Positions 1 to 64,000 of a stretch of 64,000 nt of DNA are shown here, piece after piece. Every line of letters begins with the position of its first letter. The stretch's first letter is position 1. Both the position numbers and the translations under genes were made by a program. This stretch comes from Amphibalanus amphitrite (lineage: Eukaryota; Arthropoda; Thecostraca; Balanomorpha; Balanidae): the NCBI RefSeq assembly GCF_019059575.1, contig NW_024882904.1:1-64000 (forward strand), given 5' to 3'. The notes under the pieces are model-generated. The model saw nothing but the letters and a program-made list of their open reading frames with translations, had not been told where the DNA came from and made no database searches.

Positions 1-496
1 TTCGTTCGGTCACAGGTGTTTGTTTTGACGTCGTAGCACGTTTTACAGAGACAAATAACGTAAATAAACTAACCAAAACGTAGCATACAATTTTCCAAAT
101 AAATAACTTAAGTCCTTACGATCCATCTAAGGGTCTACAAATTTAATCCACCACAAACCAATAAATTAGTGAAGAGCAAAATCGCGAGCTCGGCAGCATG
201 TGCCGGTTATCGACAAAGATCCTCGCCGATAACAATGACCAGCCTGCGGAAGATCTATGCTAGTGGGCGAGATGATGAAATTTCCTCTGTTGGTGAGTCA
301 GTATTATATTTTTTGTCAACAACATTCATTGCCTTACATGCATTTGTGCCTTACATTTCTGTCACCAACCAGCTTAAACAAAAGTAGAAGAAATTATATA
401 CCTACATTCTTTTGCTGTGTTTGACACCAGCCGATGTCCCAAAATCAGGATACATCAGTGAGCTATAACTAAAACTAAAATAGTTACTGATGGATT
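1..496. other. Unassigned sequence with a weak exon-like stretch
   Basis: AT-rich sequence with no recognised repeat. On the plus strand about 170-292 is open and ends at a good 5' splice consensus (GTGAGT at 293). The reading is not similar to anything I know, and this strand is opposite to the synaptotagmin-like gene, so it is only a weak candidate exon. Confidence 0.2.
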
Positions 497-1101
497 TTAA
501 CCCGGCGGCCGCTGGGCCTCCGCGCCACCCGCTGGCCGCTGGGGGGGGGGCATATAGTTGCCCCCCCCTTTACTTCTGCGACGATATCGTCGCAACGCGA
601 AGAGATAGAGAAGCGAAACTTTGCACACATTTTTCTGAATACCTAGCCGGGGTTGTGTCCAAATTTGGTGTCGATCCCATTTGAAATGACGTCACAGTGA
701 CGTCATAAGTGAAATTATAGATTTGCGACTCTCATATTCCTCACGATACATCAGATATATGGGACCGAATATAAAGGGCCGATTATTGGTCAGAAACTAG
801 ATGGAAGTGTAGTTAGATGTTTTAGGATGACAGCAGGTGCTGTCTAGTTCATTTACAGTCGAGTTTCATGCTCAGCGTCATCAGAAACGGTCTATATCGG
901 AAAACGACAAAACTTTATGACGTCACTGTGACGTCATCTTAGGTGCTACAACCACAAAACTTTCCTCAAACATTGCCTAGGTATTCATTTGAAGCTATGC
1001 CAAGTTTCACGTTCGCAGCTCATCAGCTTTCGGAGATATTTCACAAAACGTAAAGGGGGGGGCAACTTTATGCCCCCCCCCCCCAGCGGCTCGTGGGTTA
1101 A
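497..1101. mobile_element. Family T TTAA element (non-autonomous, piggyBac-like)
   Basis: Bounded by TTAA at 497-500 and 1098-1101, with ends CCCGGCGGCCGC and its degenerate inverse. Just inside each end is a long G-run/C-run hairpin. There is no coding capacity. Two pairs of TGACGTCA sites lie at 687-705 and 918-936, arranged symmetrically. TTAA plus CCC...GGG ends is the piggyBac signature; assignment to that superfamily is inference. Confidence 0.75.
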
Positions 1102-1215
1102 GGTGTTCCTGTAAAAGGACGTTGTTCACCGCACTTTCAAGCCTTTTCTGTTACGAGTGTTAGGAGCCACTTTTCATGGCCAAAAATTTGGTCAGAGCCA
1201 CCAAAACCATTTTTA

Positions 1216-2412
1216 CCAGCCCTGCGGCCGGGCCCGGGGGGTAATCCCAACCACCGCAGCCCGGGGGGGGGGGCGTTTTTTCGCCCCCCCCTGTCTAACT
1301 CCGTAAATAAGGAAGCTACGGAAACAAAAGCGATACCAAACGAAAGGTCCTTACGAGACGATTCTAATGCACCCAAAATTTTGACCTCAGGTCAATTTTC
1401 AAGGTCAGAGGTCAAGGTCAAAGGCCAAAACCGGCACATGTGTAGTGATCTCAAAGTAAGCATTCTAGAGGACGGCAGGCTGCATCAAACCGGCAAAATT
1501 GGGTGTCAAACGAAAGAAGAGAATCTGAGGATTCTGAAAATGTGCTCCAAATTAAAGGTCAAGGTCAAGGTCACGCTCAAAATTGACCTCAAACTTGGCA
1601 CTTTTTCGCACACCTTGCGTGCTAACTTCCAAGATGTTTTGAAATGTTTTGAGGCTTATCAGTTCCCTATTTGTGGTTCATCTTACGATACAAGGCTGCT
1701 CAAAGGTCAAGGTCACAGAAGAGTATCCCTGCTAGAGGCTATTTCACTGATTCAAGTTAGTAATAATAAATAAGACAATTTTGCCATCCGGAAGCTCTAA
1801 ATGAAGGCTTAGAGGAAAATAGATGCCAGATTCGTGATCAGCGGGTACAAATCCATCATAAACGACCTTTCATGTGTCAAGGTCAACCAGAGGTCATTCG
1901 AGGTCACATGAGGTCAACATGAAACTTGACCTTTTCCGAACAAAATATATATCATTCGACGCGGCTTGACAAGGCGAATGCGATGGTACCACTGCCGTAG
2001 CTCCAGGACCATTTTTGTCGAAGTTATTTGCGAAAAACTAAAACCACATTTCGGGGTCGTTGACCTGACCTCTGACCTCAGGTCACCGAAACTATCTTTT
2101 TATTTTTCTCTAGGTCAAACGCTACACAGCCGTGCTCGTAATTTGTCTTTATCTCTAAAACTCTATTTTTAGCAGCTATTTGAAGTTTGCGTCTGTGACG
2201 CCGAAGTTTGCCGTGCAGGGGTCTAGAAAAATGGACCTTGTGACGTCATCAAGGGGGCTAGGTCCAAATCTTTTACTTCAGAAGATGTCAAATTGATGGG
2301 AGAAAAGGTACTGCAAGTTTTGCCTTCCTATCCCTAAGCGTTCGTGAGTTATCGCAAATATTCGCCAGGGGGGGGGGGCGAAAAACGCCCCCCCCGGGCC
2401 CGCGAGGGTTAA
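1216..2412. mobile_element. Family U TTAA-type element, left end decayed
   Basis: The right end is GGGCCCGCGAGGG followed by TTAA (2409-2412); the left end (about 1216) has CGGGCCCGG and a G-run/C-run hairpin but no clean TTAA. The interior has many GGTCA repeats (for example 1381-1425, 1555-1600, 1878-1935). No coding capacity. A related scrap lies at about 55030-55120. Confidence 0.6.
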
Positions 2413-2984
2413 CTAGGAGCGCGGTGGATCACTTGGACGTATTTCGTTAGGCGGCATGGGCGGACATCGATAGCAGCGCCTCTATCGGTCACTAGGGAAA
2501 GCTGGGCTGTAGGCGACGATATACCGGCTGAGTTGTCACACGTTGAATAGGTTTATAGCCATCCGTCTTGTGAAAAAGTTGAACTTTTGCCTTTAATATT
2601 TCTACAGGCAATTTTAGAAGTGTCTTCACATGGATTACAAAACCGTTTAGGTTATTGTATTCACTTCAAGCCTTCCCTATTGTTCTTGATGATGCGGGAA
2701 CTATTTCTAATTAGTGTTTCTAGCTTAGTAAAAGAACATACTGTGCAAACGATGAAAAAAGCATAAATGGAAGATTTTAAATGCAATTTTCTCTAACAAT
2801 TAATGGTAAATTCTCTACATATCAAGGAAAAGGTGCATGCTATTTGATAATTTAAAGTTCTTGGGGCCAGGTGTTTTCTTCTTTTCTTACGTCGCCCCAA
2901 TGGCCGCGAATACACTTGTGATAACGCCTATCGTGGGAGACGCTACGTTGTTTTGGAGCCAATACCTTGGAAACCCTTTCCGCC
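2413..2984. other. Intergenic or intronic sequence, nothing recognised
   Basis: AT-rich, no tandem repeats, no exon with supported splice sites on either strand. Confidence 0.4.
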
Positions 2985-3365
2985 CAATGCGAGTTTTTAA
3001 GAGTCTACATGCCCAAATTAACGTTGAGCGCGGCCGTTTTCGGTCGGGTTTCCGCGACCTTTTGGCGAAATCGCCTTATTTATTCAACCAGGGTGGACTA
3101 ATTCGCTTAACTAGGAATAAGGCGTTGCAGAGAAATTATTCAAGGAATAGAGCTGTGCAAAAAAAAATGTATCGTTAAAACTGTATCCGCCCTCGAACGA
3201 TAAATATTGTTGACGCATTAGAAACACATCCCGTGGAATGCATTTGGACTTGGCTGGATCTAATATTAGCGAGTATCTACTAATGCAGCTTCTTGGCTTA
3301 CACAGTACGCACACAAACATACATGCATCCTGCCCTTGGATTATTCCTCACTTGAATGGAAATTT
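2985..3365 (+). repeat. Dispersed repeat R1, copy 1
   Basis: About 370 bp that matches 15868-16240 in inverted orientation, including the shared segments GGATCTAATATTAGCGAG and TTGAATAA near the inner end. No coding capacity, no clear terminal repeats. It is the family's only other copy in this window. Confidence 0.7.
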
Positions 3366-3412
3366 TGCTATAATAACTATTCCACGCAGTTGACGGGTTT
3401 TAGTGTAATGCA

Positions 3413-3640
3413 AAGTCGGAACCGTTCCGCACCGGCATGGTCTCCCAGGCGGCGCGTAACGGCCGCCGCCGGCCGGCGCGCCGCCGCTCTGGCAGGGTGT
3501 TTGACTTTATACCGCTGTTGTTAGAAAAGTTGTGGACCAATTTACTTCATTCTTGCATGACAAGATTTGTCATTCAATTCTTAGCAGGTACCGAAAATTT
3601 GACGTCAATTGCACGATTTAGGTACCGCCCATATTGCGGT
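3413..3640 (+). repeat. Dispersed repeat R2, copy 1
   Basis: A GC-rich core (CCGGCCGGCGCGCCGCC) followed by an AT-rich tail ending GGTACCGAAAATTTGACGT. It matches 39655-39880 in the same orientation, with moderate divergence. Type of element unknown; the AAAATTTGACGT tail resembles the subterminal sequence of families A and C. Confidence 0.6.
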
Positions 3641-4160
3641 ACTGCCATCTGTTGACAAGGCTGGAGAACTAAAGCCGTGTGGCTATTTCCACATAAAGCT
3701 ATTTCCACTTCTGACACACCATGGCCTCTTTAAATTAACCCTTCAGCCAGTTGGCCACATTTGGACCATGTAATCCCTGGACAATATGAGCACTGGCCAA
3801 TTCAGGGCACTGGCCGTTTCAAACAGTGGTTCGTACTATATTAAAAAAAAAAAAACACTGGACGCATCGTGCCCTGGACATTATGAACCCTGGCCTAAAT
3901 AATACGCACCCCTTACCAATGCCACAAATAGGATTTGGCTGCACTGGCCGGATTTTACGGCACTGATATCAAATATATTATTTTTATTTACATCCAGCTT
4001 AACTTGTCCAATGATTTTAATAGCGTGAATGATTATGAAATGAATGTTGTCTAAACGAATGAATAAGTGAATGTGGAATAGTTCTAAATGTTACCAAATG
4101 CCGTGAATGCGCATTCACCGCATTTGGTAAGATTGTGCGCAGGTGCCGATCTGGACTCAC
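3641..4160. other. Intron or downstream sequence with scattered CACTGGCC motifs
   Basis: About 3780-3960 holds several copies of CACTGGCC and CCTGGAC. The next C2B exon of the minus-strand gene would be expected at or left of here, but no open segment with the right phase (start phase 2) and a C2B-like sequence is visible. Confidence 0.35.
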
Positions 4161-4279
4161 CAGCTGCTGTTGCGGACGGTCTCGGTTCGTCTTGACTGGA
4201 TTCCACGCGTGTGGTGGTACATGGTCACCTTAGCGTACGTGGACGGGTGCTCAGCCCCGCCGCCGCTGCCGCTGACACT
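4161..4279 (-). CDS. Synaptotagmin-like gene, exon with C2B strands 2-4 (partial gene)
   Basis: 119 bp, entered in phase 0 after TCCCACAG and left in phase 2 at G|GTGAGTCC. The translation includes HPSTYAKVTMYHH and SRRTETVRNSS, matching the SDPYVKIHLMQ and KKKKTTIKKNTLNP region of synaptotagmin C2B. The usual SDPY aspartate is replaced (HPSTY), and the polybasic patch is weak, so Ca2+ and phosphoinositide binding by C2B is probably reduced. The preceding exon ends in phase 0, as needed. Four 23-bp repeats begin 12 bp upstream of the acceptor. The rest of C2B was not found and probably lies beyond the window's left edge. Subtype of synaptotagmin is uncertain. Confidence 0.75.
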
Positions 4280-4291
4280 CTGTGGGACACA

Positions 4292-4383
4292 GTCAGCTGT
4301 CAGCTGGCACGGCCGTCAGCTGTCAGCTGGCACGGCCGTCAGCTGTCAGCTGGCACGGCCGTCAGCTGTCAGCCGACACGGCC
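4292..4383. repeat. 23-bp tandem repeat abutting a 3' splice site
   Basis: Four copies of a 23-bp unit (GTCAGCTGTCAGCTGGCACG plus GCC). On the minus strand it ends 12 bp before the acceptor of the exon at 4161-4279, inside the polypyrimidine/branch-point region. Confidence 0.9.
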
Positions 4384-4496
4384 GCACACATCGCGCCGAC
4401 ACGGCAGCGAGCCCAGTCGCGCTTGGTTACCCGCGCCCTGCTGGGTGTGAACTCACTGAACATCCCCCTGCGCTTTTAACACCTTGTTAAACACTT

Positions 4497-4595
4497 TCCT
4501 ACAAATGCGGTGAAAATTGCATACCAAGGTCACTCAAGGTCAGGTCACCAGGCCACGTCACTTGACCTCACCTCATAAAAAGAGTAAACCCCTAC
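4497..4595 (+). mobile_element. Family A fragment
   Basis: About 100 bp that match the subterminal part of family A (ACCAAGGTCA, GGTCAGGTCACCAGG, CTCACCTCATAAAAAG). Both ends are missing. It lies in the intron between the two C2B exons. Confidence 0.65.
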
Positions 4596-4629
4596 CATGC
4601 GTGCGTGCGTGCATATCACCGCTACCCAC

Positions 4630-4810
4630 CTCCAGCTGCACGGCCTCCAGGATGGCCACCGTGAGCCGCCGCAGGCCGGCGTTGTAGGTGAGGCCCACCA
4701 GCAGGCCGCCTGCCGTGCCGGCCGCCGGCGCCGCGGCCGCAGCCGCGCGCACGCAGCTGGTGCTCGCGCTGCCGGCGCTGCAGCCGCTGTCCAGCTCATC
4801 GTCGACCCGG
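4630..4810 (-). CDS. Synaptotagmin-like gene, C2A-C2B linker and C2B strand 1-2 exon
   Basis: 181 bp, phase 2 in and phase 0 out. Acceptor chosen at CTTCTCTCGGCCAG; an upstream in-phase acceptor would move the border to 4825. The donor is GAG|GTGGGT. The product has an acidic/Ser-rich linker (RVDDELDSG), an alanine-rich stretch, then GGLLVGLTYNAGLRRLTVAI, the typical first two strands of a synaptotagmin C2B domain. The alanine-rich stretch is GC-rich and unlike the surroundings. About 25 bp upstream of the acceptor begins the 31-bp tandem array, so the array fills the intron right up to the splice site. Identification as C2B is strong; exact acceptor is less sure. Confidence 0.8.
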
Positions 4811-4835
4811 CTGGCCGAGAGAAGACTGTCCCGGT

Positions 4836-7668
4836 CACCACCAGTACACTCCCCGCCCACCACAGACACCACCAGTACACTACACTCCCACCACAGACAC
4901 CACCAGTACACTACACTCCCACCACAGACACCACCAGTACACTACACTCCCACCACAGACACCACCAGTACACTACACTCCCACCACAGACACCACCAGT
5001 ACACTACACTTCTACCACAAACACCACCAGTGCACTACACTCCCACCACAGACACCACCAGTACACTACACTCCCACCACAGACACCACCAGTACACTAC
5101 ACTCCCACCACAGACACCACCAGTACACTACACTTCTACCACAAACACCACCAGTACACTACACTCCCACCACAGACACCACCAGTACACTACACTCCCA
5201 CCGCAGACACCACCAGTACACTACACCCCCACCACAGACACCACCAGTACACTACACTCCCACCACAGACACCACCAGTACACTCCCCGCCCACCACAGA
5301 CACCACCAGTACACTACACTCCCACCACAGACACCACCAGTACACTACACTCCCACCACAGTCACCACCAGTACACTACACTCCCACCACAGACACCACC
5401 AGTACACTACACTCCCACCACAGACATCACCAGTACACTAAACTTCTACCACAGACACCACCAGTACACTACACTCCAACCACAGACACCACCAGTACAC
5501 TACACTCCCACCACAGACACCACCAGTACACTCCCCGCCCACCACAGACACCACCAGTACACTACACTCCCACCACAGACAACACCAGTACACTACACTC
5601 CCACCACAGACAACACCAGTACACTACACTCCCACCACAGACACCACCAGTACACTAAACTTCTACCACAGACACCACCAGTACACTACACTCCAACCAC
5701 AGACACCACCAGTACACTACACTCCCACCACAGACACCACCAGTACACTACACTCCCATCACAGACACCACCAGTGCACTACACTCCCACCACAGACACC
5801 ACCAGTACACTACACTCCCACCACAGACACCACCAGTACACTACACTCCCACCACAGACAACACCAGTACACTACACTCCCACCACAGACAACACCAGTA
5901 CACTACACTCCCACCACAGACAACACCAGTACACCACACTCCCACCACAGACACCACCAGCACACTACACTCCCACCACAGACACCACCAGTACACTACA
6001 CTCCCACCACAGACACCACCAGTACACTACACTCCCACCACAGACACCACCAGTACACTAAACTTCTACCACAGACACCACCAGTACACTACACTCCAAC
6101 CACAGACACCACCAGTACACTACACTCCAACCACAGACACCACCAGTACACTACACTCCCACCACAGACACCACCAGTGCACTACACTCCCACCACAGAC
6201 ACCACCAGTACACTACACTCCCACCACAGACACCACCAGTACACTACACTCCCACCACAGACAACACCAGTACACTACACTCCCACCACAGACAACACCA
6301 GTACACTGCACTCCCACCACAGACACCACCAGCACACTACACTCCCACCACAGACACCACCAGTACACTACACTCCCACCACAGACACCACCAGTACACT
6401 ACACTCCCACCACAGACACCACCAGTACACACCCCGCCCACCACAGACACCACCAGTACACTACACTCCCACCACAGACACCACCAGTACACTACACTCC
6501 CACCACAGACACCACGAGTACACTACACTCCCACCACAGACACCACCAGTACATACACTCCCACCACAGACACCACGAGTACACTACACTCCCACCACAG
6601 TCACCACCAGTACACTACACTCCCACCACAGACACCACCAGTACACTACACTCCCACCACAGACACCACCAGTACACTACACTCCTACCACAGACACCAC
6701 CAGTACACTACACTCCCACCACAGACACCACCAGTACACTACACTCCCAACACAGACACCACCAGTACACTACACTCCCACCACAGACACCACCAGTACA
6801 CTACACTCCCACCACAGACACCACCAGTACACTACACTCCCACCACAGACACCACCAGTACACTACACTCCTACCACAGACACCACCAGTACACTACACT
6901 CCCACCACAGACACCACCAGTACACTACACTCCCAACACAGACACCACCAGTACACTACACTCCCACCACAGACACCACCAGTACACTACACTCCCACCA
7001 CAGACAACACCAGTACACTACACTCCCACCACAGACACCACCAGTACACTACACTCCCACCACAGACACCACCAGTACACTACACTCACACCACAGACAC
7101 CACCAGTACACTACACTCCCACCACAGACACCACCAGTACACTACACTCCCACCACAGACACCACCAGTACACTACACTCCCACCACAGACACCACCAGT
7201 ACACTACACTCCCACCACAGACACCACCAGCACACTACACTCCCACCACAGACACCACCAGTACACTACACTCCCACCACAGACAACACCAGTACACTAC
7301 ACTCCCACCACAGACACCACCAGTACACTACACTCCCACCACAAACACCACCAGTACACTACACTCCCACCACAGTCACCACCAGTACACTACACTCCCA
7401 CCACAGACACCACCAGTACACTACACTCCCACCACAGACACCACCAGTACACTACACTCCCACCACAGACACCACCAGTACACTACACTCCCACCACAGA
7501 CACCACCAGTACACTACACTCCCACCACAGACACCACCAGTACACTACACTCCCAACACAGACACCACCAGTACACTACACTCCCACCACAGACACCACC
7601 AGTACACTACACTCCCACCACAGACACCACCAGTACACTCCCCGCCCACCACAGACACCACCAGTACA
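4836..7668. repeat. 31-bp minisatellite array 1
   Basis: About 91 copies of a 31-bp unit (core CCAGTACACTACACTCCCAC), many identical, with a few variant units (CTTCTACCACAAA, CTCCCCGCCC, CAACACC) scattered through the array. Because 31 is not a multiple of 3 and no frame holds a stop, the array is open in long stretches and gives spurious reading frames of 350-550 codons. It lies in the intron upstream of the exon at 4630-4810. Confidence 0.97.
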
Positions 7669-7870
7669 GAAGTCTATTAAAAAGTCCCCAGCACCAGTGG
7701 GCGCTGCCTTCGCTGAGCCGAACCCCCGTCTGCCTGTCCCATATCGCGCCGGGCTCAGGTCAGGTAGGGTCAGCGGGACCGCTCGGTCCGGCCCGCGGGC
7801 GGTGGACGGGCGGCCGGTAACGCTTTCCGCCAGCCAGCTGTAGGATCCAACAAACGGGACGGCCACCGCT
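7669..7870 (-). other. GC-rich segment beside the array; possible extra exon
   Basis: On the minus strand there is an acceptor-like TTGGATCCTACAG at about 7845 followed by an open frame (WLAESVTGRPSTARG) in the phase that would follow the C2A exon at 21907. No convincing donor in the matching phase was seen, and the two C2 exons already join without it, so it is listed as a candidate only. Confidence 0.25.
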
Positions 7871-8699
7871 CAGCGCAGCGAAACCGGTGTTAAAGAATGG
7901 CAGTAGATGTTCATGGCCACAATGATTATGAGATAGTCATTGTTAGCCCGTGCCCCACAGGAATGCCTTGACACTCACGCCCTGTTGGAGGGGAAATGGG
8001 GATTGAGCATCATTCTTATAACTCAGCTTTGGGCATTTAAGGGGTATTCGAAGTAGCGTCAAAAGTAGCAAAAAGAAGAAAAAAATACTTCAGCCAATTT
8101 TGGATCGGGTCATAGCCAGAGGTCATGTCACTAGAGGTCATCGGTGGTAACATTTTGCTTAGACAGGGTGCGTTGCGCGCACCGGTGCATTGGGTTTCCA
8201 ATTTCCATGGAAACATCAACAGACTCGGAAGCTCGCAACGCTAGCGTGGAGCCGAATTCTTATTTCTTATCATCCGCCGCAACAATGCAGCAGCGCAGCG
8301 CAGCGTGCTGCAGCGCGGGGCCGTGAAACACCGCCCAGGGCTATCCATGTGTCAGGGCAATCCAACCCACGTGATAGGCTCGGCCCCAGCGGAGCATGAG
8401 GGCCAGGACTGCCGCCCAGGCCCCCTTCCCCCCCCCCTAATTCCACTCATCCTTCCCACTCTGAAATCGACCGAAGGAGCCTAACCTAACACAACAATCA
8501 GCTCGTTTACCGCTATGTCTGAATAATATTGCCAGATTTAATTAAGGTGAACGGCTTAGCATGTAAATAACAACAACTGCCACCATTGCTATTATGAGAA
8601 AACTAATTGCTTTTCCACAAACACTTAAAAGTTTTTAGCTAAACTTGCATGAAATTAATTTTACCAGCCTCGTGTTCCTCTTATCAAAACGCTTCGAAT
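7871..8699. other. Intron sequence, nothing recognised
   Basis: No tandem repeats apart from a short GCAGCGCAGC stretch at 8290-8310. No supported exon. Confidence 0.4.
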
Positions 8700-9740
8700 G
8701 AATCAAAAGTTGATCATTAAAGGTCATTTGAAAAATTTGGCCTATGTTCAAAGACATGACCTGACCAGAAATGGTCATAATGCATAGCAGGATATTAGAT
8801 TCGTATCGTGGAGCTTTACAAACACTTCAGATGATTTCATAACTTAAGCATGTCTATCAAAAATAATTATTACATGGCCCATATGTAAGATGGGTGTGTG
8901 AACATGCTTACGAGTATGTTGAACGCAACTGATAATGTTCTGTTGGCCACAATTTCTATATATAATTTATCCTCCCGGATTTCATATTTTTTGTTAATGA
9001 CACCTTGACGATGTCGAGAAAAAACGCTTAGTAGATTTAACAGCCTCAGATACATTCAGTATAAGGAAGGTTCAAGGGTGCTAGATTCCTTCCGTCCTCG
9101 CTATCCTCAGGAAAAACCAATCCGCATCGCCCCTAGTCTTCATGCTTCCCTCTCTGGACTGGAGGTCACCCCACCAGCCAACCTGTAGTTGATGTCGGAT
9201 CCATTCCAGGACACATCATCCTCTTCGGGTGACCGTTTGGGAGACGGCTGGACCGTCCCGACAGGGCAGTCGTCCCACGGGAACAGTCTCGCTTCCGCAG
9301 ATCACTGTCGCTGGCTCGCACAACCCAATTATTACACCAGAGCATGGTATGTATGTCATAGCTCTGCAAGGGCCTTTTCAGACCGAAAAAGATGGCCCCC
9401 AACAAAACAAACAATTTTCTCATTCAGTATTGTATCTCATCAAGCACCACATGTTTTCAGAGTGTTTATTATGCGTCCCGTAAAAAAGCGCAGTTCAATT
9501 TTCTCCCATTGACTTGAGCGATCTCAAAATTGACCCGGCCTTTCTGTCAACAATGTCAAACTTGCAAAGTAAACGTTTCAAATACATATACTGTTGCCCA
9601 TTAAAATCGTTGAAAGTTCTGAAGTGATCGGTTAGTCGGTGTATTTAGATATGATGAGCACAGGAATTTTCCTTGAGGTAAGGTCACTTGACGTGACCTG
9701 GTGTTATGACCTTGAATTGAAAGACTTGGGCATTTGAAAT
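8700..9740 (-). mobile_element. Decayed family A copy, interrupted
   Basis: 8700-8850 matches the family A segment around GACATGACCTGACC and ATTCGTATCGTGGAGC; 9455-9740 matches its later segment (CAATTTTCTCCCATTGACTT, GAGGTAAGGTCACTTGACG). The roughly 600 bp between (about 8850-9455) is unrelated and may be an insertion. Neither end is preserved. Confidence 0.6.
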
Positions 9741-9918
9741 CTTAAAATGCTAGATTTTAACAATAATTGCAAACACTATCCCGGCCAAATAGTGAGTGAG
9801 AATGGAGTGATTCCCCGACCCCATGTTTAGCTCCTATAATTGAGCTAGCTGCTAGAGCCTCGCGAAAAAAAAACGAGCGCTTGCGTCATTACGTGACGCA
9901 GCGACTGGTACCCCCATT

Positions 9919-11579
9919 TTAAAGGGACCCCCCCCCCCCCCGCCACCTTCAAAAGAGTCAATGAATTGGCATGAAAGTGATGTCGCTCGGTTCAGAAAGA
10001 GCAAAAACGAATATCTACCAAATTTCATCGAAAAATATTCACCGGTTTTCAAGATATTAGACCTTTACTTTTGTTTACTTTTTGGCATCTCCGCTGTTCC
10101 TAGCGACTTCATTTGAAAGTGCGGCACTTGTTGCGCGGAAAGCAGCGTATACCACCGCGTGCTACCAAACGTTTTAGTCAAAGATTTAAAATCGTTAGAT
10201 CTCCGCTGATGTCACAAATTCTAAGGGGGCATTCCAATGCATTAGCCCCTTAGAATCCGAAAACTGCAAGTTTGAATTGAAATTCCATTTCTCCGAATTA
10301 AAGCATTTTTCGATGTTGTGAGTGCCCAAACCGGTATTTGCAGGCCATGGCCACCAATTTGGCTATCTCAACTCAAAACTAATGTTAACCCGCGCCCCGT
10401 TGGGCTCTGCCGAGCAACGCGCCCTGTTGGGGGGGGGGGGGGCATTTTGGCCTCCCCCCTAAGATCTCGAGAACCACGCAACCTAGCGACAAGCGGCAAA
10501 CGGTGTTGGATAGCCCTATCAGGGAACTACCTTGAGACCCAATTTCATTGACCTCGGTCAAACCGATGACGTCACAGGTCAGGTCAAAGGTCCAATTTTC
10601 ACCGTTTATAGGCATTTCAAGAAATGCGTTGTAAAATCGAGTAAAATGCATTTCATTGAAAATCATCGATGGGGAAATGTTCTTCAAACACATATTTTGC
10701 TATTTGAGGTCACTGATACCAGGTCAGGTCACAGAGGTCAGGTCACGGGGGGGTCACAATATGAAAGTGTCGTGTGATACATGTTTTATGGTCCATTTTA
10801 CATGACAAATGCTATTTTGTTGGTCAGGCAGCCTTTGGGGTCAGCTTAGGTCACGTTTTGGTCAAGGTCAGGTCAAGGTCAGGTCAAATTAGGTCAAATT
10901 TCAAAGTTAATATTTTTGCATAAAATGGGTATTGAATCGATGCAGCTCTTCACGGGGAGTTCAATGGTGGTCTTTGTTTTGCCGTACGTGGTCTAGAATC
11001 GCTAAAAATTGAGTTAAAAAATTTGACGTCATCATTTTTGAACAGTTTTTTTCGCTATAACTTGGCCAAAAAACAAGATATCGATCTGAAATTTAGTATG
11101 TATATAGAAGAGCGCAGGGACTATCACATATATTCCGGTTTTTTCAAAATTCGGAAAGAATGTGGATTTTTTTTTTAGTTTTTCTAAAAAAAATCAATTT
11201 TTTGAATTTTTGGAGTCAAAAACTCATAATTTTGAAAATCCGAGATAGCAGTTTTGTAGCGCCGCTTTTTGTCTACTAGACCATATAAAGAACTTTGAAA
11301 TTGCTTGATAACTGTAGATTTGTTGAGCGTTTCAAGATTGCATGTTTTTTGCTCATTTTTGCTCGAACATGACCTCAGTTTGACCTCAATAACTCCTGAC
11401 CTAAGGTGACCTAAGACTTGAAATTTGGTGTGAAGGTGTCAAATTGATGCCCGGGAAGGTACTGAAAATTTGGCGGCGCTGCGCGCCGCCGTCTTCTGGC
11501 TATTCAGGAAAAACCACAGGGGGGGCCAAAATGGCCCCCCCCCAACGGGGCGAGGGTTAAGGTGGGATGGTCACTTTAA
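9919..11579 (+). mobile_element. Family E element, split by a family C insertion
   Basis: Ends TTAAAGGGACCC... (9919) and ...GGTCACTTTAA (11579), the inverted termini of family E. The body is 9919-10384; a complete family C element sits in the TTAA near the right end, after which the last 20 bp of E resume. Compare the intact copy at 55904-56381. Confidence 0.8.
10385..11560 (+). mobile_element. Family C TTAA element, complete
   Basis: TTAA at 10385-10388 and 11557-11560, ends CCCGCGCCCCGTTGGG and CCCAACGGGGCGAGGG, with G-run/CATTTTGG/C-run hairpins inside both. 1.18 kb, non-coding. Contains a dense run of AGGTCA half-sites at about 10845-10905 and at 10725-10760. Other copies: 57306-58014 (inverted piece), 58015-60937, and a fragment at 33181-33550. 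Confidence 0.85.
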
Positions 11580-12153
11580 AATATCAATGACCTCTTAGGG
11601 CAGGTCAAGGGCCACAAGGCATTTGATCGGTTTTTGGTTAATAGCTAAACGCATTATCGTCATTTCGATACAATCGTGTTTTCTGTTCTCCGACGCGTCG
11701 ATTTATATGCTTTTTTGTTTAGGTGAAGCAATTTAGGATGTTTACCTCAGGTCCATGTCATGTTAGAGCAACGCAAGTCACGAAGCTGTTGAAAGGAGGA
11801 CATGTTGCATAACATTTGATTCGGCAAGTCTTGCAAAGTCCATTGATGGCTGTCCCGACTGGCTAGCTCATTTTGACCGGGAGTTATTGACGAAGCACTC
11901 CTATGACCCTAAAGACGTCATTAATGACGTCACGCAAAGTGAACAATGCAAAAGTGAAGCATTAGACTTTGTCAAGAATGTATGAAGTCACGATTTCATG
12001 TGCTTGAGGTATAGTTTCAGATCATTTCCGACGCCAAATTAACAGTGTCCATAAGTTCCCCATTATGCTTATATGACACTAAGTGCATTGCGGATTGCAT
12101 CATTTTATAACCGACAACCGTGCAGAGGTTTACTTAAGAGTCATAGTTATAAG
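11580..12153 (+). mobile_element. Family D copy, left piece (continues at 13345-13506)
   Basis: Matches the left half of the full family D copy at 32109-33064 with much divergence. The family A element at 12154-13344 is inserted in it, and the right end resumes at 13345 and finishes CCGGCGAGGG-TTAA at 13503-13506. The left terminus is missing. Confidence 0.65.
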
Positions 12154-13344
12154 TTAACCCGCGCCCTGCTGGGGGGGTGTTTGAACACCCCCCCTTGTGG
12201 TTTTTCGCGAATATCTCAAAAACGGCGGCGCGGAGCGCCGCCGTTTTTGGTACACCTTATCATGCATCAATTCTACACATGTTGTGAAAATTTCAGACCA
12301 AGGTCATTCAAGGTCAGGTCACCAGGTCACTTGAAGTGACCTCACCTCATAAAAAGTTTCAATGTCTGTCATAGCTACACCGAGTGACCGATCGCTTTGA
12401 AACTTTCAGCGATTGCTAAGAGCAATAGCATGTACAAAATGTATATCTCAGAATTTTGATATCGATGACCTAAGGTCAGGTCAATTTTGCGACCTCCCCA
12501 TTATAAGTCAATGGGAGAAAATTGAAATGCGCCTCTTATGGATGAAAGACATTATAAACACTCCCAAACACCCAATTACAAGTGGTTTAGACACACTGAA
12601 CATGAAAATGGTGTCCGTGACCCTTGTTTTTGCCCTGAGGTCATCTTAGGTCACGAATGGTATCTAACAGTTTTTCGCAAATAACTTTTGATAGAGGCAT
12701 GCTAGAGCGATGAAAACGCCTTAGATGTGTTCAGCTCGACGATACGGATCGACTGATATGCAACATGACCCTTTCCGGTCAGGTCATGACCTTGACCTGA
12801 AGTCAAATTTTCAAGTTCACCTTTCAAGGTCAAGTTATAGTTCATTCGATGCGTCTTGACGAGAGGAACACGATGCCGGTAAAAGTAAGCTCGTACAGGG
12901 CTTGGGTCAAAAGTTATTGCAGAAAAACTGTTTCCGAAAAAATCGGCTATTTTTGCAGTTTTTGCCCCCTGCAGGCAAAACCGTTGACGTTAGGTCAAAT
13001 CTGAGAGAATTACTCAGAAAGGGCGTTAATAGGGCTATCGAATGCGCTTTTCCGCGGCGCTGTAGCTCTATTGGTTCCCGAGTTATGCGTTGGCTTCTTG
13101 GAAATTTTCGCCATTCGACCTGGAAATCGGCGAAATTTTGCCTTCAATGGCCTCTGGTGACCTGACCTTTGACCTGACCAAAAAATTGACCAAAGTGATT
13201 TCGTCATTATTTTTGACGCTCTTTCGAACGCCGCCTTCCGCGTATCGCTACGTGGCCCAGGAGCCGAGTTACAAGGGGGGGTGTTCAAACACCCCCCCCC
13301 AGCAGGGCGTGGAAATCCAGGACCCCCAGCCGGGCGCGGGTTAA
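12154..13344 (+). mobile_element. Family A TTAA element, complete
   Basis: TTAA at 12154-12157 and 13341-13344. The left end is CCCGCGCCCTGCTGGG with a GTGTTTGAACAC hairpin between G- and C-runs; the right end carries an extra inner copy of the terminal sequence. 1.19 kb without coding capacity. Interior rich in AGGTCA/TGACCT. Related copies at 19767, 40288 and 46048 share most of the interior. Confidence 0.88.
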
Positions 13345-13506
13345 GTGACCTGACCTGAAAACGTGGTTGATGTCAAGTGATCCGGCTTGAATGAAATGTA
13401 AGGCATGTGAAATGTCAGCCTTCTATCATCAGTGTGCTTTGAGCTACCGCAAAAAAAAATACATGGTGGCGGTATCCACCCCTTCTTCTCGGCCGGCGAG
13501 GGTTAA
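13345..13506 (+). mobile_element. Family D copy, right piece
   Basis: Matches the last 160 bp of the full family D copy (GATCCGGCTTGAATG, TCGGCCGGCGAGGG) and ends with TTAA. It is the continuation of 11580-12153 beyond the inserted family A element. Confidence 0.7.
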
Positions 13507-14092
13507 ACCTCGCTTCGAATTAATGCAGATAATGATGCGACCGAAAACAAAGCATTTATCTGTGTCTAGAACGGCCGCTGACTTGTTGGACAAGATCCCA
13601 ATGTTAATTCGCTAGATGGGAATAAAATACTCGGTATGTGATATATAGTTATACCCCTCGATTTGCCCTCGCGCGAAGTCTATTCTAATCATCACTGTCG
13701 CTTTTTTATCCGAGATGATGTCGCCGCTAAACGGGTTGTTTTGTTTGTTTGCTTGCGTTGAATGGCCATCACGGATTATTGAAGGATTACGATGAAATAG
13801 GATTGGGGCAAGGGAGGATATGCACTGCAGGTGTTTAATTTAGATCACAAAGGCATCATTTCCGCCTTCCGGCATCGTGCAGTCATTATCTTCTCCTCCT
13901 CTGCACTGTGGCATCTCTGCGCCCCACACACGGCGTCCTCACCCCACGGCCGGCCGCCGCCAACTGACCCACTCGCCGGGCGCCGCGACCTGACCCGTGT
14001 CGCTGCCGCGGCCTGCGCAATAGAGTCAGGGCTGGAATCCGGGGGTTCGGCCGGCCGGCCGCCTCTGGAGCGGGGGACTTTTTTAGTAGACC
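13507..14092. other. Intron sequence with a GC-rich segment beside array 2
   Basis: 13507-13900 shows nothing recognisable. 13900-14090 is GC-rich; on the minus strand it is open (RPAEPPDSSPDSIAQ) between a possible acceptor GCTCCAG and donor G|GTGAGG, but no domain is recognisable and its phase was not required by the gene model. Its right edge (GGGGGACTTTTTTAGTAGAC) resembles the edge of array 1 in inverse orientation. Confidence 0.3.
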
Positions 14093-15855
14093 TACTGTAC
14101 ACTACACTCCCACCACAGACACCACCAGTACACTACACTCCCACCACAGACACCACCAGTACACTACACTCCCACCACAGACACCACCAGTACACTACAC
14201 TCCCAACACAGACACCACCAGTACACTACACTCCCACCACAGACAACACCAGTACACTCCCCGCCCACCACAGACACCACCAGTACACTACACTCCCACC
14301 ACAGACACCACCAGTACACTACACTCCCACCACAGACACCACCAGTACACTACACTCCCACCACAGACACCACCAGTACACTACACTTCTACCACAAACA
14401 CCACCAGTACACTACACTCCCACCACAGACACCACCAGTACACTACACTCCCACCACAGACACCACCAGTACACTACACTCCCACCACAGACACCACCAG
14501 TACACTACACTTCTACCACAAACACCACCAGTACACTACACTCCCACCACAGACACCACCAGTACACTACACTCCCACCACAGACACCACCAGTACACTA
14601 CACTCCCACCACAGACACCACCAGTACACTACACTCCCACCACAGACACCACCAGTACACTACACTCCCACCACAGACACCACCAGTACACTACACTCCC
14701 ACCACAGACAACACCAGTACACTACACTCCCACCACAGACACCACCAGCACACTACACTCCCACCACAGACACCACCAGCACACTACACTCCCACCACAG
14801 ACACCACCAGTACACTACACTCCCACCACAGACACCACCAGTACACTACACTCCCACCACAGACACCACCAGTACACTACACTCCCACCACAGACAACAC
14901 CAGTACACTACACTCCCACCACAGACACCACCAGTACACTACACTCCCACTACAGACACCACCAGTACACTACACTCCCACCACAGACACCACCAGTACA
15001 CTACACTCCCAACACAGACACCACCAGTACACTACACTCCCACCACAGACACCACCAGTACACTACACTCCCACCACAGACACCACCAGTACACTACACT
15101 CCCACCACAGTCACCACCAGTACACTACACTCCCACCACAGACACCACCAGTACACTACACTCCCACCACAGACACCACCAGTACACTACACTCCCACCA
15201 CAGACACCACCAGCACACTACACTCCCACCACAGACACCACCAGTATACTACACTCCCACCACAGACACCACCAGTACACTACACTCCCACCACAGACAC
15301 CACCAGTACACTACACTCCCACCACAGACAACACCAGTACACTACACTCCCACCACAGACACCACCAGTACACTACACTCACACCACAGACACCACCAGT
15401 ACACTACACTCCCACCACAGACACCACCAGTATACTACACTCCCACCACAGACATCACCAGTACACTACACTCCCACCACAGACACCACCAGTACACTAC
15501 ACTCCCACCACAGACACCACCAGTACACTACACTTCTACCACAAACACCACCAGTACACTACACTCCCACCACAGACACCACCAGCACACTACACTCCCA
15601 CCACAGACACCACCAGTACACTACACTCCCACCACAGACACCACCAGTACACTACACTCCCACCACAGACACCACCAGTACACTACACTTCTACCACAAA
15701 CACCACCAGTGCACTACACTCCCACCACAGACACCACCAGTACACTACACTCCCACCACAGACACCACCAGTACATACACTCCCACCACAGACATCACCA
15801 GTACACTAAACTCACACCACAGACACCACCAGTACACTACACTCCCACCACAGAG
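14093..15855. repeat. 31-bp minisatellite array 2
   Basis: About 57 copies of the same 31-bp unit as array 1 and in the same orientation, with the same classes of variant unit. Long stop-free stretches again produce spurious frames. Array 2 lies 6.4 kb from array 1 in the same intron of the synaptotagmin-like gene. Confidence 0.97.
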
Positions 15856-15867
15856 TGTAGTGGTGGT

Positions 15868-16240
15868 GGTAGTTTTCATTCGAGTGAGGAATAATCCAAG
15901 GGCAGGAAGCATGTATGTTTGTTTGCATACTTTGCAAGTTAAGAAGCTGCATTAGCAGATACTCGCTAATATTAGATCCAGCCAAGTCCAAACGCATTCC
16001 ACGGGATCTGTTTCTGATGCGTCAACAATATTTTTCGTCCGAGGGCGGATACGATACAAAAAAAAATATTTTTGCACAGCTCTATTCCTTGAATAATTTC
16101 TCTGCAACGCCTTATTCCTAGCTAAGCGAATTAACTAGTCCACCCTGGTTGAATAAATAAGGCGATTTCGCCAAAAGGTCGCGGAAAACCGACCGAATAC
16201 GGCCGCGCTCAATGTTAATTTGGGCATGTAGTCGTTCCTA
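15868..16240 (-). repeat. Dispersed repeat R1, copy 2
   Basis: Inverse of 2985-3365 over about 370 bp. It begins 12 bp after the last 31-bp unit and stops exactly where the family B element starts. Confidence 0.7.
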
Positions 16241-16241
16241 G

Positions 16242-17113
16242 TTAACCCGGCAGTTGCTGGGGTATTTCGCCACCCACTGTTTGCTGGGGGGGGGGGCGTT
16301 AAACGCCCCCAGCCGATAACTCGAGAACCAATAGGCGCAGCGAAACGCACGAGGCGGCAAACGAAAGAACGCGACGAGACGCTTCAGATGAGTACTTTAA
16401 AGTTGAATTTTGAGGTCACAGGTCAGGTCAAGGTCAGGTCAAACACCTGAAATCGGGCTTTCAGTAGCATGGACTTCAGGACTTCGCAATGGGCGCCTCT
16501 CGTCATAAACTCTGTCAAAACGGTGCACAATCCATCATAGAAGGCCTACAAGAGTGTCAGCTCCATGCAGGGGTCAGTCAAGCATAGGTCAGGGTCAAGG
16601 TCAGGTCAACCGGGCAGGCACATATCCCCGAAAATAAAAACTGATATTCGCAGCCTGTGACACATGTTTTATGGGTAATTTGGGGCGTAGAGCACGATGG
16701 TGACATTCATTTTATCATATGTGTACGTGTTTGGCTAAAAAAGCTCAATTTAAGAAATGCATGTATCATGGTCGTGAAGTAGTCACGAGAAATTGCCAAG
16801 ATTCAGTTCAAGATTTTGGAAAATGCGGAACGATAATCAATAATCGAAGATAGCCATCTGATTGTTCATGGTATTGGCAGTCTAATGGCGTTTACGGCAT
16901 GTCTGTATGTCTATTCTGTGATTTTATATGATTTTTTGAACATATGCCGTTTTTGGTCGAAAACTCAGAAATCATGACGTCACTAAAACCTCGATATCTC
17001 AAAAATTTTCCGACCAATTTTTTTGAAACTTTGTCGCCGTTTTTATGCTATGGCCCGGCGAAAAAAGTGGGGGCGTTTAACGCCCCCCCCCCCCCCAGCA
17101 ACTCGCGGGTTAA
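16242..17113 (+). mobile_element. Family B TTAA element, complete
   Basis: TTAA at 16242-16245 and 17110-17113; ends CCCGGCAGTTGCTGG and CCAGCAACTCGCGGG, with G-run/CGTTAAACG/C-run hairpins. 872 bp, non-coding. The interior has AGGTCA runs near 16415-16440 and 16565-16605. Copies: 22832-23761 (inverse) and 30606-31447. Confidence 0.87.
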
Positions 17114-17199
17114 GCTCAAATTAGATCAAGTGACTCATAAGGAGTGAAAAAGCGACAAAAGCATGAATTTCTCTATAGCGGCGGGCTGCCGGGTTGCCA

Positions 17200-17396
17200 G
17201 ACGGCGCACCGGTATTTCCACTTTTGACACACCATGCTCCCTTACCTTTAGAGACTCTTAGCTTAGAAAGGGTTCAAAACAGAGCATCAAGGCTCATAAC
17301 CGGAGCTTTTCGAAGGACACCAACAAATTCACTGCTAGTAGAATTAGGACTTACAACATTGCATACAAGAAGAGAAATAAGCACACTTAACCTTCG
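17200..17396 (+). pseudogene. LINE fragment, reverse transcriptase C-terminal part
   Basis: The plus-strand translation has ERVQNRASRLITGAFR and ELGLTTLHTRREI, typical of the region after the RT domain in jockey/CR1-group LINEs. Only about 60 codons remain; a family A-like element starts at the TTAA at 17397 and cuts it off. Not obviously part of the LINE at 41470-44340. Confidence 0.6.
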
Positions 17397-18500
17397 CCCC
17401 AGTGGGGGGGGGACGTATGTTACCACCCTGTCGCGTTTTTTGCGTATAAATAAAAAACCGCGGCGCGTAGCGCCGCGCCGCTTATCATAGTTTTTTGTAC
17501 ATCAATATTGGACAAGGTGTGAAATATTTGACCCCAGGTCATGTCAGGTCAGGTCACCAGGTCAAGTTAACTGACCAGGCCTAAAAAAAAAGTTTGCTAT
17601 CATGTCCAGCCTGCAGTGTTTGTCAGAAAGGTTTTAAACTTGGTGGATTGCATGCTGTTATGGGCGCCTACAATTTTTATATCTCGGATTTTTTATATCC
17701 GTGACCTAAGGTCAGGTCAGTGGCGTGACCTTACCATTACAAGTCAATGGAGAAAAATGAAAATGCCTCTAGATCCGTGTGTACGCATAGGAACAGTCCA
17801 AATATTTCAGAATCACGATGATTTGGACCACCCGTGACGACCAAGGTGTCTTTTTTGATGATAGCCTCTAGAAAGGTCATCCGAGGTCATTTGAGGCTAC
17901 AAACAGATTTTTGCCAATAACTCTCGATTGGAAAGAGATAGGACGCTGGGGATGGCCTCATTGTGTTTGTCTTGTTGAGACGCATCGAATGATATGCAAC
18001 ATGACCTTTTCCGGTCAGGTCATGACCTTGACCTGAGGTCAAATTTTTAAGTTGACCTTTCAATGTCAAATAATAGTTCATTCGACGCGTCTCGTCGAGA
18101 GCAACACGATTCTGATAATAGAAATGTCGTGGCTTTTTCTAGTCAAAAGTTATTGTCGAAAAACACTTTGCGAAAAACAGCTATTTTTGGAATTTTTGCT
18201 CTCTGGAGGCTAAACCGTTGACCTGAGGTCAATTTTGATGATAACCTTTTCAAATGAAGAGTTCAAAAGCTATCGATTGCTTTTCCAAGCGTTTTTCTAG
18301 CTATCATAGTTGCTGAGATAAATGCATGTTTTCTGAAAAATATAATGACCTTTGGCAAATTTTGACCTTTGATGACCTCCAGTGACCCAAATATTGCTCC
18401 AAGATTAAAAATGACCGAAATACTTTCAAACGTACGCATTGAGAGCTATCGACTGCTTTTTACCGCGTCTTTCTAGCCCTCTTAGTTTTTGAGTTAGAGG
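17397..18500 (+). mobile_element. Family A-like TTAA element, right side interrupted
   Basis: Starts TTAA-CCTTCGCCCCAGTGG with a G-run hairpin and a GCGGCGCGTAGCGCCGC palindrome, then a family A-like interior (GGTCAGGTCACCAGGTCA at 17540, TGACCTTGACCTGAGGTCA near 18025). A hAT element is inserted at 18501. No right terminus was identified after it, so the element is incomplete or the end is decayed. Confidence 0.65.
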
Positions 18501-21168
18501 CAGTGGCGGATCTACGTTGGGGCAAAATGGGCAATTGCCCCCCCCTAAACGGAAAACCTCTGGGCAAACATATCTTTTTGCCCCCCCTAAAAAAACTACA
18601 ACTTGAATGCTAAAAATATGGTGTTTGAAAAGAAAATGTGAAATAAATGGAGGACTAGAAGGTTGTCATATTCGTGATATTAAGTTGTGAGCTGATAAAA
18701 AGTCCTCCGCCCCATGAATGTCAGTCCATCATCCATCAGCAGTGTTACTACTGCTACTGCTACCAAAAAGAAAAAAAATAACGCGATTTATTGAAACCTT
18801 GAACCAAGTAAACAAACCGTCAACAGCAGACCGCCAGACGCCTGTCACTCCAGTGGGGTCAGGGGTCACCACACTGGTGAGCGGTTGTACAGTGGTGGGT
18901 TTGCATGGGTATATAAGAAGTGTTTGCATAATATTTTATTGCTAGATAGCATGGGTGTAGGAGCTGAAAAAATATTGGTGGGTCTAAATATCCATTAGTA
19001 CCTAGCATTTCCACTGTGGCTACATTAGTTATGTCCAGAGGCGGATACAGCCATTTCCAAAGGGGGTGCCAAAAGGGTGCCAAAGTCCGAGAGTCTCTAC
19101 AAGAGCTGCATATGTGTATGCATGAAGTGCGAGATAGGTTTCTGAGAGGAATAACGTAAAGAAGATTACCAATCGCGGCTTTTTCATGAGCCATACCGTT
19201 ATCTAACGGGGACAAACACAGAAAGGCTCAGTCAGAGCTTTTGGTTTGCGAGGTGTTGGAGAAGCTCAGTATGTTGTGGGAACTTAACGCTGTTCAGTGT
19301 GATTCCGTTGGCTGTTGCGCTGTGGTCCTATGTAGTCTGTAGAAGCATCGTTTATCTCCTCTCGAAAGTAACACTGTATAATTTTGCTAGCTCGCGAAGT
19401 TTAGTCCCAAAGTTAAGGAATGTTCATTGTAATTGCATCAATAAATGCAGGACCGAAAACAAATGCGCTGTTCTTCGTCTATTTCTTGTTGGGATTCTTA
19501 ATCGACTGATCTCATTTTCTATTACCGGAAACAACTGTTAATACGTTTAACTACGTGGCAACCCTGACTGCGTATAGTATCGCAGGTACGCTGATGTGGC
19601 CTTTGGTCGTGGGCATTTACACATGAACCTGCTGCTGCGACCCTTATCGGTCTCCGGATACAGAAGCCCTTGAGAACCGGCGCGGGCGAACCTTTCGGAC
19701 GAGGTCTTGCCGAGGTGATGCGGGAGGTAGAGGACGGACCGTCCATAGCGCCGGTGAGCTATTCTCTAACCCGCGCCGGGCCGGTGCTCTGAGATTCCGC
19801 GCCGGGCCGCGGGGGGTGTTTGAACACCCCCCTTTTAACTCGGCTCCTGGGCCACGTAGCGACACGCGGTAAGCGGCAATCGAAAGAACGTCAAAAATAA
19901 GGACGAAAACACTTCGGTCATTTTTTGGGTCAGGTCAAAGGTCAGGTCACCAGAGGTCACCAAAGGTAAAATGTTGACTATTTCAACATTTTGGAAACTG
20001 CCAACGGCTATCTCGGGAACCGATAGAGCTACAGCGCCGCAAAAAAGCGCATTCGATAGCCCTTTTTACAGACCTTTCTGAGTAATGTTCTCAGATTTGA
20101 CCTCAGGTCAACAGTTTAGCCTCCAGAGGGCAAAAACTCCAAAAATAGCCGTTTTTACGAAAAACGGTTTTTCGGCAATAACTTTTGACTCAAAAGAGCT
20201 ATGACATTACTTTTGCCAGCATCGTGTTCCTCTCGTCAAGACGCGTCGTATGAAGTGTAATTTGACCTTGAAAGGTCAACTTGAAAATTTGACATCAGGT
20301 CAAGGTCATGACCTGACCGGAAAAGGTCATGTTGCATATCAGCTGATCCGCAACGTCGAGCCGAACACATCTAAGGCGTTTTCAGCGCTCTAGCGCTCCT
20401 CTATCAGAAGTTAGCATCGAAAAACTGTTAGATTCTGTTCGTGACCTGAGATGACCTCGGGGACATAACGAGGGGTCACAGTTGCCATTTTCTGGTTCAG
20501 TGTGTCTATTTTACCTACATCTCGATGTTTGAGAGTGTCTAGAGTAGCGTTCGTGCAAAACAGACGCTTTTCAATTTTCTCCCATTGACTTATAATGGAG
20601 AGGCCGCAAAATTGACCTGACCTTAGGTCACCGATATCAAAATTCCGAGATACACATTTTATAGATAGTGTTGCTTTAATCAATCGCTGAAAGTTTCAAG
20701 GCAATCGTTCAGTCGGTGTAGCTATGACGAGCATTCTTATTTTTTCTGAGGTGAGGTCACTTGGCGTGACCTGGTGACCTGACCTAAGGTGACCTGGGTC
20801 TGAAATTTTCACAACATGTGCGGAAAAGATGCACAAACAGGTGTGCCAAAAACGGCGGCGCTCCGCGCCGCCGTTTTTGAGATATCTGCGAAAAACCGCA
20901 AGGGGGTGTTCAAACACCCCCGGCCCGGCGCGGGCTAACTATCTCCCGGAGTCAGGGTGGCTGCAAATTTTTTTTTTGCGCTGCCCTGGCTTGGCCGGAC
21001 TGACAAAAATGTAAAAAATAAAAAAAGTAATTCCCGAAATCCGAGGAGAAAAATAGGGGTAGCTCGTTTTTTTTTTTTGCCCTAAGACTGGATGTTTGAA
21101 ATTCTCGCCGACTTGCCTGGCGGCGCAATGTTTGCCCCCCCTAAACTCAAATCCTAGATCCGCCACTG
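18501..21168. mobile_element. hAT-type element with 8-bp target duplication
   Basis: Terminal inverted repeat CAGTGGCGGATCTA at both ends and an exact 8-bp duplication GTTAGAGG (18493-18500 and 21169-21176), the hallmark of hAT transposons. 2.67 kb, no recognisable transposase, so non-autonomous or decayed. It carries a family A element at 19767-20938. Confidence 0.85.
19767..20938 (-). mobile_element. Family A element flanked by CTAA instead of TTAA
   Basis: Ends CCCGCGCCGGGCCGG and CCGGCCCGGCGCGGG, with GTGTTTGAACAC hairpins and a GGCGGCGCTCCGCGCCGCC palindrome near the right end. Both flanks read CTAA on the plus strand (19767-19770 and 20935-20938). 1.17 kb, non-coding. Lies inside the hAT element. 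Confidence 0.82.
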
Positions 21169-21176
21169 GTTAGAGG

Positions 21177-21715
21177 TGGGTCGAAAATCGGTGGCGACGC
21201 CACTACATGCCGCAACGTGTATCCATGTGTTTGCCCATCAAATGAGGAGCACATTGAGTGGTCATAAACATAGCAAAACGCAATGTACTCCAGTTTACAT
21301 GCAAACAATATGTGAGAACGAACTTTTGGGACACCCTGTACTCTGATGTATGGGTACAGGTGCAGCACAGCTCCTCTCTATTCATCCGAGGAGGGCCGGC
21401 TGGACGCCCTTCGAGCCGGATGGGTGAAGGTGGCATTCGGACTGCCCCGCTTCGCACGCCGCTCCGCCCTCTTGGCGGCCGCCGGTTGGGCACCAGTTCG
21501 AGAGTTGTTGAGAACCGCAACATTCTCTGCTCTCAGGTCAGCGATGGTAGCGGAGCATCGCTTAGAACAGGTCATAATCACATCCCTAGCAAAGCTGACC
21601 TCGTGCCCCAGCTGGACACCTGCAGATTCCTTCTCAATGTATTAGAACTCAATTTGAAATGCACAGCATCGACTAGCTAGCGGTAATGGAATGACGACTG
21701 GGGATCCAGCGGAGC
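21177..21715. other. Intron sequence with possible decayed transposon pieces
   Basis: About 21240-21345 on the minus strand has an ending TTTTGGGACACCCTGTA like a mariner-type terminus. 21380-21650 is open in several frames; plus-strand RRSALLAAAGWAPVRELL loosely resembles a LINE RT tail. Neither is certain. Confidence 0.3.
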
Positions 21716-21716
21716 T

Positions 21717-21938
21717 GACGTTGCGGATGGCGTTGGTGCGGCTCACCTAATGTCCCGGACGGCGTTGGTGCGGCTAACCTGATGTCCCGGACGGCGTTGG
21801 TGCGGCTCACCTGATGTCCCGGACGGCGTTGGTGCGGCTCACCTGATGTCCCGGACGGCGTTGGTGCGGCTCACCTGATGTCCCGGACGGCGTTGGTGCG
21901 GCTCACCTGATGTCCCGGACGGCGTTGGTGAGGTGCAC
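21717..21938. repeat. 32-bp tandem array containing repeated 5' splice sites
   Basis: Six full copies plus one degenerate copy of a 32-bp unit, 21717-21938, continuous with the 3' end of the exon at 21907-22049. On the minus strand each copy repeats the last exon codons (ACGCCGTCCGGGACATCAG) followed by GTGAG; candidate donors recur every 32 bp at about 21905, 21873, 21841, 21809, 21777 (GTTAG) and 21745. Confidence 0.93.
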
Positions 21939-22049
21939 GCCAGCGCGCAGGCTGTGTGTCACCATGCCCAGCGGCACGTGCTTCCTGTTTCGGCGGCTGT
22001 CGTACACCGATATCCGGATGCTGTGCTCCGACAGCCGCCGCTGCGGAAT
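21907..22049 (-). CDS. Synaptotagmin-like gene, C2A second half exon
   Basis: 143 bp, phase 0 in (GACTCCAG acceptor) and phase 2 out (CATCAG|GTGAGC). Translation: IPQRRLSEHSIRISVYDSRR, then NRKHVPLGMVTHSL, then GVHLTNAVRDI. It matches C2A strands 5-8 (synaptotagmin-1 has [20 protein letters not shown] here, followed by FSKHDIIG). Ca2+ loop 3 keeps the first Asp (VYD) but has Arg and Val where the next two ligands should be, so Ca2+ binding is unlikely. The acceptor polypyrimidine tract is weak; 24 bp upstream a 20-bp tandem repeat begins, and the donor lies inside a 32-bp array. The donor used is taken as the one nearest the exon body. Confidence 0.8.
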
Positions 22050-22073
22050 CTGGAGTCACATACTGGCATCAGA

Positions 22074-22216
22074 GGCGGGCACGTGCAGTCAGAGGCGGGG
22101 ACGTGCGGTCAGAAGCGGGGACGTGCGATCAGAGGCAGGGACGTGCGGTCAAAAGAGACGGGACGTCAGAGGCGGGGACGTGCAGTCAGAGGCGGGGACG
22201 TGCGGTCAGAGGCGGG
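22074..22216. repeat. 20-bp tandem repeat upstream of the C2A exon acceptor
   Basis: About seven copies of GTGCGGTCAGAGGCGGGGAC with small changes. On the minus strand it ends about 25 bp before the acceptor at 22050, and its minus-strand sequence (CCCCGCCTCTGAC) is pyrimidine-rich. Confidence 0.88.
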
Positions 22217-22831
22217 CCGCGCGCCAGATCCCCTATGTTATGTTTTTTCCTGTCAATCCAGGTCATCGATTCATGACTTTGACAAATGACAGTTTGACAG
22301 TTGACAGTTTGACAGTTGACAGGCGTAGAACACGATGGTGACATTCATTTTATCATATGTGCATGACTCATGCATGCAAGATACATGTGCATTTAATATC
22401 AGCACAGTGCACAGTGCACACACAACAGTTATGGACTCATTTACATTTTACAACATAAATATCATTTTCTTTTCCTTCAATGTTGGCCATTGAAGGAAAA
22501 GAAAATAAGGCAGTGTGACTTGCTGAGTTCAGTGGCAAAATCTTATGACAGCAAGTTTGTCCGGGTTCACAAACATCCAAGCTTTGCACCTTTTTGTTTC
22601 CAAGGCAAGTATTTATACCTTTCTTTCATGCTATCCAAAAAAATATTTGAAATATTCATTATCATTTATCTTGAAAATCTTGCGATTTTGGCCTTAGCAA
22701 TGTCAATGCATCTTCCCTGCTTGCCGCACAACTCAAGTTCCACCAAAAAGTAGTTGGTATTAGTAGCTGGTGCCTTGCAATGTCAAATGTAGGACTGAAT
22801 TATGAATATGTGAAAACAGTGACATATTTAT
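22217..22831. other. Intron sequence with short repeats
   Basis: 22270-22322 has a short GACAGTTTGACAGTT tandem. 22325-22360 matches the family B interior (ACACGATGGTGACATTCATT), a small fragment. 22480-22750 is AT-rich with no supported exon. Confidence 0.4.
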
Positions 22832-23761
22832 TTAACCCGCGAGTTGCTGGGGGGGGGCGTTAAACGCCCCACTTTTTCGCCGGGCCATAGCATAAAAACG
22901 GCGCGCCGCAGGCGCGCCAAATTTTGGGTACCTGTGGGGAATTGATTGAAGCTTATTGTGACCAAGTTTCAAAAAATCGGTCGGAAAATTTTTGAGTTAT
23001 CGAGGTTTCAGTGACGTCATGATTTCTGAGTTTTCGACCAAAAACGGCATATGTTCAAAAAATCATATTAAATCACAGAATAGACATACAGACATGCCGT
23101 AAACGCCATTAGACTGCCAATAGGTACCATGTACAATCAAATGGCTATCTTCGATTATTGATTATCGTTCCGCATTTTCCAAATTCTTGAACTGAATCTT
23201 GGCAATTTCTTGCGACTTCTTCACGACTATGATACATGCATTTCTTAAATTGACATTTTTTAGCCAAACACGTACACATATGATAAAATGAATGTCACCA
23301 TCGTGTTCTACGCCCCAAATTACCCTTAAAACATGTGTCACAGGCTACGAATATCAGTTTTGATTTTCGGGTGTATGTGCCTGCCCGGTTGACCTGACCC
23401 TGACCCTGACCTATGCTTGACTGACCCCTACATGGAGCTGACACTCTTGTAGGCCTTATATGATGGATTGTGCACCGTTTTGACAGAGTTTATGACGAGA
23501 GACGCCCTTTGCGAAGTCCTGAAGTCCATGCTACTGAAAGCCCGATTTCACGTGTTTGACCTGACCTTGACCCGACCTGTGACCTATAAATTCAGCTTTG
23601 AAGTACTCATCTGAAGCGTCTCGTCGCGTTCTTTCGTTTGCCGCCTCGTGCGTTTCGCTGCGCCTATTGGTTCTCGAGTTATCGGCTGGGGGCGTTTAAC
23701 GCCCCCCCCCCCCCCCCAGCAAACGGAGGGTGGCGAAATACCCCAGCAACTGCCGGGTTAA
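22832..23761 (-). mobile_element. Family B TTAA element, complete, inverse orientation
   Basis: TTAA at 22832-22835 and 23758-23761, ends as in the 16242 copy but inverted. 930 bp. Interior carries the same ordered blocks (CGTACACATATGATAAAATG, TGACCTGACCTTGACC). Confidence 0.87.
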
Positions 23762-24424
23762 AATATTGAGTCCAATGAGCCAATGAGCCTTTCTGTCTCT
23801 TCTTCCAGCATTTCTTCAAGCACCTTCGGAAATGGCCTTCCATCATTATTTTCTACTTCCGTGCGAGCAATGAACTTGTAATCTGACCACTAGTTAATAC
23901 ACTATCATCTTACTGTTGGGTGCTGCTTGTAGCAAATAGATAATATAAAATAAAATAAAAACTAACATCACAACACCAAACACCCGTCTTGTTGGTTCCT
24001 TTTGGACCTGCCTGGTGACAAAGGCTCTTTCTTTACGCAATATCATCAGTATTCCTCTTCTAATCTTGAAGCCCAGATGCTTTACAAATTGGCCATGAAT
24101 AATACTAAATTATTATATCGAGAAGCGCAAATCACGATGATTAGTAACAAATGAGGCCGATTATTCCAACACGACATCAAAAAAAAAAATAGACGGGGCT
24201 GCCTGTCTATTTTTCTAGGCTGTTTTTCTACATATAATGGCGCAGATAAGCACTCCATTAATATTTGCCGTTGGTGAAACTCGTTGGCTATTTTTCTGGC
24301 TGATATTTTTTCACGTCGGCAAATATTTTTTCGCGTGGTTGGTGAAACTCGTCGGCGGATTTTTGATAGAAAAATTGCGTCAGGCGGCTATTTTTCTGTT
24401 GGTAAAACTTGCCTCTGACACTCT
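23762..24424. other. AT-rich intron sequence
   Basis: No recognised gene. 24190-24410 has repeated GGCTATTTTTCTG and TTGGTGAAACTCG motifs, a short imperfect tandem. Confidence 0.4.
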
Positions 24425-24557
24425 TTTCGTCCTTATTTTGAAGTTCTTTCGAATAGAGCTTCCCGCATGTCACTACGTGGCCCAGGAGCCGTGCTAGACG
24501 GGAACAGCCCCCCCCCCCCCCCCAGGAGGGCGTGAAATCCAGGACCGGGGCGCGGGT
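24425..24557 (+). mobile_element. Family A fragment ending 3 bp from a splice donor
   Basis: Matches the right-hand 130 bp of family A (CTACGTGGCCCAGGAGCCG, C-run, GGGGCGCGGG), ending in TCAA where TTAA is expected (24557). Left part missing. The next exon's donor (minus strand) starts at 24565, so the remnant reaches almost to the splice site. Confidence 0.75.
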
Positions 24558-24565
24558 CAACTCAC

Positions 24566-24659
24566 CATGAACGAGAACTCCTCATCGAAGCGCGGATTGC
24601 AGGTGTTCTTCTTCTGGTGCGACTGCAGATAGCGCCTCTGGTCGGGCAGCAGGTGGACT
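24566..24659 (-). CDS. Synaptotagmin-like gene, C2A strands 3-4 exon
   Basis: 94 bp, phase 2 in (CGCCCGCCAG acceptor) and phase 0 out (ATG|GTGAGT). Translation: VHLLPDQRRYLQSHQKKN, then TCNPRFDEEFSFM, matching the [30 protein letters not shown] stretch typical of synaptotagmin C2A, split here for length. The LLPD and NP..(D/N)E..F signatures are intact. It joins in frame with the exons at 29961 and 21907. A decayed family A element abuts the donor and a hAT element lies 100 bp upstream of the acceptor. Confidence 0.87.
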
Positions 24660-24760
24660 CTGGCGGGCGCATAAGGTCAGCGGTCAGCGGCTGAGGCCTG
24701 TCGGGCCAGCAGTCAGCAGGCCAGCTAACCAGTTTCTCGACATCCAAGGGGCATTCACCC

Positions 24761-25022
24761 TAGAGATGTTAATCGGATACCAACTTTTTGGTATACCGAT
24801 ACCAAACCGATACCAACTTGGTATTTGGTATTTCAATCGTAATGTGTTTGGTATTTTGTTGGTATCGTGAACCCCCACTAATGTATAAGAGACTAATAAA
24901 TCGGTAAAAAGTTGGTATTTCCCTCATTTTGCCAAGTTGGCTCGGTTTCGATATTTCCCCGTGGTTTTGGTTGGTATTTGGTTTGGTATCGGTATTCCGA
25001 TTTTCCGTAATTGACATCACTA
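24761..25022. mobile_element. Short hAT-type element (262 bp)
   Basis: Ends TAGAGATGTTAAT and ATTGACATCACTA with an exact 8-bp duplication ATTCACCC (24753-24760, 25023-25030). The interior is full of GGTAT/ATACC repeats (CGATACCAAACCGATACC) and is partly palindromic. No coding capacity. Confidence 0.88.
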
Positions 25023-25023
25023 A

Positions 25024-25206
25024 TTCACCCTCGACTGTGTGCGGCGTTTTCCAGCGTCTAATGTGTAGGGGGGGGGGGGGCGGTTGGACGGACACACCCT
25101 GCCGTTCGGCCCCTGATCAAGCTAGAGCTTTGCGGAAAAAAACGAGCGAGTTGCCCTTGACGAGAAGAAGCCCATGATACCCAAATTTAATTTCATAGGT
25201 GATTGG
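25024..25206 (+). mobile_element. Family J left-end fragment
   Basis: Matches the start of the family J copy at 58289 (TGTGTGCGGCG, TCTAATGTGTAGGGGG, GATCAAGCTAGAGCTTTGCGG). The TTAA is decayed to TTCA. At about 25207 the sequence switches to family A, so the junction is chimeric. Confidence 0.65.
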
Positions 25207-25730
25207 TAGACCTTTCAAGGTCAAGCTATAGTTCATTCGATGCGTCTTGACAAGAGGAACACGATGCCGGTAAAAGTAAGCTCGTACAAGGCTTGGGTCA
25301 AAAGTTATTGCAGAAAAACTTTCCGAAAAAATCGGCTTTTTTGCAGTTTTTGCCCCCTGCAGGCAAAACCGTTGACGTTAGGTCAAATCTGAGAAAATTA
25401 TTCAGAAAGGGCGTTAATAGGGCTATCGAATGCGCTTTTCCACGGCGCTGTAGCTCTATTGGTTCCCGAGTTATGCGTTGGCTTCTTGGAAATTGTCGAC
25501 ATTCGACCTGGAAATCGGCGAAATTTTGCCTTCAATGACCTCTGGTGACCTGACCTTTGACCTGACCAAAAAATTGACCGAAGTGATTTCCTCATTATTT
25601 TTTACGTTCTTTCGAACGCCGCCTTCCGCGTATCGCTACGTGGCCCAGGAGCCGAGTTAGAAGGGGGGGGTGTTCAAACACCCCCAGCAGGGCTTGGAAA
25701 TCCAGGACCCCCAGCCGGGCGCGGGTTTAA
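25207..25730 (+). mobile_element. Family A right half
   Basis: Nearly the same as 12820-13344, from GGTCAAGCTATAGTTC to GGGCGCGGG, ending in TTAA (25727-25730). The left half is replaced by a family J piece. Confidence 0.75.
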
Positions 25731-26096
25731 GTACTCATCTGACTAAGCGTCTCGTCGCGTTCTTGTTGTTCACCTCAGGTAATGATCAGGGCAGAGCCAC
25801 TCAGTCCACGAAGCTGGCCCAAAGTGGTCATATAGCTTATTCGATTCGGTAGGTCCTCACAAGTCCTTTGGTGGCTTCCCGACTCGCTAGCTCAATTTGA
25901 TCGGGACTTTTTTGGTGAAAACTCCTGTGACCTTAGTGACGTCATAAATGGAGTCGCCTAAGATCAAGAATGCAAAAGTAAATGCTGGGGCTCGCAAAGA
26001 TTGTATAATATCACGAATTAATGCGCTTGAGACAGCTTTAGACGGCTCCCGGCGCCAAAATAACAGTTTTCATATTTCCCCAATGATTAACCCGCG
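25731..26096 (+). mobile_element. Family D copy, left piece (continues 27095-27528)
   Basis: Matches the middle of family D (GGTGGCTTCCCGACTCGCTAG, split here: GGTGGCTTCCCGACTC then GCTAG). Interrupted by the family H element at 26097; D resumes at 27095 with CGTGAGGTTGCG and AAATACGAGATAAC. Confidence 0.6.
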
Positions 26097-27094
26097 CACC
26101 GACGGGGGGGGCGGATATCCGCCCCCCCTGAGGTTTTTCGCGAATAGCGGGAAAACCGCGGCGCGTAGCGCCGCGAAATTTGGTATGACTATAACCTCAT
26201 CAATTTTACACATGGTGTGCAAGTTTGAACCTCCTACCGTTTAAGGTCAGGTCACCAGGTCATTTTGAATGACCCAACCTCAAATCACTTTTTTGCAACT
26301 TTGTGACCGTGCCAGAGCTACAGTAGATGTCGGAAGCCTTTGAAAGTCGCAGGATATTATAAGGTCATTTGTAGCTACAATTTGTATATCTAGGAATTTT
26401 CATATCGGTGACCTAAGGTCAGGTCAATTTCGCGACCTCCCCATTATAAGTCAATGGGGGAAAAATCAACTCCCTGTTTTTACCACTAAAACGGGTCGGA
26501 ATGGCCCCATATACCATACATGACTTTATATACGATCAACCTTCACTACCTTGAGGTCTGTTTTGCTGACGGGCAGCTGTGAGGTCATGTGACGTCATCA
26601 AAGGTCACCAAAGGTTTTTGGCCAATAACTCCGTACAGGAACAAGATACAGACGCGTGGATGGTCTCATTGTGTTCAGCTCGTCAAGACGCATCGAATGA
26701 CATACATGATGACCTCGAGGTCACGTGACCTGAGGTCAACCTTTGCCCTTGACCTTTCGAGGTCAACATATATATCATTCGATGCGGATTGACGAGAGGA
26801 TCACGATGATGCCCTTAGTTTGTTCCTAGCTTGACTAATTCGAAAGTTATTCGAGAAAAAAACTCTCTCCATATCTAGCGCCGCCATTTTGACTTTTTCG
26901 ACCCCTGTGACGTCATCTTTGACCTGACCTGAAAATGACCTTTGTAAAAATTGTAGATCTTGGCCGTGCGTATCCGATGCCGTTTACCGCTTGTCGCTAT
27001 CTTGCTTCGTTCTCGAGATCTCAGGGGGGCGGTCATCCGCCCCCCCCCCCGTCGGTGCGAAGTTGGCGCAGACCCCCGTCGGTGCGCGGGTTAA
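26097..27094 (+). mobile_element. Family H TTAA element, complete
   Basis: TTAA at 26097-26100 and 27091-27094. Ends CCCGCGCACCGACGGGG and CCCCGTCGGTGCGCGGG, with G-run/CGGATATCCG/C-run hairpins. 998 bp, non-coding, interior related to families A and D (GGTCAGGTCACCAGGTCA at 26245; TGACCTAAGGTCAGGTCAA at 26409). Confidence 0.85.
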
Positions 27095-27528
27095 TAATCG
27101 TGAGGTTGCGTGACCGACCTGACTTCAGGTGACTCTTAAGAAAAATACGAGATAACTACATACAAGTTGTGAGGCCTCTAGGAGATAGTATGTACCTACT
27201 GTGTAGATCATATGTATTTATCATATGATCATATATCATATGATCGTGTATTTTGTGTCATATTAGGTCCACTGTATTGATCGATCTTATTAGGTGTCTT
27301 TTATGAAGTGTTCATTGTGTGCTCATATTGCATTGTATATGACGAAGGTCGCAGAATAGCCCTGCACCAGTGGAGCGACCTTATTCGGTAAATACATACA
27401 TACTGTGTAGATCATATAAGATTCATAACCCAGTGAAAGGTCCCCTGGCACGATGGGTGTTGCGACGTTGCGACATTTTGGGACCTTACAGAGGTTCACT
27501 TTTAACGTCATTGGTCAACGGCCTGACC
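27095..27528 (+). mobile_element. Family D copy, right piece, with an AT-rich insert
   Basis: D-like to about 27180 and again from about 27420 (GAAAGGTCCCCTGGCACGATG). Between them is an AT-rich insert with TGTGTAGATCATAT at both sides (27199 and 27411) and ATATGATCATAT palindromes. Family J begins at the TTAA at 27529. Confidence 0.55.
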
Positions 27529-28325
27529 TTAACCTTCGCACTTATAAGAGGGTGTCGAACAGACGCCCCACTCTTAGTTTTTCGCAAACAACTCGCGCAA
27601 AAAGCGGCTGTTCTCGACGAAACTTTCAGTACCCTCGAGTTAATCAATATTACGCCTATCCTTAAAATTTTTATGACCCTAACCCAAAAGACCTTTGACT
27701 TGTGACCTGTTTTCCAAGACCATGTTTGGTCGGAATCGCGATTTAGCGTATTTCGGCTCACATTAGGAGCGCGTTTATTGTCTTTTTGTGGCTTTAAGCG
27801 ATCAAACATATGAAAGGAAAGGATGTTGATCCATGGATTCTAGTGGGTGTCAAGATCACGTGAAGGTCAGTCAGGTCACTGACCTTTGATGACCTTAGTT
27901 CACTGCTTCGAGTTCTATATGTTTCTAGGGTAGGTTTTGGAGTTGATTTCGCATTTAGAAACCGTTTGAACATTTACGAAGTAGTTTTGGTTCCCTCGTA
28001 ACATGTGACCTGATGCACGAAAACATCATCTGTGATCAAAACTAACTTGAAATTCGTGATTAGCACCCCCGCAAAACCTTATAACAGCCTCACTTAAGAA
28101 GCTTTAACAGGTCCCGATTTTCCCGACTTTTGAGTATATATTGACCTATCAACAAATGACCTAGGACCTTAAACTTGGGTATCAACGGCCTCCTTTCGTC
28201 ACGGGCAACACGCTTTTTTTCCGCGAAGCTCTAGCTCGATCAGGGGCTGAACGGCAAAGGGGTCCAACGGACCCCCTCCCCTTTACGCTAGACGCTGGCA
28301 AAACACCAATATGCGCGAGGGTTAA
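27529..28325 (+). mobile_element. Family J TTAA element
   Basis: TTAA at 27529-27532 and 28322-28325; ends CCTTCGCACTTATAAG and CCAATATGCGCGAGGG. 797 bp, decayed compared with the copy at 38517-39410. Contains a perfect AGGTCACTGACCT palindrome at 27873-27885. Confidence 0.78.
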
Positions 28326-29194
28326 AGGTAGTGTGCCACCTTTGAAAGATTTCCCATTTTATTTTTCCTAGGATCAGAAGCTTCTGTTTTTACCTAATAT
28401 CGCAAAAAAAAAAATCAAAAATGGGCCTGGAATAGTGCCTTTTTCGCCTAAAAGTTTTTCGGTTTTTAGATATGTATAACAACTGTAGTGGGCTCACCTG
28501 CAAACAGGCGTCGGGCAACAATCGCGAATGCGGCGCACTTGTGACAATAAGCAAAGGTCATTATAGTGTTGCGACCATACGACGTACGGGAATGAGTTAT
28601 CAGCTGTCTAATCGTAGACAACACAATGTCGAGCCTTAAACTGTAAGCCCGTATTGGTATTGTTTCTTTTATTTGGCTGTCGAACATTATTTATGGTTTG
28701 AAATATGATTTTATGTAAAATAATTGATATGAAAAAGCCGTCAAGTATAAGTTATGACCCCATTTCACCACACGCAAGTGGCAGAAATGACAATGATCAG
28801 CTGACGCATTTTTCTTGGCCGAAGTCAGAGCGCGCGGCCCGACGCACCACGCGTATTTGGAAATTCCGACCTCGACGAGCATCAGAAGCCACCTAACAGG
28901 CGTGTTCGAAACCGCAGGAGATGATGATGAACGGGTTTATCGAAACTTGATTGGATGAGCATATCGGTAATAGCGATTTCAGTGTGTGCATTTATTGTTC
29001 ATAGTGGTGTGAAATGTGGTTGGGGTACGACCGACAACCCGTCGGGGCGAATTTCGCACTGGGGTACTCAAAATTTGAAGAATTTAAGACGTTTCCATGA
29101 GTTTTGAAGGTATGGATAAGTTCTAAAAATCCGGTTCTCCTTATCTGGGCCATTAACTCCATACGGTCCAGGAAAGCTGGCACACTACCTTTAA
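28322..29194 (+). mobile_element. Family G TTAA element, complete
   Basis: Ends TTAAAGGTAGTGTGCCA and its inverse (TGGCACACTACCTTTAA) with TTAA at both sides; it shares its left TTAA with the family J element before it. 873 bp, non-coding. A second copy lies at 61744. Confidence 0.83.
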
Positions 29195-29790
29195 AATACA
29201 GCAGCTGTCATACAAAGTCGGCTGGAATCAAAGGTCAGGTTTGCAGAATTTCAGCTCTCGCAGCAAATAGACAATGGTCGAGACTGTCGTCAGCCGCGGA
29301 CGCACACTCGACCAACTCTCCAAGCCCGTTGACTGCAGGTGACCTTGACATGTCAAGCCTGATCGGCCGCCGGCCGCTGTCGTGCGGTCGTTACACGCAG
29401 AGGGGAGGGAGACACAAAGCTCTACGTTATAGCTGACCTCTGACCTTTCCCCGTGCCCTGGTCATTGAACCCGCTCCATGCCGCTGGGCGGTGGCATGGC
29501 GGTGGAAACTGGTTCTAGCCTCTATACATGCCACCATTCTAACGCTCCCCTCCCCACGCTACTACGCGGCGTGGAGTACGCTCGTGCGTAACTGGGCGGA
29601 GCAAGGGGCCACGCGATACAGGGGCGGAACTGGTTGCCCTCCCGCTGGCCGAGCGACCAACGAGTAACGACTAACGACCCTGTAGAACCGTACGTCCGCG
29701 CTTGTTCGTTTCGCCGGTTGACCCCCCTCCCCCCCCCCCCCCTATAAGTGCGGGGTCAACACTCGCTCTGGTCTGGTGTCGTCAGTTTGC
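29195..29790. other. Intron sequence, GC-rich in part
   Basis: 29225-29260 matches a small piece of family D (GGAATCAAAGGTCAGGT). The rest is unassigned, with a C-run at 29724-29744 and no supported exon. Confidence 0.35.
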
Positions 29791-29799
29791 ATCGAGGAC

Positions 29800-29967
29800 C
29801 TGATGACCGGGCTGTGGTCTGACCGGGCCCTGCTCTGACCTCACCTGATGACCGGGCCCTGCTCTGACCTCACCTGATGACCGGGCCCTGCTCTGACCTC
29901 ACCTGATGACCGGGCCCTGCTCTGACCTCACCTGATGACCGGGCCCTGCTCTGACCTCACCTGATGA
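29800..29967. repeat. 29-bp tandem array containing repeated 5' splice sites
   Basis: Five copies of a 29-bp unit (CTGATGACCGGGCCCTGCTC plus TGACCTCAC), continuous with the end of the exon at 29961-30084. On the minus strand each copy repeats the exon end CCCGGTCATCAG followed by GTGAGGTCAG, giving five candidate donors 29 bp apart (about 29960, 29931, 29902, 29873, 29844). The unit differs from the 32-bp array at 21717, but both share CATCAG|GTGAG. Confidence 0.93.
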
Positions 29968-30084
29968 CCGGGTCACAGGAGTCCGGCTCATCTCGACTTC
30001 TCTGCGGCAGTTTCTTGGCCTTGATGATGGTGACGGTGAGCTTCTCTTCTGAGGCGGTGTAGGACACAGATAACCACAGCCGAC
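29961..30084 (-). CDS. Synaptotagmin-like gene, first C2A exon
   Basis: 124 bp, phase 1 in (GTGCGCAG acceptor) and phase 2 out (ATCAG|GTGAGG). Translation: GRLWLSVSYTASEEKLTVTI, then IKAKKLPQRSRDEPDSCDPV. This is the classic opening of a synaptotagmin C2A domain (GRLQFSLDYDFQNNQLLVGI in the family). The CDP aspartate of Ca2+ loop 1 is present, but the earlier ligand (LD in family members) is not obvious. The previous exon ends in phase 1 with a G that completes the Gly codon, so the junction reads ALGRLWL. Both splice borders lie inside tandem arrays. The acceptor nearest the exon body was chosen; four further copies lie upstream. Confidence 0.87.
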
Positions 30085-30240
30085 CTGCGCACAGGACACA
30101 GGTGTAACCATAGCCGACCTGCGGCACAGGACAGAGAGAACCACAGCCGACCTGCAGCACAGGACACAGGTGTAACCACAGCCGACCTGCGGCACAGGGC
30201 GGCACAGGACACAGACAACCACAGATGACCTGCGGCCAGG
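30074..30240. repeat. 33-35-bp tandem array containing repeated 3' splice sites
   Basis: Five copies of CCACAGCCGACCTGC with spacers of 33-43 bp (30079, 30113, 30146, 30181, 30224). On the minus strand each copy holds GCAG followed by GTCGGCTGTGG, i.e. an acceptor plus the first codons of the C2A exon (GRLW). Confidence 0.9.
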
Positions 30241-30605
30241 GCTGGGAAATCTCTCATACTTCAATGCCCCAGTAGTTAGCAGATACCGCTTTATTATTCC
30301 AGCAGAGTAGCAGAATAAGCATTTCTCTCTTTCGCTCTATTTGCCATCAGGAAATAACATAGGTACAACAAAAAAAAAGATATTGAATCAAGCATACTTG
30401 TAAAGCAAAAGCTCCTACTGCATGCGTGTGATCTCCCATGACAAATAAGAGCAAAACATTGTGAAACGCTTAACAAGCCGGACTAGAACAGCCTGCTGTT
30501 CCGGGACGTGGCGGACGCCAGGTCCTGGTTAGTCCTGATTCTGAACATGCGCCGTACGCGGGCAAAGCCAAAGAACCGGACCCCAAACTCCACATCACTG
30601 GAGCG
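30241..30605. other. Intron sequence, nothing recognised
   Basis: AT-rich to 30475, then a GC-rich stretch open on the plus strand (30480-30605) with no known similarity. Confidence 0.4.
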
Positions 30606-31447
30606 TTAACCCGGCAGTTGCTGGGGTATTTCGCCACCCACCGTTTGCTGGGGGGGGGGGGGGCGTTAAACGCCCCCAGCCGATAACTCGAGAACCAATA
30701 GGCGCAGCGAAACGCACGAGGCGGCAAACGAAAGAGCGCGACGAGACACTTCAGATGAGTATTTTAAAGTCGAATTTTGAGGTCACAGGTCGGGTCAAGG
30801 TCAGGTCAAACACCTGAAATCGGGCTTTCAGTAGCATGGACTTCAGGACTTCGCAATGGGCGCCTCTCGCCATAAACTCTGTCAAAACGGTGCACAATCC
30901 ATCTTTTAAGGCCTACAAGAGTGTCAGCTCCATGTAGGGGTCAGTCAAGCATAGGTCAGGGTCAAGGTCAGGTCAACCGGGTAGGCACATATCCCCGAAA
31001 ATCAAAACTGATATTCGCAGCCTGTGACACATGTTTTATAGGCAATTTGGGGCGTAGAACACGATGGTGACATTCATTTTATCATATGTGTACGTGTTTG
31101 GCTCAAAAAGTTCAATTTAATAAATTCATGTATCATGGTCGTGAAGTAGTCACGAAAAATTGCCAAGATTCAGTTCCAGATTATGGAAAATACGGAACGA
31201 TAATCAATAATCGAAGATAGACATTTGATTAATCATGGTATTGGCAGTCGAATGGCGTTTACGGCATGTCTGTATGTCTGTTCTGTGATTTTATATGATT
31301 TTTTGAACATATGCCGTTTTTGGTCGAAAACTCAGAAATCATGACGTCACTAAAACCTCGATATCTCAAAACATTTCCGACCGATTTTTTTGAAACTTTG
31401 TCACAATAAACTTCAATCAATTCCCTGCAGGTACCCAAAATTTGGCT
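30606..31447 (+). mobile_element. Family B element, right end missing
   Basis: Starts TTAA-CCCGGCAGTTGCTGG at 30606 and follows the 16242 copy closely until GGTACCCAAAATTTGG at about 31447, where the match stops about 60 bp before the expected right terminus. Confidence 0.82.
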
Positions 31448-32108
31448 CGGCGGCCGACCTGCCTGTGAGGAGCTGCTGGCCCGGCGGCTGACGCATGTCG
31501 GCACCATCTGATCACCACTCGTCGGCGCCTACCAGAGCAGGCGAACAAGACGGATGGCCGCCAGGAGCACTCCACGAGCTTGTACTGGTCGGAAAACATC
31601 ATGCTGGCCTCCATAGGCGTAGGAACGTTTTCGAAAGTGTGGGGGGGGCAGGGTCCCAGAGGTCCAAAACCTAACCTACCCCCAAAATCCAATTTCTCCT
31701 CGGATTTCGGCCACTTTGTTTTCGCAGCATGCTCAGAGGTAAAAAAAAAAATCGAGACAAAAACGAAAACAAAATTGGTTAAAATTTCAGGGAGACTCCC
31801 GTCCAAAAACTCAAACTATTAACTGATGGACGGACGCGTTCCCCTGTCCTCCGCAGCCGTTGTCACCCATGCAAATTCCAGAGGCATCCAGCAACTTTTC
31901 CATTACGAGCAAGCGTGAAACGTGCAAAGCGAGTCTTTTCAATATAGGTACCTACCTATAAAAAGCAGCATGAACGGCCCAGCTAGTCTCAGCCAGGCCT
32001 ATAACGTTTTTAAAAGGTTTATATCAGCCACCACTGCAACTGGGCTGATTGACTATCAGAGGCCGGTGTGGGACTTTTAGAGGCCGGTTTGGGCCCTCAG
32101 AGGCCAGT
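31448..32108. other. Intron sequence; weak exon-like segment
   Basis: 31448-31640 is GC-rich and open on the minus strand (SDQYKLVECSWRPSVLF) but lacks a domain match, and neighbouring exons already join in phase. 32050-32108 repeats AGAGGCCGGTTTGGG three times. Confidence 0.3.
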
Positions 32109-33064
32109 TTAACCTTCGACCTATAGGACCTATAGGTTTTCTACATACGCGCCGGCCGAGGGGGCGGGGGGCGGGTACATCGGCGAATTTAAGGTCCTAG
32201 GTCACCCGGTGACCTCTGAGGTCAGGTCAAGTGCCCCAAGGTACGATTCAGTTTTTGGTGAATAACTTCGCAAAAATGGCCGCAGAGCCGCGATTTTGGC
32301 AGCATCGTGTTTGCCTCGCTCAGGCGCGTCGAATGGTATACTTTTTGTTCGGGTCAGGTCAACTTGGGGTGTTGACCTCAGGTCAAGGTCAGGTCAGCAA
32401 CCCCAGGTCACGAAGTTAGTCGAAAGAGGTCATGTCGCATATCATTCGATTCGGCAGGTCTTCCTGAGTCCATTGGTGGCTTTCCCGACTCGCTAGCTCA
32501 ATTTGATCAAGAGTTATTGACGAAAAACTAATATGACCTTGATGACGTCATAAATGACGTCACGCAAGGTCAACATTGCAAAAGTGACGCATCTTACCTT
32601 GCAAGGAGTGCATCAAATCACGATTCTGTGTGCTTGAGATAGTTGGACATCGTTCCCGGCGCCAGAATAGCAGTTTTCATTTTTCCCCGTTGACTTATAA
32701 TGGTGAGGTCACGAAAATGACCTGACCTCATATGACCTTTAGGAAAAATCCGAGATAGACAAGTTGTGAGACTCGTAATGGATACTAGATCCTGCAAGTT
32801 TCATTTCCCTGTGAAAGCTCCTCTGGCAGTGAGGGCGTTGCGAAGTTGCGACATCTGAAGACCGTGCAGAGGTTCACTTATGACGTCATAGGTCAGTGAC
32901 CTGACCTGACCCGAAAATGCAGTTGGTGTCAAAAGATCCGGTTTGAATCAAAGGTCAGGTATGCCAAGTATCAGCTCTCTATCATTAGCGTGTTCGGAGC
33001 TATCACGAAAAAACCCTAGGGGGGGGGGGCACCCGCCCCCCCCCCCTCGGCCGGCGAGGGTTAA
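32109..33064 (+). mobile_element. Family D TTAA element, complete
   Basis: TTAA at 32109-32112 and 33061-33064; right end CCTCGGCCGGCGAGGG with a G-run/CACCCGC/C-run hairpin. 956 bp. Contains paired TGACGTCA-type sites near 32543-32563 and a perfect AGGTCAGTGACCT palindrome at 32890-32902. No coding capacity. Confidence 0.84.
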
Positions 33065-33180
33065 GTGACCTGGGTCTAAAATTTTCACAGCATATGTAGA
33101 AACGATGTATGATAATGTGTGCGAAAAACTGCAGAGGAGTGGTGTTCAACCACATACACCCCCAGCAGGGCGCGGGATAA
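33065..33180 (+). mobile_element. Family A right-end fragment
   Basis: From GTGACCTGGGTCTAAAATTT to CCCAGCAGGGCGCGGG, ending ATAA in place of TTAA. The family D element before it appears to be inserted in this copy. Confidence 0.65.
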
Positions 33181-33553
33181 GAGCCAAAGTTATTTTTTCG
33201 AAATTCGAAAAAGGAATATATATGATAGTCCCTACCGTGTTCTGTCCAGATACCGAATTTGGGACCAATACCTCATTTTTGACCAAGTTATAACGAAAAA
33301 AAAACTTTTGAAAATTGATGACGTCAAATTTTCCAAATCAACTTTTAGCAATTCTAAACCTCGTAGCGCAAATAAAGACCACCATTAGAATCCCCGTGAC
33401 GAGCTGCATCGAATCGATACCAAATGTATGCAAACACCAAATTTCAAATTTGACCTAATCTGACCTGACCTTGACCTAACCTTCACCAGAGCATAGTCTA
33501 AATTGGCCCCAAAGGCTGCCTGACCCACATAATCGCATTTGTCATGTAAAACG
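33181..33553 (-). mobile_element. Family C interior fragment
   Basis: Matches 57680-58015 in the same orientation (AACGAAAAAAAAACTTTTG, GACGAGCTGCATCGAATCG, TGACCTGACCTTGACC). Both termini missing; a family T end follows at 33554. Confidence 0.7.
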
Positions 33554-33712
33554 GTTAGCCCGGCGGCCGCTGGGCCTCCGCGCCACCCGCCGGCCACTGG
33601 GGGGGGGGGGGGCATATAGTTGCCCCCCCCCCCTTTACCTCTGCGACGAATGACGATATCGTCGCAACGCGAGAAGATAGAGAGGCGAAACTTTGCACAC
33701 ATCCTGAAAGGT
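33554..33712 (+). mobile_element. Family T left-end fragment
   Basis: Begins TTAG-CCCGGCGGCCGCTGGG with a long G-run/CATATAGTTG/C-run hairpin and follows the 497 copy to about 33712. Right part absent; the 26/17-bp array follows. Confidence 0.75.
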
Positions 33713-33754
33713 TCTGACTGACGGCGACTGGTCAATATGTGAGAGCTGTTGTCG

Positions 33755-34705
33755 GCCGGCTGCCCGCCGGTATATGGGGCTGCCCGGGCTGGCCGGTATA
33801 TGGGGCTGCTCGGGCTGGCCGGTATATGGGGCTGCTCGGGCTGGCCGGTATATGGGGCTGCTGGGGCTGGCCGGTATATGGGGCTGCTCGGGCTGGCCGG
33901 TATATGGGGCTGCTCGGGCTGCCCGGTATATGGGGCTGCTGGGGCTGGCCGGTATATGGGGCTGGCCGGTATATGGGGCTGCTGGGGCTGGCCCGGTATA
34001 TGGGGCTGCTGGGGCTGGCCGGTATATGGGGCTGGCCGGTATATGGGGCTGCTGGGCTGGCCGGTATATGGGGCTGCTGGGGCTGGCCGGTGTATGGGGC
34101 TGCTGGGGCTGGCCGGTATATGGGGCTGGCCGGTATATGGGGCTGCTGGGCTGGCCCGGTATATGGGGCTGCTGGGGCTGGCCGGTATATGGGGCTGCTG
34201 GGGCTGGCCGGTATATGGGGCTGGCCGGTATATGGGGCTGCTGGGGCTGGCCGGTATATGGGGCTGGCCGGTGTATGGGGCTGCTGGGGCTGGCCCGGTA
34301 TATGGGGCTGCTCGGGCTGGCCGGTATATGGGGCTGATAGGGCTGGCCCGGTATATGGGGCTGCTCGGGCTGGCCGGTGTATGGGGCTGCTGGGCTGGCC
34401 GGTATATGGGGCTGGCCGGTATATGGGGCTGCTGGGGCTGGCCGGTGTATGGGGCTGCTGGGGCTGGCCGGTGTATGGGGCTGCTGGGGCTGGCCGGTAT
34501 ATGGGGCTGCTGGGGCTGGCCGGTATATGGGGCTGCTGGGGCTGGCCGGTATATGGGGCTGCTGGGGCTGGCCGGTATATGGGGCTGCTGGGGCTGGCCG
34601 GTGTATGGGGCTGCTGGGGCTGGCCGGTATATGGGGCTGGCCGGTATATGGGGCTGCTGGGGCTGGCCGGTATATGGGGCTGGCCGGTATATGGGGCTGC
34701 TGGGC
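33755..34705. repeat. 26/17-bp compound minisatellite
   Basis: About 38 units, most 26 bp (GGCCGGTATATGGGGCTGCT plus GGGGCT), mixed with shorter 17-bp units (GGCCGGTATATGGGGCT). Open in several frames on both strands, giving spurious proteins rich in YMGLLGLAGIWG or APYTGQPQQPHIPA. On the minus strand it starts about 18 bp after the donor of the exon at 34723-34818. Confidence 0.95.
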
Positions 34706-34722
34706 TGGCCCGCTCCGCTCAC

Positions 34723-34818
34723 CGAGTGCGGCGTGCTGCTCCGTCTGGTCGTCCTCGGTCTGGTCTCCGTCCGTCAGCCGGTATAGGTCCGGGTCCAGCC
34801 GTCCCAGAGCCGCTCTCT
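34723..34818 (-). CDS. Synaptotagmin-like gene, exon with GRLDPDLY linker motif
   Basis: 96 bp, phase 1 in (GCTCGGCAG acceptor) and phase 1 out (CTCG|GTGAGC). Translation: RAALGRLDPDLYRLTDGD, then QTEDDQTEQHAALG. The G(R/K)(I/L).P(E/D)LY motif just before C2A is characteristic of several synaptotagmins (for example the 3/5/6/10 group), and the acidic tail is typical of the linker. It joins in frame with the C2A exon at 29961 and with the Ser/Pro-rich exon at 35342. It has GC-rich codon use, like the other exons of this gene. A 26/17-bp minisatellite follows its donor almost directly. Confidence 0.8.
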
Positions 34819-35341
34819 CTGCCGAGCGGCAGCAGCGTCAGTGGGACAGCGTCAGCCACTGATTTCGAAAACATCAGCACTGGCATCAGTAAACGTCACT
34901 CACACTAGTCACAGCATCAGTTACAATTGGTCACAACCAGACATGTGCATGGATCTGAAAGGTGGGCCTTTGATCCTCGTGGATCTCTCGACAAATTTTA
35001 CAGGCTGGATCTATGATCTCAGTCACAGACTTCTCTATATATAGAGAGAAGTCTGTGTCTCAGTGGATCTCTCGACAAACGTTAAGGTTGGATCTATGAT
35101 CTATTGTCATTTCGCGACAATTCTGTAGGTTAGGATCTATGATCTATGTGGATCCCACGGACAATAATTGGGGATACCTATGACTTGTATGGATCTCACG
35201 ACATGATGTACTTGAACTTGAACAGAGATCCAATAGTGAAGTTGTTTCTGAGAATGAATCGTGTGTTTCGATATGGGTGGCGGAGCGCCGATGGAGGGCA
35301 GCTGGTCTGGGGTGCCCACCAGTGCCCACCAGTCGGCTTAC
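34819..35341. repeat. Short intron with GGATCTATGATCT repeats and a hairpin
   Basis: 34950-35220 holds five loose copies of TGGATCT(C/A)TCGACA and GGATCTATGATCT. A near-perfect hairpin with arms CACAGACTTCTC lies at 35024-35057. 35311-35332 has a 10-bp duplication GTGCCCACCA just after the donor of the next exon. Confidence 0.7.
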
Positions 35342-35473
35342 TTGGTGACCGGCTGAAGAAGACGGCTGACGGAGAGCCGGCGCGCGCCTCGCTCGGAGAC
35401 GATTCGGCCGACCAGTACTGGGAGCCCAGCGGCGACGGCGTGCCGCTGCGCCAGCCGTCGGCGCCCGCCGGCT
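35342..35473 (-). CDS. Synaptotagmin-like gene, Ser/Pro-rich linker exon 2
   Basis: 132 bp, phase 1 in (GTGCCGGCAG acceptor, preceded by a TG/TA-rich tract) and phase 1 out (CACCAA|GTAAGC, a strong donor). Translation: EPAGADGWRSGTPSPLGSQY, then WSAESSPSEARAGSPSAVFF and SRSPK. It has no domain; composition matches the disordered linker between the membrane anchor and C2A in synaptotagmins. Its place is supported by two matching phases. The repeats on either side are a TG-rich microsatellite before the acceptor and a short duplication after the donor. Confidence 0.68.
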
Positions 35474-35494
35474 CTGCCGGCACAGCGCGGCGCA

Positions 35495-35541
35495 CATAGA
35501 CATACATACATACACATATACACACACATACACACACACAG
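35495..35541. repeat. CA/TA-rich microsatellite
   Basis: ACATACATACACATATACAC-type repeat; on the minus strand it is the TG-rich tract about 20 bp upstream of the exon 35342-35473 acceptor. Confidence 0.85.
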
Positions 35542-35624
35542 CGAACACGAGCGCCGCCTACACCACATGTCGTCCCCCAGGCCAGTCGGCTGTATGGTGA
35601 CCTCAGACGGTCGTTAAGAAGAAT

Positions 35625-35814
35625 ACATTAGAATATAATTAGATAAGTAAAAGAAATTGACCTTTTCCTCGACATTAAAAATGCAAAAGCCGAATAATGT
35701 ATTTAAAAAAGGTAAATGTTAAGTGCTGGAGCGAGGAACATATTGAATATAATTAGATAAGTAAAAGCAATTAACCTTTTCCTCGACATTAAAAATGCAA
35801 AAAGCCGAACAATG
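35625..35814. repeat. Tandem duplication (about 75-bp blocks, 115 bp apart)
   Basis: 35625-35698 and 35740-35814 are nearly identical (AATATAATTAGATAAGTAAA, CCTTTTCCTCGACATTAAAA), separated by 40 bp. The second block ends where the element at 35816 starts. Confidence 0.85.
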
Positions 35815-35875
35815 GCTACGTTTCCATGACACAAGCTAAGCCGATTTTGAAAAATGGATTTGCTCCATCATAGCA

Positions 35876-36821
35876 TTAAAGGGACCCTCCCACCTTTAAA
35901 AAAGTTAATGAATTGGCATGAAAGTGATGTCGCTCGGTTCAGAAAGAGCGAAAACGAATATCTACCAAATTTCATCGAAAAATATTCACTGGTTTTCAAG
36001 ATATTAGACTTTTACGATTGTTTACTTTTTGGGATCTCCGCTGTTCCTAGTGACTTTATTTGAAAGTGCGGCATTTGTTGCGCGCAAAGCAGCATATACC
36101 ACCGCGTGCTACAAAACGTTTTAGTCAAACATTTCAAAATCGTTAGATATCTGCGCTGACGTCACACATTCAGAGGGGTATTGCTATGCATTAGCCTCTC
36201 TGAATCAAAATGCTGCAATTTTGAAATTCAATATTTCCGATTTAAGGCATTTCTGGATGTTGTGAGTGCCGAAACCGGTAATTGTGAGCCAGGGACCCCA
36301 TTTTGGCTATCTCAACTCAAATCTAATGTTAAAGGGACCCTCCCACCTTCAAAAAAGTTAATGAATTGGCATGAAAATGATGTCGCTCGGTTCAGAAAGA
36401 GCAAAAACGAATATCTACCAAATTTCATCGAAAAATATTCACCGGTTTTCAAGATATTAGACTTTTACTTTTGTTTACTTTTGGGATCTCCGCTGTTCCT
36501 AGCGACTTTATTTGAAAGTGCGGCATTTGTTGCGCGCAAAGCAGCATATACCACCGCGTGCTACAAAACGTTTTAGTCAAACATTTAACGGACGTTCGAA
36601 AGCCTGATGACGTCATCAGATTCCCGTAATGGTTAAGAGATAGGGACCAAGCTGGTCCCACCCTGCAAGTAAAGGGAAGAAATTTCTTGAGCACCATAAA
36701 GCTGCGGGGGTTGCGACAAGGATAAATGGTGGTTTCTGAGCCTGGCCGCAAACTTGGCTATCTCAACTCAAAACTAATGTTAAGGTGGGAGGGTCCCTTT
36801 AAGGTGGGAGGGTCCCTTTAA
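35876..36821 (+). mobile_element. Family E element, outer copy
   Basis: Left end TTAAAGGGACCC at 35876, right end GGGTCCCTTTAA at 36821. Split by a second family E-type element (36329-36802) at the TTAA 20 bp inside its right end. Confidence 0.8.
36329..36802 (+). mobile_element. Family E/F chimera nested in the outer E copy
   Basis: Left end and first 260 bp as family E, then from about 36590 the sequence matches family F (GATGACGTCA, AAGAAATTTCTTGAGCACC, GGGTTGCGACAAGGATAAA) and closes with GGGTCCCTTTAA. TTAA on both sides. Confidence 0.72.
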
Positions 36822-37089
36822 GGCATAATTTAAAAATGTAAATACAGGATTAGGTGCTAGCTAAAACCATATATACGCTCATTTTTTGCATAAGGTAGGT
36901 AAATAGTTTCCGAGAAAAACGCACGTGAAATATCGCTAAATCGATTTACAGCATTTTAGGCGCGATTTCAAAAAGTCAAAGACCAAATTCAAAACGTTCA
37001 CGTGCATTTTGAACGTAAACTTTTTGAATTTGGCCTTTAACTTTTTGAAATTGCGCCTAAAAAGGTGTAGACGTGTCATGGAAACGTAG

Positions 37090-37439
37090 TGAATGTTACC
37101 AGGAATACATTAGTTTAGGATTAAAGTACGTCGGTGAAAAAAACAAACTTGTAAACAGAGATATTGAATGGAAATAACAAAAGACAATGTTTGCTCTGGT
37201 ACAGTGATCGGTAGGTTTTCCGGGTCGTGCCCCCTCTCCTTTCTGGGCGCCTCGCGGGGCCATAACGCGCCCCCTCCCCTCCACCAGACCTATTACGTAC
37301 TGAAATAACCAATGTTACTGAAACTCCATAGATAGTTGTCGAGTTGACCGGTAGACGTTGACCCGGCCGGACGTTTGCGGCGCTCGGACCGCACCCCGCG
37401 CGGCTGGCGGAGCGAGAGAGCCGGGCCAGCTAGTGTTGT
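37090..37439. other. Unassigned sequence
   Basis: AT-rich to 37190, then GC-rich; may include the 5' region of the LINE ORF1-like piece that follows. Confidence 0.3.
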
Positions 37440-38183
37440 AGTGTAGCGTGAGTCGCGTGTGGGTCTAGATATCACCAAAAAGCGAAAGGCGTGTTCTCCA
37501 AAAGATGGAGGACAGGACAAAGTGAACTTTGAGCTAAAGAAATTCATCGTGGAAGAAGACGCGAAATGTGTTCGTGAGATAAAGGCCGCGAGTGACGGGC
37601 GCTTAGTGGCGATCGAGGAGTCACTCACTGTCTTTCACAATGGACTCGATCACTGCGGTGTCTAACAGGCAGTATTCCGCTGATCCGGACATTGTCCAAC
37701 TGCGTAAGGAGACAGCCCACCTCAGACGGCGAGTTCAGGAGCTGGAGCGAGGGGAGCAGAGGCTGGCATGCCTGTTTTTTCTCCGGGCCGGCGGTTCAGA
37801 CGCACACCCAGCGGGACCAGGCAGTGAGGCAGATTCAGTCTGTGGTGCGACAGTATCTGAACCACACCCTGGATGACAGGCAGGTCAAGGCCGTCATAAG
37901 ACTGCAGAATGGAAAGATACTGCTGGAGTTTACCTCCCTTGCAACAGGCTCCAACAGACATCCTTTTCCGGTCAAAAGCAAGGCTGAATGGTTCCGGCCT
38001 TTCTATCGCCGAATCACTTATGCCACGCAGGCAGGCCATGTTTTTGGAGCTGCTGAGAATGAAGGAGGGGAGGATCCACTCGGTGTTTACCAATATATCT
38101 CACGACAGTTGCCGGCTGGCCAAATGCTATACTTAAAAAACGAAGATAGCTGGTCATCGCTGAGCTGTAAGCCAGTTTTTTAA
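37440..38183 (+). pseudogene. LINE ORF1-like fragment
   Basis: Two overlapping plus-strand frames look like one former protein: 37459-37665 (KKRKACSPKDGGQDKVNFEL, then an acidic/basic helix), the segment ADPDIVQLRKETAHLRRRVQ (a coiled coil), then 37692-38183 with HACFFSGPAVQTH, RQYLNHTLDDRQVKAVIRL and NGKILLEFTS. Coiled coil followed by an (I/F)SGP.V...(V)I.L..G...EF domain is the usual layout of LINE ORF1 proteins. The frame changes near 37660-37790, so the copy is broken. Its relation to the LINE at 41470 (opposite strand) is unknown. Confidence 0.45.
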
Positions 38184-38516
38184 TGATACAATTGAACATT
38201 CTCCGGGTAGTGCCTCTCTTTGGTTGCAAAAAGGAAATACGCCTGACTCCCCCAGCGCTTGGGGAGAAAGGCCCGGCTTAGCCAAGAGAAGTATTAAAAA
38301 ACGGAATTTGATTTGTAGGTGGGGTGGAGGGGAACTTAATCGTGTACCAATTTCATAACCCTAGATGAATACATTCAAGGTCAGGTGAGGTTAAACGTGA
38401 TCAAATTTAACAAAGTGACTATTTTGCGTTTATACACCAATAGGCAATAGCTCTAAGAGTTACCGGCCGATTTTCCTTTTTTTCTTTATTCGATATTTTA
38501 GGCATGTTAACCCTCG
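38184..38516. other. Unassigned sequence
   Basis: Nothing recognised except ATTCAAGGTCAGGTGAGGTTAA at 38373 (20-bp core ATTCAAGGTCAGGTGAGGTT), a short scrap like the families above. Confidence 0.3.
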
Positions 38517-39410
38517 CCCGTATAGGGGGGGGGGGGTCGAACGGACCCCCCCCCCTATGGTTTTTCGCGAATAACTCGCGTAAAAAGCGGCCGATCGCGA
38601 CGAAACTTTCAGTACCCTCGCGTTAATCAATTTTACATCTACTCTGAAAATTCCATGACCCTGACCCCAATGACCTTTGACCTGTGACCTACTTTTCGAG
38701 ACCATGTTTGGCCGGAATCGCGATTCGGCGTATGTCGGCTCGCATTAGCCGCGCGTTTGCAGTCTTTTCGTGGTTTCAAGCGTTCAAACATGTGATATGA
38801 TGTTGCCCCCATGCGTTAGAGTGGGTGTCAAGGTCACCTGAAGGTCAAGTCAGGTCATTGACCTTTGATGACCTCGGTACACTTTTTCGAGTTTTACATG
38901 TTTCTAGGTCAGTTTTTGCAGCTGAATTCGAATTTAGCAACCATTTGAACATTTACGAAGTAGTTTTGGTGCCTTCGTAACATGTTACGAAGCTATCAGA
39001 GGCGGTTGACACCTACTAGGAATACCCGGCAGGATCCCTACTGGTTGACCTGACCTGACCTGACCCGACCCGGACTAAATGCATGAAGACATCATCTGTG
39101 ATCAAAACTAACATGATATTCGTGATCAGCACCCCGAAAAACCCCGTAGCAGCCACACTTTACGACGTTCTAACAGGTCCCGATTTTCCCGACTTTTGGG
39201 TCATTGACCTGACCTGCAAGGTCAACCAATGACCTAGGACCTTAAAATTAGGTATCATCGGCTTCCTCTTGTCACGGGCAACACGCTCGTTTTTTCCGCG
39301 AAGCTCTAGCTCGATCAGGGGCGAAACGGCAAGGGGGGGGGGGTCCAACGGACCCCCCCCCCCCCTTATACGTTCTCGGCTGGAAAAACACCAATACGGG
39401 CGAGGGTTAA
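38517..39410 (+). mobile_element. Family J TTAA element, complete
   Basis: TTAA at 38517-38520 and 39407-39410; ends CCCTCGCCCGTATAGG and CCAATACGGGCGAGGG with G-run/(T)CGAACGGACC/C-run hairpins. 894 bp, non-coding. Holds AGGTCATTGACCT at 38852-38864 and GGGTCATTGACCT at 39199-39211. Confidence 0.88.
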
Positions 39411-39639
39411 GAGAATCTCTAGTTAATCTAACCAAAAATTTGGCAGTTAGTGGCCTGCTAAGAGTAAGCTGTCGCCGGCAGAGTCGTGGGTCGGCCGACG
39501 CGGGAAACGTTTCAGTCACAATGTTGTGTTTGCACCTTAATAATTCAACTTTTTACTAATTTATTTTCTTTTTTTTACCATAAGATTGCCTGTACATTTC
39601 TAAGCCTTCACACAAGATTTGATGCGGATCGATCATAAT
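39411..39639. other. Unassigned sequence
   Basis: No supported gene or repeat. Confidence 0.3.
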
Positions 39640-39654
39640 CAGCGGTAAGAAGCG

Positions 39655-39880
39655 CAGTGCAAAGATGAAACCGTCCCGCGCCGGCCCGGCACAGTCTACC
39701 ATTCAGGTGGCGAGTATCGGCCGGCGCCGGCCGCCGCGCCGCCCCGGCAGGATGTTTGATTTTACACCGCTATTACTAAAAAAAAATTGTGGACTGATTT
39801 ACCTATTGCTTGCACGGGAAGATTCGCAATTTGATGTTGGACAGGTACTGAAAATTTGACGTTAATATAATGATTGCGGC
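39655..39880 (+). repeat. Dispersed repeat R2, copy 2
   Basis: Same layout as 3413-3640: GC core (CCGGCGCCGGCCGCCGCGCC), then TTTGATTTTACACCGCTATT and an AT-rich tail ending AATTTGACGTTAAT. Confidence 0.6.
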
Positions 39881-40287
39881 GTGATTTATTCGCGAAAACA
39901 GGTGAGATTGGCGAAATCCACCCCCTTCCACTGCGCGTGCACGTTACACTTCTTGTTGCTATATCATCTTAAGTTATCGTTGGCCCACTCTAATCTTCTC
40001 AGCACGTGTGCCTTAGGTGTAGTGGAAGACAATACCGTAAAGTGGGGCTATTTGAGACAGTGGGGCTATTTGAGACAGTACGGCAATGGCTTCGTAAAAT
40101 TGCTGTAAAATTAAAACCGTTTGATATTTTTGATCAATTTTTGCTCAGGTAAATTTGGAATTTTGCAATGAATTCCATGGATAGGGTTTTTGAAAATTTT
40201 GAAAAGTTCTGAAAGAAATTTGGCATTAAATGAGAAATACAGAAAACCCACAATTTAAGTTATACGAAAAGCACCCCTACCTGCAGC

Positions 40288-41467
40288 TTAACCCGCGCCC
40301 GGCTGGGGGTCCTGGATTTCCACGCCCTGCTGGGGGGGGGGGTGTTTGAACACCCCCCCTTCTAACTCGGCTCCTGAGCCACGTAGCGATACGCGGAAGG
40401 CGGCGTTCGAAAGAGCGTCAAAAATAATGACGAAATCACTTCGGTCAATTTTTTGGTCAGGTCAAAGGTCAGGTCACCAGAGGTCATTGAAGGCAAAATT
40501 TCGCCGATTTCCAGGTCGAATGTCTAAAACTTCCAAGAAGCCAACGCATAACTCGGGAACCAATAGAGCTACAGCGCCGCGGAAAAGCGCATTCGATAGC
40601 CCTATTAACGCCCTTTCTGAGTAATTCTCTCAGATTTGACCTAACGTCAACGGTTTTGCCTGCAGGGGGCAAAAACTGCAAAAATGACCGATTTTTTCGG
40701 AAACAGTTTTTCTGCAATAACTTTTGACCCAAGCCTTGTACGAGCTTACTTTTACCGGCATCGTGTTCCTCTCGTCAAGACGCATCGAATGAACTATAAC
40801 TTGACCTTGAAAGGTAAACTTGAAAATTTGACCTCAAGTCAAGGTCATGACCTGACCGGAAAGGGTCATGTTGCATATCAGTCGATCCGTATCGTCGAGC
40901 TGAACACATCTAAGGCGTTTTCATCGCTCTAGCATGCCTCTATCAAAAGTTATTTGCGAAAAACTGTTAGATACCATTCGTGACCTAAGATGACCTCAGG
41001 GCATAAACAAGGGTCACGGACACCATTTTCATGTTCAGTGTCTCTAAACCACTTGTAATTCGGTGTTTGGGAGTGTTTATAATGTCTTTCGTCCAAAACA
41101 GGCGCATTTCAATTTTCTCCCATTGACTTATAATGGGGAGGTCGCAAAATTGACCTGACCTTAGGTCATCGATATCAAAATTCTGAGATATACATTTTGT
41201 ACATGCTATTGCTCTTAGCAATCGCTGAAAGTTTCAAAGCGATCGGTCACTCGGTGTAGCTATGACAGACATTGAAACTTTTTATGAGGTGAGGTCACTT
41301 CAAGTGACCTGGTGACCTGACCTTGAATGACCTTGGTCTGAAATTTTTCGAACATGTGTAGAATTGATGCATGATTAGGTGTACCAAAAACGGCGGCGCG
41401 GAGAGATATTCGCGAAAAACCACAAGGGGGGGGGTGTTCAAACACCCCCCCAGCAGGGCGCGGGTTA
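40288..41467 (-). mobile_element. Family A TTAA element, complete
   Basis: TTAA at 40288-40291 and 41464-41467; inverse orientation to the 12154 copy and over most of its length nearly identical to it and to 46048-47246. 1.18 kb. Interior open frames such as MLRAIACTKC recur among copies but are shared DNA, not coding. Confidence 0.9.
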
Positions 41468-41469
41468 AC

Positions 41470-44340
41470 ATGGTTGTATGTATGTATGTATGTATTACAA
41501 TCATGGACAATCCACACGGGGCGTGGCGATTACAGTCCAGAGTCTGAGACGGGTTGGAACAAAAACATGCAGGGGCAGTAGAACACAGGCATAACGATTT
41601 AATCACTGGACACTCACTCTCTATATACATACGGACAATTCAAGTCAGCGCGCCACACACGGCTGCGGGTACCCCCTCCCCCTGACATGAGTCAGCGTCG
41701 GGCGGTCGCGAACGCCGGACAGACTGCAGCCTTGGCCGCACGGGCGAATTGGGCGGGGCGCTGTTCGATGACACCGGGAGGCAGACTGTTGAGTAGCGCC
41801 GCGGCCCGGTAGCCGAACCGTCGCTTGCCTGTCTCGAGCCGCGAGCGTGGGAGGTGGAGAAGGTGGTCTTGCCGGGTGGACCTCTTTCGCGCGTCACTGT
41901 TATAAGTGAACATAGTAGCTAGTTCTTCGGGCTCGCCGTTCCTTATTATTTTCTGAGCAGTTACGAGGGTTTGAATATCGGCCATAGTTTTCGGAGGTAT
42001 CCATCCAAGCGAGTCGCGGAGGCCAGAGACGTGGTCGAATTTACGGCGGCCGAAGATGACCCGTGCTGCGAAGTTCATAATTTTTTGGAGCCGGTCAAAG
42101 TTTTTCCGGGAGCCATTTCCGTAGACAGTGAGGCAGTACTGGACGCGCGAGATGACAAGTGCCGTCACGATCGTTTTGAGGATGCCGTCTGGGAGACAGT
42201 GTCGTGCGTGGGAGAGGCCGATCAGTACGCCCATGCAACGACGGCTCAGCTCGGCTACGTGTGCCTCCCAGGTGAGTGCGCCGTCGAATACAACACCCAG
42301 GTTTCCCACCTGAGTACACGGCTGGAGCTCAGCGTCACGGAATGAGATTTTGAAGCGAGGCAGTTTACGTAGATTTTGTCGACTACCGAATACCATGAGT
42401 TGAGTTTTAGAAGCGTTGACTTTCAGGGCGTGTGCGCAGAACCAGGCGTTAAGTGACGCGAGTGATGCCTCCATGCGCGAGATGAGGCTCCTAATGTCGT
42501 CGCGTGGGCCGCTCACCAATATCTGGGTGTCGTCGGCGTACTGATAGGCGGTGGCATCTCCAGCAAATAGGGAAAGGTCATTCGAGAATATTGTGAAAAG
42601 CAGGGGACCCAGCGCCGATCCCTGGAAAACGCCCACGGTGTTTGGGAGCGGTCGGGAGGTCATCTTACGGCCGGTTTTGTCTTTCAGGGACACGCTCTGC
42701 GTGTGACCATGGAGATAAGCAGAAAACCAGGTCTCAATGCCGTACATTTCAAGTTTTTTGACAAGGAGTTCATGATTGATGACGTCGAAACATTTGCTGA
42801 GATCTATGAGGCACAGCATTGAGATCTCACCCCTATCGGTGGCGGCAAGGATGCTATCTGTGACTGACAGCAGTGCAGTCTCAGTGGAGTGCCGAGGGCG
42901 GAATCCGTGTTGGGTAGACGAAAGAAGGTGGTTTTGGGAGAGGTAGTGATAGAGCTGCCGATGGATTACACGCTCGATGATTTTCATGATAACGGGAACT
43001 AGGGAGATCGGTCTGAAATTGCTGGGGTCAGATGGGTTGCCAGACTTGAAGATGGGTTGGACGATAGAGTGTTTCCAGGAAATAGGTATGTCGGAACGGG
43101 TGATTGAGGTGTTTATGATGTGCAAAATAATGTCGCCAATGGTTTGGAAGCAAGTTTTTAACATCCGGATACATATAGCGTCGGTGCCACGCGCGGCGGA
43201 GTTTCGCATGCTGAACACTGTGTGTCCGAGTTCCCCGAGAGTGATGGCTCTCGGCTTAAAATAGCATGCGCCGACTCGGGGGAGACGTACGTTTAGGTCA
43301 GTATTGATGTTCTGGGTGCTCAATTCGGTGGCGATCCGGGGCCCGACAGAAACGAAGAAGGAGTTCAGGTCGTCGGGAGATAGGTCGGGCTGAATATTTG
43401 GACCATCTTTCTTTCCAGCGATCACTGATTTGATGCATTGCCAAACTTTGTTGACCCCACGCTCGCTGATCTCGTTTTGGAGGTCGTGACGGCGGTCTCG
43501 GCGCAAGGCTGCACGGACCGAGCGGTTGAGCGTCTTGTACTCGGGAGACTCGCGGCCTAGCCGGCGTAACGCGGAGCGACGCCGGGACATAATCTCGCGG
43601 GTAGCGGCAGATACAGGGGGTGCGGTAGGGTTTCTTATCAGCACATTTTTGAGGGGGGCGTGGTCATCGAAGACAGGTAGGAAGTTATCTAAGAAGGCCT
43701 GCCACTTGTCGCCAACCGACGTCGAGTTATATACTTCCTGCCAATCGACAGTCAGCAGCTCTAGGTTGATAGAGTGAACGTCCAAACGGTTAAACGATCT
43801 AGATTGGATGATAGATGGTTTTAAGCGCTGCTTAGGCACGTCGACGGTCACGTAGACGAATTTGTGTGGACTGAAGTGGCAATGGGCTACGCTACAAGAA
43901 CGCACAAATTTTCGATTTTGTACAATACACACGTCCAAGAGAGAACCGGTAGTGAATGTTGATGTTGTCACGAGTTGATCCAGGGAGTAGTCAGAGAGGA
44001 ACTCGCTAACGTGTTGACGGGCGGGAGAGCTAGCGCTCTTTAACAAGTCACAATTCAGATCGCCGCATATGACAAACGGGACATTTGGGTGGTCGATTAG
44101 GACGCGCTGAATTTGGGTTTCGAGGTCTGTGAAATCTGCACGCAGTGCGGTCGCGGAATAACGCGGCGGTCGGTACACCGAGCACACAATCAGATTGCGG
44201 TTTTTTGGTAATTTTAGCAACGCCCACTGCGATTCTAGTTGACTGTCAGGGCACTGCGAGCCTGGCGGCTTCAGCGCTACAGGCGTAATGTCCACTTTGG
44301 TTGAAGTTTTGGAAACTTTGCAACCGAATCTATCGTAACT
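41470..44340 (-). mobile_element. LINE (CR1/L2/jockey group), 5' truncated
   Basis: The minus-strand coding region ends at 41692, followed by about 200 bp of 3' UTR and a tail of CATA repeats (41470-41496), like the short-repeat 3' ends of CR1/L2-group elements. The element lies between a family A copy and unassigned sequence. No full 5' UTR or ORF1 is attached. Confidence 0.8.
41692..44295 (-). CDS. LINE endonuclease-reverse transcriptase (867 codons, N-terminally truncated)
   Basis: The frame encodes the C-terminal part of an AP-type endonuclease (VCSVYRPPRYS at about residue 38, FVICGDLNCDLLKS near 75-88), a reverse transcriptase (PISLVPVIMKIIERVI, QHGFRPRHSTETALL, LIDLSKCFDVINHELL, QGSALGPLLFTIFSNDL, and catalytic YADD at about residue 586), and a C-terminal region ending near AFATARR. 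Such proteins nick target DNA and copy their RNA at the nick. The endonuclease lacks roughly its first 100 residues; the frame stays open about 45 bp upstream of the listed start, which is a GTG, not an ATG. The RT frame has no stop, so it is a young truncated copy. Clade is judged from motifs only. Confidence 0.88.
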   Translation of the reverse strand: MDITPVALKPPGSQCPDSQLESQWALLKLPKNRNLIVCSVYRPPRYSATALRADFTDLETQIQRVLIDHPNVPFVICGDLNCDLLKSASSPARQHVSEFLSDYSLDQLVTTSTFTTGSLLDVCIVQNRKFVRSCSVAHCHFSPHKFVYVTVDVPKQRLKPSIIQSRSFNRLDVHSINLELLTVDWQEVYNSTSVGDKWQAFLDNFLPVFDDHAPLKNVLIRNPTAPPVSAATREIMSRRRSALRRLGRESPEYKTLNRSVRAALRRDRRHDLQNEISERGVNKVWQCIKSVIAGKKDGPNIQPDLSPDDLNSFFVSVGPRIATELSTQNINTDLNVRLPRVGACYFKPRAITLGELGHTVFSMRNSAARGTDAICIRMLKTCFQTIGDIILHIINTSITRSDIPISWKHSIVQPIFKSGNPSDPSNFRPISLVPVIMKIIERVIHRQLYHYLSQNHLLSSTQHGFRPRHSTETALLSVTDSILAATDRGEISMLCLIDLSKCFDVINHELLVKKLEMYGIETWFSAYLHGHTQSVSLKDKTGRKMTSRPLPNTVGVFQGSALGPLLFTIFSNDLSLFAGDATAYQYADDTQILVSGPRDDIRSLISRMEASLASLNAWFCAHALKVNASKTQLMVFGSRQNLRKLPRFKISFRDAELQPCTQVGNLGVVFDGALTWEAHVAELSRRCMGVLIGLSHARHCLPDGILKTIVTALVISRVQYCLTVYGNGSRKNFDRLQKIMNFAARVIFGRRKFDHVSGLRDSLGWIPPKTMADIQTLVTAQKIIRNGEPEELATMFTYNSDARKRSTRQDHLLHLPRSRLETGKRRFGYRAAALLNSLPPGVIEQRPAQFARAAKAAVCPAFATARR

Positions 44341-44643
44341 ATCGTTTTACTTATGGGTTAAGCACATTTTACATGAAGACATTATATATTGTTAGCGGTA
44401 GTGACAATTGTGTAACCCGATGTCTCAGAATCCCGATAATACCCACCTCGTCAAACCTCAACGTATACCAAATACAGCTGATGATTGTGATGCCAAGACC
44501 CTAAAGACAGGTGATATGATGCATCCTAAAGACTTACCGCCATCTGCCTAAGGTGTATCAAACGTTCGACCTAAGGAACACCGATAAATCGGCCATGGGT
44601 TCACGGCACTTTTAGCAGCAAGCAATAATTACACATTGTAACT
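44341..44643. other. Unassigned sequence
   Basis: Nothing recognised. Confidence 0.3.
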
Positions 44644-45682
44644 TAACCCTCGCCGGCCGAGGGGGGGGGCGGGTGCCGCCCCCCCATAGGGTTTTTTCGC
44701 GATAGCTCCGAACACGCTGGCGATAGAAAGCTGAAACTTGGCATACCTGACCTTTGATCCAAGCTGCATCTTTTGACACCAACCGCATTTTTGGGTCAGG
44801 TCAGGTCACTGACCTATGACGTCATAAGTGAACCTCTGCACGGTCTTCAGATGTCGCAACTTCGAAACGCCCTCACTGCCAGAGGAGATGTCACAGGGAA
44901 ATGAAACTTGCAGGATCTAGTATCCATTACGAGTCCCACAACTTGTATATCTCGGATTTTTCCTAAAGGTCATATGAGGTCAGGTCATTTTCGTGACCTC
45001 ACCATTATAAGTCAATGGGGAAAAATGAAAACTGCTATTCTGGCGCCGGGAACGATCTCCAACTATCTCAAGCACACAGAATCGTGATTTGATGCACTCC
45101 TTGCAAGGTTAGATGCGTCACTTTTGCAATGTTGACCTTGCGTGACGTCATTTATGACGTCATCAAGGTCATATTAGTTTTTCGTCAATAACTCTTGATC
45201 AAATTGAGCTAGCGAGTCGGGAAAGCCACCAATGGACTCAGGAAGGCCTGCCGAATCGAGTGATATGCGACATGACCTCTTTCGACCAACTTCGTGACCT
45301 GGGGGTGCTGACCTGACCTTGACCTGAGGTCAACACCCCAAGTTGACCTGACCCGGACAAAAAGTATATCATTCGACGCGCCTGAGCGAGGCGAACACGA
45401 TGCTGCCAAAATCGGCGCTCTGCGGCCGTTTTTCGCGAAGTTATTCACCAAAAACTGAACCGTGCCTTGGGCCACTTGACCTGACCTCAGAGGTCACCGG
45501 TTGACCTAGGACCTTAAAATCGGGTACCAATCTCTGCGTCTCGTAACGGCGCACACGCTCGTTTTTTCCGCGACGCGCTAGCTCCACCAGGGGCGAAACG
45601 GCGAGGGGGGGGGGGTCGTACCCGCCCCCCCCCCCCTCGGCCGGCGCGTATGTAGAAAACCAATAGGTCCGGCGAGGGTTAA
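44644..45682 (-). mobile_element. Family D TTAA element, complete, with family J-like right end
   Basis: TTAA at 44644-44647 and 45679-45682; ends CCCTCGCCGGCCGAGGG and GGTCCGGCGAGGG. Inverse of 32109-33064 for most of its length, then from about 45500 the sequence (CTCGTTTTTTCCGCGACGCG) matches family J's subterminal region. Perfect AGGTCACTGACCT at 44803-44815. Confidence 0.85.
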
Positions 45683-46047
45683 TACGACAATCCAGTTTGT
45701 GACGATATTAGTTACCTTTATGAATATGTGCATAGAATGTGTTTCATCAGTCACTGACGTGGTCGGTAATCGACCCATGTCTACTCTGGTTGACCAGAAG
45801 CACCATTGAAGGTTATTTATCAATAATATCATACATACTTACTGTTAGGTGAGCCTTCAGTACACATACGTACTTGATGCAGTGCGGTAACCGGTCATTC
45901 GATACAACATGCAGTGATCTAGGAAAATCGGTATAAAATCAAAGCCGTTTGACCTTTTTCTGTTATTTCTTCACAGGTTGATGTGCAATGGAACAATCGA
46001 TCATGCATATAATTCATTCAACCATTCTGGAACCTGCTTTCCCTTTT
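45683..46047. other. Unassigned AT-rich sequence
   Basis: May be internal sequence of element K; no gene seen. Confidence 0.3.
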
Positions 46048-47246
46048 TTAACCCGCGCCCGGCTGGGGGTCCTGGATTTCCACGCCCTGCTGGGGGGGGG
46101 GGTGTTTGAACACCCCCCCCCCCTTGTAACTCGGCTCCTGGGCCACGTAGCGATACGCGGAAGGCGGCGTTCGAAAGAGCGTCAAAAATAATGACGAAAT
46201 CACTTCAGTCAATTTTTTGGTCAGGTCAAAGGTCAGGTCACCAGAGGCCATTGAAGGCAAAATTTCGCCGATTTCCAGGTCGAATGGCGAAAATTTCCAA
46301 GAAGCCAACGCATAACTCGGGAACCAATAGAGCTACAGCGCCGCAGAAAAGCGCATTCGATAGCCCTATTAACGCCCTTTCTGAGTATTTCTCTCAGATT
46401 TGACCTAACGTCAACGGTTTTGCCTGCAGGGGGCAAAAACTGCAAAAATAGCCGATTTTTTTGGAAACAGTTTTTCTGCAATAACTTTTGACCCAAGCCC
46501 TGTGCGAGCTTACTTTTACCGGCATCGTGTTCCTCTCGTCAAGACGCATCGAATGAACTATAACTTGACCTTGAAAGGTCAACTTGAAAATTTGACCTCA
46601 GGTCAAGGTCATGACCTGACCGGAAAGGGTCATGTTGCATATCAGTCGATCCGTATCGTCGAGCTGAACACATCTAAGGCGTTTTCATCGCTCTAGCATG
46701 CCTCTATCAAAAGTTATTTGCGAAAAACTGTTAGATACCATTCGTGACCTAAGATGACCTCAGGGCATAAACAAGGGTCACGGACACCATTTCCATGTTC
46801 AGTGTGTCTAAACCACTTGTAATTCGGTGTTTGGGAGTGTTTATAATGTTTTTCATCCAAAAGAGGCGCATTTCAATTTTCTCCCATTGACTTATGATGG
46901 GGAGGTCGCAAAATTGACCTGACCTTAGGTCATCGATATCAAAATTCTGAGATATACATTTTGTACAAGCTATTGCTCTTAGCAATCGCTGAAAGTTTCA
47001 AAGCGATCGGTCACTCGGTGTAGCTATGACAGACATTGAAACTTTTTATGAGGTGAGGTCACTTCAAGTGACCTGGTGACCTGACCTTGAATGACCTTGG
47101 TCTGAAATTTTCACAACATGTGTAGAATTGATGTATGATAAGGTGTACCAAAAACGGCGGCGCTCCGCGCCGCCGTTTTTGAGATATTCGCGAAAAACCA
47201 CAAGGGGGGGTGTTCAAACACCCCCCCCCAGCAGGGCGCGGGTTAA
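46048..47246 (-). mobile_element. Family A TTAA element, complete
   Basis: TTAA at 46048-46051 and 47243-47246; closely matches the 40288 copy. The intact GGCGGCGCTCCGCGCCGCC palindrome and GTGTTTGAACAC hairpins at both ends are well preserved. 1.20 kb. Confidence 0.9.
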
Positions 47247-47261
47247 TGCATTACGGTACGT

Positions 47262-47766
47262 TTAAAGGGACTATCCCACCTTTGACATGGGGTTTGAGTT
47301 GAGATAGCCAAGTTTGCGGCGAGGTTCAGAAACCACTATCTATCTAGGTTGCAACCCCCGCGGCCTCTTGGTGTTGAAGAAATTCGTTCCTTTCATTTGA
47401 AAATGGGCCTTGTACAAGGCCCTATCTTTAACATGGAGCGACCGTTAGTGTGACGTCATCTCGTTTAGTCATTCTGATTTAAATGGGTTTGTTCGTTGAA
47501 AAATCGCTTAAAACTTGGTCTGAACTTTGTTGTGGTGCCTACAGAGTAAAAAGAATCAGCTTCATGACAGTAATGTGGCCTGGGGAAGGAGGTAATTTTG
47601 GGCTGTGACGTCACATATTTGAAAGTTTGTGTTTGAAATATGGGAAGCCTAAGATGTTTGATGAAAAATAAATGCCAGAACCGTGTTCCTGGTCATCCAA
47701 TCTATAAAGTCGGGCACAATTTAACTGGTTTTAACAACATTTTAGAAGGTGGGATAGTCCCTTTAA
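47262..47766 (-). mobile_element. Family F TTAA element, complete
   Basis: Ends TTAAAGGGACTATCCCACC and inverse, TTAA at 47262-47265 and 47763-47766; 505 bp, non-coding. Starts only 15 bp after the family A element. Confidence 0.87.
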
Positions 47767-48365
47767 TGCAGTAGCGAGACTGTCTCAAATAGCCCCACCA
47801 ACTTTCGGCCTATATGTTTCACGCCGCCAGAAATAAACACAACAACTTTATTTGAAAATTTCACTGCCGTTGACTAAGAAATAGTCCTAGATAATCATCC
47901 TGTGCTTTTTAAAGCTTAGGATCACATAATATTTTGACAGCCCTAGCATAAAGTAATGCAATTTTTTAGCAGACCGAAATGCTATGTCCAACGAAAAACA
48001 AAAAGTTTGATTATAAGGGTTATATAACTGTAGTTGAAAGAAATGCTTTTTCCTAGAAGTATCAAAATTTAATTTCCAATCGCATGGCACTAAAAGAATT
48101 ATCCCTAGCTTGACCAATTTTCTTCAATCTCCTTGCAACCAAAACTGTCTCAAATAGCCCCACACTATGGGGCTATTTGAGACAGGCTTCAAGTATAAAA
48201 ATAACTTTATCTATGGTTACTAGCTGAACCAAAATTGGCCTATCTAAAAACGGTTACAGAGAACTACGTTTTTGCAATTTACATGCTATAGGAAATATCA
48301 ACCGTTTTGAAGGGAGAGGCCAAAAACTGTAAAATCCGTTCCAAATAGCCCCACTTTACGGTATC
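47767..48365. repeat. Right-hand part of element K with hairpin
   Basis: Inverted copies of GGGGCTATTTGAGACAG at 48143-48185 form a hairpin of about 20-bp arms; another lies at 47777. Ends with the K terminus at 48361. Confidence 0.7.
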
Positions 48366-48679
48366 TAAATTTGAGCAAAATCGAAGGGTACCCATTTTTG
48401 ACAAATTGTATTTTAAGAAATTAATTCAAGATAAAATAAATAAAAAAAATCAAAATAGGTATGTAAAAACTACCAAATCTTGCTAGTATAACTCCTTATG
48501 AATACGTTCCAGTTTGTTTGAAATTAATGGCTTCAAAAATGTTGAAGCTATAGATCTTTCAAGATTGCAACAGGTACACGTCCCATTCTGCTAAAAAGGC
48601 AGAAGTTTAGCGGCTTGTTTCTCTGTAGCCCGAGGGCATATGACAAAATCCTTTCACCCTCAGAGTTTTCACCGAATAG
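48366..48679. other. AT-rich unassigned sequence
   Basis: No gene or known repeat. Confidence 0.3.
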
Positions 48680-49131
48680 GCAATAACTAAGAGTTCGCAG
48701 ACACCATTTTCACGTTCAGTGTGTCTTAGTTCCTTGTAATTCAGTGTTTGAAAGTGTTCATAATGGCTTTCATCCAAAAGAAGCGCATTTCAGATTTCTC
48801 CTATTGACTTATAGGTAATGGTAAGGTCGCAAAATTGACCTGACCTTAGGTCATCGACATCAAAATTCTGAGGTAAACATTTTGTACATACTAATACTCT
48901 TAGCAATCACTGAAAGGTTCAAAGCGATCGGTCACTCGGTGTAGTTATGGCAGACATTGAGCCTTTTTAGCTCTATGATGCGTGTACCCAATGGTGTGCA
49001 CTGCTCTCATGTGCACTGCATTTGTATCATCGTCGCGCGTCGTCATCATTAAGTTAAACAATTGAGCCTTTTTATGTGACCAAGTGACCTGGTGAGTGGT
49101 GACCTGATCTTGGTGTAGAATTGATGCATGA
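48680..49131 (-). mobile_element. Decayed family A copy, left piece (continues 54627-54690)
   Basis: Follows family A (GCAGACACCATTTTCACGTT, TTAGGTCATCGACATC, CACTCGGTGTAG) with an insert at about 48968-49068, then is interrupted by the BEL/Pao element at 49132. The remaining tail resumes after 54626. Confidence 0.7.
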
Positions 49132-49810
49132 TGTCGCCGACGCAACGAAAGGCGACAGCGATTGGAGCGCACGAGGACTGTTAATATTTTATTCATGATT
49201 TTACTGAACGTTCCGACGGGTTTCGACGAAAAATACAGTTTTTTGACAAGGCCCTATATAGAAGGTATGCTCATTAGGCCGAAGCAGCGATTTCCGTGAC
49301 GTCACTGGTACGAAGGGTCGGACGGCTGTAATGCAATCCTATGGAAAATGACCCAACTTTAGGGCTCTCCCACATAGCTGCCAACCTCGACACTAAGGTG
49401 AAAGTTATATCACATAAAAGCTCAAATCAAGACGAACAAGAAACCTATCTGACGTTTTTACGTATTACTAACGGCTTAGACTCTATTCAAGTATATTCAG
49501 AGCTCTGCATTACCTCACTTTTTCTGCCGTCAATGCCACTACAAATGTCTAGTCGGCGCACGTGCGCTTGTCGAGCGGGGACCACCAGTCGGGCGATTCA
49601 GAGCTGCCGCCCAATCAGAACGCCGCAATGCCGTGACGTCATTGGTCGCACACGACACGTTACGGAGATAGGGATGAGACAGCCCTGGTTTTTTGAGTGC
49701 ATTACGACGATTCGTTTCCCTTCGCTTTTCGTATTCGTAATATGGGAATTTTTCGCATTTAACGTAATGTATTCATTAACTCAACATTCGTGATTGTTGT
49801 AACGACAACA
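49132..49810 (+). repeat. 5' LTR of the BEL/Pao element, carrying a 450-bp insertion
   Basis: The two outer parts (49132-49240 and about 49695-49810) match the 3' LTR. Between them is an unrelated insert starting CAAGGCCCTATATA and bordered by TTTTTTGA on both sides, an 8-bp duplication as in hAT insertions. Part of the insert (49549-49640) matches 56470-56570 in inverse orientation. Confidence 0.82.
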
Positions 49811-49975
49811 ATTAATGGTCCTCCGGGCCGGATCGATAAGAATCGATCCTTTTATCGTGTGCTTTTGTCACCGATTGCCATTGACCCCGAGTTCATTGTA
49901 ACGTAACGATGACCTACTTTACTCGCTAGCATCTATCTCGCACTGTTACAGTTAAAGTAAATTGTAGCCCTTATC

Positions 49976-52900
49976 ATGGAGACGGCTCAGAAGAAGTTAC
50001 GAGCCAGGAAGAAGGGAGCATTTACGAGACTCTGTAATACAGCCGAAACCATTATCGCATCAAACGGAAGCAGAACGCAACTGCAAGGTCTACTCGAAAG
50101 GATCGGAGAGGCTTTAGACAACGTGGCTGAAGCAAACGATGCGTATATAAGAGGAATCGAAGATGACAATGAAGATATAAGAATATCAGAACGCTACATG
50201 GAAGAGGTGGAGGAGCGTTATAAATCAATTGGTGACAAAATCACGTCGTACTTAATGGCACGTAAGAGCGACGCACCCTCCGAAGCGAGCTCGCGAAGGG
50301 CGGGCTCAAGCATACGATCTCAAGCGTCAAGTACGTCAAACCGCTCTACAGCATCTAAAGAAGCCCAAATTAATGCCCGTCTGAAACGGCTGCAGGCGCA
50401 GCAGCTAGAACGGCGCACACAAGAGGAGAGAGCTCTGGAAGAGGCAACGAGGAAAGTGCGTCTGGCTGAGGAAGAGGCGAGAAGAAAGATGCGTCTGGTT
50501 GAAGCGAGGGACGCTGCAGAATTGGCTGCAAAGGAGGCCGATTTACGCCAGGCAGCTGAGGACGAGCTGCAATGGGAAAGAATAAATGACTTCGACGGAG
50601 AAGAAGCTGAAAACCAAAGACATCAGCAATCGAGTGTGATCGAGATGAACGACGAAGGTGCCGCAGCCCCAATAGACGGTCCAGTAACCGAATGTTTGAC
50701 GGCGCAGAAACCGGACCGGTCGACGAGCACCATGGCTAACCAACAAGATCAAACAGAAGAGCATGCACCGAAGGAACGACAGGTTCAACATTTAAATCCA
50801 AGACGGACTGCTTCTGCAACATCCTGGATTTCCGACGTGGCAAACAAACCGCAAGATATGACGTCAGCGGGGCAGTACCCACCGGGCGGCCATCATCGAA
50901 GTGTTCCCCAGATCAAACTACCAATGTTTAGCGGGAAGGCAACTGAATGGCCACAATGGATCGGGCTGTTTAAAACGCTCATACACGACCAGCAGTGTTT
51001 GTCCGACGCAGAAAAACTCGCCCATCTTCAGTCTTCTGTCACGGGGCTGGCCAAGCAGACAGTCGAAGGAATGCTGTATGATGGTGCGCTGTATCCTGTA
51101 GCCTTAGAAACGCTCATGGAGAGATTTGGAAAGGAACAGGACATCGTAAATGCCAATCTTTCTGCCGTCTTCTGCACACCACCCATGAAAGAGCTGGACC
51201 CGACGGCGCTGGAAAGATTCCATGCTGTCGTCCGCTGCGCGGTCAAAGTTCTTGAAAATATGGGATTCGAAGGTGACCTCAACAGCACCGAAAACCTTCG
51301 TCGGGTCGTTCTGAAACTACCGAACGAGCTGAAAAGAGAATGGGGGCGTCAAATCGTGGAAATGGAGCCAAAACGACCTGGTCTAAGGGACTTCGACAGC
51401 TGGCTGAGCCAACAAGTTCGCATCGTCACGGCCCTCCCAGCCAAGCCCACGGACTACGACAGAACGACTCGCTACAAGAGTGACCGCTCCAAGAGCCTCC
51501 TAAGAACACCTTCAGCTCCAGCAACCTTGACCACGGCACCGAAGGCCAGCATAAAGAGCGCCAGACCTCCGCACGAGCAGGACGCGCCACACTGTAGCTG
51601 CGGAGAGTCACACGAGCTGTCCGTGTGCCCTTCGTTTCTGCAGTTGTCAAAAGGAGAACGAGCAAAGTTTATCGGTGAAAGTGCTCGCTGCTTTCTGTGC
51701 CTGAAACTAGGACATCGGTCGCGACACTGTCCATCGGTAGAGACATGTGAAGAAGAAAACTGCCGGGGAAGACATCATCGCCTTCTTCACGGCAGCAGCA
51801 GAATCTTCCCTTCTAAGACTGATGGTTCAACTCGTAGGACAGTCGCGGCTACAACTCCACGGAAGGATGAAATGACCCTGCTTCAGATAGTGCCGGTTAG
51901 GGTTCACGGAGACAATACTTACGTCGACACGTTCGCTATTCTCGATTCGGGGGCTCAGACCTCACTGTGTACCGACCGGCTGGCTGAGAAGCTGCAGCTG
52001 ACTGGTGAAGTTCGGCCTCTATCGCTGAACAACGTGGAAGGCAGCGGACCGCAGCGGATGGCCATGAAGACATCGGTGAAGCTCACCGCACTGGCGGAGG
52101 ATTCGGAGACACGCTCAGTGACTGTAAATGAAGTATGGACGGTGCCAAGACTGAACGTTCCGGTACCCCAGCTGAGCTCCTCCGCGCGGTCGAAGTGGCT
52201 TCATTTGAACGGGCTGGACATAGCCGATGTTGGCGCAGACCAAGTAGAAGTGCTTCTTGGAGTCAATGTTATCGAAGCGATTCTCCAGAAAGAAGTACGT
52301 GTCGGGAAAGCAGGTCAGCCAGTCGCCATCAAAACGCATTTCGGTTGGGCTCTGACTGGCTCCATCGCCAGCTTAACTCCGACTGATCAGCACCATGTGA
52401 TGCACATCCACCGCAGCACCTCTCAGGAAGACGAGCTGAACGAGCTGCTGCAGAACTGGTGGAAAACGGACTCATTCGGTACCTCACACGACTTGAAGAC
52501 AGAGACCTCGCACGAAGACAGACGAGCCATTCGAATACTCGAAGACACGACCAGGCTTCAAGACGATGGTCACTTTGAATGTGGTCTCCTGTGGAAAAAG
52601 GACGAAGTGTCGCTGCCGGAGAATCGCATCGGCGCACTCCGTCGCCTGGAACGAACTGAAAAATCACTTCGAAGTAACCCTGACAAGGCGAAGGGATACA
52701 AACAAGCCATCGACAGTTATGTCTCTCTCGGGCATGCTCGTAAGCTGGGACAAGACGAGGCAGCCAAAGCCAACCCTAAAAGGTGGTACCTTCCTCATCA
52801 TGCCGTCTTCAATCAGAACAAGCCCGGGAAGATAAGAGTTGTGTTCGACGCGTCCGCAGAGTTCCATGGAACTTCGCTGAATGAAGAGCTGCTAACTGGC

Positions 52901-54199
52901 CCAGACCTTCTTCAAGAGCTTCCGGCTATTCTGATGCGTTTTCGCGAGAAGTCGGTGGCTATAGTCGGGGACATCGATCAAATGTTCCATCAAGTGCGCA
53001 TCCAGCAGAGCGATCGACCAGCCCTCAGCTTTCTCTGGAGGGACTTGGAGTGTGGCCGACCTCCAGACACATACGAAATGAATGTCGCCATTTTTGGCGC
53101 AAAGTGCTCTCCTGCGATCGCCTCCTACGCGTTACGAAAGGTGATTGAAAGTCAAGTAGAAGTCGGACTCAACAAGCACTCAGCATCTGGCATTGCAAAG
53201 CAGTTCTACATGGACGACTACGTGGCCTCAGCAGAAAGTCCTAAGAGTGCTGCCGACCTACTGCACACCGTCACCAAGCTCGTCTCCACAGGCGGGTTCA
53301 CCCTGCGAAAATGGACAAGCAGCCCAAGAGAGGTGATGGAATCTGTTCAGCCGACCGATAGGGCTCATTCCGAATTGGACGCATTCACTCCGCTCTCTTC
53401 TGAGCGCGTGCTCGGTCTGATCTGGGACACAGAACAGGACACGATCGGTCTAAACGTTCCGAAGAAACGAAATCTCCCAACGACGAAACGGGGAATTCTG
53501 AAGGCAATAGCAGCGGTATACGACCCGCTCGGTCTGCTGTCGCCGTTTATGCTGCAAGCAAAGCTGTTGATGCAGGGTCTATGGAGACAGCAGCTTACAT
53601 GGGACAGCCAGCTGGACGAACAGGACCTTCACAGGTGGCGATGCTGGCAAGAGGAAGCCAACATCCTCTCACAGCTACGGATCTCTCGCTGTTACACCGC
53701 TCTGGATGGACCAGTGAAGAGGTCAGAGCTGCACGTGTTCAGCGATGCCTCGGAAGCAGCCTTCGGCGCAGCAGGCTACCTCCGGCAAATCGACGCGACC
53801 GGCGCTATCCAATGCGCGCTGGTCATGAGCCGGACTCGAGTCGCTCCTCTGAAGCAGCTGACCGTGGTCCGTCTGGAGTTGCAGGGAGCTGTCTTAGCTA
53901 CAAGACGTTGGCGTCACTCGCAACAGATTGCAGACCATTTCTGGCGCAGATGGACCAGAGAATATCTGCCCACACTGATCGGTAGACAGAAGTGGACGAA
54001 GGATACCAGAAACATTCAGATCGATGACGTGGTGCTAGTTGCTGAGAGTAATGTACCTCGTGGCCGCTGGCCCCTGGCTCGGGTAGCCAAAGTGTTCCCG
54101 GGATCAGATGGACGAGTGAGGTCAGTCGAACTAAACACGCCGAGTGGTACATATGTCCGACCTGTCGTCCGGCTGTGTGTTCTCGAGGAGTCGGAGTGA
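49976..54199 (+). CDS. BEL/Pao gag-pol polyprotein frame (1407 codons, fossil)
   Basis: Parts in order, residue positions approximate: coiled-coil N-terminus with long Glu/Arg helix (135-215), a DUF1759-type gag region (PQIKLPMFSGKATEWPQW, about 310), CCHC-type zinc knuckle (CFLCLKLGHRSRHC, about 565), aspartic protease (ILDSGAQTS, about 655), reverse transcriptase with YMDDYV (about 1077), an RNase H-like segment (FSDASEAAFGAAGYL, about 1254) and a short C-terminal region (RGRWPLARVAKVFPG). This is the order of Pao/BEL elements. In living members the polyprotein is cut by its protease to make capsid and replication enzymes. Confidence 0.88.
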   Translation: METAQKKLRARKKGAFTRLCNTAETIIASNGSRTQLQGLLERIGEALDNVAEANDAYIRGIEDDNEDIRISERYMEEVEERYKSIGDKITSYLMARKSDAPSEASSRRAGSSIRSQASSTSNRSTASKEAQINARLKRLQAQQLERRTQEERALEEATRKVRLAEEEARRKMRLVEARDAAELAAKEADLRQAAEDELQWERINDFDGEEAENQRHQQSSVIEMNDEGAAAPIDGPVTECLTAQKPDRSTSTMANQQDQTEEHAPKERQVQHLNPRRTASATSWISDVANKPQDMTSAGQYPPGGHHRSVPQIKLPMFSGKATEWPQWIGLFKTLIHDQQCLSDAEKLAHLQSSVTGLAKQTVEGMLYDGALYPVALETLMERFGKEQDIVNANLSAVFCTPPMKELDPTALERFHAVVRCAVKVLENMGFEGDLNSTENLRRVVLKLPNELKREWGRQIVEMEPKRPGLRDFDSWLSQQVRIVTALPAKPTDYDRTTRYKSDRSKSLLRTPSAPATLTTAPKASIKSARPPHEQDAPHCSCGESHELSVCPSFLQLSKGERAKFIGESARCFLCLKLGHRSRHCPSVETCEEENCRGRHHRLLHGSSRIFPSKTDGSTRRTVAATTPRKDEMTLLQIVPVRVHGDNTYVDTFAILDSGAQTSLCTDRLAEKLQLTGEVRPLSLNNVEGSGPQRMAMKTSVKLTALAEDSETRSVTVNEVWTVPRLNVPVPQLSSSARSKWLHLNGLDIADVGADQVEVLLGVNVIEAILQKEVRVGKAGQPVAIKTHFGWALTGSIASLTPTDQHHVMHIHRSTSQEDELNELLQNWWKTDSFGTSHDLKTETSHEDRRAIRILEDTTRLQDDGHFECGLLWKKDEVSLPENRIGALRRLERTEKSLRSNPDKAKGYKQAIDSYVSLGHARKLGQDEAAKANPKRWYLPHHAVFNQNKPGKIRVVFDASAEFHGTSLNEELLTGPDLLQELPAILMRFREKSVAIVGDIDQMFHQVRIQQSDRPALSFLWRDLECGRPPDTYEMNVAIFGAKCSPAIASYALRKVIESQVEVGLNKHSASGIAKQFYMDDYVASAESPKSAADLLHTVTKLVSTGGFTLRKWTSSPREVMESVQPTDRAHSELDAFTPLSSERVLGLIWDTEQDTIGLNVPKKRNLPTTKRGILKAIAAVYDPLGLLSPFMLQAKLLMQGLWRQQLTWDSQLDEQDLHRWRCWQEEANILSQLRISRCYTALDGPVKRSELHVFSDASEAAFGAAGYLRQIDATGAIQCALVMSRTRVAPLKQLTVVRLELQGAVLATRRWRHSQQIADHFWRRWTREYLPTLIGRQKWTKDTRNIQIDDVVLVAESNVPRGRWPLARVAKVFPGSDGRVRSVELNTPSGTYVRPVVRLCVLEESE

Positions 54200-54397
54200 G
54201 CACGCACGTGACGCAGGACGTGAGGAATATCGGTGTTGTACATAGGATCCTGAGATCGTCTCTGAGGCGCGCGAGTATATCGTTAGACTGTGCGCTTGTT
54301 AATGGACAGACGGCCTCCAAAAGGTACTGGAGGTAAATGTGTCGTGTGTTACCTGACTATATCGGTTATTCGGTTCGATTTCGGGGTGGGGGGAGTG

Positions 54398-54626
54398 TGT
54401 CGCCGACGCAACGAAAGGCGACAGCGATTGGAGCGCACGAGGACTGTTAATATTTTATTCATGATTTTACTGAACGTTCCGACGGGTTTCGACGAAAAAT
54501 ACAGTTTTTTGAGTGCATTACGACGATTCGTTTCCCTTCGCTTTTCGTATTCGTAATATGGGAATTTTTCGCATTTAACGTAATGTATTCATTAACTCAA
54601 CATTCGTGATTGTTGTAACGACAACA
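54398..54626 (+). repeat. 3' LTR of the BEL/Pao element
   Basis: 229 bp, TGTCGCC...AACGACAACA, preceded by a purine-rich tract (GGGGTGGGGGGAG). Matches the two parts of the 5' LTR. Confidence 0.87.
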
Positions 54627-54690
54627 CATGATAAGGTTTGCCAAAAGCGGCGGCGCGCGATATTCGCGAAAAGCTACAAGGGGGTGTTGG
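54627..54690 (-). mobile_element. Decayed family A copy, tail after the BEL insertion
   Basis: CATGATAAGGTTTGCCAAAA, GGCGGCGCGCGATATTCG and ACAAGGGGGTGTT follow family A's end, cut before the TTAA. It ends about 28 bp from the donor of the next exon. Confidence 0.7.
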
Positions 54691-54717
54691 AGTGGGCTGG
54701 TGTGTCTGGTGGCCTAC

Positions 54718-54902
54718 CTCGCGGGCTGGACGGTGTCAGCGGCGTGCGGCCGCCGTCGGAGCCGGCGCGCAGGTCACAGCTGGACGACGACCTGCTCCAG
54801 AACGGCTCGGGCGAGAGCAGCGGCGGCAGCGCGGCGGCCGGGCGCCGCGACAGTACGCCCGGGGTCAGCGCGGCGGCCAGGCTCCGCGGCGCCGCCCCCT
54901 CC
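54718..54902 (-). CDS. Synaptotagmin-like gene, Ser/Pro-rich linker exon 1
   Basis: 185 bp, phase 2 in and phase 1 out. The acceptor GTGTGCGCCAG is preceded 20 bp upstream by a CTCACTAAC branch-point-like sequence, and the donor is CGAG|GTAGGC. Translation: EGAAPRSLAAALTPGVLSRR, then LLSPEPFWSRSSSSCDLRAG and SDGGRTPLTPSSPR. It has no domain. It joins in phase with 35342-35473, has the same GC-rich, Ser/Pro-rich character and the same strand, so it is placed in the linker region. Unlike the C2 exons it has no tandem array at its borders. The intron to the next exon is about 19 kb and holds the BEL element, the LINE and several TTAA elements. Confidence 0.6.
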
Positions 54903-54919
54903 CTGGCGCACACAATCAC

Positions 54920-55212
54920 AGTCGTTAGTGAGCGAGGGGTTGCCGCATGGGCGTCGCCACCACTACGGACACTACGGACCGTGTCCGTGCAAGTTTTGGA
55001 AGGCCCGAAAACTTGTACGGAATGTCCGTACAAGTTTCGTCGACCGCAAATGCAGTCTTTACACATGTTTGAAGCAGCTGAAGGCTTATCAGACGCCTGT
55101 TTGTGGTTGAAGCTACGATCCAAGGGCGCCCCGAAGTCAATAAGCGTGTTTACATAGGAGTTATGGAGGTTCCCCTAATCCTCCTCTTTTTCTCCCCCAT
55201 TTTCAGATCGAA
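54920..55212. other. Intron sequence with family U fragment
   Basis: 55030-55120 resembles family U around 1615-1710 (AGGCTTATCAG, TTTGTGGTT). 54960-55020 has inverted GTCCGTGCAAGTTTT / AACTTGTACGGAATG sequences. Confidence 0.4.
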
Positions 55213-55716
55213 TTTAAAGGAACTATCCCACCTTCTAAAATGTTGTTAAAACCAGTTAAATTGTGCCCGACTTTATAGATTGGATGACCAGGAACACGGT
55301 TCTGGCATTTATTTTTCATTAAACATCTTAGGCTTCCCATATTCCAAACACAAGCTTTCAAATATGTGACGTCACAGCCCAAAATTACCTCCTTCCCCAG
55401 GCCACATTACTGTCATAAAGCTGATTCTTTTTACTCTGTAGGCACCACAACAAGTTCAGACCAAGTTTTAAGCGATTTTTCAACGAACAAACCCATTTAA
55501 ATCAGAATGACTAAACGAGGTGACGTCACACTAACGGTCGCTCCATGTTGAAGATAGGCCTTGCGCAAGGCCCATTTTCAAATGAAGGGAACGAATTTCT
55601 TCAACACCAAGAGGCCGCGAGGGTTGCAACCTAGATAGATAGTGGTTTCTGAACCTCGCCGCAAACTTGGCTATCTCAACTCAAACCCTATGTTAAAGGT
55701 GGGATAGTCCCTTTAA
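55213..55716 (+). mobile_element. Family F TTAA element, complete
   Basis: TTAA at 55213-55216 and 55713-55716, ends TTAAAGGAACTATCCCACC and inverse. Inverse of 47262-47766; nearly identical to 60934-61439. 504 bp. Confidence 0.88.
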
Positions 55717-55903
55717 GGTATCATAGCCCTCGAGTATAACTCTGATATGAGTGTTAGTGCTAGTGCGGCTGTGCGGCTTTTTGCATTCAGAGGCTTACAA
55801 GGAACGTTTTTTGCTGTAAAAGCTATAAATTTTGTACATTAAATGCCTGAAAATTCACATTCCATAATTTAAAGGAATTTTCCCCTGCCTTTCAATTCCC
55901 TCT

Positions 55904-56381
55904 TTAAAGGGACCCTCCCGCCTTCAAAAAAGTTAATGAATTGGCATGAAAGTGATGTCGCTCGGTTCAGAAAGAGCAAAAACGAATATATACCAAATTT
56001 CATCGAGAAATATTCACCGGTTTTCAAGATATTAGACTCTTACTTTTGTTTACTTTTTGGGATCTCCGCTGTTCCTATAGCGACTTTATTTGAAAGTGCG
56101 GCATTTGTTGCGCGCAAAGCAGCATATACCACCGCGTGTTACAAAACGTTTTAGTCAAACATTTAAAAATCGTTAGATATCTGCGCTGACGTCACACATT
56201 CAGAGGGGTATTCCTTTGCATTAGCCCCTCTGAATCAAAATGCTGCAATTTTGAAGTTCAATATTTTCGAGTTAAGGCATTTCTCGATGTTGTGAGTGCC
56301 GAAACCGGTAATTGTGAGCCAGGGACCCCATTTTGGCTATCTCAACTCAAATCTAATGTTCAGGTGGGAGGGTCCCTTTAA
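55904..56381 (+). mobile_element. Family E TTAA element, uninterrupted
   Basis: Ends TTAAAGGGACCCTCCCGCC and GGTGGGAGGGTCCCTTTAA, TTAA at 55904-55907 and 56378-56381. 478 bp. At the site where other E copies are split, the sequence reads TTCA here rather than TTAA. Confidence 0.88.
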
Positions 56382-57305
56382 GCGACAAATAGGAGACGAT
56401 TTGGTAGCGTAGCACCTTTCCAAAAGCTGCTACGCTACCATATCCAGTGGCTCTCAAACTCACTCAAACTATCACATCACAAAAGCGGCGTGCTGATTGG
56501 CCAACAATTCCGAATCGCCCGACTGGTGGTCCCCGATTCGACAAGCGCACGTGCGACGACTAAGGTTTTTTTAGTGGCATTAAAACGGCAGAAAGTCAAG
56601 GCAGAAAGCTATAGCAGGCCCATGTCGTCCCCTATCTCCCTGTGTGTCCAAGTGCACAGATGACGTCACACGAAGGGGCGGAGTCGGGGGCGGAGCCTGG
56701 CGCAACGGCCGCCATATTTGAATTTGTTTTATTAGAATGTATTCTATATTTTGGGTTTCAGTCAATTGTTATCGATAGTTTTATGAACGGTTAGCTGTAA
56801 TTAAAGTGATTTATCAAGAAAAAACATATATTCTGCTTGCAATTTCAAATAAAGTACGACCCGCGCCTAGATTCGAACGCACGACCTTTGGATTACGGCG
56901 CAAGCATCCTAACCACTACACTACCGCGGCGGCGTGGCGGCCGGCGGAAGGGAGGCTGCGGAGGCATGGGGGCTTTTTTACGCATTTTTGGAAAAACAAA
57001 TGGGTTTAGTGAGAAACGCTTCTTAGATAATTCGAAGAAAAATGTCTCGGCTTTCCGATGATGCCCTTAGTTTTGTGCTAGCTTTAGCAGAGTTTGTTCT
57101 AGAGCGCTTCAAAAATCGCCCATTTGCATAGGACTTAAACGGGACTTCAAGACTTGCCCCCAGATGACGTCACGAGCTGACGTCACGATCAGGTAGAATC
57201 GCCGGACGACCCTACCTGGTATATAGGGCCTTGAGCTATAGCCTTGGTAAAATATCCAAGCAAGACAGTTAGGATAAATGATACCAATAACTAGTCAAGT
57301 GTATA
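56382..57305. mobile_element. Unclassified repeat region, shares sequence with the BEL LTR insert
   Basis: 56470-56570 matches 49549-49640 inverted (GGGGACCACCAGTCGGGCGA), and CCTGGTATATAGGGCCTTG at 57216-57234 resembles the insert's CAAGGCCCTATATA end. Ends and class not resolved. Contains the tRNA-like segment below. Confidence 0.5.
56858..56928 (-). tRNA. tRNA-derived segment (pseudogene or SINE head)
   Basis: The minus strand has an A-box-like TAGTGTAGTGGTTAGGA and a B-box CGTTCGAATC 34 bp apart, the RNA polymerase III internal promoter. A clean cloverleaf and anticodon are not evident, and it lies in a repeat region, so it is probably a tRNA pseudogene or the head of a SINE. Confidence 0.6.
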
Positions 57306-58014
57306 TTAACCCTCGTCCCGTTGGGGGGGGGGGGCATTTTGGCACCCCCCTGTGGTTTTTCCTGAATAGCAAGAAAACGGCCAAATTTTCAGTACCTTCC
57401 CGGGCATCAATTTAACACCTTCACACCAAATTTCAAGTCTTAGGTCACCTTAGGTCAGGAGTTACTGAGGTCAAACTGAGGTCATGTTCGAGCAAAAATG
57501 AGCAAAAAACATGCAATCTTGAAACGCTCACCAAATCTACAGTTATCAAGCAATTTCAAAGTTCTTTATATGGACTAGTAGACAAAAAGCGGCGCTACAA
57601 AACTGCTATCTCGGATTTTCAAACTTTTGGGTTTTTGACCCAAAAAATAAATAATTGATTTTTTTTTTAGAAAAACTTTAAAAAATCCAAAACTTTTCCG
57701 AGTTTCGAAAGAAACGGAATATATGTGATATTCCCTGCGCTCTTCTATATACATACTAAATTTCAGATCGATATCTCGTTTTTTGGCCAAGTTATAGCGA
57801 AAAAAACTGTTAGAAAATGATGACGTCAAATTTTTGAACTCAATTTTTAGCGATTTAGCGACCTCGTACGGCAAAACAAAGACCACCATTGAACTCCCCG
57901 TGACGAGCTGCATCGATTCAATACCCATTTTATGAAAAAATATCAACTTTGAAATTTGACCTAATTTGACCTGACCTTGACCTGACCTTGACCTGACCTT
58001 GACCACGCACCATA
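57306..58014 (-). mobile_element. Family C right half, inverted
   Basis: Starts TTAA-CCCTCGTCCCGTTGGG (57306) and follows the inverse of 10870-11560 up to TGACCTGACCTTGACC at about 58014, where it meets the left interior of a second family C copy in the other orientation. Confidence 0.8.
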
Positions 58015-58742
58015 GCGATAAGCGGCAAACGGCGTTGGATAGCCCCAGCGGGGAACTACCTTGTGACCCAATTGCATTGACCTCGGTCTAGCCGATGACG
58101 TCACAGGTCAGGTCAAAGGTCGAATTTTCACCGTTTACAGGCATTTCAAGAAATGCGTTGTAAAATCTAGTAAAATGCATTTCATTGAAAATCATCGATG
58201 GGGAAATGTTCGTCAAACACATATTTTGCTATTTGAGGTCACTGGTACCCGGTCAGGTCACAGAGTTCAGGTCACTGAGGGTCACAAATTAACCCTCGCA
58301 TGTGTGCGGCGTTTGCCAGCTTCTAATGTGTAGGGGGGGTCGGTTGGACCCCCCCCTTAACCGACCCCCCCTTGCTGTTTGGCCCCTGATCGAGCTAGAG
58401 CTTCGCGGAAAAAACGAGCGTGTTGCCCGTGACGAGAGGAAGCCGATGATACCCAATTTTAAGGTCCTGGGTCATTGGTTGACCTTCCAGGTCAGGTCAA
58501 TGACCCAAGGTCAGGAAAAACGGGACCTGTTAGAAAGTCGTAAAGTGTGGCTGCTAAGGGCTTTTTCGGGGTGCTGATCACGAATATCGTGTTAGTTTTG
58601 ATCACAGATGATGTCTTTAAGCATTTAGACCAGGTCGGGTCAGGTCAGGTCAGGTCAACCAGTAGGCGTCGTGACGGGTATTCGTATTACGTGTCAACCG
58701 CCTCTGACAGCTTCGTAACATGTTACGAAGTCACCAAAACTA

Positions 58743-59703
58743 CAGGGATGTTCACGAAAAACTGACACATTTTTAAACGACTTTGTGAACAAGTGAGAAC
58801 TCATAGAGACTTGATTTGTATGCCATTCGAAAGCCTGTTGAAAAAAGTTTTGTATGTGCATAAGTCCTTTAGGTAGCATACCAGGAGTTTTCAAATAAAT
58901 AAGAAAACATTCAAATAGGGAAATTAAACTTGGCGACGAAATTTAGCGAAAAAACAATGAAGCTTTCGCGGCGACGATCTGCTACCAAGACTGAACCAGT
59001 CCACGAGTTCGTCTAAAATTTGGCAGATTAATTTTTCGAGGGAGTATTTTTTATACTATTGGCATATTGTGGGCAAATTCCTAAGGAACGCCAAGATTGG
59101 TGGGTATGGAAGTGCTGTTGTCATAAATCATAGTCACAGGCTGACAACCGCGCCATCTGTTAACGGCTCCCGTTAGCTGCTGCAGCGGAAATGCGCCGAC
59201 ACCGACACCATTCGATGGTTCTGGCACGTCGGGGCCACCCCACGTGCAGTAACCGCGATCATCGGTCTCATACGAGAACAGGGGGGAGGGGGTATTATCT
59301 CGTGCATCACCTCTCACCCATAGCCGGCCATTTCTCTCTACCTCAACACAGTGGTCTTTTCCTGTGAGGTCACGTGAGTGACATTGGTCTGTAGCGGCGG
59401 CTTCAGACCAAAGGACTTCAAAACTCCTGACGAGTGCGGTGGGAGGTGTCACAATTCTCCAGGCACGTGTCCGTAATCGGGGGATAATTTCCTGTCTCGG
59501 GCTGGGTCGTGCACTGCTCCAAAAACTCGTCATGTGCAAAATACGCTGTAACTTCTTAGAAACGAAAATGATAAGTCCCCAAAATACCTCAATAAAAACT
59601 TAGAAGTCGACTCTATTTGCCCATACCATGATCACCGTGCTGAGGGCAAGTGTTATCTCGTTATTCGGAAATAAAATGTGTCAGTTTTTTGTGAACATCC
59701 CTG
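58743..59703. mobile_element. Mariner-like element (TA flanks, 30-bp inverted ends)
   Basis: Ends CAGGGATGTTCACGAAAAAC and inverse with one mismatch in 30 bp, flanked by TA (58741-58742, 59704-59705). The uninterrupted family J copy shows a single TA at this site (AAAACTACTTCG), so insertion duplicated TA, as Tc1/mariner elements do. 961 bp, no transposase. Confidence 0.82.
59081..59539 (-). CDS. Unrecognised reading frame inside the mariner-like element
   Basis: 152 codons, ATG start, not a transposase. It has ARPSPRQEIIPRLRTRAWRI, a Cys/His-containing middle (DQCHSRDLTGKDHCVEVERN) and YETDDRGYCTWGGPDVPEP. Codon choice is mixed and GC content is higher than in the flanking element ends. It may be a captured piece of host gene or a chance frame. 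Function unknown. Confidence 0.3.
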   Translation of the reverse strand: MHMTSFWSSARPSPRQEIIPRLRTRAWRIVTPPTALVRSFEVLWSEAAATDQCHSRDLTGKDHCVEVERNGRLWVRGDARDNTPSPLFSYETDDRGYCTWGGPDVPEPSNGVGVGAFPLQQLTGAVNRWRGCQPVTMIYDNSTSIPTNLGVP

Positions 59704-60933
59704 TACTTCGTGAATGTTCAAATGGTTGCTAAATTCGAATTCAGCTCCAAAAACTAGCCTTGAAACATGTAAAACTCGAAAAAGTGAACCGAGGTCACCA
59801 AAGGTCAATGACCTGACCTGACCTTCGGGTGACCTTGACATCCACCCAAATGCATGGGAGCAACATCAAATTACATGTTTGAACGTTTGAAACCACGAAA
59901 AGCTTGCAAACGCGTGGTTAATGCGAGCCGACATACGCGGAATCGCGATTCCGGCAAAACATGGTCTCGGAAAAGAGGTCACAGGTCAAAGGTTATTGGG
60001 GTCAGGGTCATGAAATTTTCAGGGTAGGTGTAAAATCGATCAATGTGAGAGTACTTAAAGTTTCGTCGCGATCAGCCGCCTTTTACGCGAGTTATTCGCG
60101 AAAAACCATGGGGGGTCCATCCGACCCCCCCCCCCCTACACATGCGAGGGTTAAAATTATCATCTGATGCATGTTTTATGGTCCATTTCATATGCCAAAT
60201 GCGATTATGTAGGACAGGCAGCCCTTGGGGTCAGTTGAGATTATGTTCTGGTGAAGGTCAGGTCAGGTCAAGGTCAGGACAAACTAGGTCAAATTTCAAA
60301 GTTGATATTTTGCATAAAATGGGTATCGATTCGATGCAGCTCGTCACGGGGAGTTCAATGGTGGTCTCGGTTTTGCGCTACGTGGTCCAGAATCGCTAAT
60401 AATTGAGTTAAAAAATTTGACGTCATCAATTTTGAACAGTTTTTTTCGCTATAACTTGGCCAAAAAAGCAGGTATCCATCTAAAATTTGGATGTATATCG
60501 AAGAGCGCAGGGACTATCACAAGTATTCCGTTTTTTTAATTCGAATTTTTTTTAAATTTTTTGAGTTTTTCAAAAAAAAATCATTTTTGGGGGTGTAAAT
60601 CCCAAGATTTCTAAAATCCGAGATAGCAGTTTTGTAGCGCTGTCTTTTCTCTACACAACCACATAAAGAACTTTAAAATTGCTTGTTAACTGTAGATTTG
60701 GTGAGCGTTTCAAAATGTCATGTTTTTTGCTCATTTTTTCTCGAACATGACCTCAGTTTGACCTCAATAACTCCTGACCCAAGGTAACCTGTGACTTGAA
60801 ATTTTGTGTGAAGGTGTCAAATTGATGCCCGGGAAGGTACCCAAAATTTAGCGGCGCGCGGCGCCGCCGTTTTCTTGCTATGTAAGAAAAACCACAGGGG
60901 GGGCAAAATGCCCCTCCCCCCATCAGGGCGCAG

Positions 60934-61439
60934 GTTAAAGGAACTGTCCCACCTTCTAAAATGTTGTTAAAACCAGTTAAATTGTGCCCGACTTTATAGA
61001 TTGGATGACCAGGAGCACGGTTCTGGCATTTATTTTTCATTAAACATCTTAGGCTTCCCATATTCCAAACACAAACTTTCAAATATGTGACGTCACAGCC
61101 CAAAATTACCTCCTTCCCCAGGCCACATGACTGTCATAAAGCTGATTCTTTTTACTCTGTAGGCACCACAACAAAGTTCAGACCAAGTTTTAAGCGATTT
61201 TTCAACGAACAAACCCATTTAAATCAGAATGACTAAACGAGGTGACGTCACACTAACGGTCGCTCCATGTTGAAGATAGGGCCTTGCGCAAGGCCCATTT
61301 TCAAATGAAGGGAACGAATTTCTTCAACATCAAGAGGCCGCGGGGGTTGCAACCTAGATAGATAGTGGTTTCTGAACCGCGCCGCAAACTTGGCTATCTC
61401 AACTCAAACCCCATGTTAAAGGTGGGATAGTCCCTTTAA
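60934..61439 (+). mobile_element. Family F TTAA element, complete
   Basis: TTAA at 60934-60937 (shared with the end of the family C copy) and 61436-61439. Almost the same as 55213-55716. 506 bp. Confidence 0.87.
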
Positions 61440-61743
61440 ACAGAAATGAGGACAGAAATGATCAACGGCACCTTGTACACAAATATAAAATAGCACTCGA
61501 AAAATAGATCACATTCACGAGATTATCTATCGTGGTCCTGCCACAAAGCTTACAGCGCACATTGCTAAAGTTATAAATCCAATTCTAGTATTGATGGTAT
61601 CACGTGCTGATATGTGAGCCGCTTCTAAGATTTTTCGTGCCGTTTTTCGTGCGCCCTTCTCTAATAATCGAGTTGCTCCCCAATTTGGTAAATTATGAGA
61701 TTGTTAGGCATGTAAAACGATTGCGTTCGATGTTCGATGAAAC
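61440..61743. other. AT-rich unassigned sequence
   Basis: Nothing recognised. Confidence 0.3.
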
Positions 61744-62533
61744 TTAAAGGTAGTGTGCCAGCTTTCCTGGACCGTATGGAGTTAATGGCCCAGATAAGGA
61801 GAACCGGATTTTTAGAACTTATCCATGCCTTCAAAACTCATGGAAACGTCTTAAATTCTTCAAATTTTGAGTACCCCAGTGCGAAATTCGCCCCGACGGT
61901 TTGTCGGTCGTACCCCAACCACATTTCACACTACTATGAACAATAAATGCACACACTGAAATCGCTATTACCGATAGGCTCATCCAATCAAGTTTCGATA
62001 AACCCGTTCATCATCATCTCCTGCGGTTTCGAACACGCCTGTTAGGTGGTGCGGTAGACCGCGCCCAAAGCCAGGGCCCCGGTAACGTGAGGTAGCCGAG
62101 TCGGGGCAGCGTGCGCTGACCCAAGCCGGGGCCGCGCGTCCTCCCGGTGTCATGTGATAGCCCGGGGCTGCCCGCGGGGATGCGGTAGACCGCGCCCAAA
62201 GCTGCGGCCCCGGCTTGGGTCAGCGCACGCTGCCCCGACTCGGCTACCTCACGTTACCGGGGCCCTGGCTTTGGGCGCGGTCTACCGCACCACCTAACAG
62301 GCGTGTTCGAAACCGCAGGAGATGATGATGAACGGGTTTATCGAAACTTGATTGGATGAGCCTATCGGTAATAGCGATTTCAGTATGTGCATTTATTGTT
62401 CATAGTGGTGTGAAATGTGGTTGGGGTACGACCGACAACCCGTCGGGGCGAATTTCGCACTGGGGTACTCAAAATTTGAAGAATTTAAGACGTTTCCATG
62501 AGTTTTGAAGGTATGGATCAGTTCTAAAAATCC
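61744..62533. mobile_element. Family G copy arranged as a large palindrome
   Basis: Starts TTAAAGGTAGTGTGCCAGC at 61744. From 61806 the sequence to 62135 is repeated in inverse at 62204-62533 (330-bp arms, differing at a few positions), around a 68-bp GC-rich loop. The arms correspond to 28890-29150 of the other G copy plus about 90 bp of extra GC-rich sequence (GCGGTAGACCGCGCCCAAAG). The right terminus of G is absent. Confidence 0.88.
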
Positions 62534-62870
62534 AGCCGAGGTGAGGTGTGGCATTCTGACATCTCATTCAAAATCATTATTTGAAAATAGTCGGATCTGA
62601 ACAAAAATATCAGAGGACATTCTCAGCACTATTCTAATCATGAATCTGCCAGGCATTTGATGCGCATTTGCTTCAATTAGGGTGCAGATCTGCTTTTGTA
62701 TGGGGCCGTACCCAAATCTGCTATATTTGGGTACGATGACGTCACATGCGTAGCCATTTTTAGCAGATTTCTGTTAAGAATAGCAGACTGCTAAAAATAG
62801 CAGATTTTACCATAGTTTCCCCGACTGCTATGATCCCCACAGCACAGGCAGGTTTGCCGTCTGCGCCCGC
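62534..62870. other. Sequence with AGCAGAT repeats
   Basis: 62690-62815 repeats AGCAGA(T/C)T and CAAATCTGCT in both orientations, including CCGTACCCAAATCTGC and its partial inverse ATTTGGGTACG, and a TGACGTCA at 62739. Possibly a terminal part of another small element. Confidence 0.4.
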
Positions 62871-62875
62871 CATTG

Positions 62876-63376
62876 CCTCGCCAATCTGTTTTGCACGGGC
62901 TGGAAGGTTCTCAACGTCCAGATCGGGGCATAGTAGCCGCAGCTGAGCAGACGCAGTCGCATTTCAATTTATACCGTCGAGAAACAGAGATTTTATCAGA
63001 GCCCGTTGACGACAGAAGTGTCCGCCTTGGTATCAGGAAAGGCGTTCACAAACAGAGACTGCAACGCAGCCAGAAACATACCGTAAGTCTCGCCGGGAAG
63101 TCTGGCGCGGGTCCCGAGCGCAGTCTGGTACGACCTGCTGGCCACCGAGCTCGTGTCGTCCTCCGTCAGCGAGTCAGAGTCCATGATGCCGATCCTCGAG
63201 CCCAGGCCCAGCAACGCCTTGCCGATCGCCTTTTTCCCATCTCCCACTTGCAGCCGGTACGCCTTCACTTTCCGCATGAACGTATCAAGTTCCTCCCCTT
63301 CACCCCACACCACACGGCTGTCCCCATGTCCATCCATCGCGACTATCGCTGCCACCAGTGTGACGGTCCGCCCCAC
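62876..63376 (-). pseudogene. Retroelement gag-like remnant (fossil), with a possible host exon
   Basis: A minus-strand open frame has TRARLPGETYGMFLAALQSL, of the kind seen in LTR-element capsid proteins. It is a fragment with no LTRs seen nearby. The upstream part of the same frame (IMDSDSLTEDDTSSVAS, about 63135-63200) is Ser/Asp-rich and unlike gag; it ends at a GT in phase 2, which would suit the linker exon at 54718. Whether it is host exon or element is undecided. Confidence 0.35.
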
Positions 63377-63544
63377 TCACCGGTCACTGTAGTACCTACT
63401 GATTCTCCGCCGCCGCGCTGACCCGTGGGTCAGCTGATGTCCGACCCGTCCACCAGAGGCGCGCCAGTCGCCCATAGGCGCGCTCAGGTATCCCAGAACC
63501 CCACACAACACCACACCATATTTTGATCTTGATTATTGATCCCT

Positions 63545-63794
63545 CGCCCTCTCCGGCCGAGAGGAGGCACGAGTGCAAACCCAATCGCTCGAAGGTTTTC
63601 TTGCGATTACTCGCTACGCGCTGGTCAGGGAAAAATAAAAGCCGGTACGCTTGACCTTTGATTTCAGCTGGTTCTTGTGACACCAATGTTTTTTTTTTCA
63701 GGTTAGGTAAGGTCACTGAACTATGATGTCATAAGTAAACCTGCGTATGGTCTTAAAATATCACAGTCACAACGTTTTCAGTGACAGGAGATCT
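63545..63794 (-). mobile_element. Decayed family D fragment
   Basis: CCCTCGCCCTCTCCGGCCG at 63541, then an interior as in 44650-44880 (ACCTTTGATTTCAGCTGG, TGATGTCATAAGTAAACCTG). The TTAA-flanked element at 63795 interrupts it. Confidence 0.6.
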
Positions 63795-64000
63795 TTAACC
63801 CGCGCCCCAATGGGATCGGGATCTGTGTATAACACGCCCCACTGGGGAGGGGGGGGGGCTATTCATAGCCCCCTCCTAACTTCAAAATTACTGGGCCGAT
63901 CGTCCAAATTCAAACGGCATTTGATAGCCCCTGAAAACCTGTTGAGCGGATTCTAATTTCATTGACCTCAAGGTCACCGATGACGTCACAGGTCAGGTCA
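63795..64000 (+). mobile_element. TTAA element related to family C, cut by the window edge
   Basis: TTAA-CCCGCGCCCCAATGGG with a G-run/CTATTCATAG/C-run hairpin, then ATTGACCTCAAGGTCACCG and GATGACGTCACAGGTCAGG as in family C. Runs beyond base 64000. Confidence 0.7.

Follow-up and report, generated by a model that had tools for sequence, protein, structure and literature searches.

Minisatellite-like tandem duplications of intron–exon boundaries are described in the accessible text of PMC3087553 for the amphioxus globin genes BflGb6 and BflGb9, where they were named mirages, with Adh3 as a further case; TnC and PGBD5 are further amphioxus cases in the accessible text of PMC3902484. As far as these texts go, mirages cross exon–intron borders at both 5′ and 3′ ends, many of their units carry AG/GT signals, the units of Adh3 measure 10–72 bp, the authentic boundary is kept, and length instability between haplotypes or somatically counts among their traits, copy-number variation being reported for Adh3. 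Adh3 and RT-PCR data suggest that splicing is normal despite the mirages (PMC3087553, accessible text). A related process is intron gain of the Rogers type (fission yeast, Drosophila and potato cases), i.e., the tandem duplication of a segment bearing a splice site, after which the unused copies are intronic. Such AGGT-type duplications are reported to make introns in fission yeast, with 24-bp arrays, as cited in the accessible text of PMC4974935, and in Drosophila (PMC2891723).

The window analysed here is the whole 64,000-nucleotide stretch of Amphibalanus amphitrite DNA, in which a synaptotagmin-like gene on the minus strand carries minisatellites at 7 of its 16 inferred splice sites. Three of these arrays, at the exon A acceptor, the exon A donor and the exon B donor, resemble amphioxus mirages in that their 29–35-bp units span the exon–intron boundary, bear AG/GT and occur at both 5′ and 3′ boundaries; the exon-side copy would be the boundary that is kept, judging from the sequence alone. 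In contrast to the amphioxus cases, this many sites of one gene are affected, and four arrays lie beside the junction. The arrays share their unit size (20–35 bp), copy number (4–91) and fair homogeneity with ordinary intronic minisatellites, from which they differ in lying at splice borders above chance and, in three cases, in repeating the splice signal itself. The first-pass annotation had known of no described system that seeds minisatellites at splice junctions; however, tandem repeats of intron–exon boundaries are known as amphioxus mirages (PMC3087553, PMC3902484). The locus may widen a little-studied phenomenon, reported so far from amphioxus only in the literature examined.

Exon placement in the synaptotagmin-like gene

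Eight predicted exons were placed using homology to C2 together with GT/AG sites and phase, and both borders of each make up the 16 splice sites counted. Joined, they give a single stop-free frame of 357 codons, in which Pfam recognises two C2 stretches (E = 1.1e-23); an early join of exons A to E had matched synaptotagmin with E = 1.2e-20. In transcript order, the exons are as follows.

54718–54902, minus strand: exon G, Ser/Pro-rich linker; phase and splice consensus; both borders without an array
35342–35473, minus strand: exon F; phase and splice consensus
34723–34818, minus strand: exon C (RAALGRLDPDLYRLTDGDQTEDDQTEQHAAL), directly upstream of C2A; phase 1 join to exon A
29961–30084, minus strand: exon A, C2A start; Pfam C2 in the final join
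24566–24659, minus strand: exon A2, C2A middle; Pfam C2 (E = 0.0086), sequence and phase
21907–22049, minus strand: exon B, C2A end; Pfam C2 (E = 0.0042)
4630–4810, minus strand: exon D, C2B start; phase, splice consensus and weak D–E C2 similarity; alternative in-phase start at 4825
4161–4279, minus strand: exon E, C2B; phase and weak D–E C2 similarity; donor without an array

Exons A, A2 and B of C2A are firmly anchored. Exons D and E of C2B are weakly anchored, the D–E join matching Syt4 (E = 0.0067) and Pfam C2 (E = 0.0019) weakly and neither exon matching Pfam when taken singly. Exons G, F and C were placed via phase and splice consensus alone, and exon C by itself gave no homology match. 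The introns reach 19 kb, and that between exons D and E is 350 bp long. A minus-strand C2 scan of 22060–29813 recovered exon A2 as its sole exon, and the minus-strand frames of 2–4161, 7500–14002, 13900–21732 and 30240–34720 gave no further C2 exon; the C2B end is missing or too diverged. These scans covered minus-strand frames downstream of exon C, so that the 5′ exon set may be incomplete. A GC island at 13861–14131, beside the second 31-bp array listed below, had no minus-strand Pfam match and was rejected as an exon. Rfam and tRNA scans gave no matches. For Syt genes, a single signature intron is named, in phase +1 and at strand 3 of C2B (PMC2823689, accessible text); it could not be matched to any of the introns placed here.

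Array positions and departure from chance

Eight arrays reached a TRF score of at least 100, all of them within the gene span.

33766–34710, minus strand: 26/17-bp array, TRF scores up to 1217; upstream end 13 nt away from the final base of exon C, on the donor side
30061–30242, minus strand: ~35-bp array (68-bp double), spanning the exon A acceptor
29820–29972, minus strand: 29-bp array, spanning the exon A donor CCGGTCATCAG/GTGAGGTCAGAGCAGGGC (slash, junction)
22069–22216, minus strand: 20-bp array, stopping 20 nt before exon B
21724–21930, minus strand: 32-bp array, spanning the exon B donor CACCAACGCCGTCCGGGACATCAG/GTGAGCCG
14097–15854, minus strand: second 31-bp array, with the unit of 4836–7668; 6 kb from any placed exon
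4836–7668, minus strand: 31-bp array of 91 copies, stopping 26 nt before exon D (11 nt if the alternative start is used)
4292–4384, minus strand: 23-bp array, stopping 13 nt before exon E

Seven of the eight overlap a splice site or come to within 30 nt of one (0, 0 and 0 nt for the spanning arrays, then 13, 13, 20 and 26 nt from array edge to exon-border base), the exception being that at 14097–15854. TRF recovered every array named by the first-pass annotation, whose claim that five of eight exons of one gene bear splice-border arrays was borne out on the eight placed exons (C, A, B, D and E). The 26/17-bp array does adjoin a splice site, as had been claimed, with its end at 34710 facing the exon C donor. 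An exon at 33755 was rejected, as neither a C2 match nor a phase-consistent exon was found there, and exon C joins exon A in phase 1. Nine of the 16 sites are without a minisatellite, including both borders of exon A2, which is firmly placed. Exons G, F and A2 have no arrays beyond weak repeats at F and A2, namely a TG-rich tract at 35493–35540, 20 nt from the exon F acceptor (TRF 53–56), a 10-bp × 2.2 repeat near the exon F donor (TRF 44) and a 7-bp × 2.3 repeat before the exon A2 acceptor (TRF 32).

Under an unrestricted random-insertion null, the probability of seven or more of eight arrays falling near splice sites was 1.2e-11, a post hoc value from one gene that was chosen for its pattern. 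The placement at splice borders was well above chance also under restricted nulls, for which P was at most 4e-4: it was 5.6e-8 among non-dispersed positions, 2.6e-6 at local GC ≥ 0.60, 2.8e-5 at GC ≥ 0.65, and 6.3e-5 at GC ≥ 0.55 outside dispersed repeats (seven-exon set). When the exon set is confined to A, A2 and B, which are anchored by homology, four of the eight arrays remain, at four of six sites (P = 3.1e-7; at GC ≥ 0.60, 6.7e-5 to 3.7e-4, depending on the span used). In permutations allowing long arrays to swallow exons, seven of eight within 30 nt was reached in 0 (uniform) and 3 (non-dispersed) per 100000, and the five of eight observed at a stricter 15-nt cut in 87 and 639 per 100000, respectively. 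The excess was stable at TRF thresholds from 50 to 200 and with either start of exon D. The persistence of the excess among non-dispersed positions shows that selection preserving only exon-proximal unique sequence, an explanation offered by the first-pass annotation, is insufficient alone.

Probable duplication at existing junctions and its alternatives

The arrays are probably mirage-type minisatellites that grew at pre-existing splice junctions by slippage or unequal exchange and were tolerated. A short local tandem duplication would arise at an existing junction and then expand through either process. Where it covers the junction, it would be nearly harmless, since the old mRNA still results when the exon-side copy is used, the remaining copies being left in the intron. 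Duplications inside exons would break the frame and be purged, deep introns would be overwritten by mobile elements, and the GC-rich exon rims may receive extra duplications. Should other genes of this genome show a similar density, they would offer splice sites that occur naturally in four to six cis copies, with which both the choice of the spliceosome among identical sites and the proneness of splice borders to tandem duplication could be tested; such sites may also feed a model of intron change through tandem duplication.

Composition and survivorship alone might produce the same picture, an account that is possible though not favoured: old GC-rich DNA would spawn minisatellites, and the link to splicing would be incidental because exon rims are the only old GC-rich DNA of this repeat-laden gene. 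GC content is 0.56–0.78 in the seven exons measured (all but G) and 0.54–0.70 in the arrays, compared with 0.47 in non-array windows, and at least 27.5 of the 64 kb is dispersed self-similar sequence. GC content and mobile-element turnover do account for part of the excess, as P, 1e-11 without restriction, is 6e-5 when both are taken into account and 4e-4 when the anchored exons are considered at GC ≥ 0.60. However, the excess persists at GC ≥ 0.65, and three arrays are centred on the splice signal itself. Of 3949 GC-rich positions more than 60 nt from splice sites, 1 has an array insertion point less than or equal to 30 nt away, a near-circular control that was left uncounted.

It is also conceivable, on a somewhat more doubtful footing, that exon borders are themselves mutational hotspots in this lineage, a process tied to transcription or splicing (e.g., junction-associated nicks, R-loops or repair) repeatedly seeding tandem copies of donors, acceptors and branch points genome-wide. 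Splice-signal arrays would then continually feed alternative splicing and intron sliding. A replication or repair process directed at exon borders, which the first-pass annotation had suggested, may likewise be at work.

Copied splice signals and unit relatedness

All three spanning arrays repeat their junction, with AG/GT at it in each case. The exon A donor is present in five identical copies, CAGGTGAGG, and the exon B donor in six copies scoring 7–8 of 9, four of which are identical. The exon A acceptor GCAG/GTCGGCT occurs four times, the exon-side copy included, along with a diverged GCAG/GTCAT copy. Its unit shares 13 identical bases with the start of exon A, followed by CTGTGTCCT; none of 2000 shuffles matched as well, and 7 of 2000 did so past the first 13 bases. 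The other four of the seven arrays, at the exon C donor and the exon B, D and E acceptors, adjoin the junction without crossing it and are therefore not boundary duplications in the strict sense. Two of these, before exons E and B, multiply a branch-point-like CTRAY motif, the 23-bp array with two CTGAC per unit and the 20-bp array with a branch-like CTCTGA segment in most units.

Such copies could reflect selected reinforcement of splicing, in which extra donors and branch points aid exon recognition in very long introns, though this seems unlikely. Strong donors are indeed repeated, introns reach the length noted above, and CTRAY is enriched before exons E (8 in 126 nt), B (7 in 167 nt), C (4 in 101 nt) and A2 (3 in 101 nt) relative to the minus-strand background of 0.42 per 100 nt. 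However, the motif is absent before exons A (158 nt), D and F (101 nt each) and occurs once before G, the 26/17-bp array at the exon C donor contains no donor scoring 7 or more, and the short D–E intron carries an array too. The extra donors, if used, would impose a cost, as all nine alternative donors run into a stop. Three of four alternative acceptors do likewise, and one upstream acceptor stays in frame; this one apart, the open full-length frame matching C2 comes from the exon-side copies.

A further reading, that AGGT-segment tandem duplication made these introns as in the Rogers model and the arrays are birth scars, fits the AG/GT at the three spanned junctions and is nevertheless quite improbable. 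The introns concerned are long (4.6–17 kb), with the array at one end, and the partner splice site at the other end is without the unit, whereas the model requires it at both ends. The positions of the C2A introns seem to match those of SYT1, which makes the introns look old. Beyond their own arrays, the three spanning units had no copy in the window at up to five substitutions, and this search gave no sign of a newly gained intron of the Rogers type.

Returning to local duplication at existing junctions, the first-pass annotation had regarded the units as unrelated and not one spreading repeat, which is true of most of them, whereas the 31-bp unit forms two arrays. In 18 of the 21 pairwise comparisons the units were dissimilar, and three pairs were at or below 0.013 of shuffles, among them that of the two donor units, both of which carry the donor signal. 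At up to five substitutions, the units were absent elsewhere in the window save for the second 31-bp array and four places weakly matching the 20-bp unit. For most units, both results fit repeated local creation.

Transposon-internal repeats that landed beside exons by chance are a very unlikely source, even though both 31-bp arrays abut similar TCTAYTAAAAAAGTCCCC stretches, oppositely oriented, and dispersed repeats occur in some array flanks (to the right of 15854, to the left of 33766 and in the interval from 4384 to 4836). None of the 12 array flanks searched matched the flank of another array except in the shared stretch 4385–4835, and three of the units resemble the exon border at which they lie.

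Exons of the synaptotagmin-like gene

The window (GC 0.48) carries a synaptotagmin-like gene on its minus strand, which marks the DNA as probably animal; the exons of this gene were placed on the basis of open frames with C2-like residues, Pfam C2 matches and splice consensus. A Pfam C2 match at 21906-22055 (E 0.0042) supports exon B, and a second one, in a stop-as-X frame (E 0.0086), pointed to exon A2. The inferred exons, from 5' to 3', are:

Exon G: 54902-54718, minus strand, phase and splice consensus only
Exon F: 35473-35342, minus strand, phase and splice consensus only
Exon C: 34818-34723, minus strand, phase and splice consensus only
Exon A: 30084-29961, minus strand, homology-anchored
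Exon A2: 24659-24566, minus strand, homology-anchored
Exon B: 22049-21907, minus strand, homology-anchored
Exon D: 4810-4630 (alternative start 4825), minus strand, D-E join with weak C2 similarity
Exon E: 4279-4161, minus strand, D-E join with weak C2 similarity

Joined, the eight exons form a single frame of 357 codons without a stop, in which Pfam recognizes two C2 stretches (E 1.1e-23). An early A-to-E join matched synaptotagmin-1 (E 1.2e-20), with the C2A part of the query (residues 1-124) aligned to both synaptotagmin-1 C2 domains in turn. The D-E join by itself gave a synaptotagmin IV C2 match (E 0.0067) and a Pfam C2 match (E 0.0019) under the curated cut-off. Homology support for the outer exons is weak, and the C2B end was searched for and not found. 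The G-F intron holds a BEL/Pao retrotransposon frame (49961-54196; Peptidase_A17 7.3e-43) and a minus-strand LINE-like reverse transcriptase frame (41695-44346; RVT_1 1.5e-31).

Tandem arrays at splice sites

The 64 kb contains eight merged TRF arrays with a score of at least 100. Every one of them falls within the limits of the gene (4161-54902), and seven of them are located at a splice site, i.e., the C donor, A acceptor, A donor, B acceptor, B donor, D acceptor and E acceptor. Such arrays mark 7 of 16 inferred splice sites and five of eight exons, the latter as the first-pass annotation had claimed. The remaining nine sites have no array of TRF score at least 100; weak repeats occur within 30 nt of the F acceptor (TG-rich, scores 47-53), F donor (score 44) and A2 acceptor (score 32). 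Small duplications around CTGAC are also present at two acceptors lacking a strong array, A2 (24675-24690, CCGCTGA about twice) and C (34833-34855, CTGACGCTG twice), which are perhaps incipient arrays.

P values for this association are only descriptive, because the gene was chosen for its pattern. When arrays are modelled as single insertions into the gene span with existing arrays removed, the probability of at least 7/8 arrays near a splice site is 1.2e-11 for eight exons, and 2.1e-7, 2.6e-6 and 2.8e-5 at local GC of at least 0.55, 0.60 and 0.65, respectively. The earlier seven-exon set (span 4161-35473) gave 2.5e-10; leaving out dispersed repeats raised this to 5.6e-8, and also requiring GC of at least 0.55 raised it to 6.3e-5. 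If the set is reduced to the homology-anchored exons (A, A2, B), 4/8 arrays and 4/6 sites are near each other (P 3.1e-7 or 3.1e-6, depending on span; at GC of at least 0.60, 6.7e-5 or 3.7e-4, likewise depending on span). A permutation variant, in which a long array swallowing an exon was scored as near, reached at least 7/8 at a 30-nt cut in none of 100000 uniform draws and in 3 of 100000 draws from non-dispersed positions; at a 15-nt cut, the observed 5/8 was reached in 87 and 639 of 100000, respectively. At TRF scores of at least 50, the span contains 18 arrays, of which 8 lie near a splice site vs. 0.38 expected. Tandem repeats (period at least 7, seven exons) cover 50-59% of intronic bases within 100 nt of a splice site vs. 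20% beyond 800 nt, every distance bin being weighted heavily by long arrays. On these tests, composition and mobile-element turnover explain the array excess partly, not wholly.

The eighth array (14097-15854) shares its 31-bp unit with the D-acceptor array, and its nearest placed exon is 6 kb off. Each 31-bp array adjoins a TCTAYTAAAAAAGTCCCC-like stretch (7669-7700, 14070-14096) whose orientation with respect to the array is reversed between the two, and farther out the similarity is patchy (GCCGAACCCCCG); the flank similarity (7669-7700 vs. 14070-14096) is not significant by blastn at 1e-3. To the right of the second 31-bp array, after 19 nt, comes a dispersed repeat (15873-16154) that has an 89% identical inverted copy near the window start (3082-3362).

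Repeated units and the reading frame

The exon A donor array has a 29-bp unit, CCGGTCATCAG/GTGAGGTCAGAGCAGGGC (slash, junction), whose repetition places the donor CAGGTGAGG five times at exon A. The exon B donor array has a 32-bp unit, CACCAACGCCGTCCGGGACATCAG/GTGAGCCG, with six donors, four of them identical. Donor-like nine-mers scoring at least 8 number 29 on both strands of the whole window, including these array donors; the C-donor array contains no donor scoring at least 7. The A acceptor array (unit about 35 bp) carries GCAG/GTCGGCT four times plus one diverged copy, and the match of its unit to the exon A start beats all 2000 shuffles. CTRAY, a branch-point-like motif, occurs 8 times in 126 nt before the E acceptor and 7 times in 167 nt before the B acceptor (minus-strand background, 0.42 per 100 nt), the nearest copies starting 16 nt and 22 nt away, respectively. 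It is found 4 and 3 times in 101 nt at the C and A2 acceptors and once at the G acceptor, and is absent before the A, D and F acceptors. The units had been described as unrelated in sequence; 3 of 21 unit pairs lie at or below 0.013 of shuffles (A donor/B donor, 0.003; B acceptor/A donor, 0.01; B donor/A acceptor, 0.013).

Use of the alternative donors in A copies 2-5 (4 sites) and B copies 2-6 (5 sites) would lead to a stop in 9/9 cases, because the junction reads AGG TGA. The four upstream A acceptors would give a stop in three cases and remain in frame in one (30186, +34 residues). These stops argue that the expected protein would come from splicing at the exon-side copy, i.e., the repeat copy adjoining the exon proper. 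Read-through of the C donor would enter an array (33766-34710) that is open in all three minus-strand frames, since its unit lacks stop codons, and the predicted product from exon C is a long proline-rich repeat tail or protein.

Origin of the arrays

The best explanation, and probably the correct one, is that local duplications of the mirage type occurred at existing junctions, were tolerated and then amplified. Mirages are minisatellite-like tandem duplications of intron-exon boundaries, described in amphioxus globin genes with Adh3 as another case (PMC3087553); their anatomical features are shared by the three junction-spanning arrays here (A acceptor, A donor, B donor), whereas the four junction-adjacent arrays are a looser fit. 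PMC3902484 presents PGBD5 and TnC as further mirage cases. Such duplications were most likely retained since splicing at the copy next to the exon would leave the mRNA unchanged, and amplified subsequently; exon borders may also attract duplications. Intron gain through tandem duplication is described in a potato paper (PMC4974935), which cites 24-bp AGGT arrays of fission yeast, and, for Drosophila, in PMC2891723. It is a less likely origin for the introns here, since the splice site at the other end of each lacks the array unit.

Elsewhere, AGGTCAAGGTCA- or AGGTCAGGTCA-like motifs are numerous across the window on both strands, many within dispersed repeats, and at 61990-62360 visual inspection of the sequence showed a GC-rich foldback, an inverted repeat whose arms are long.
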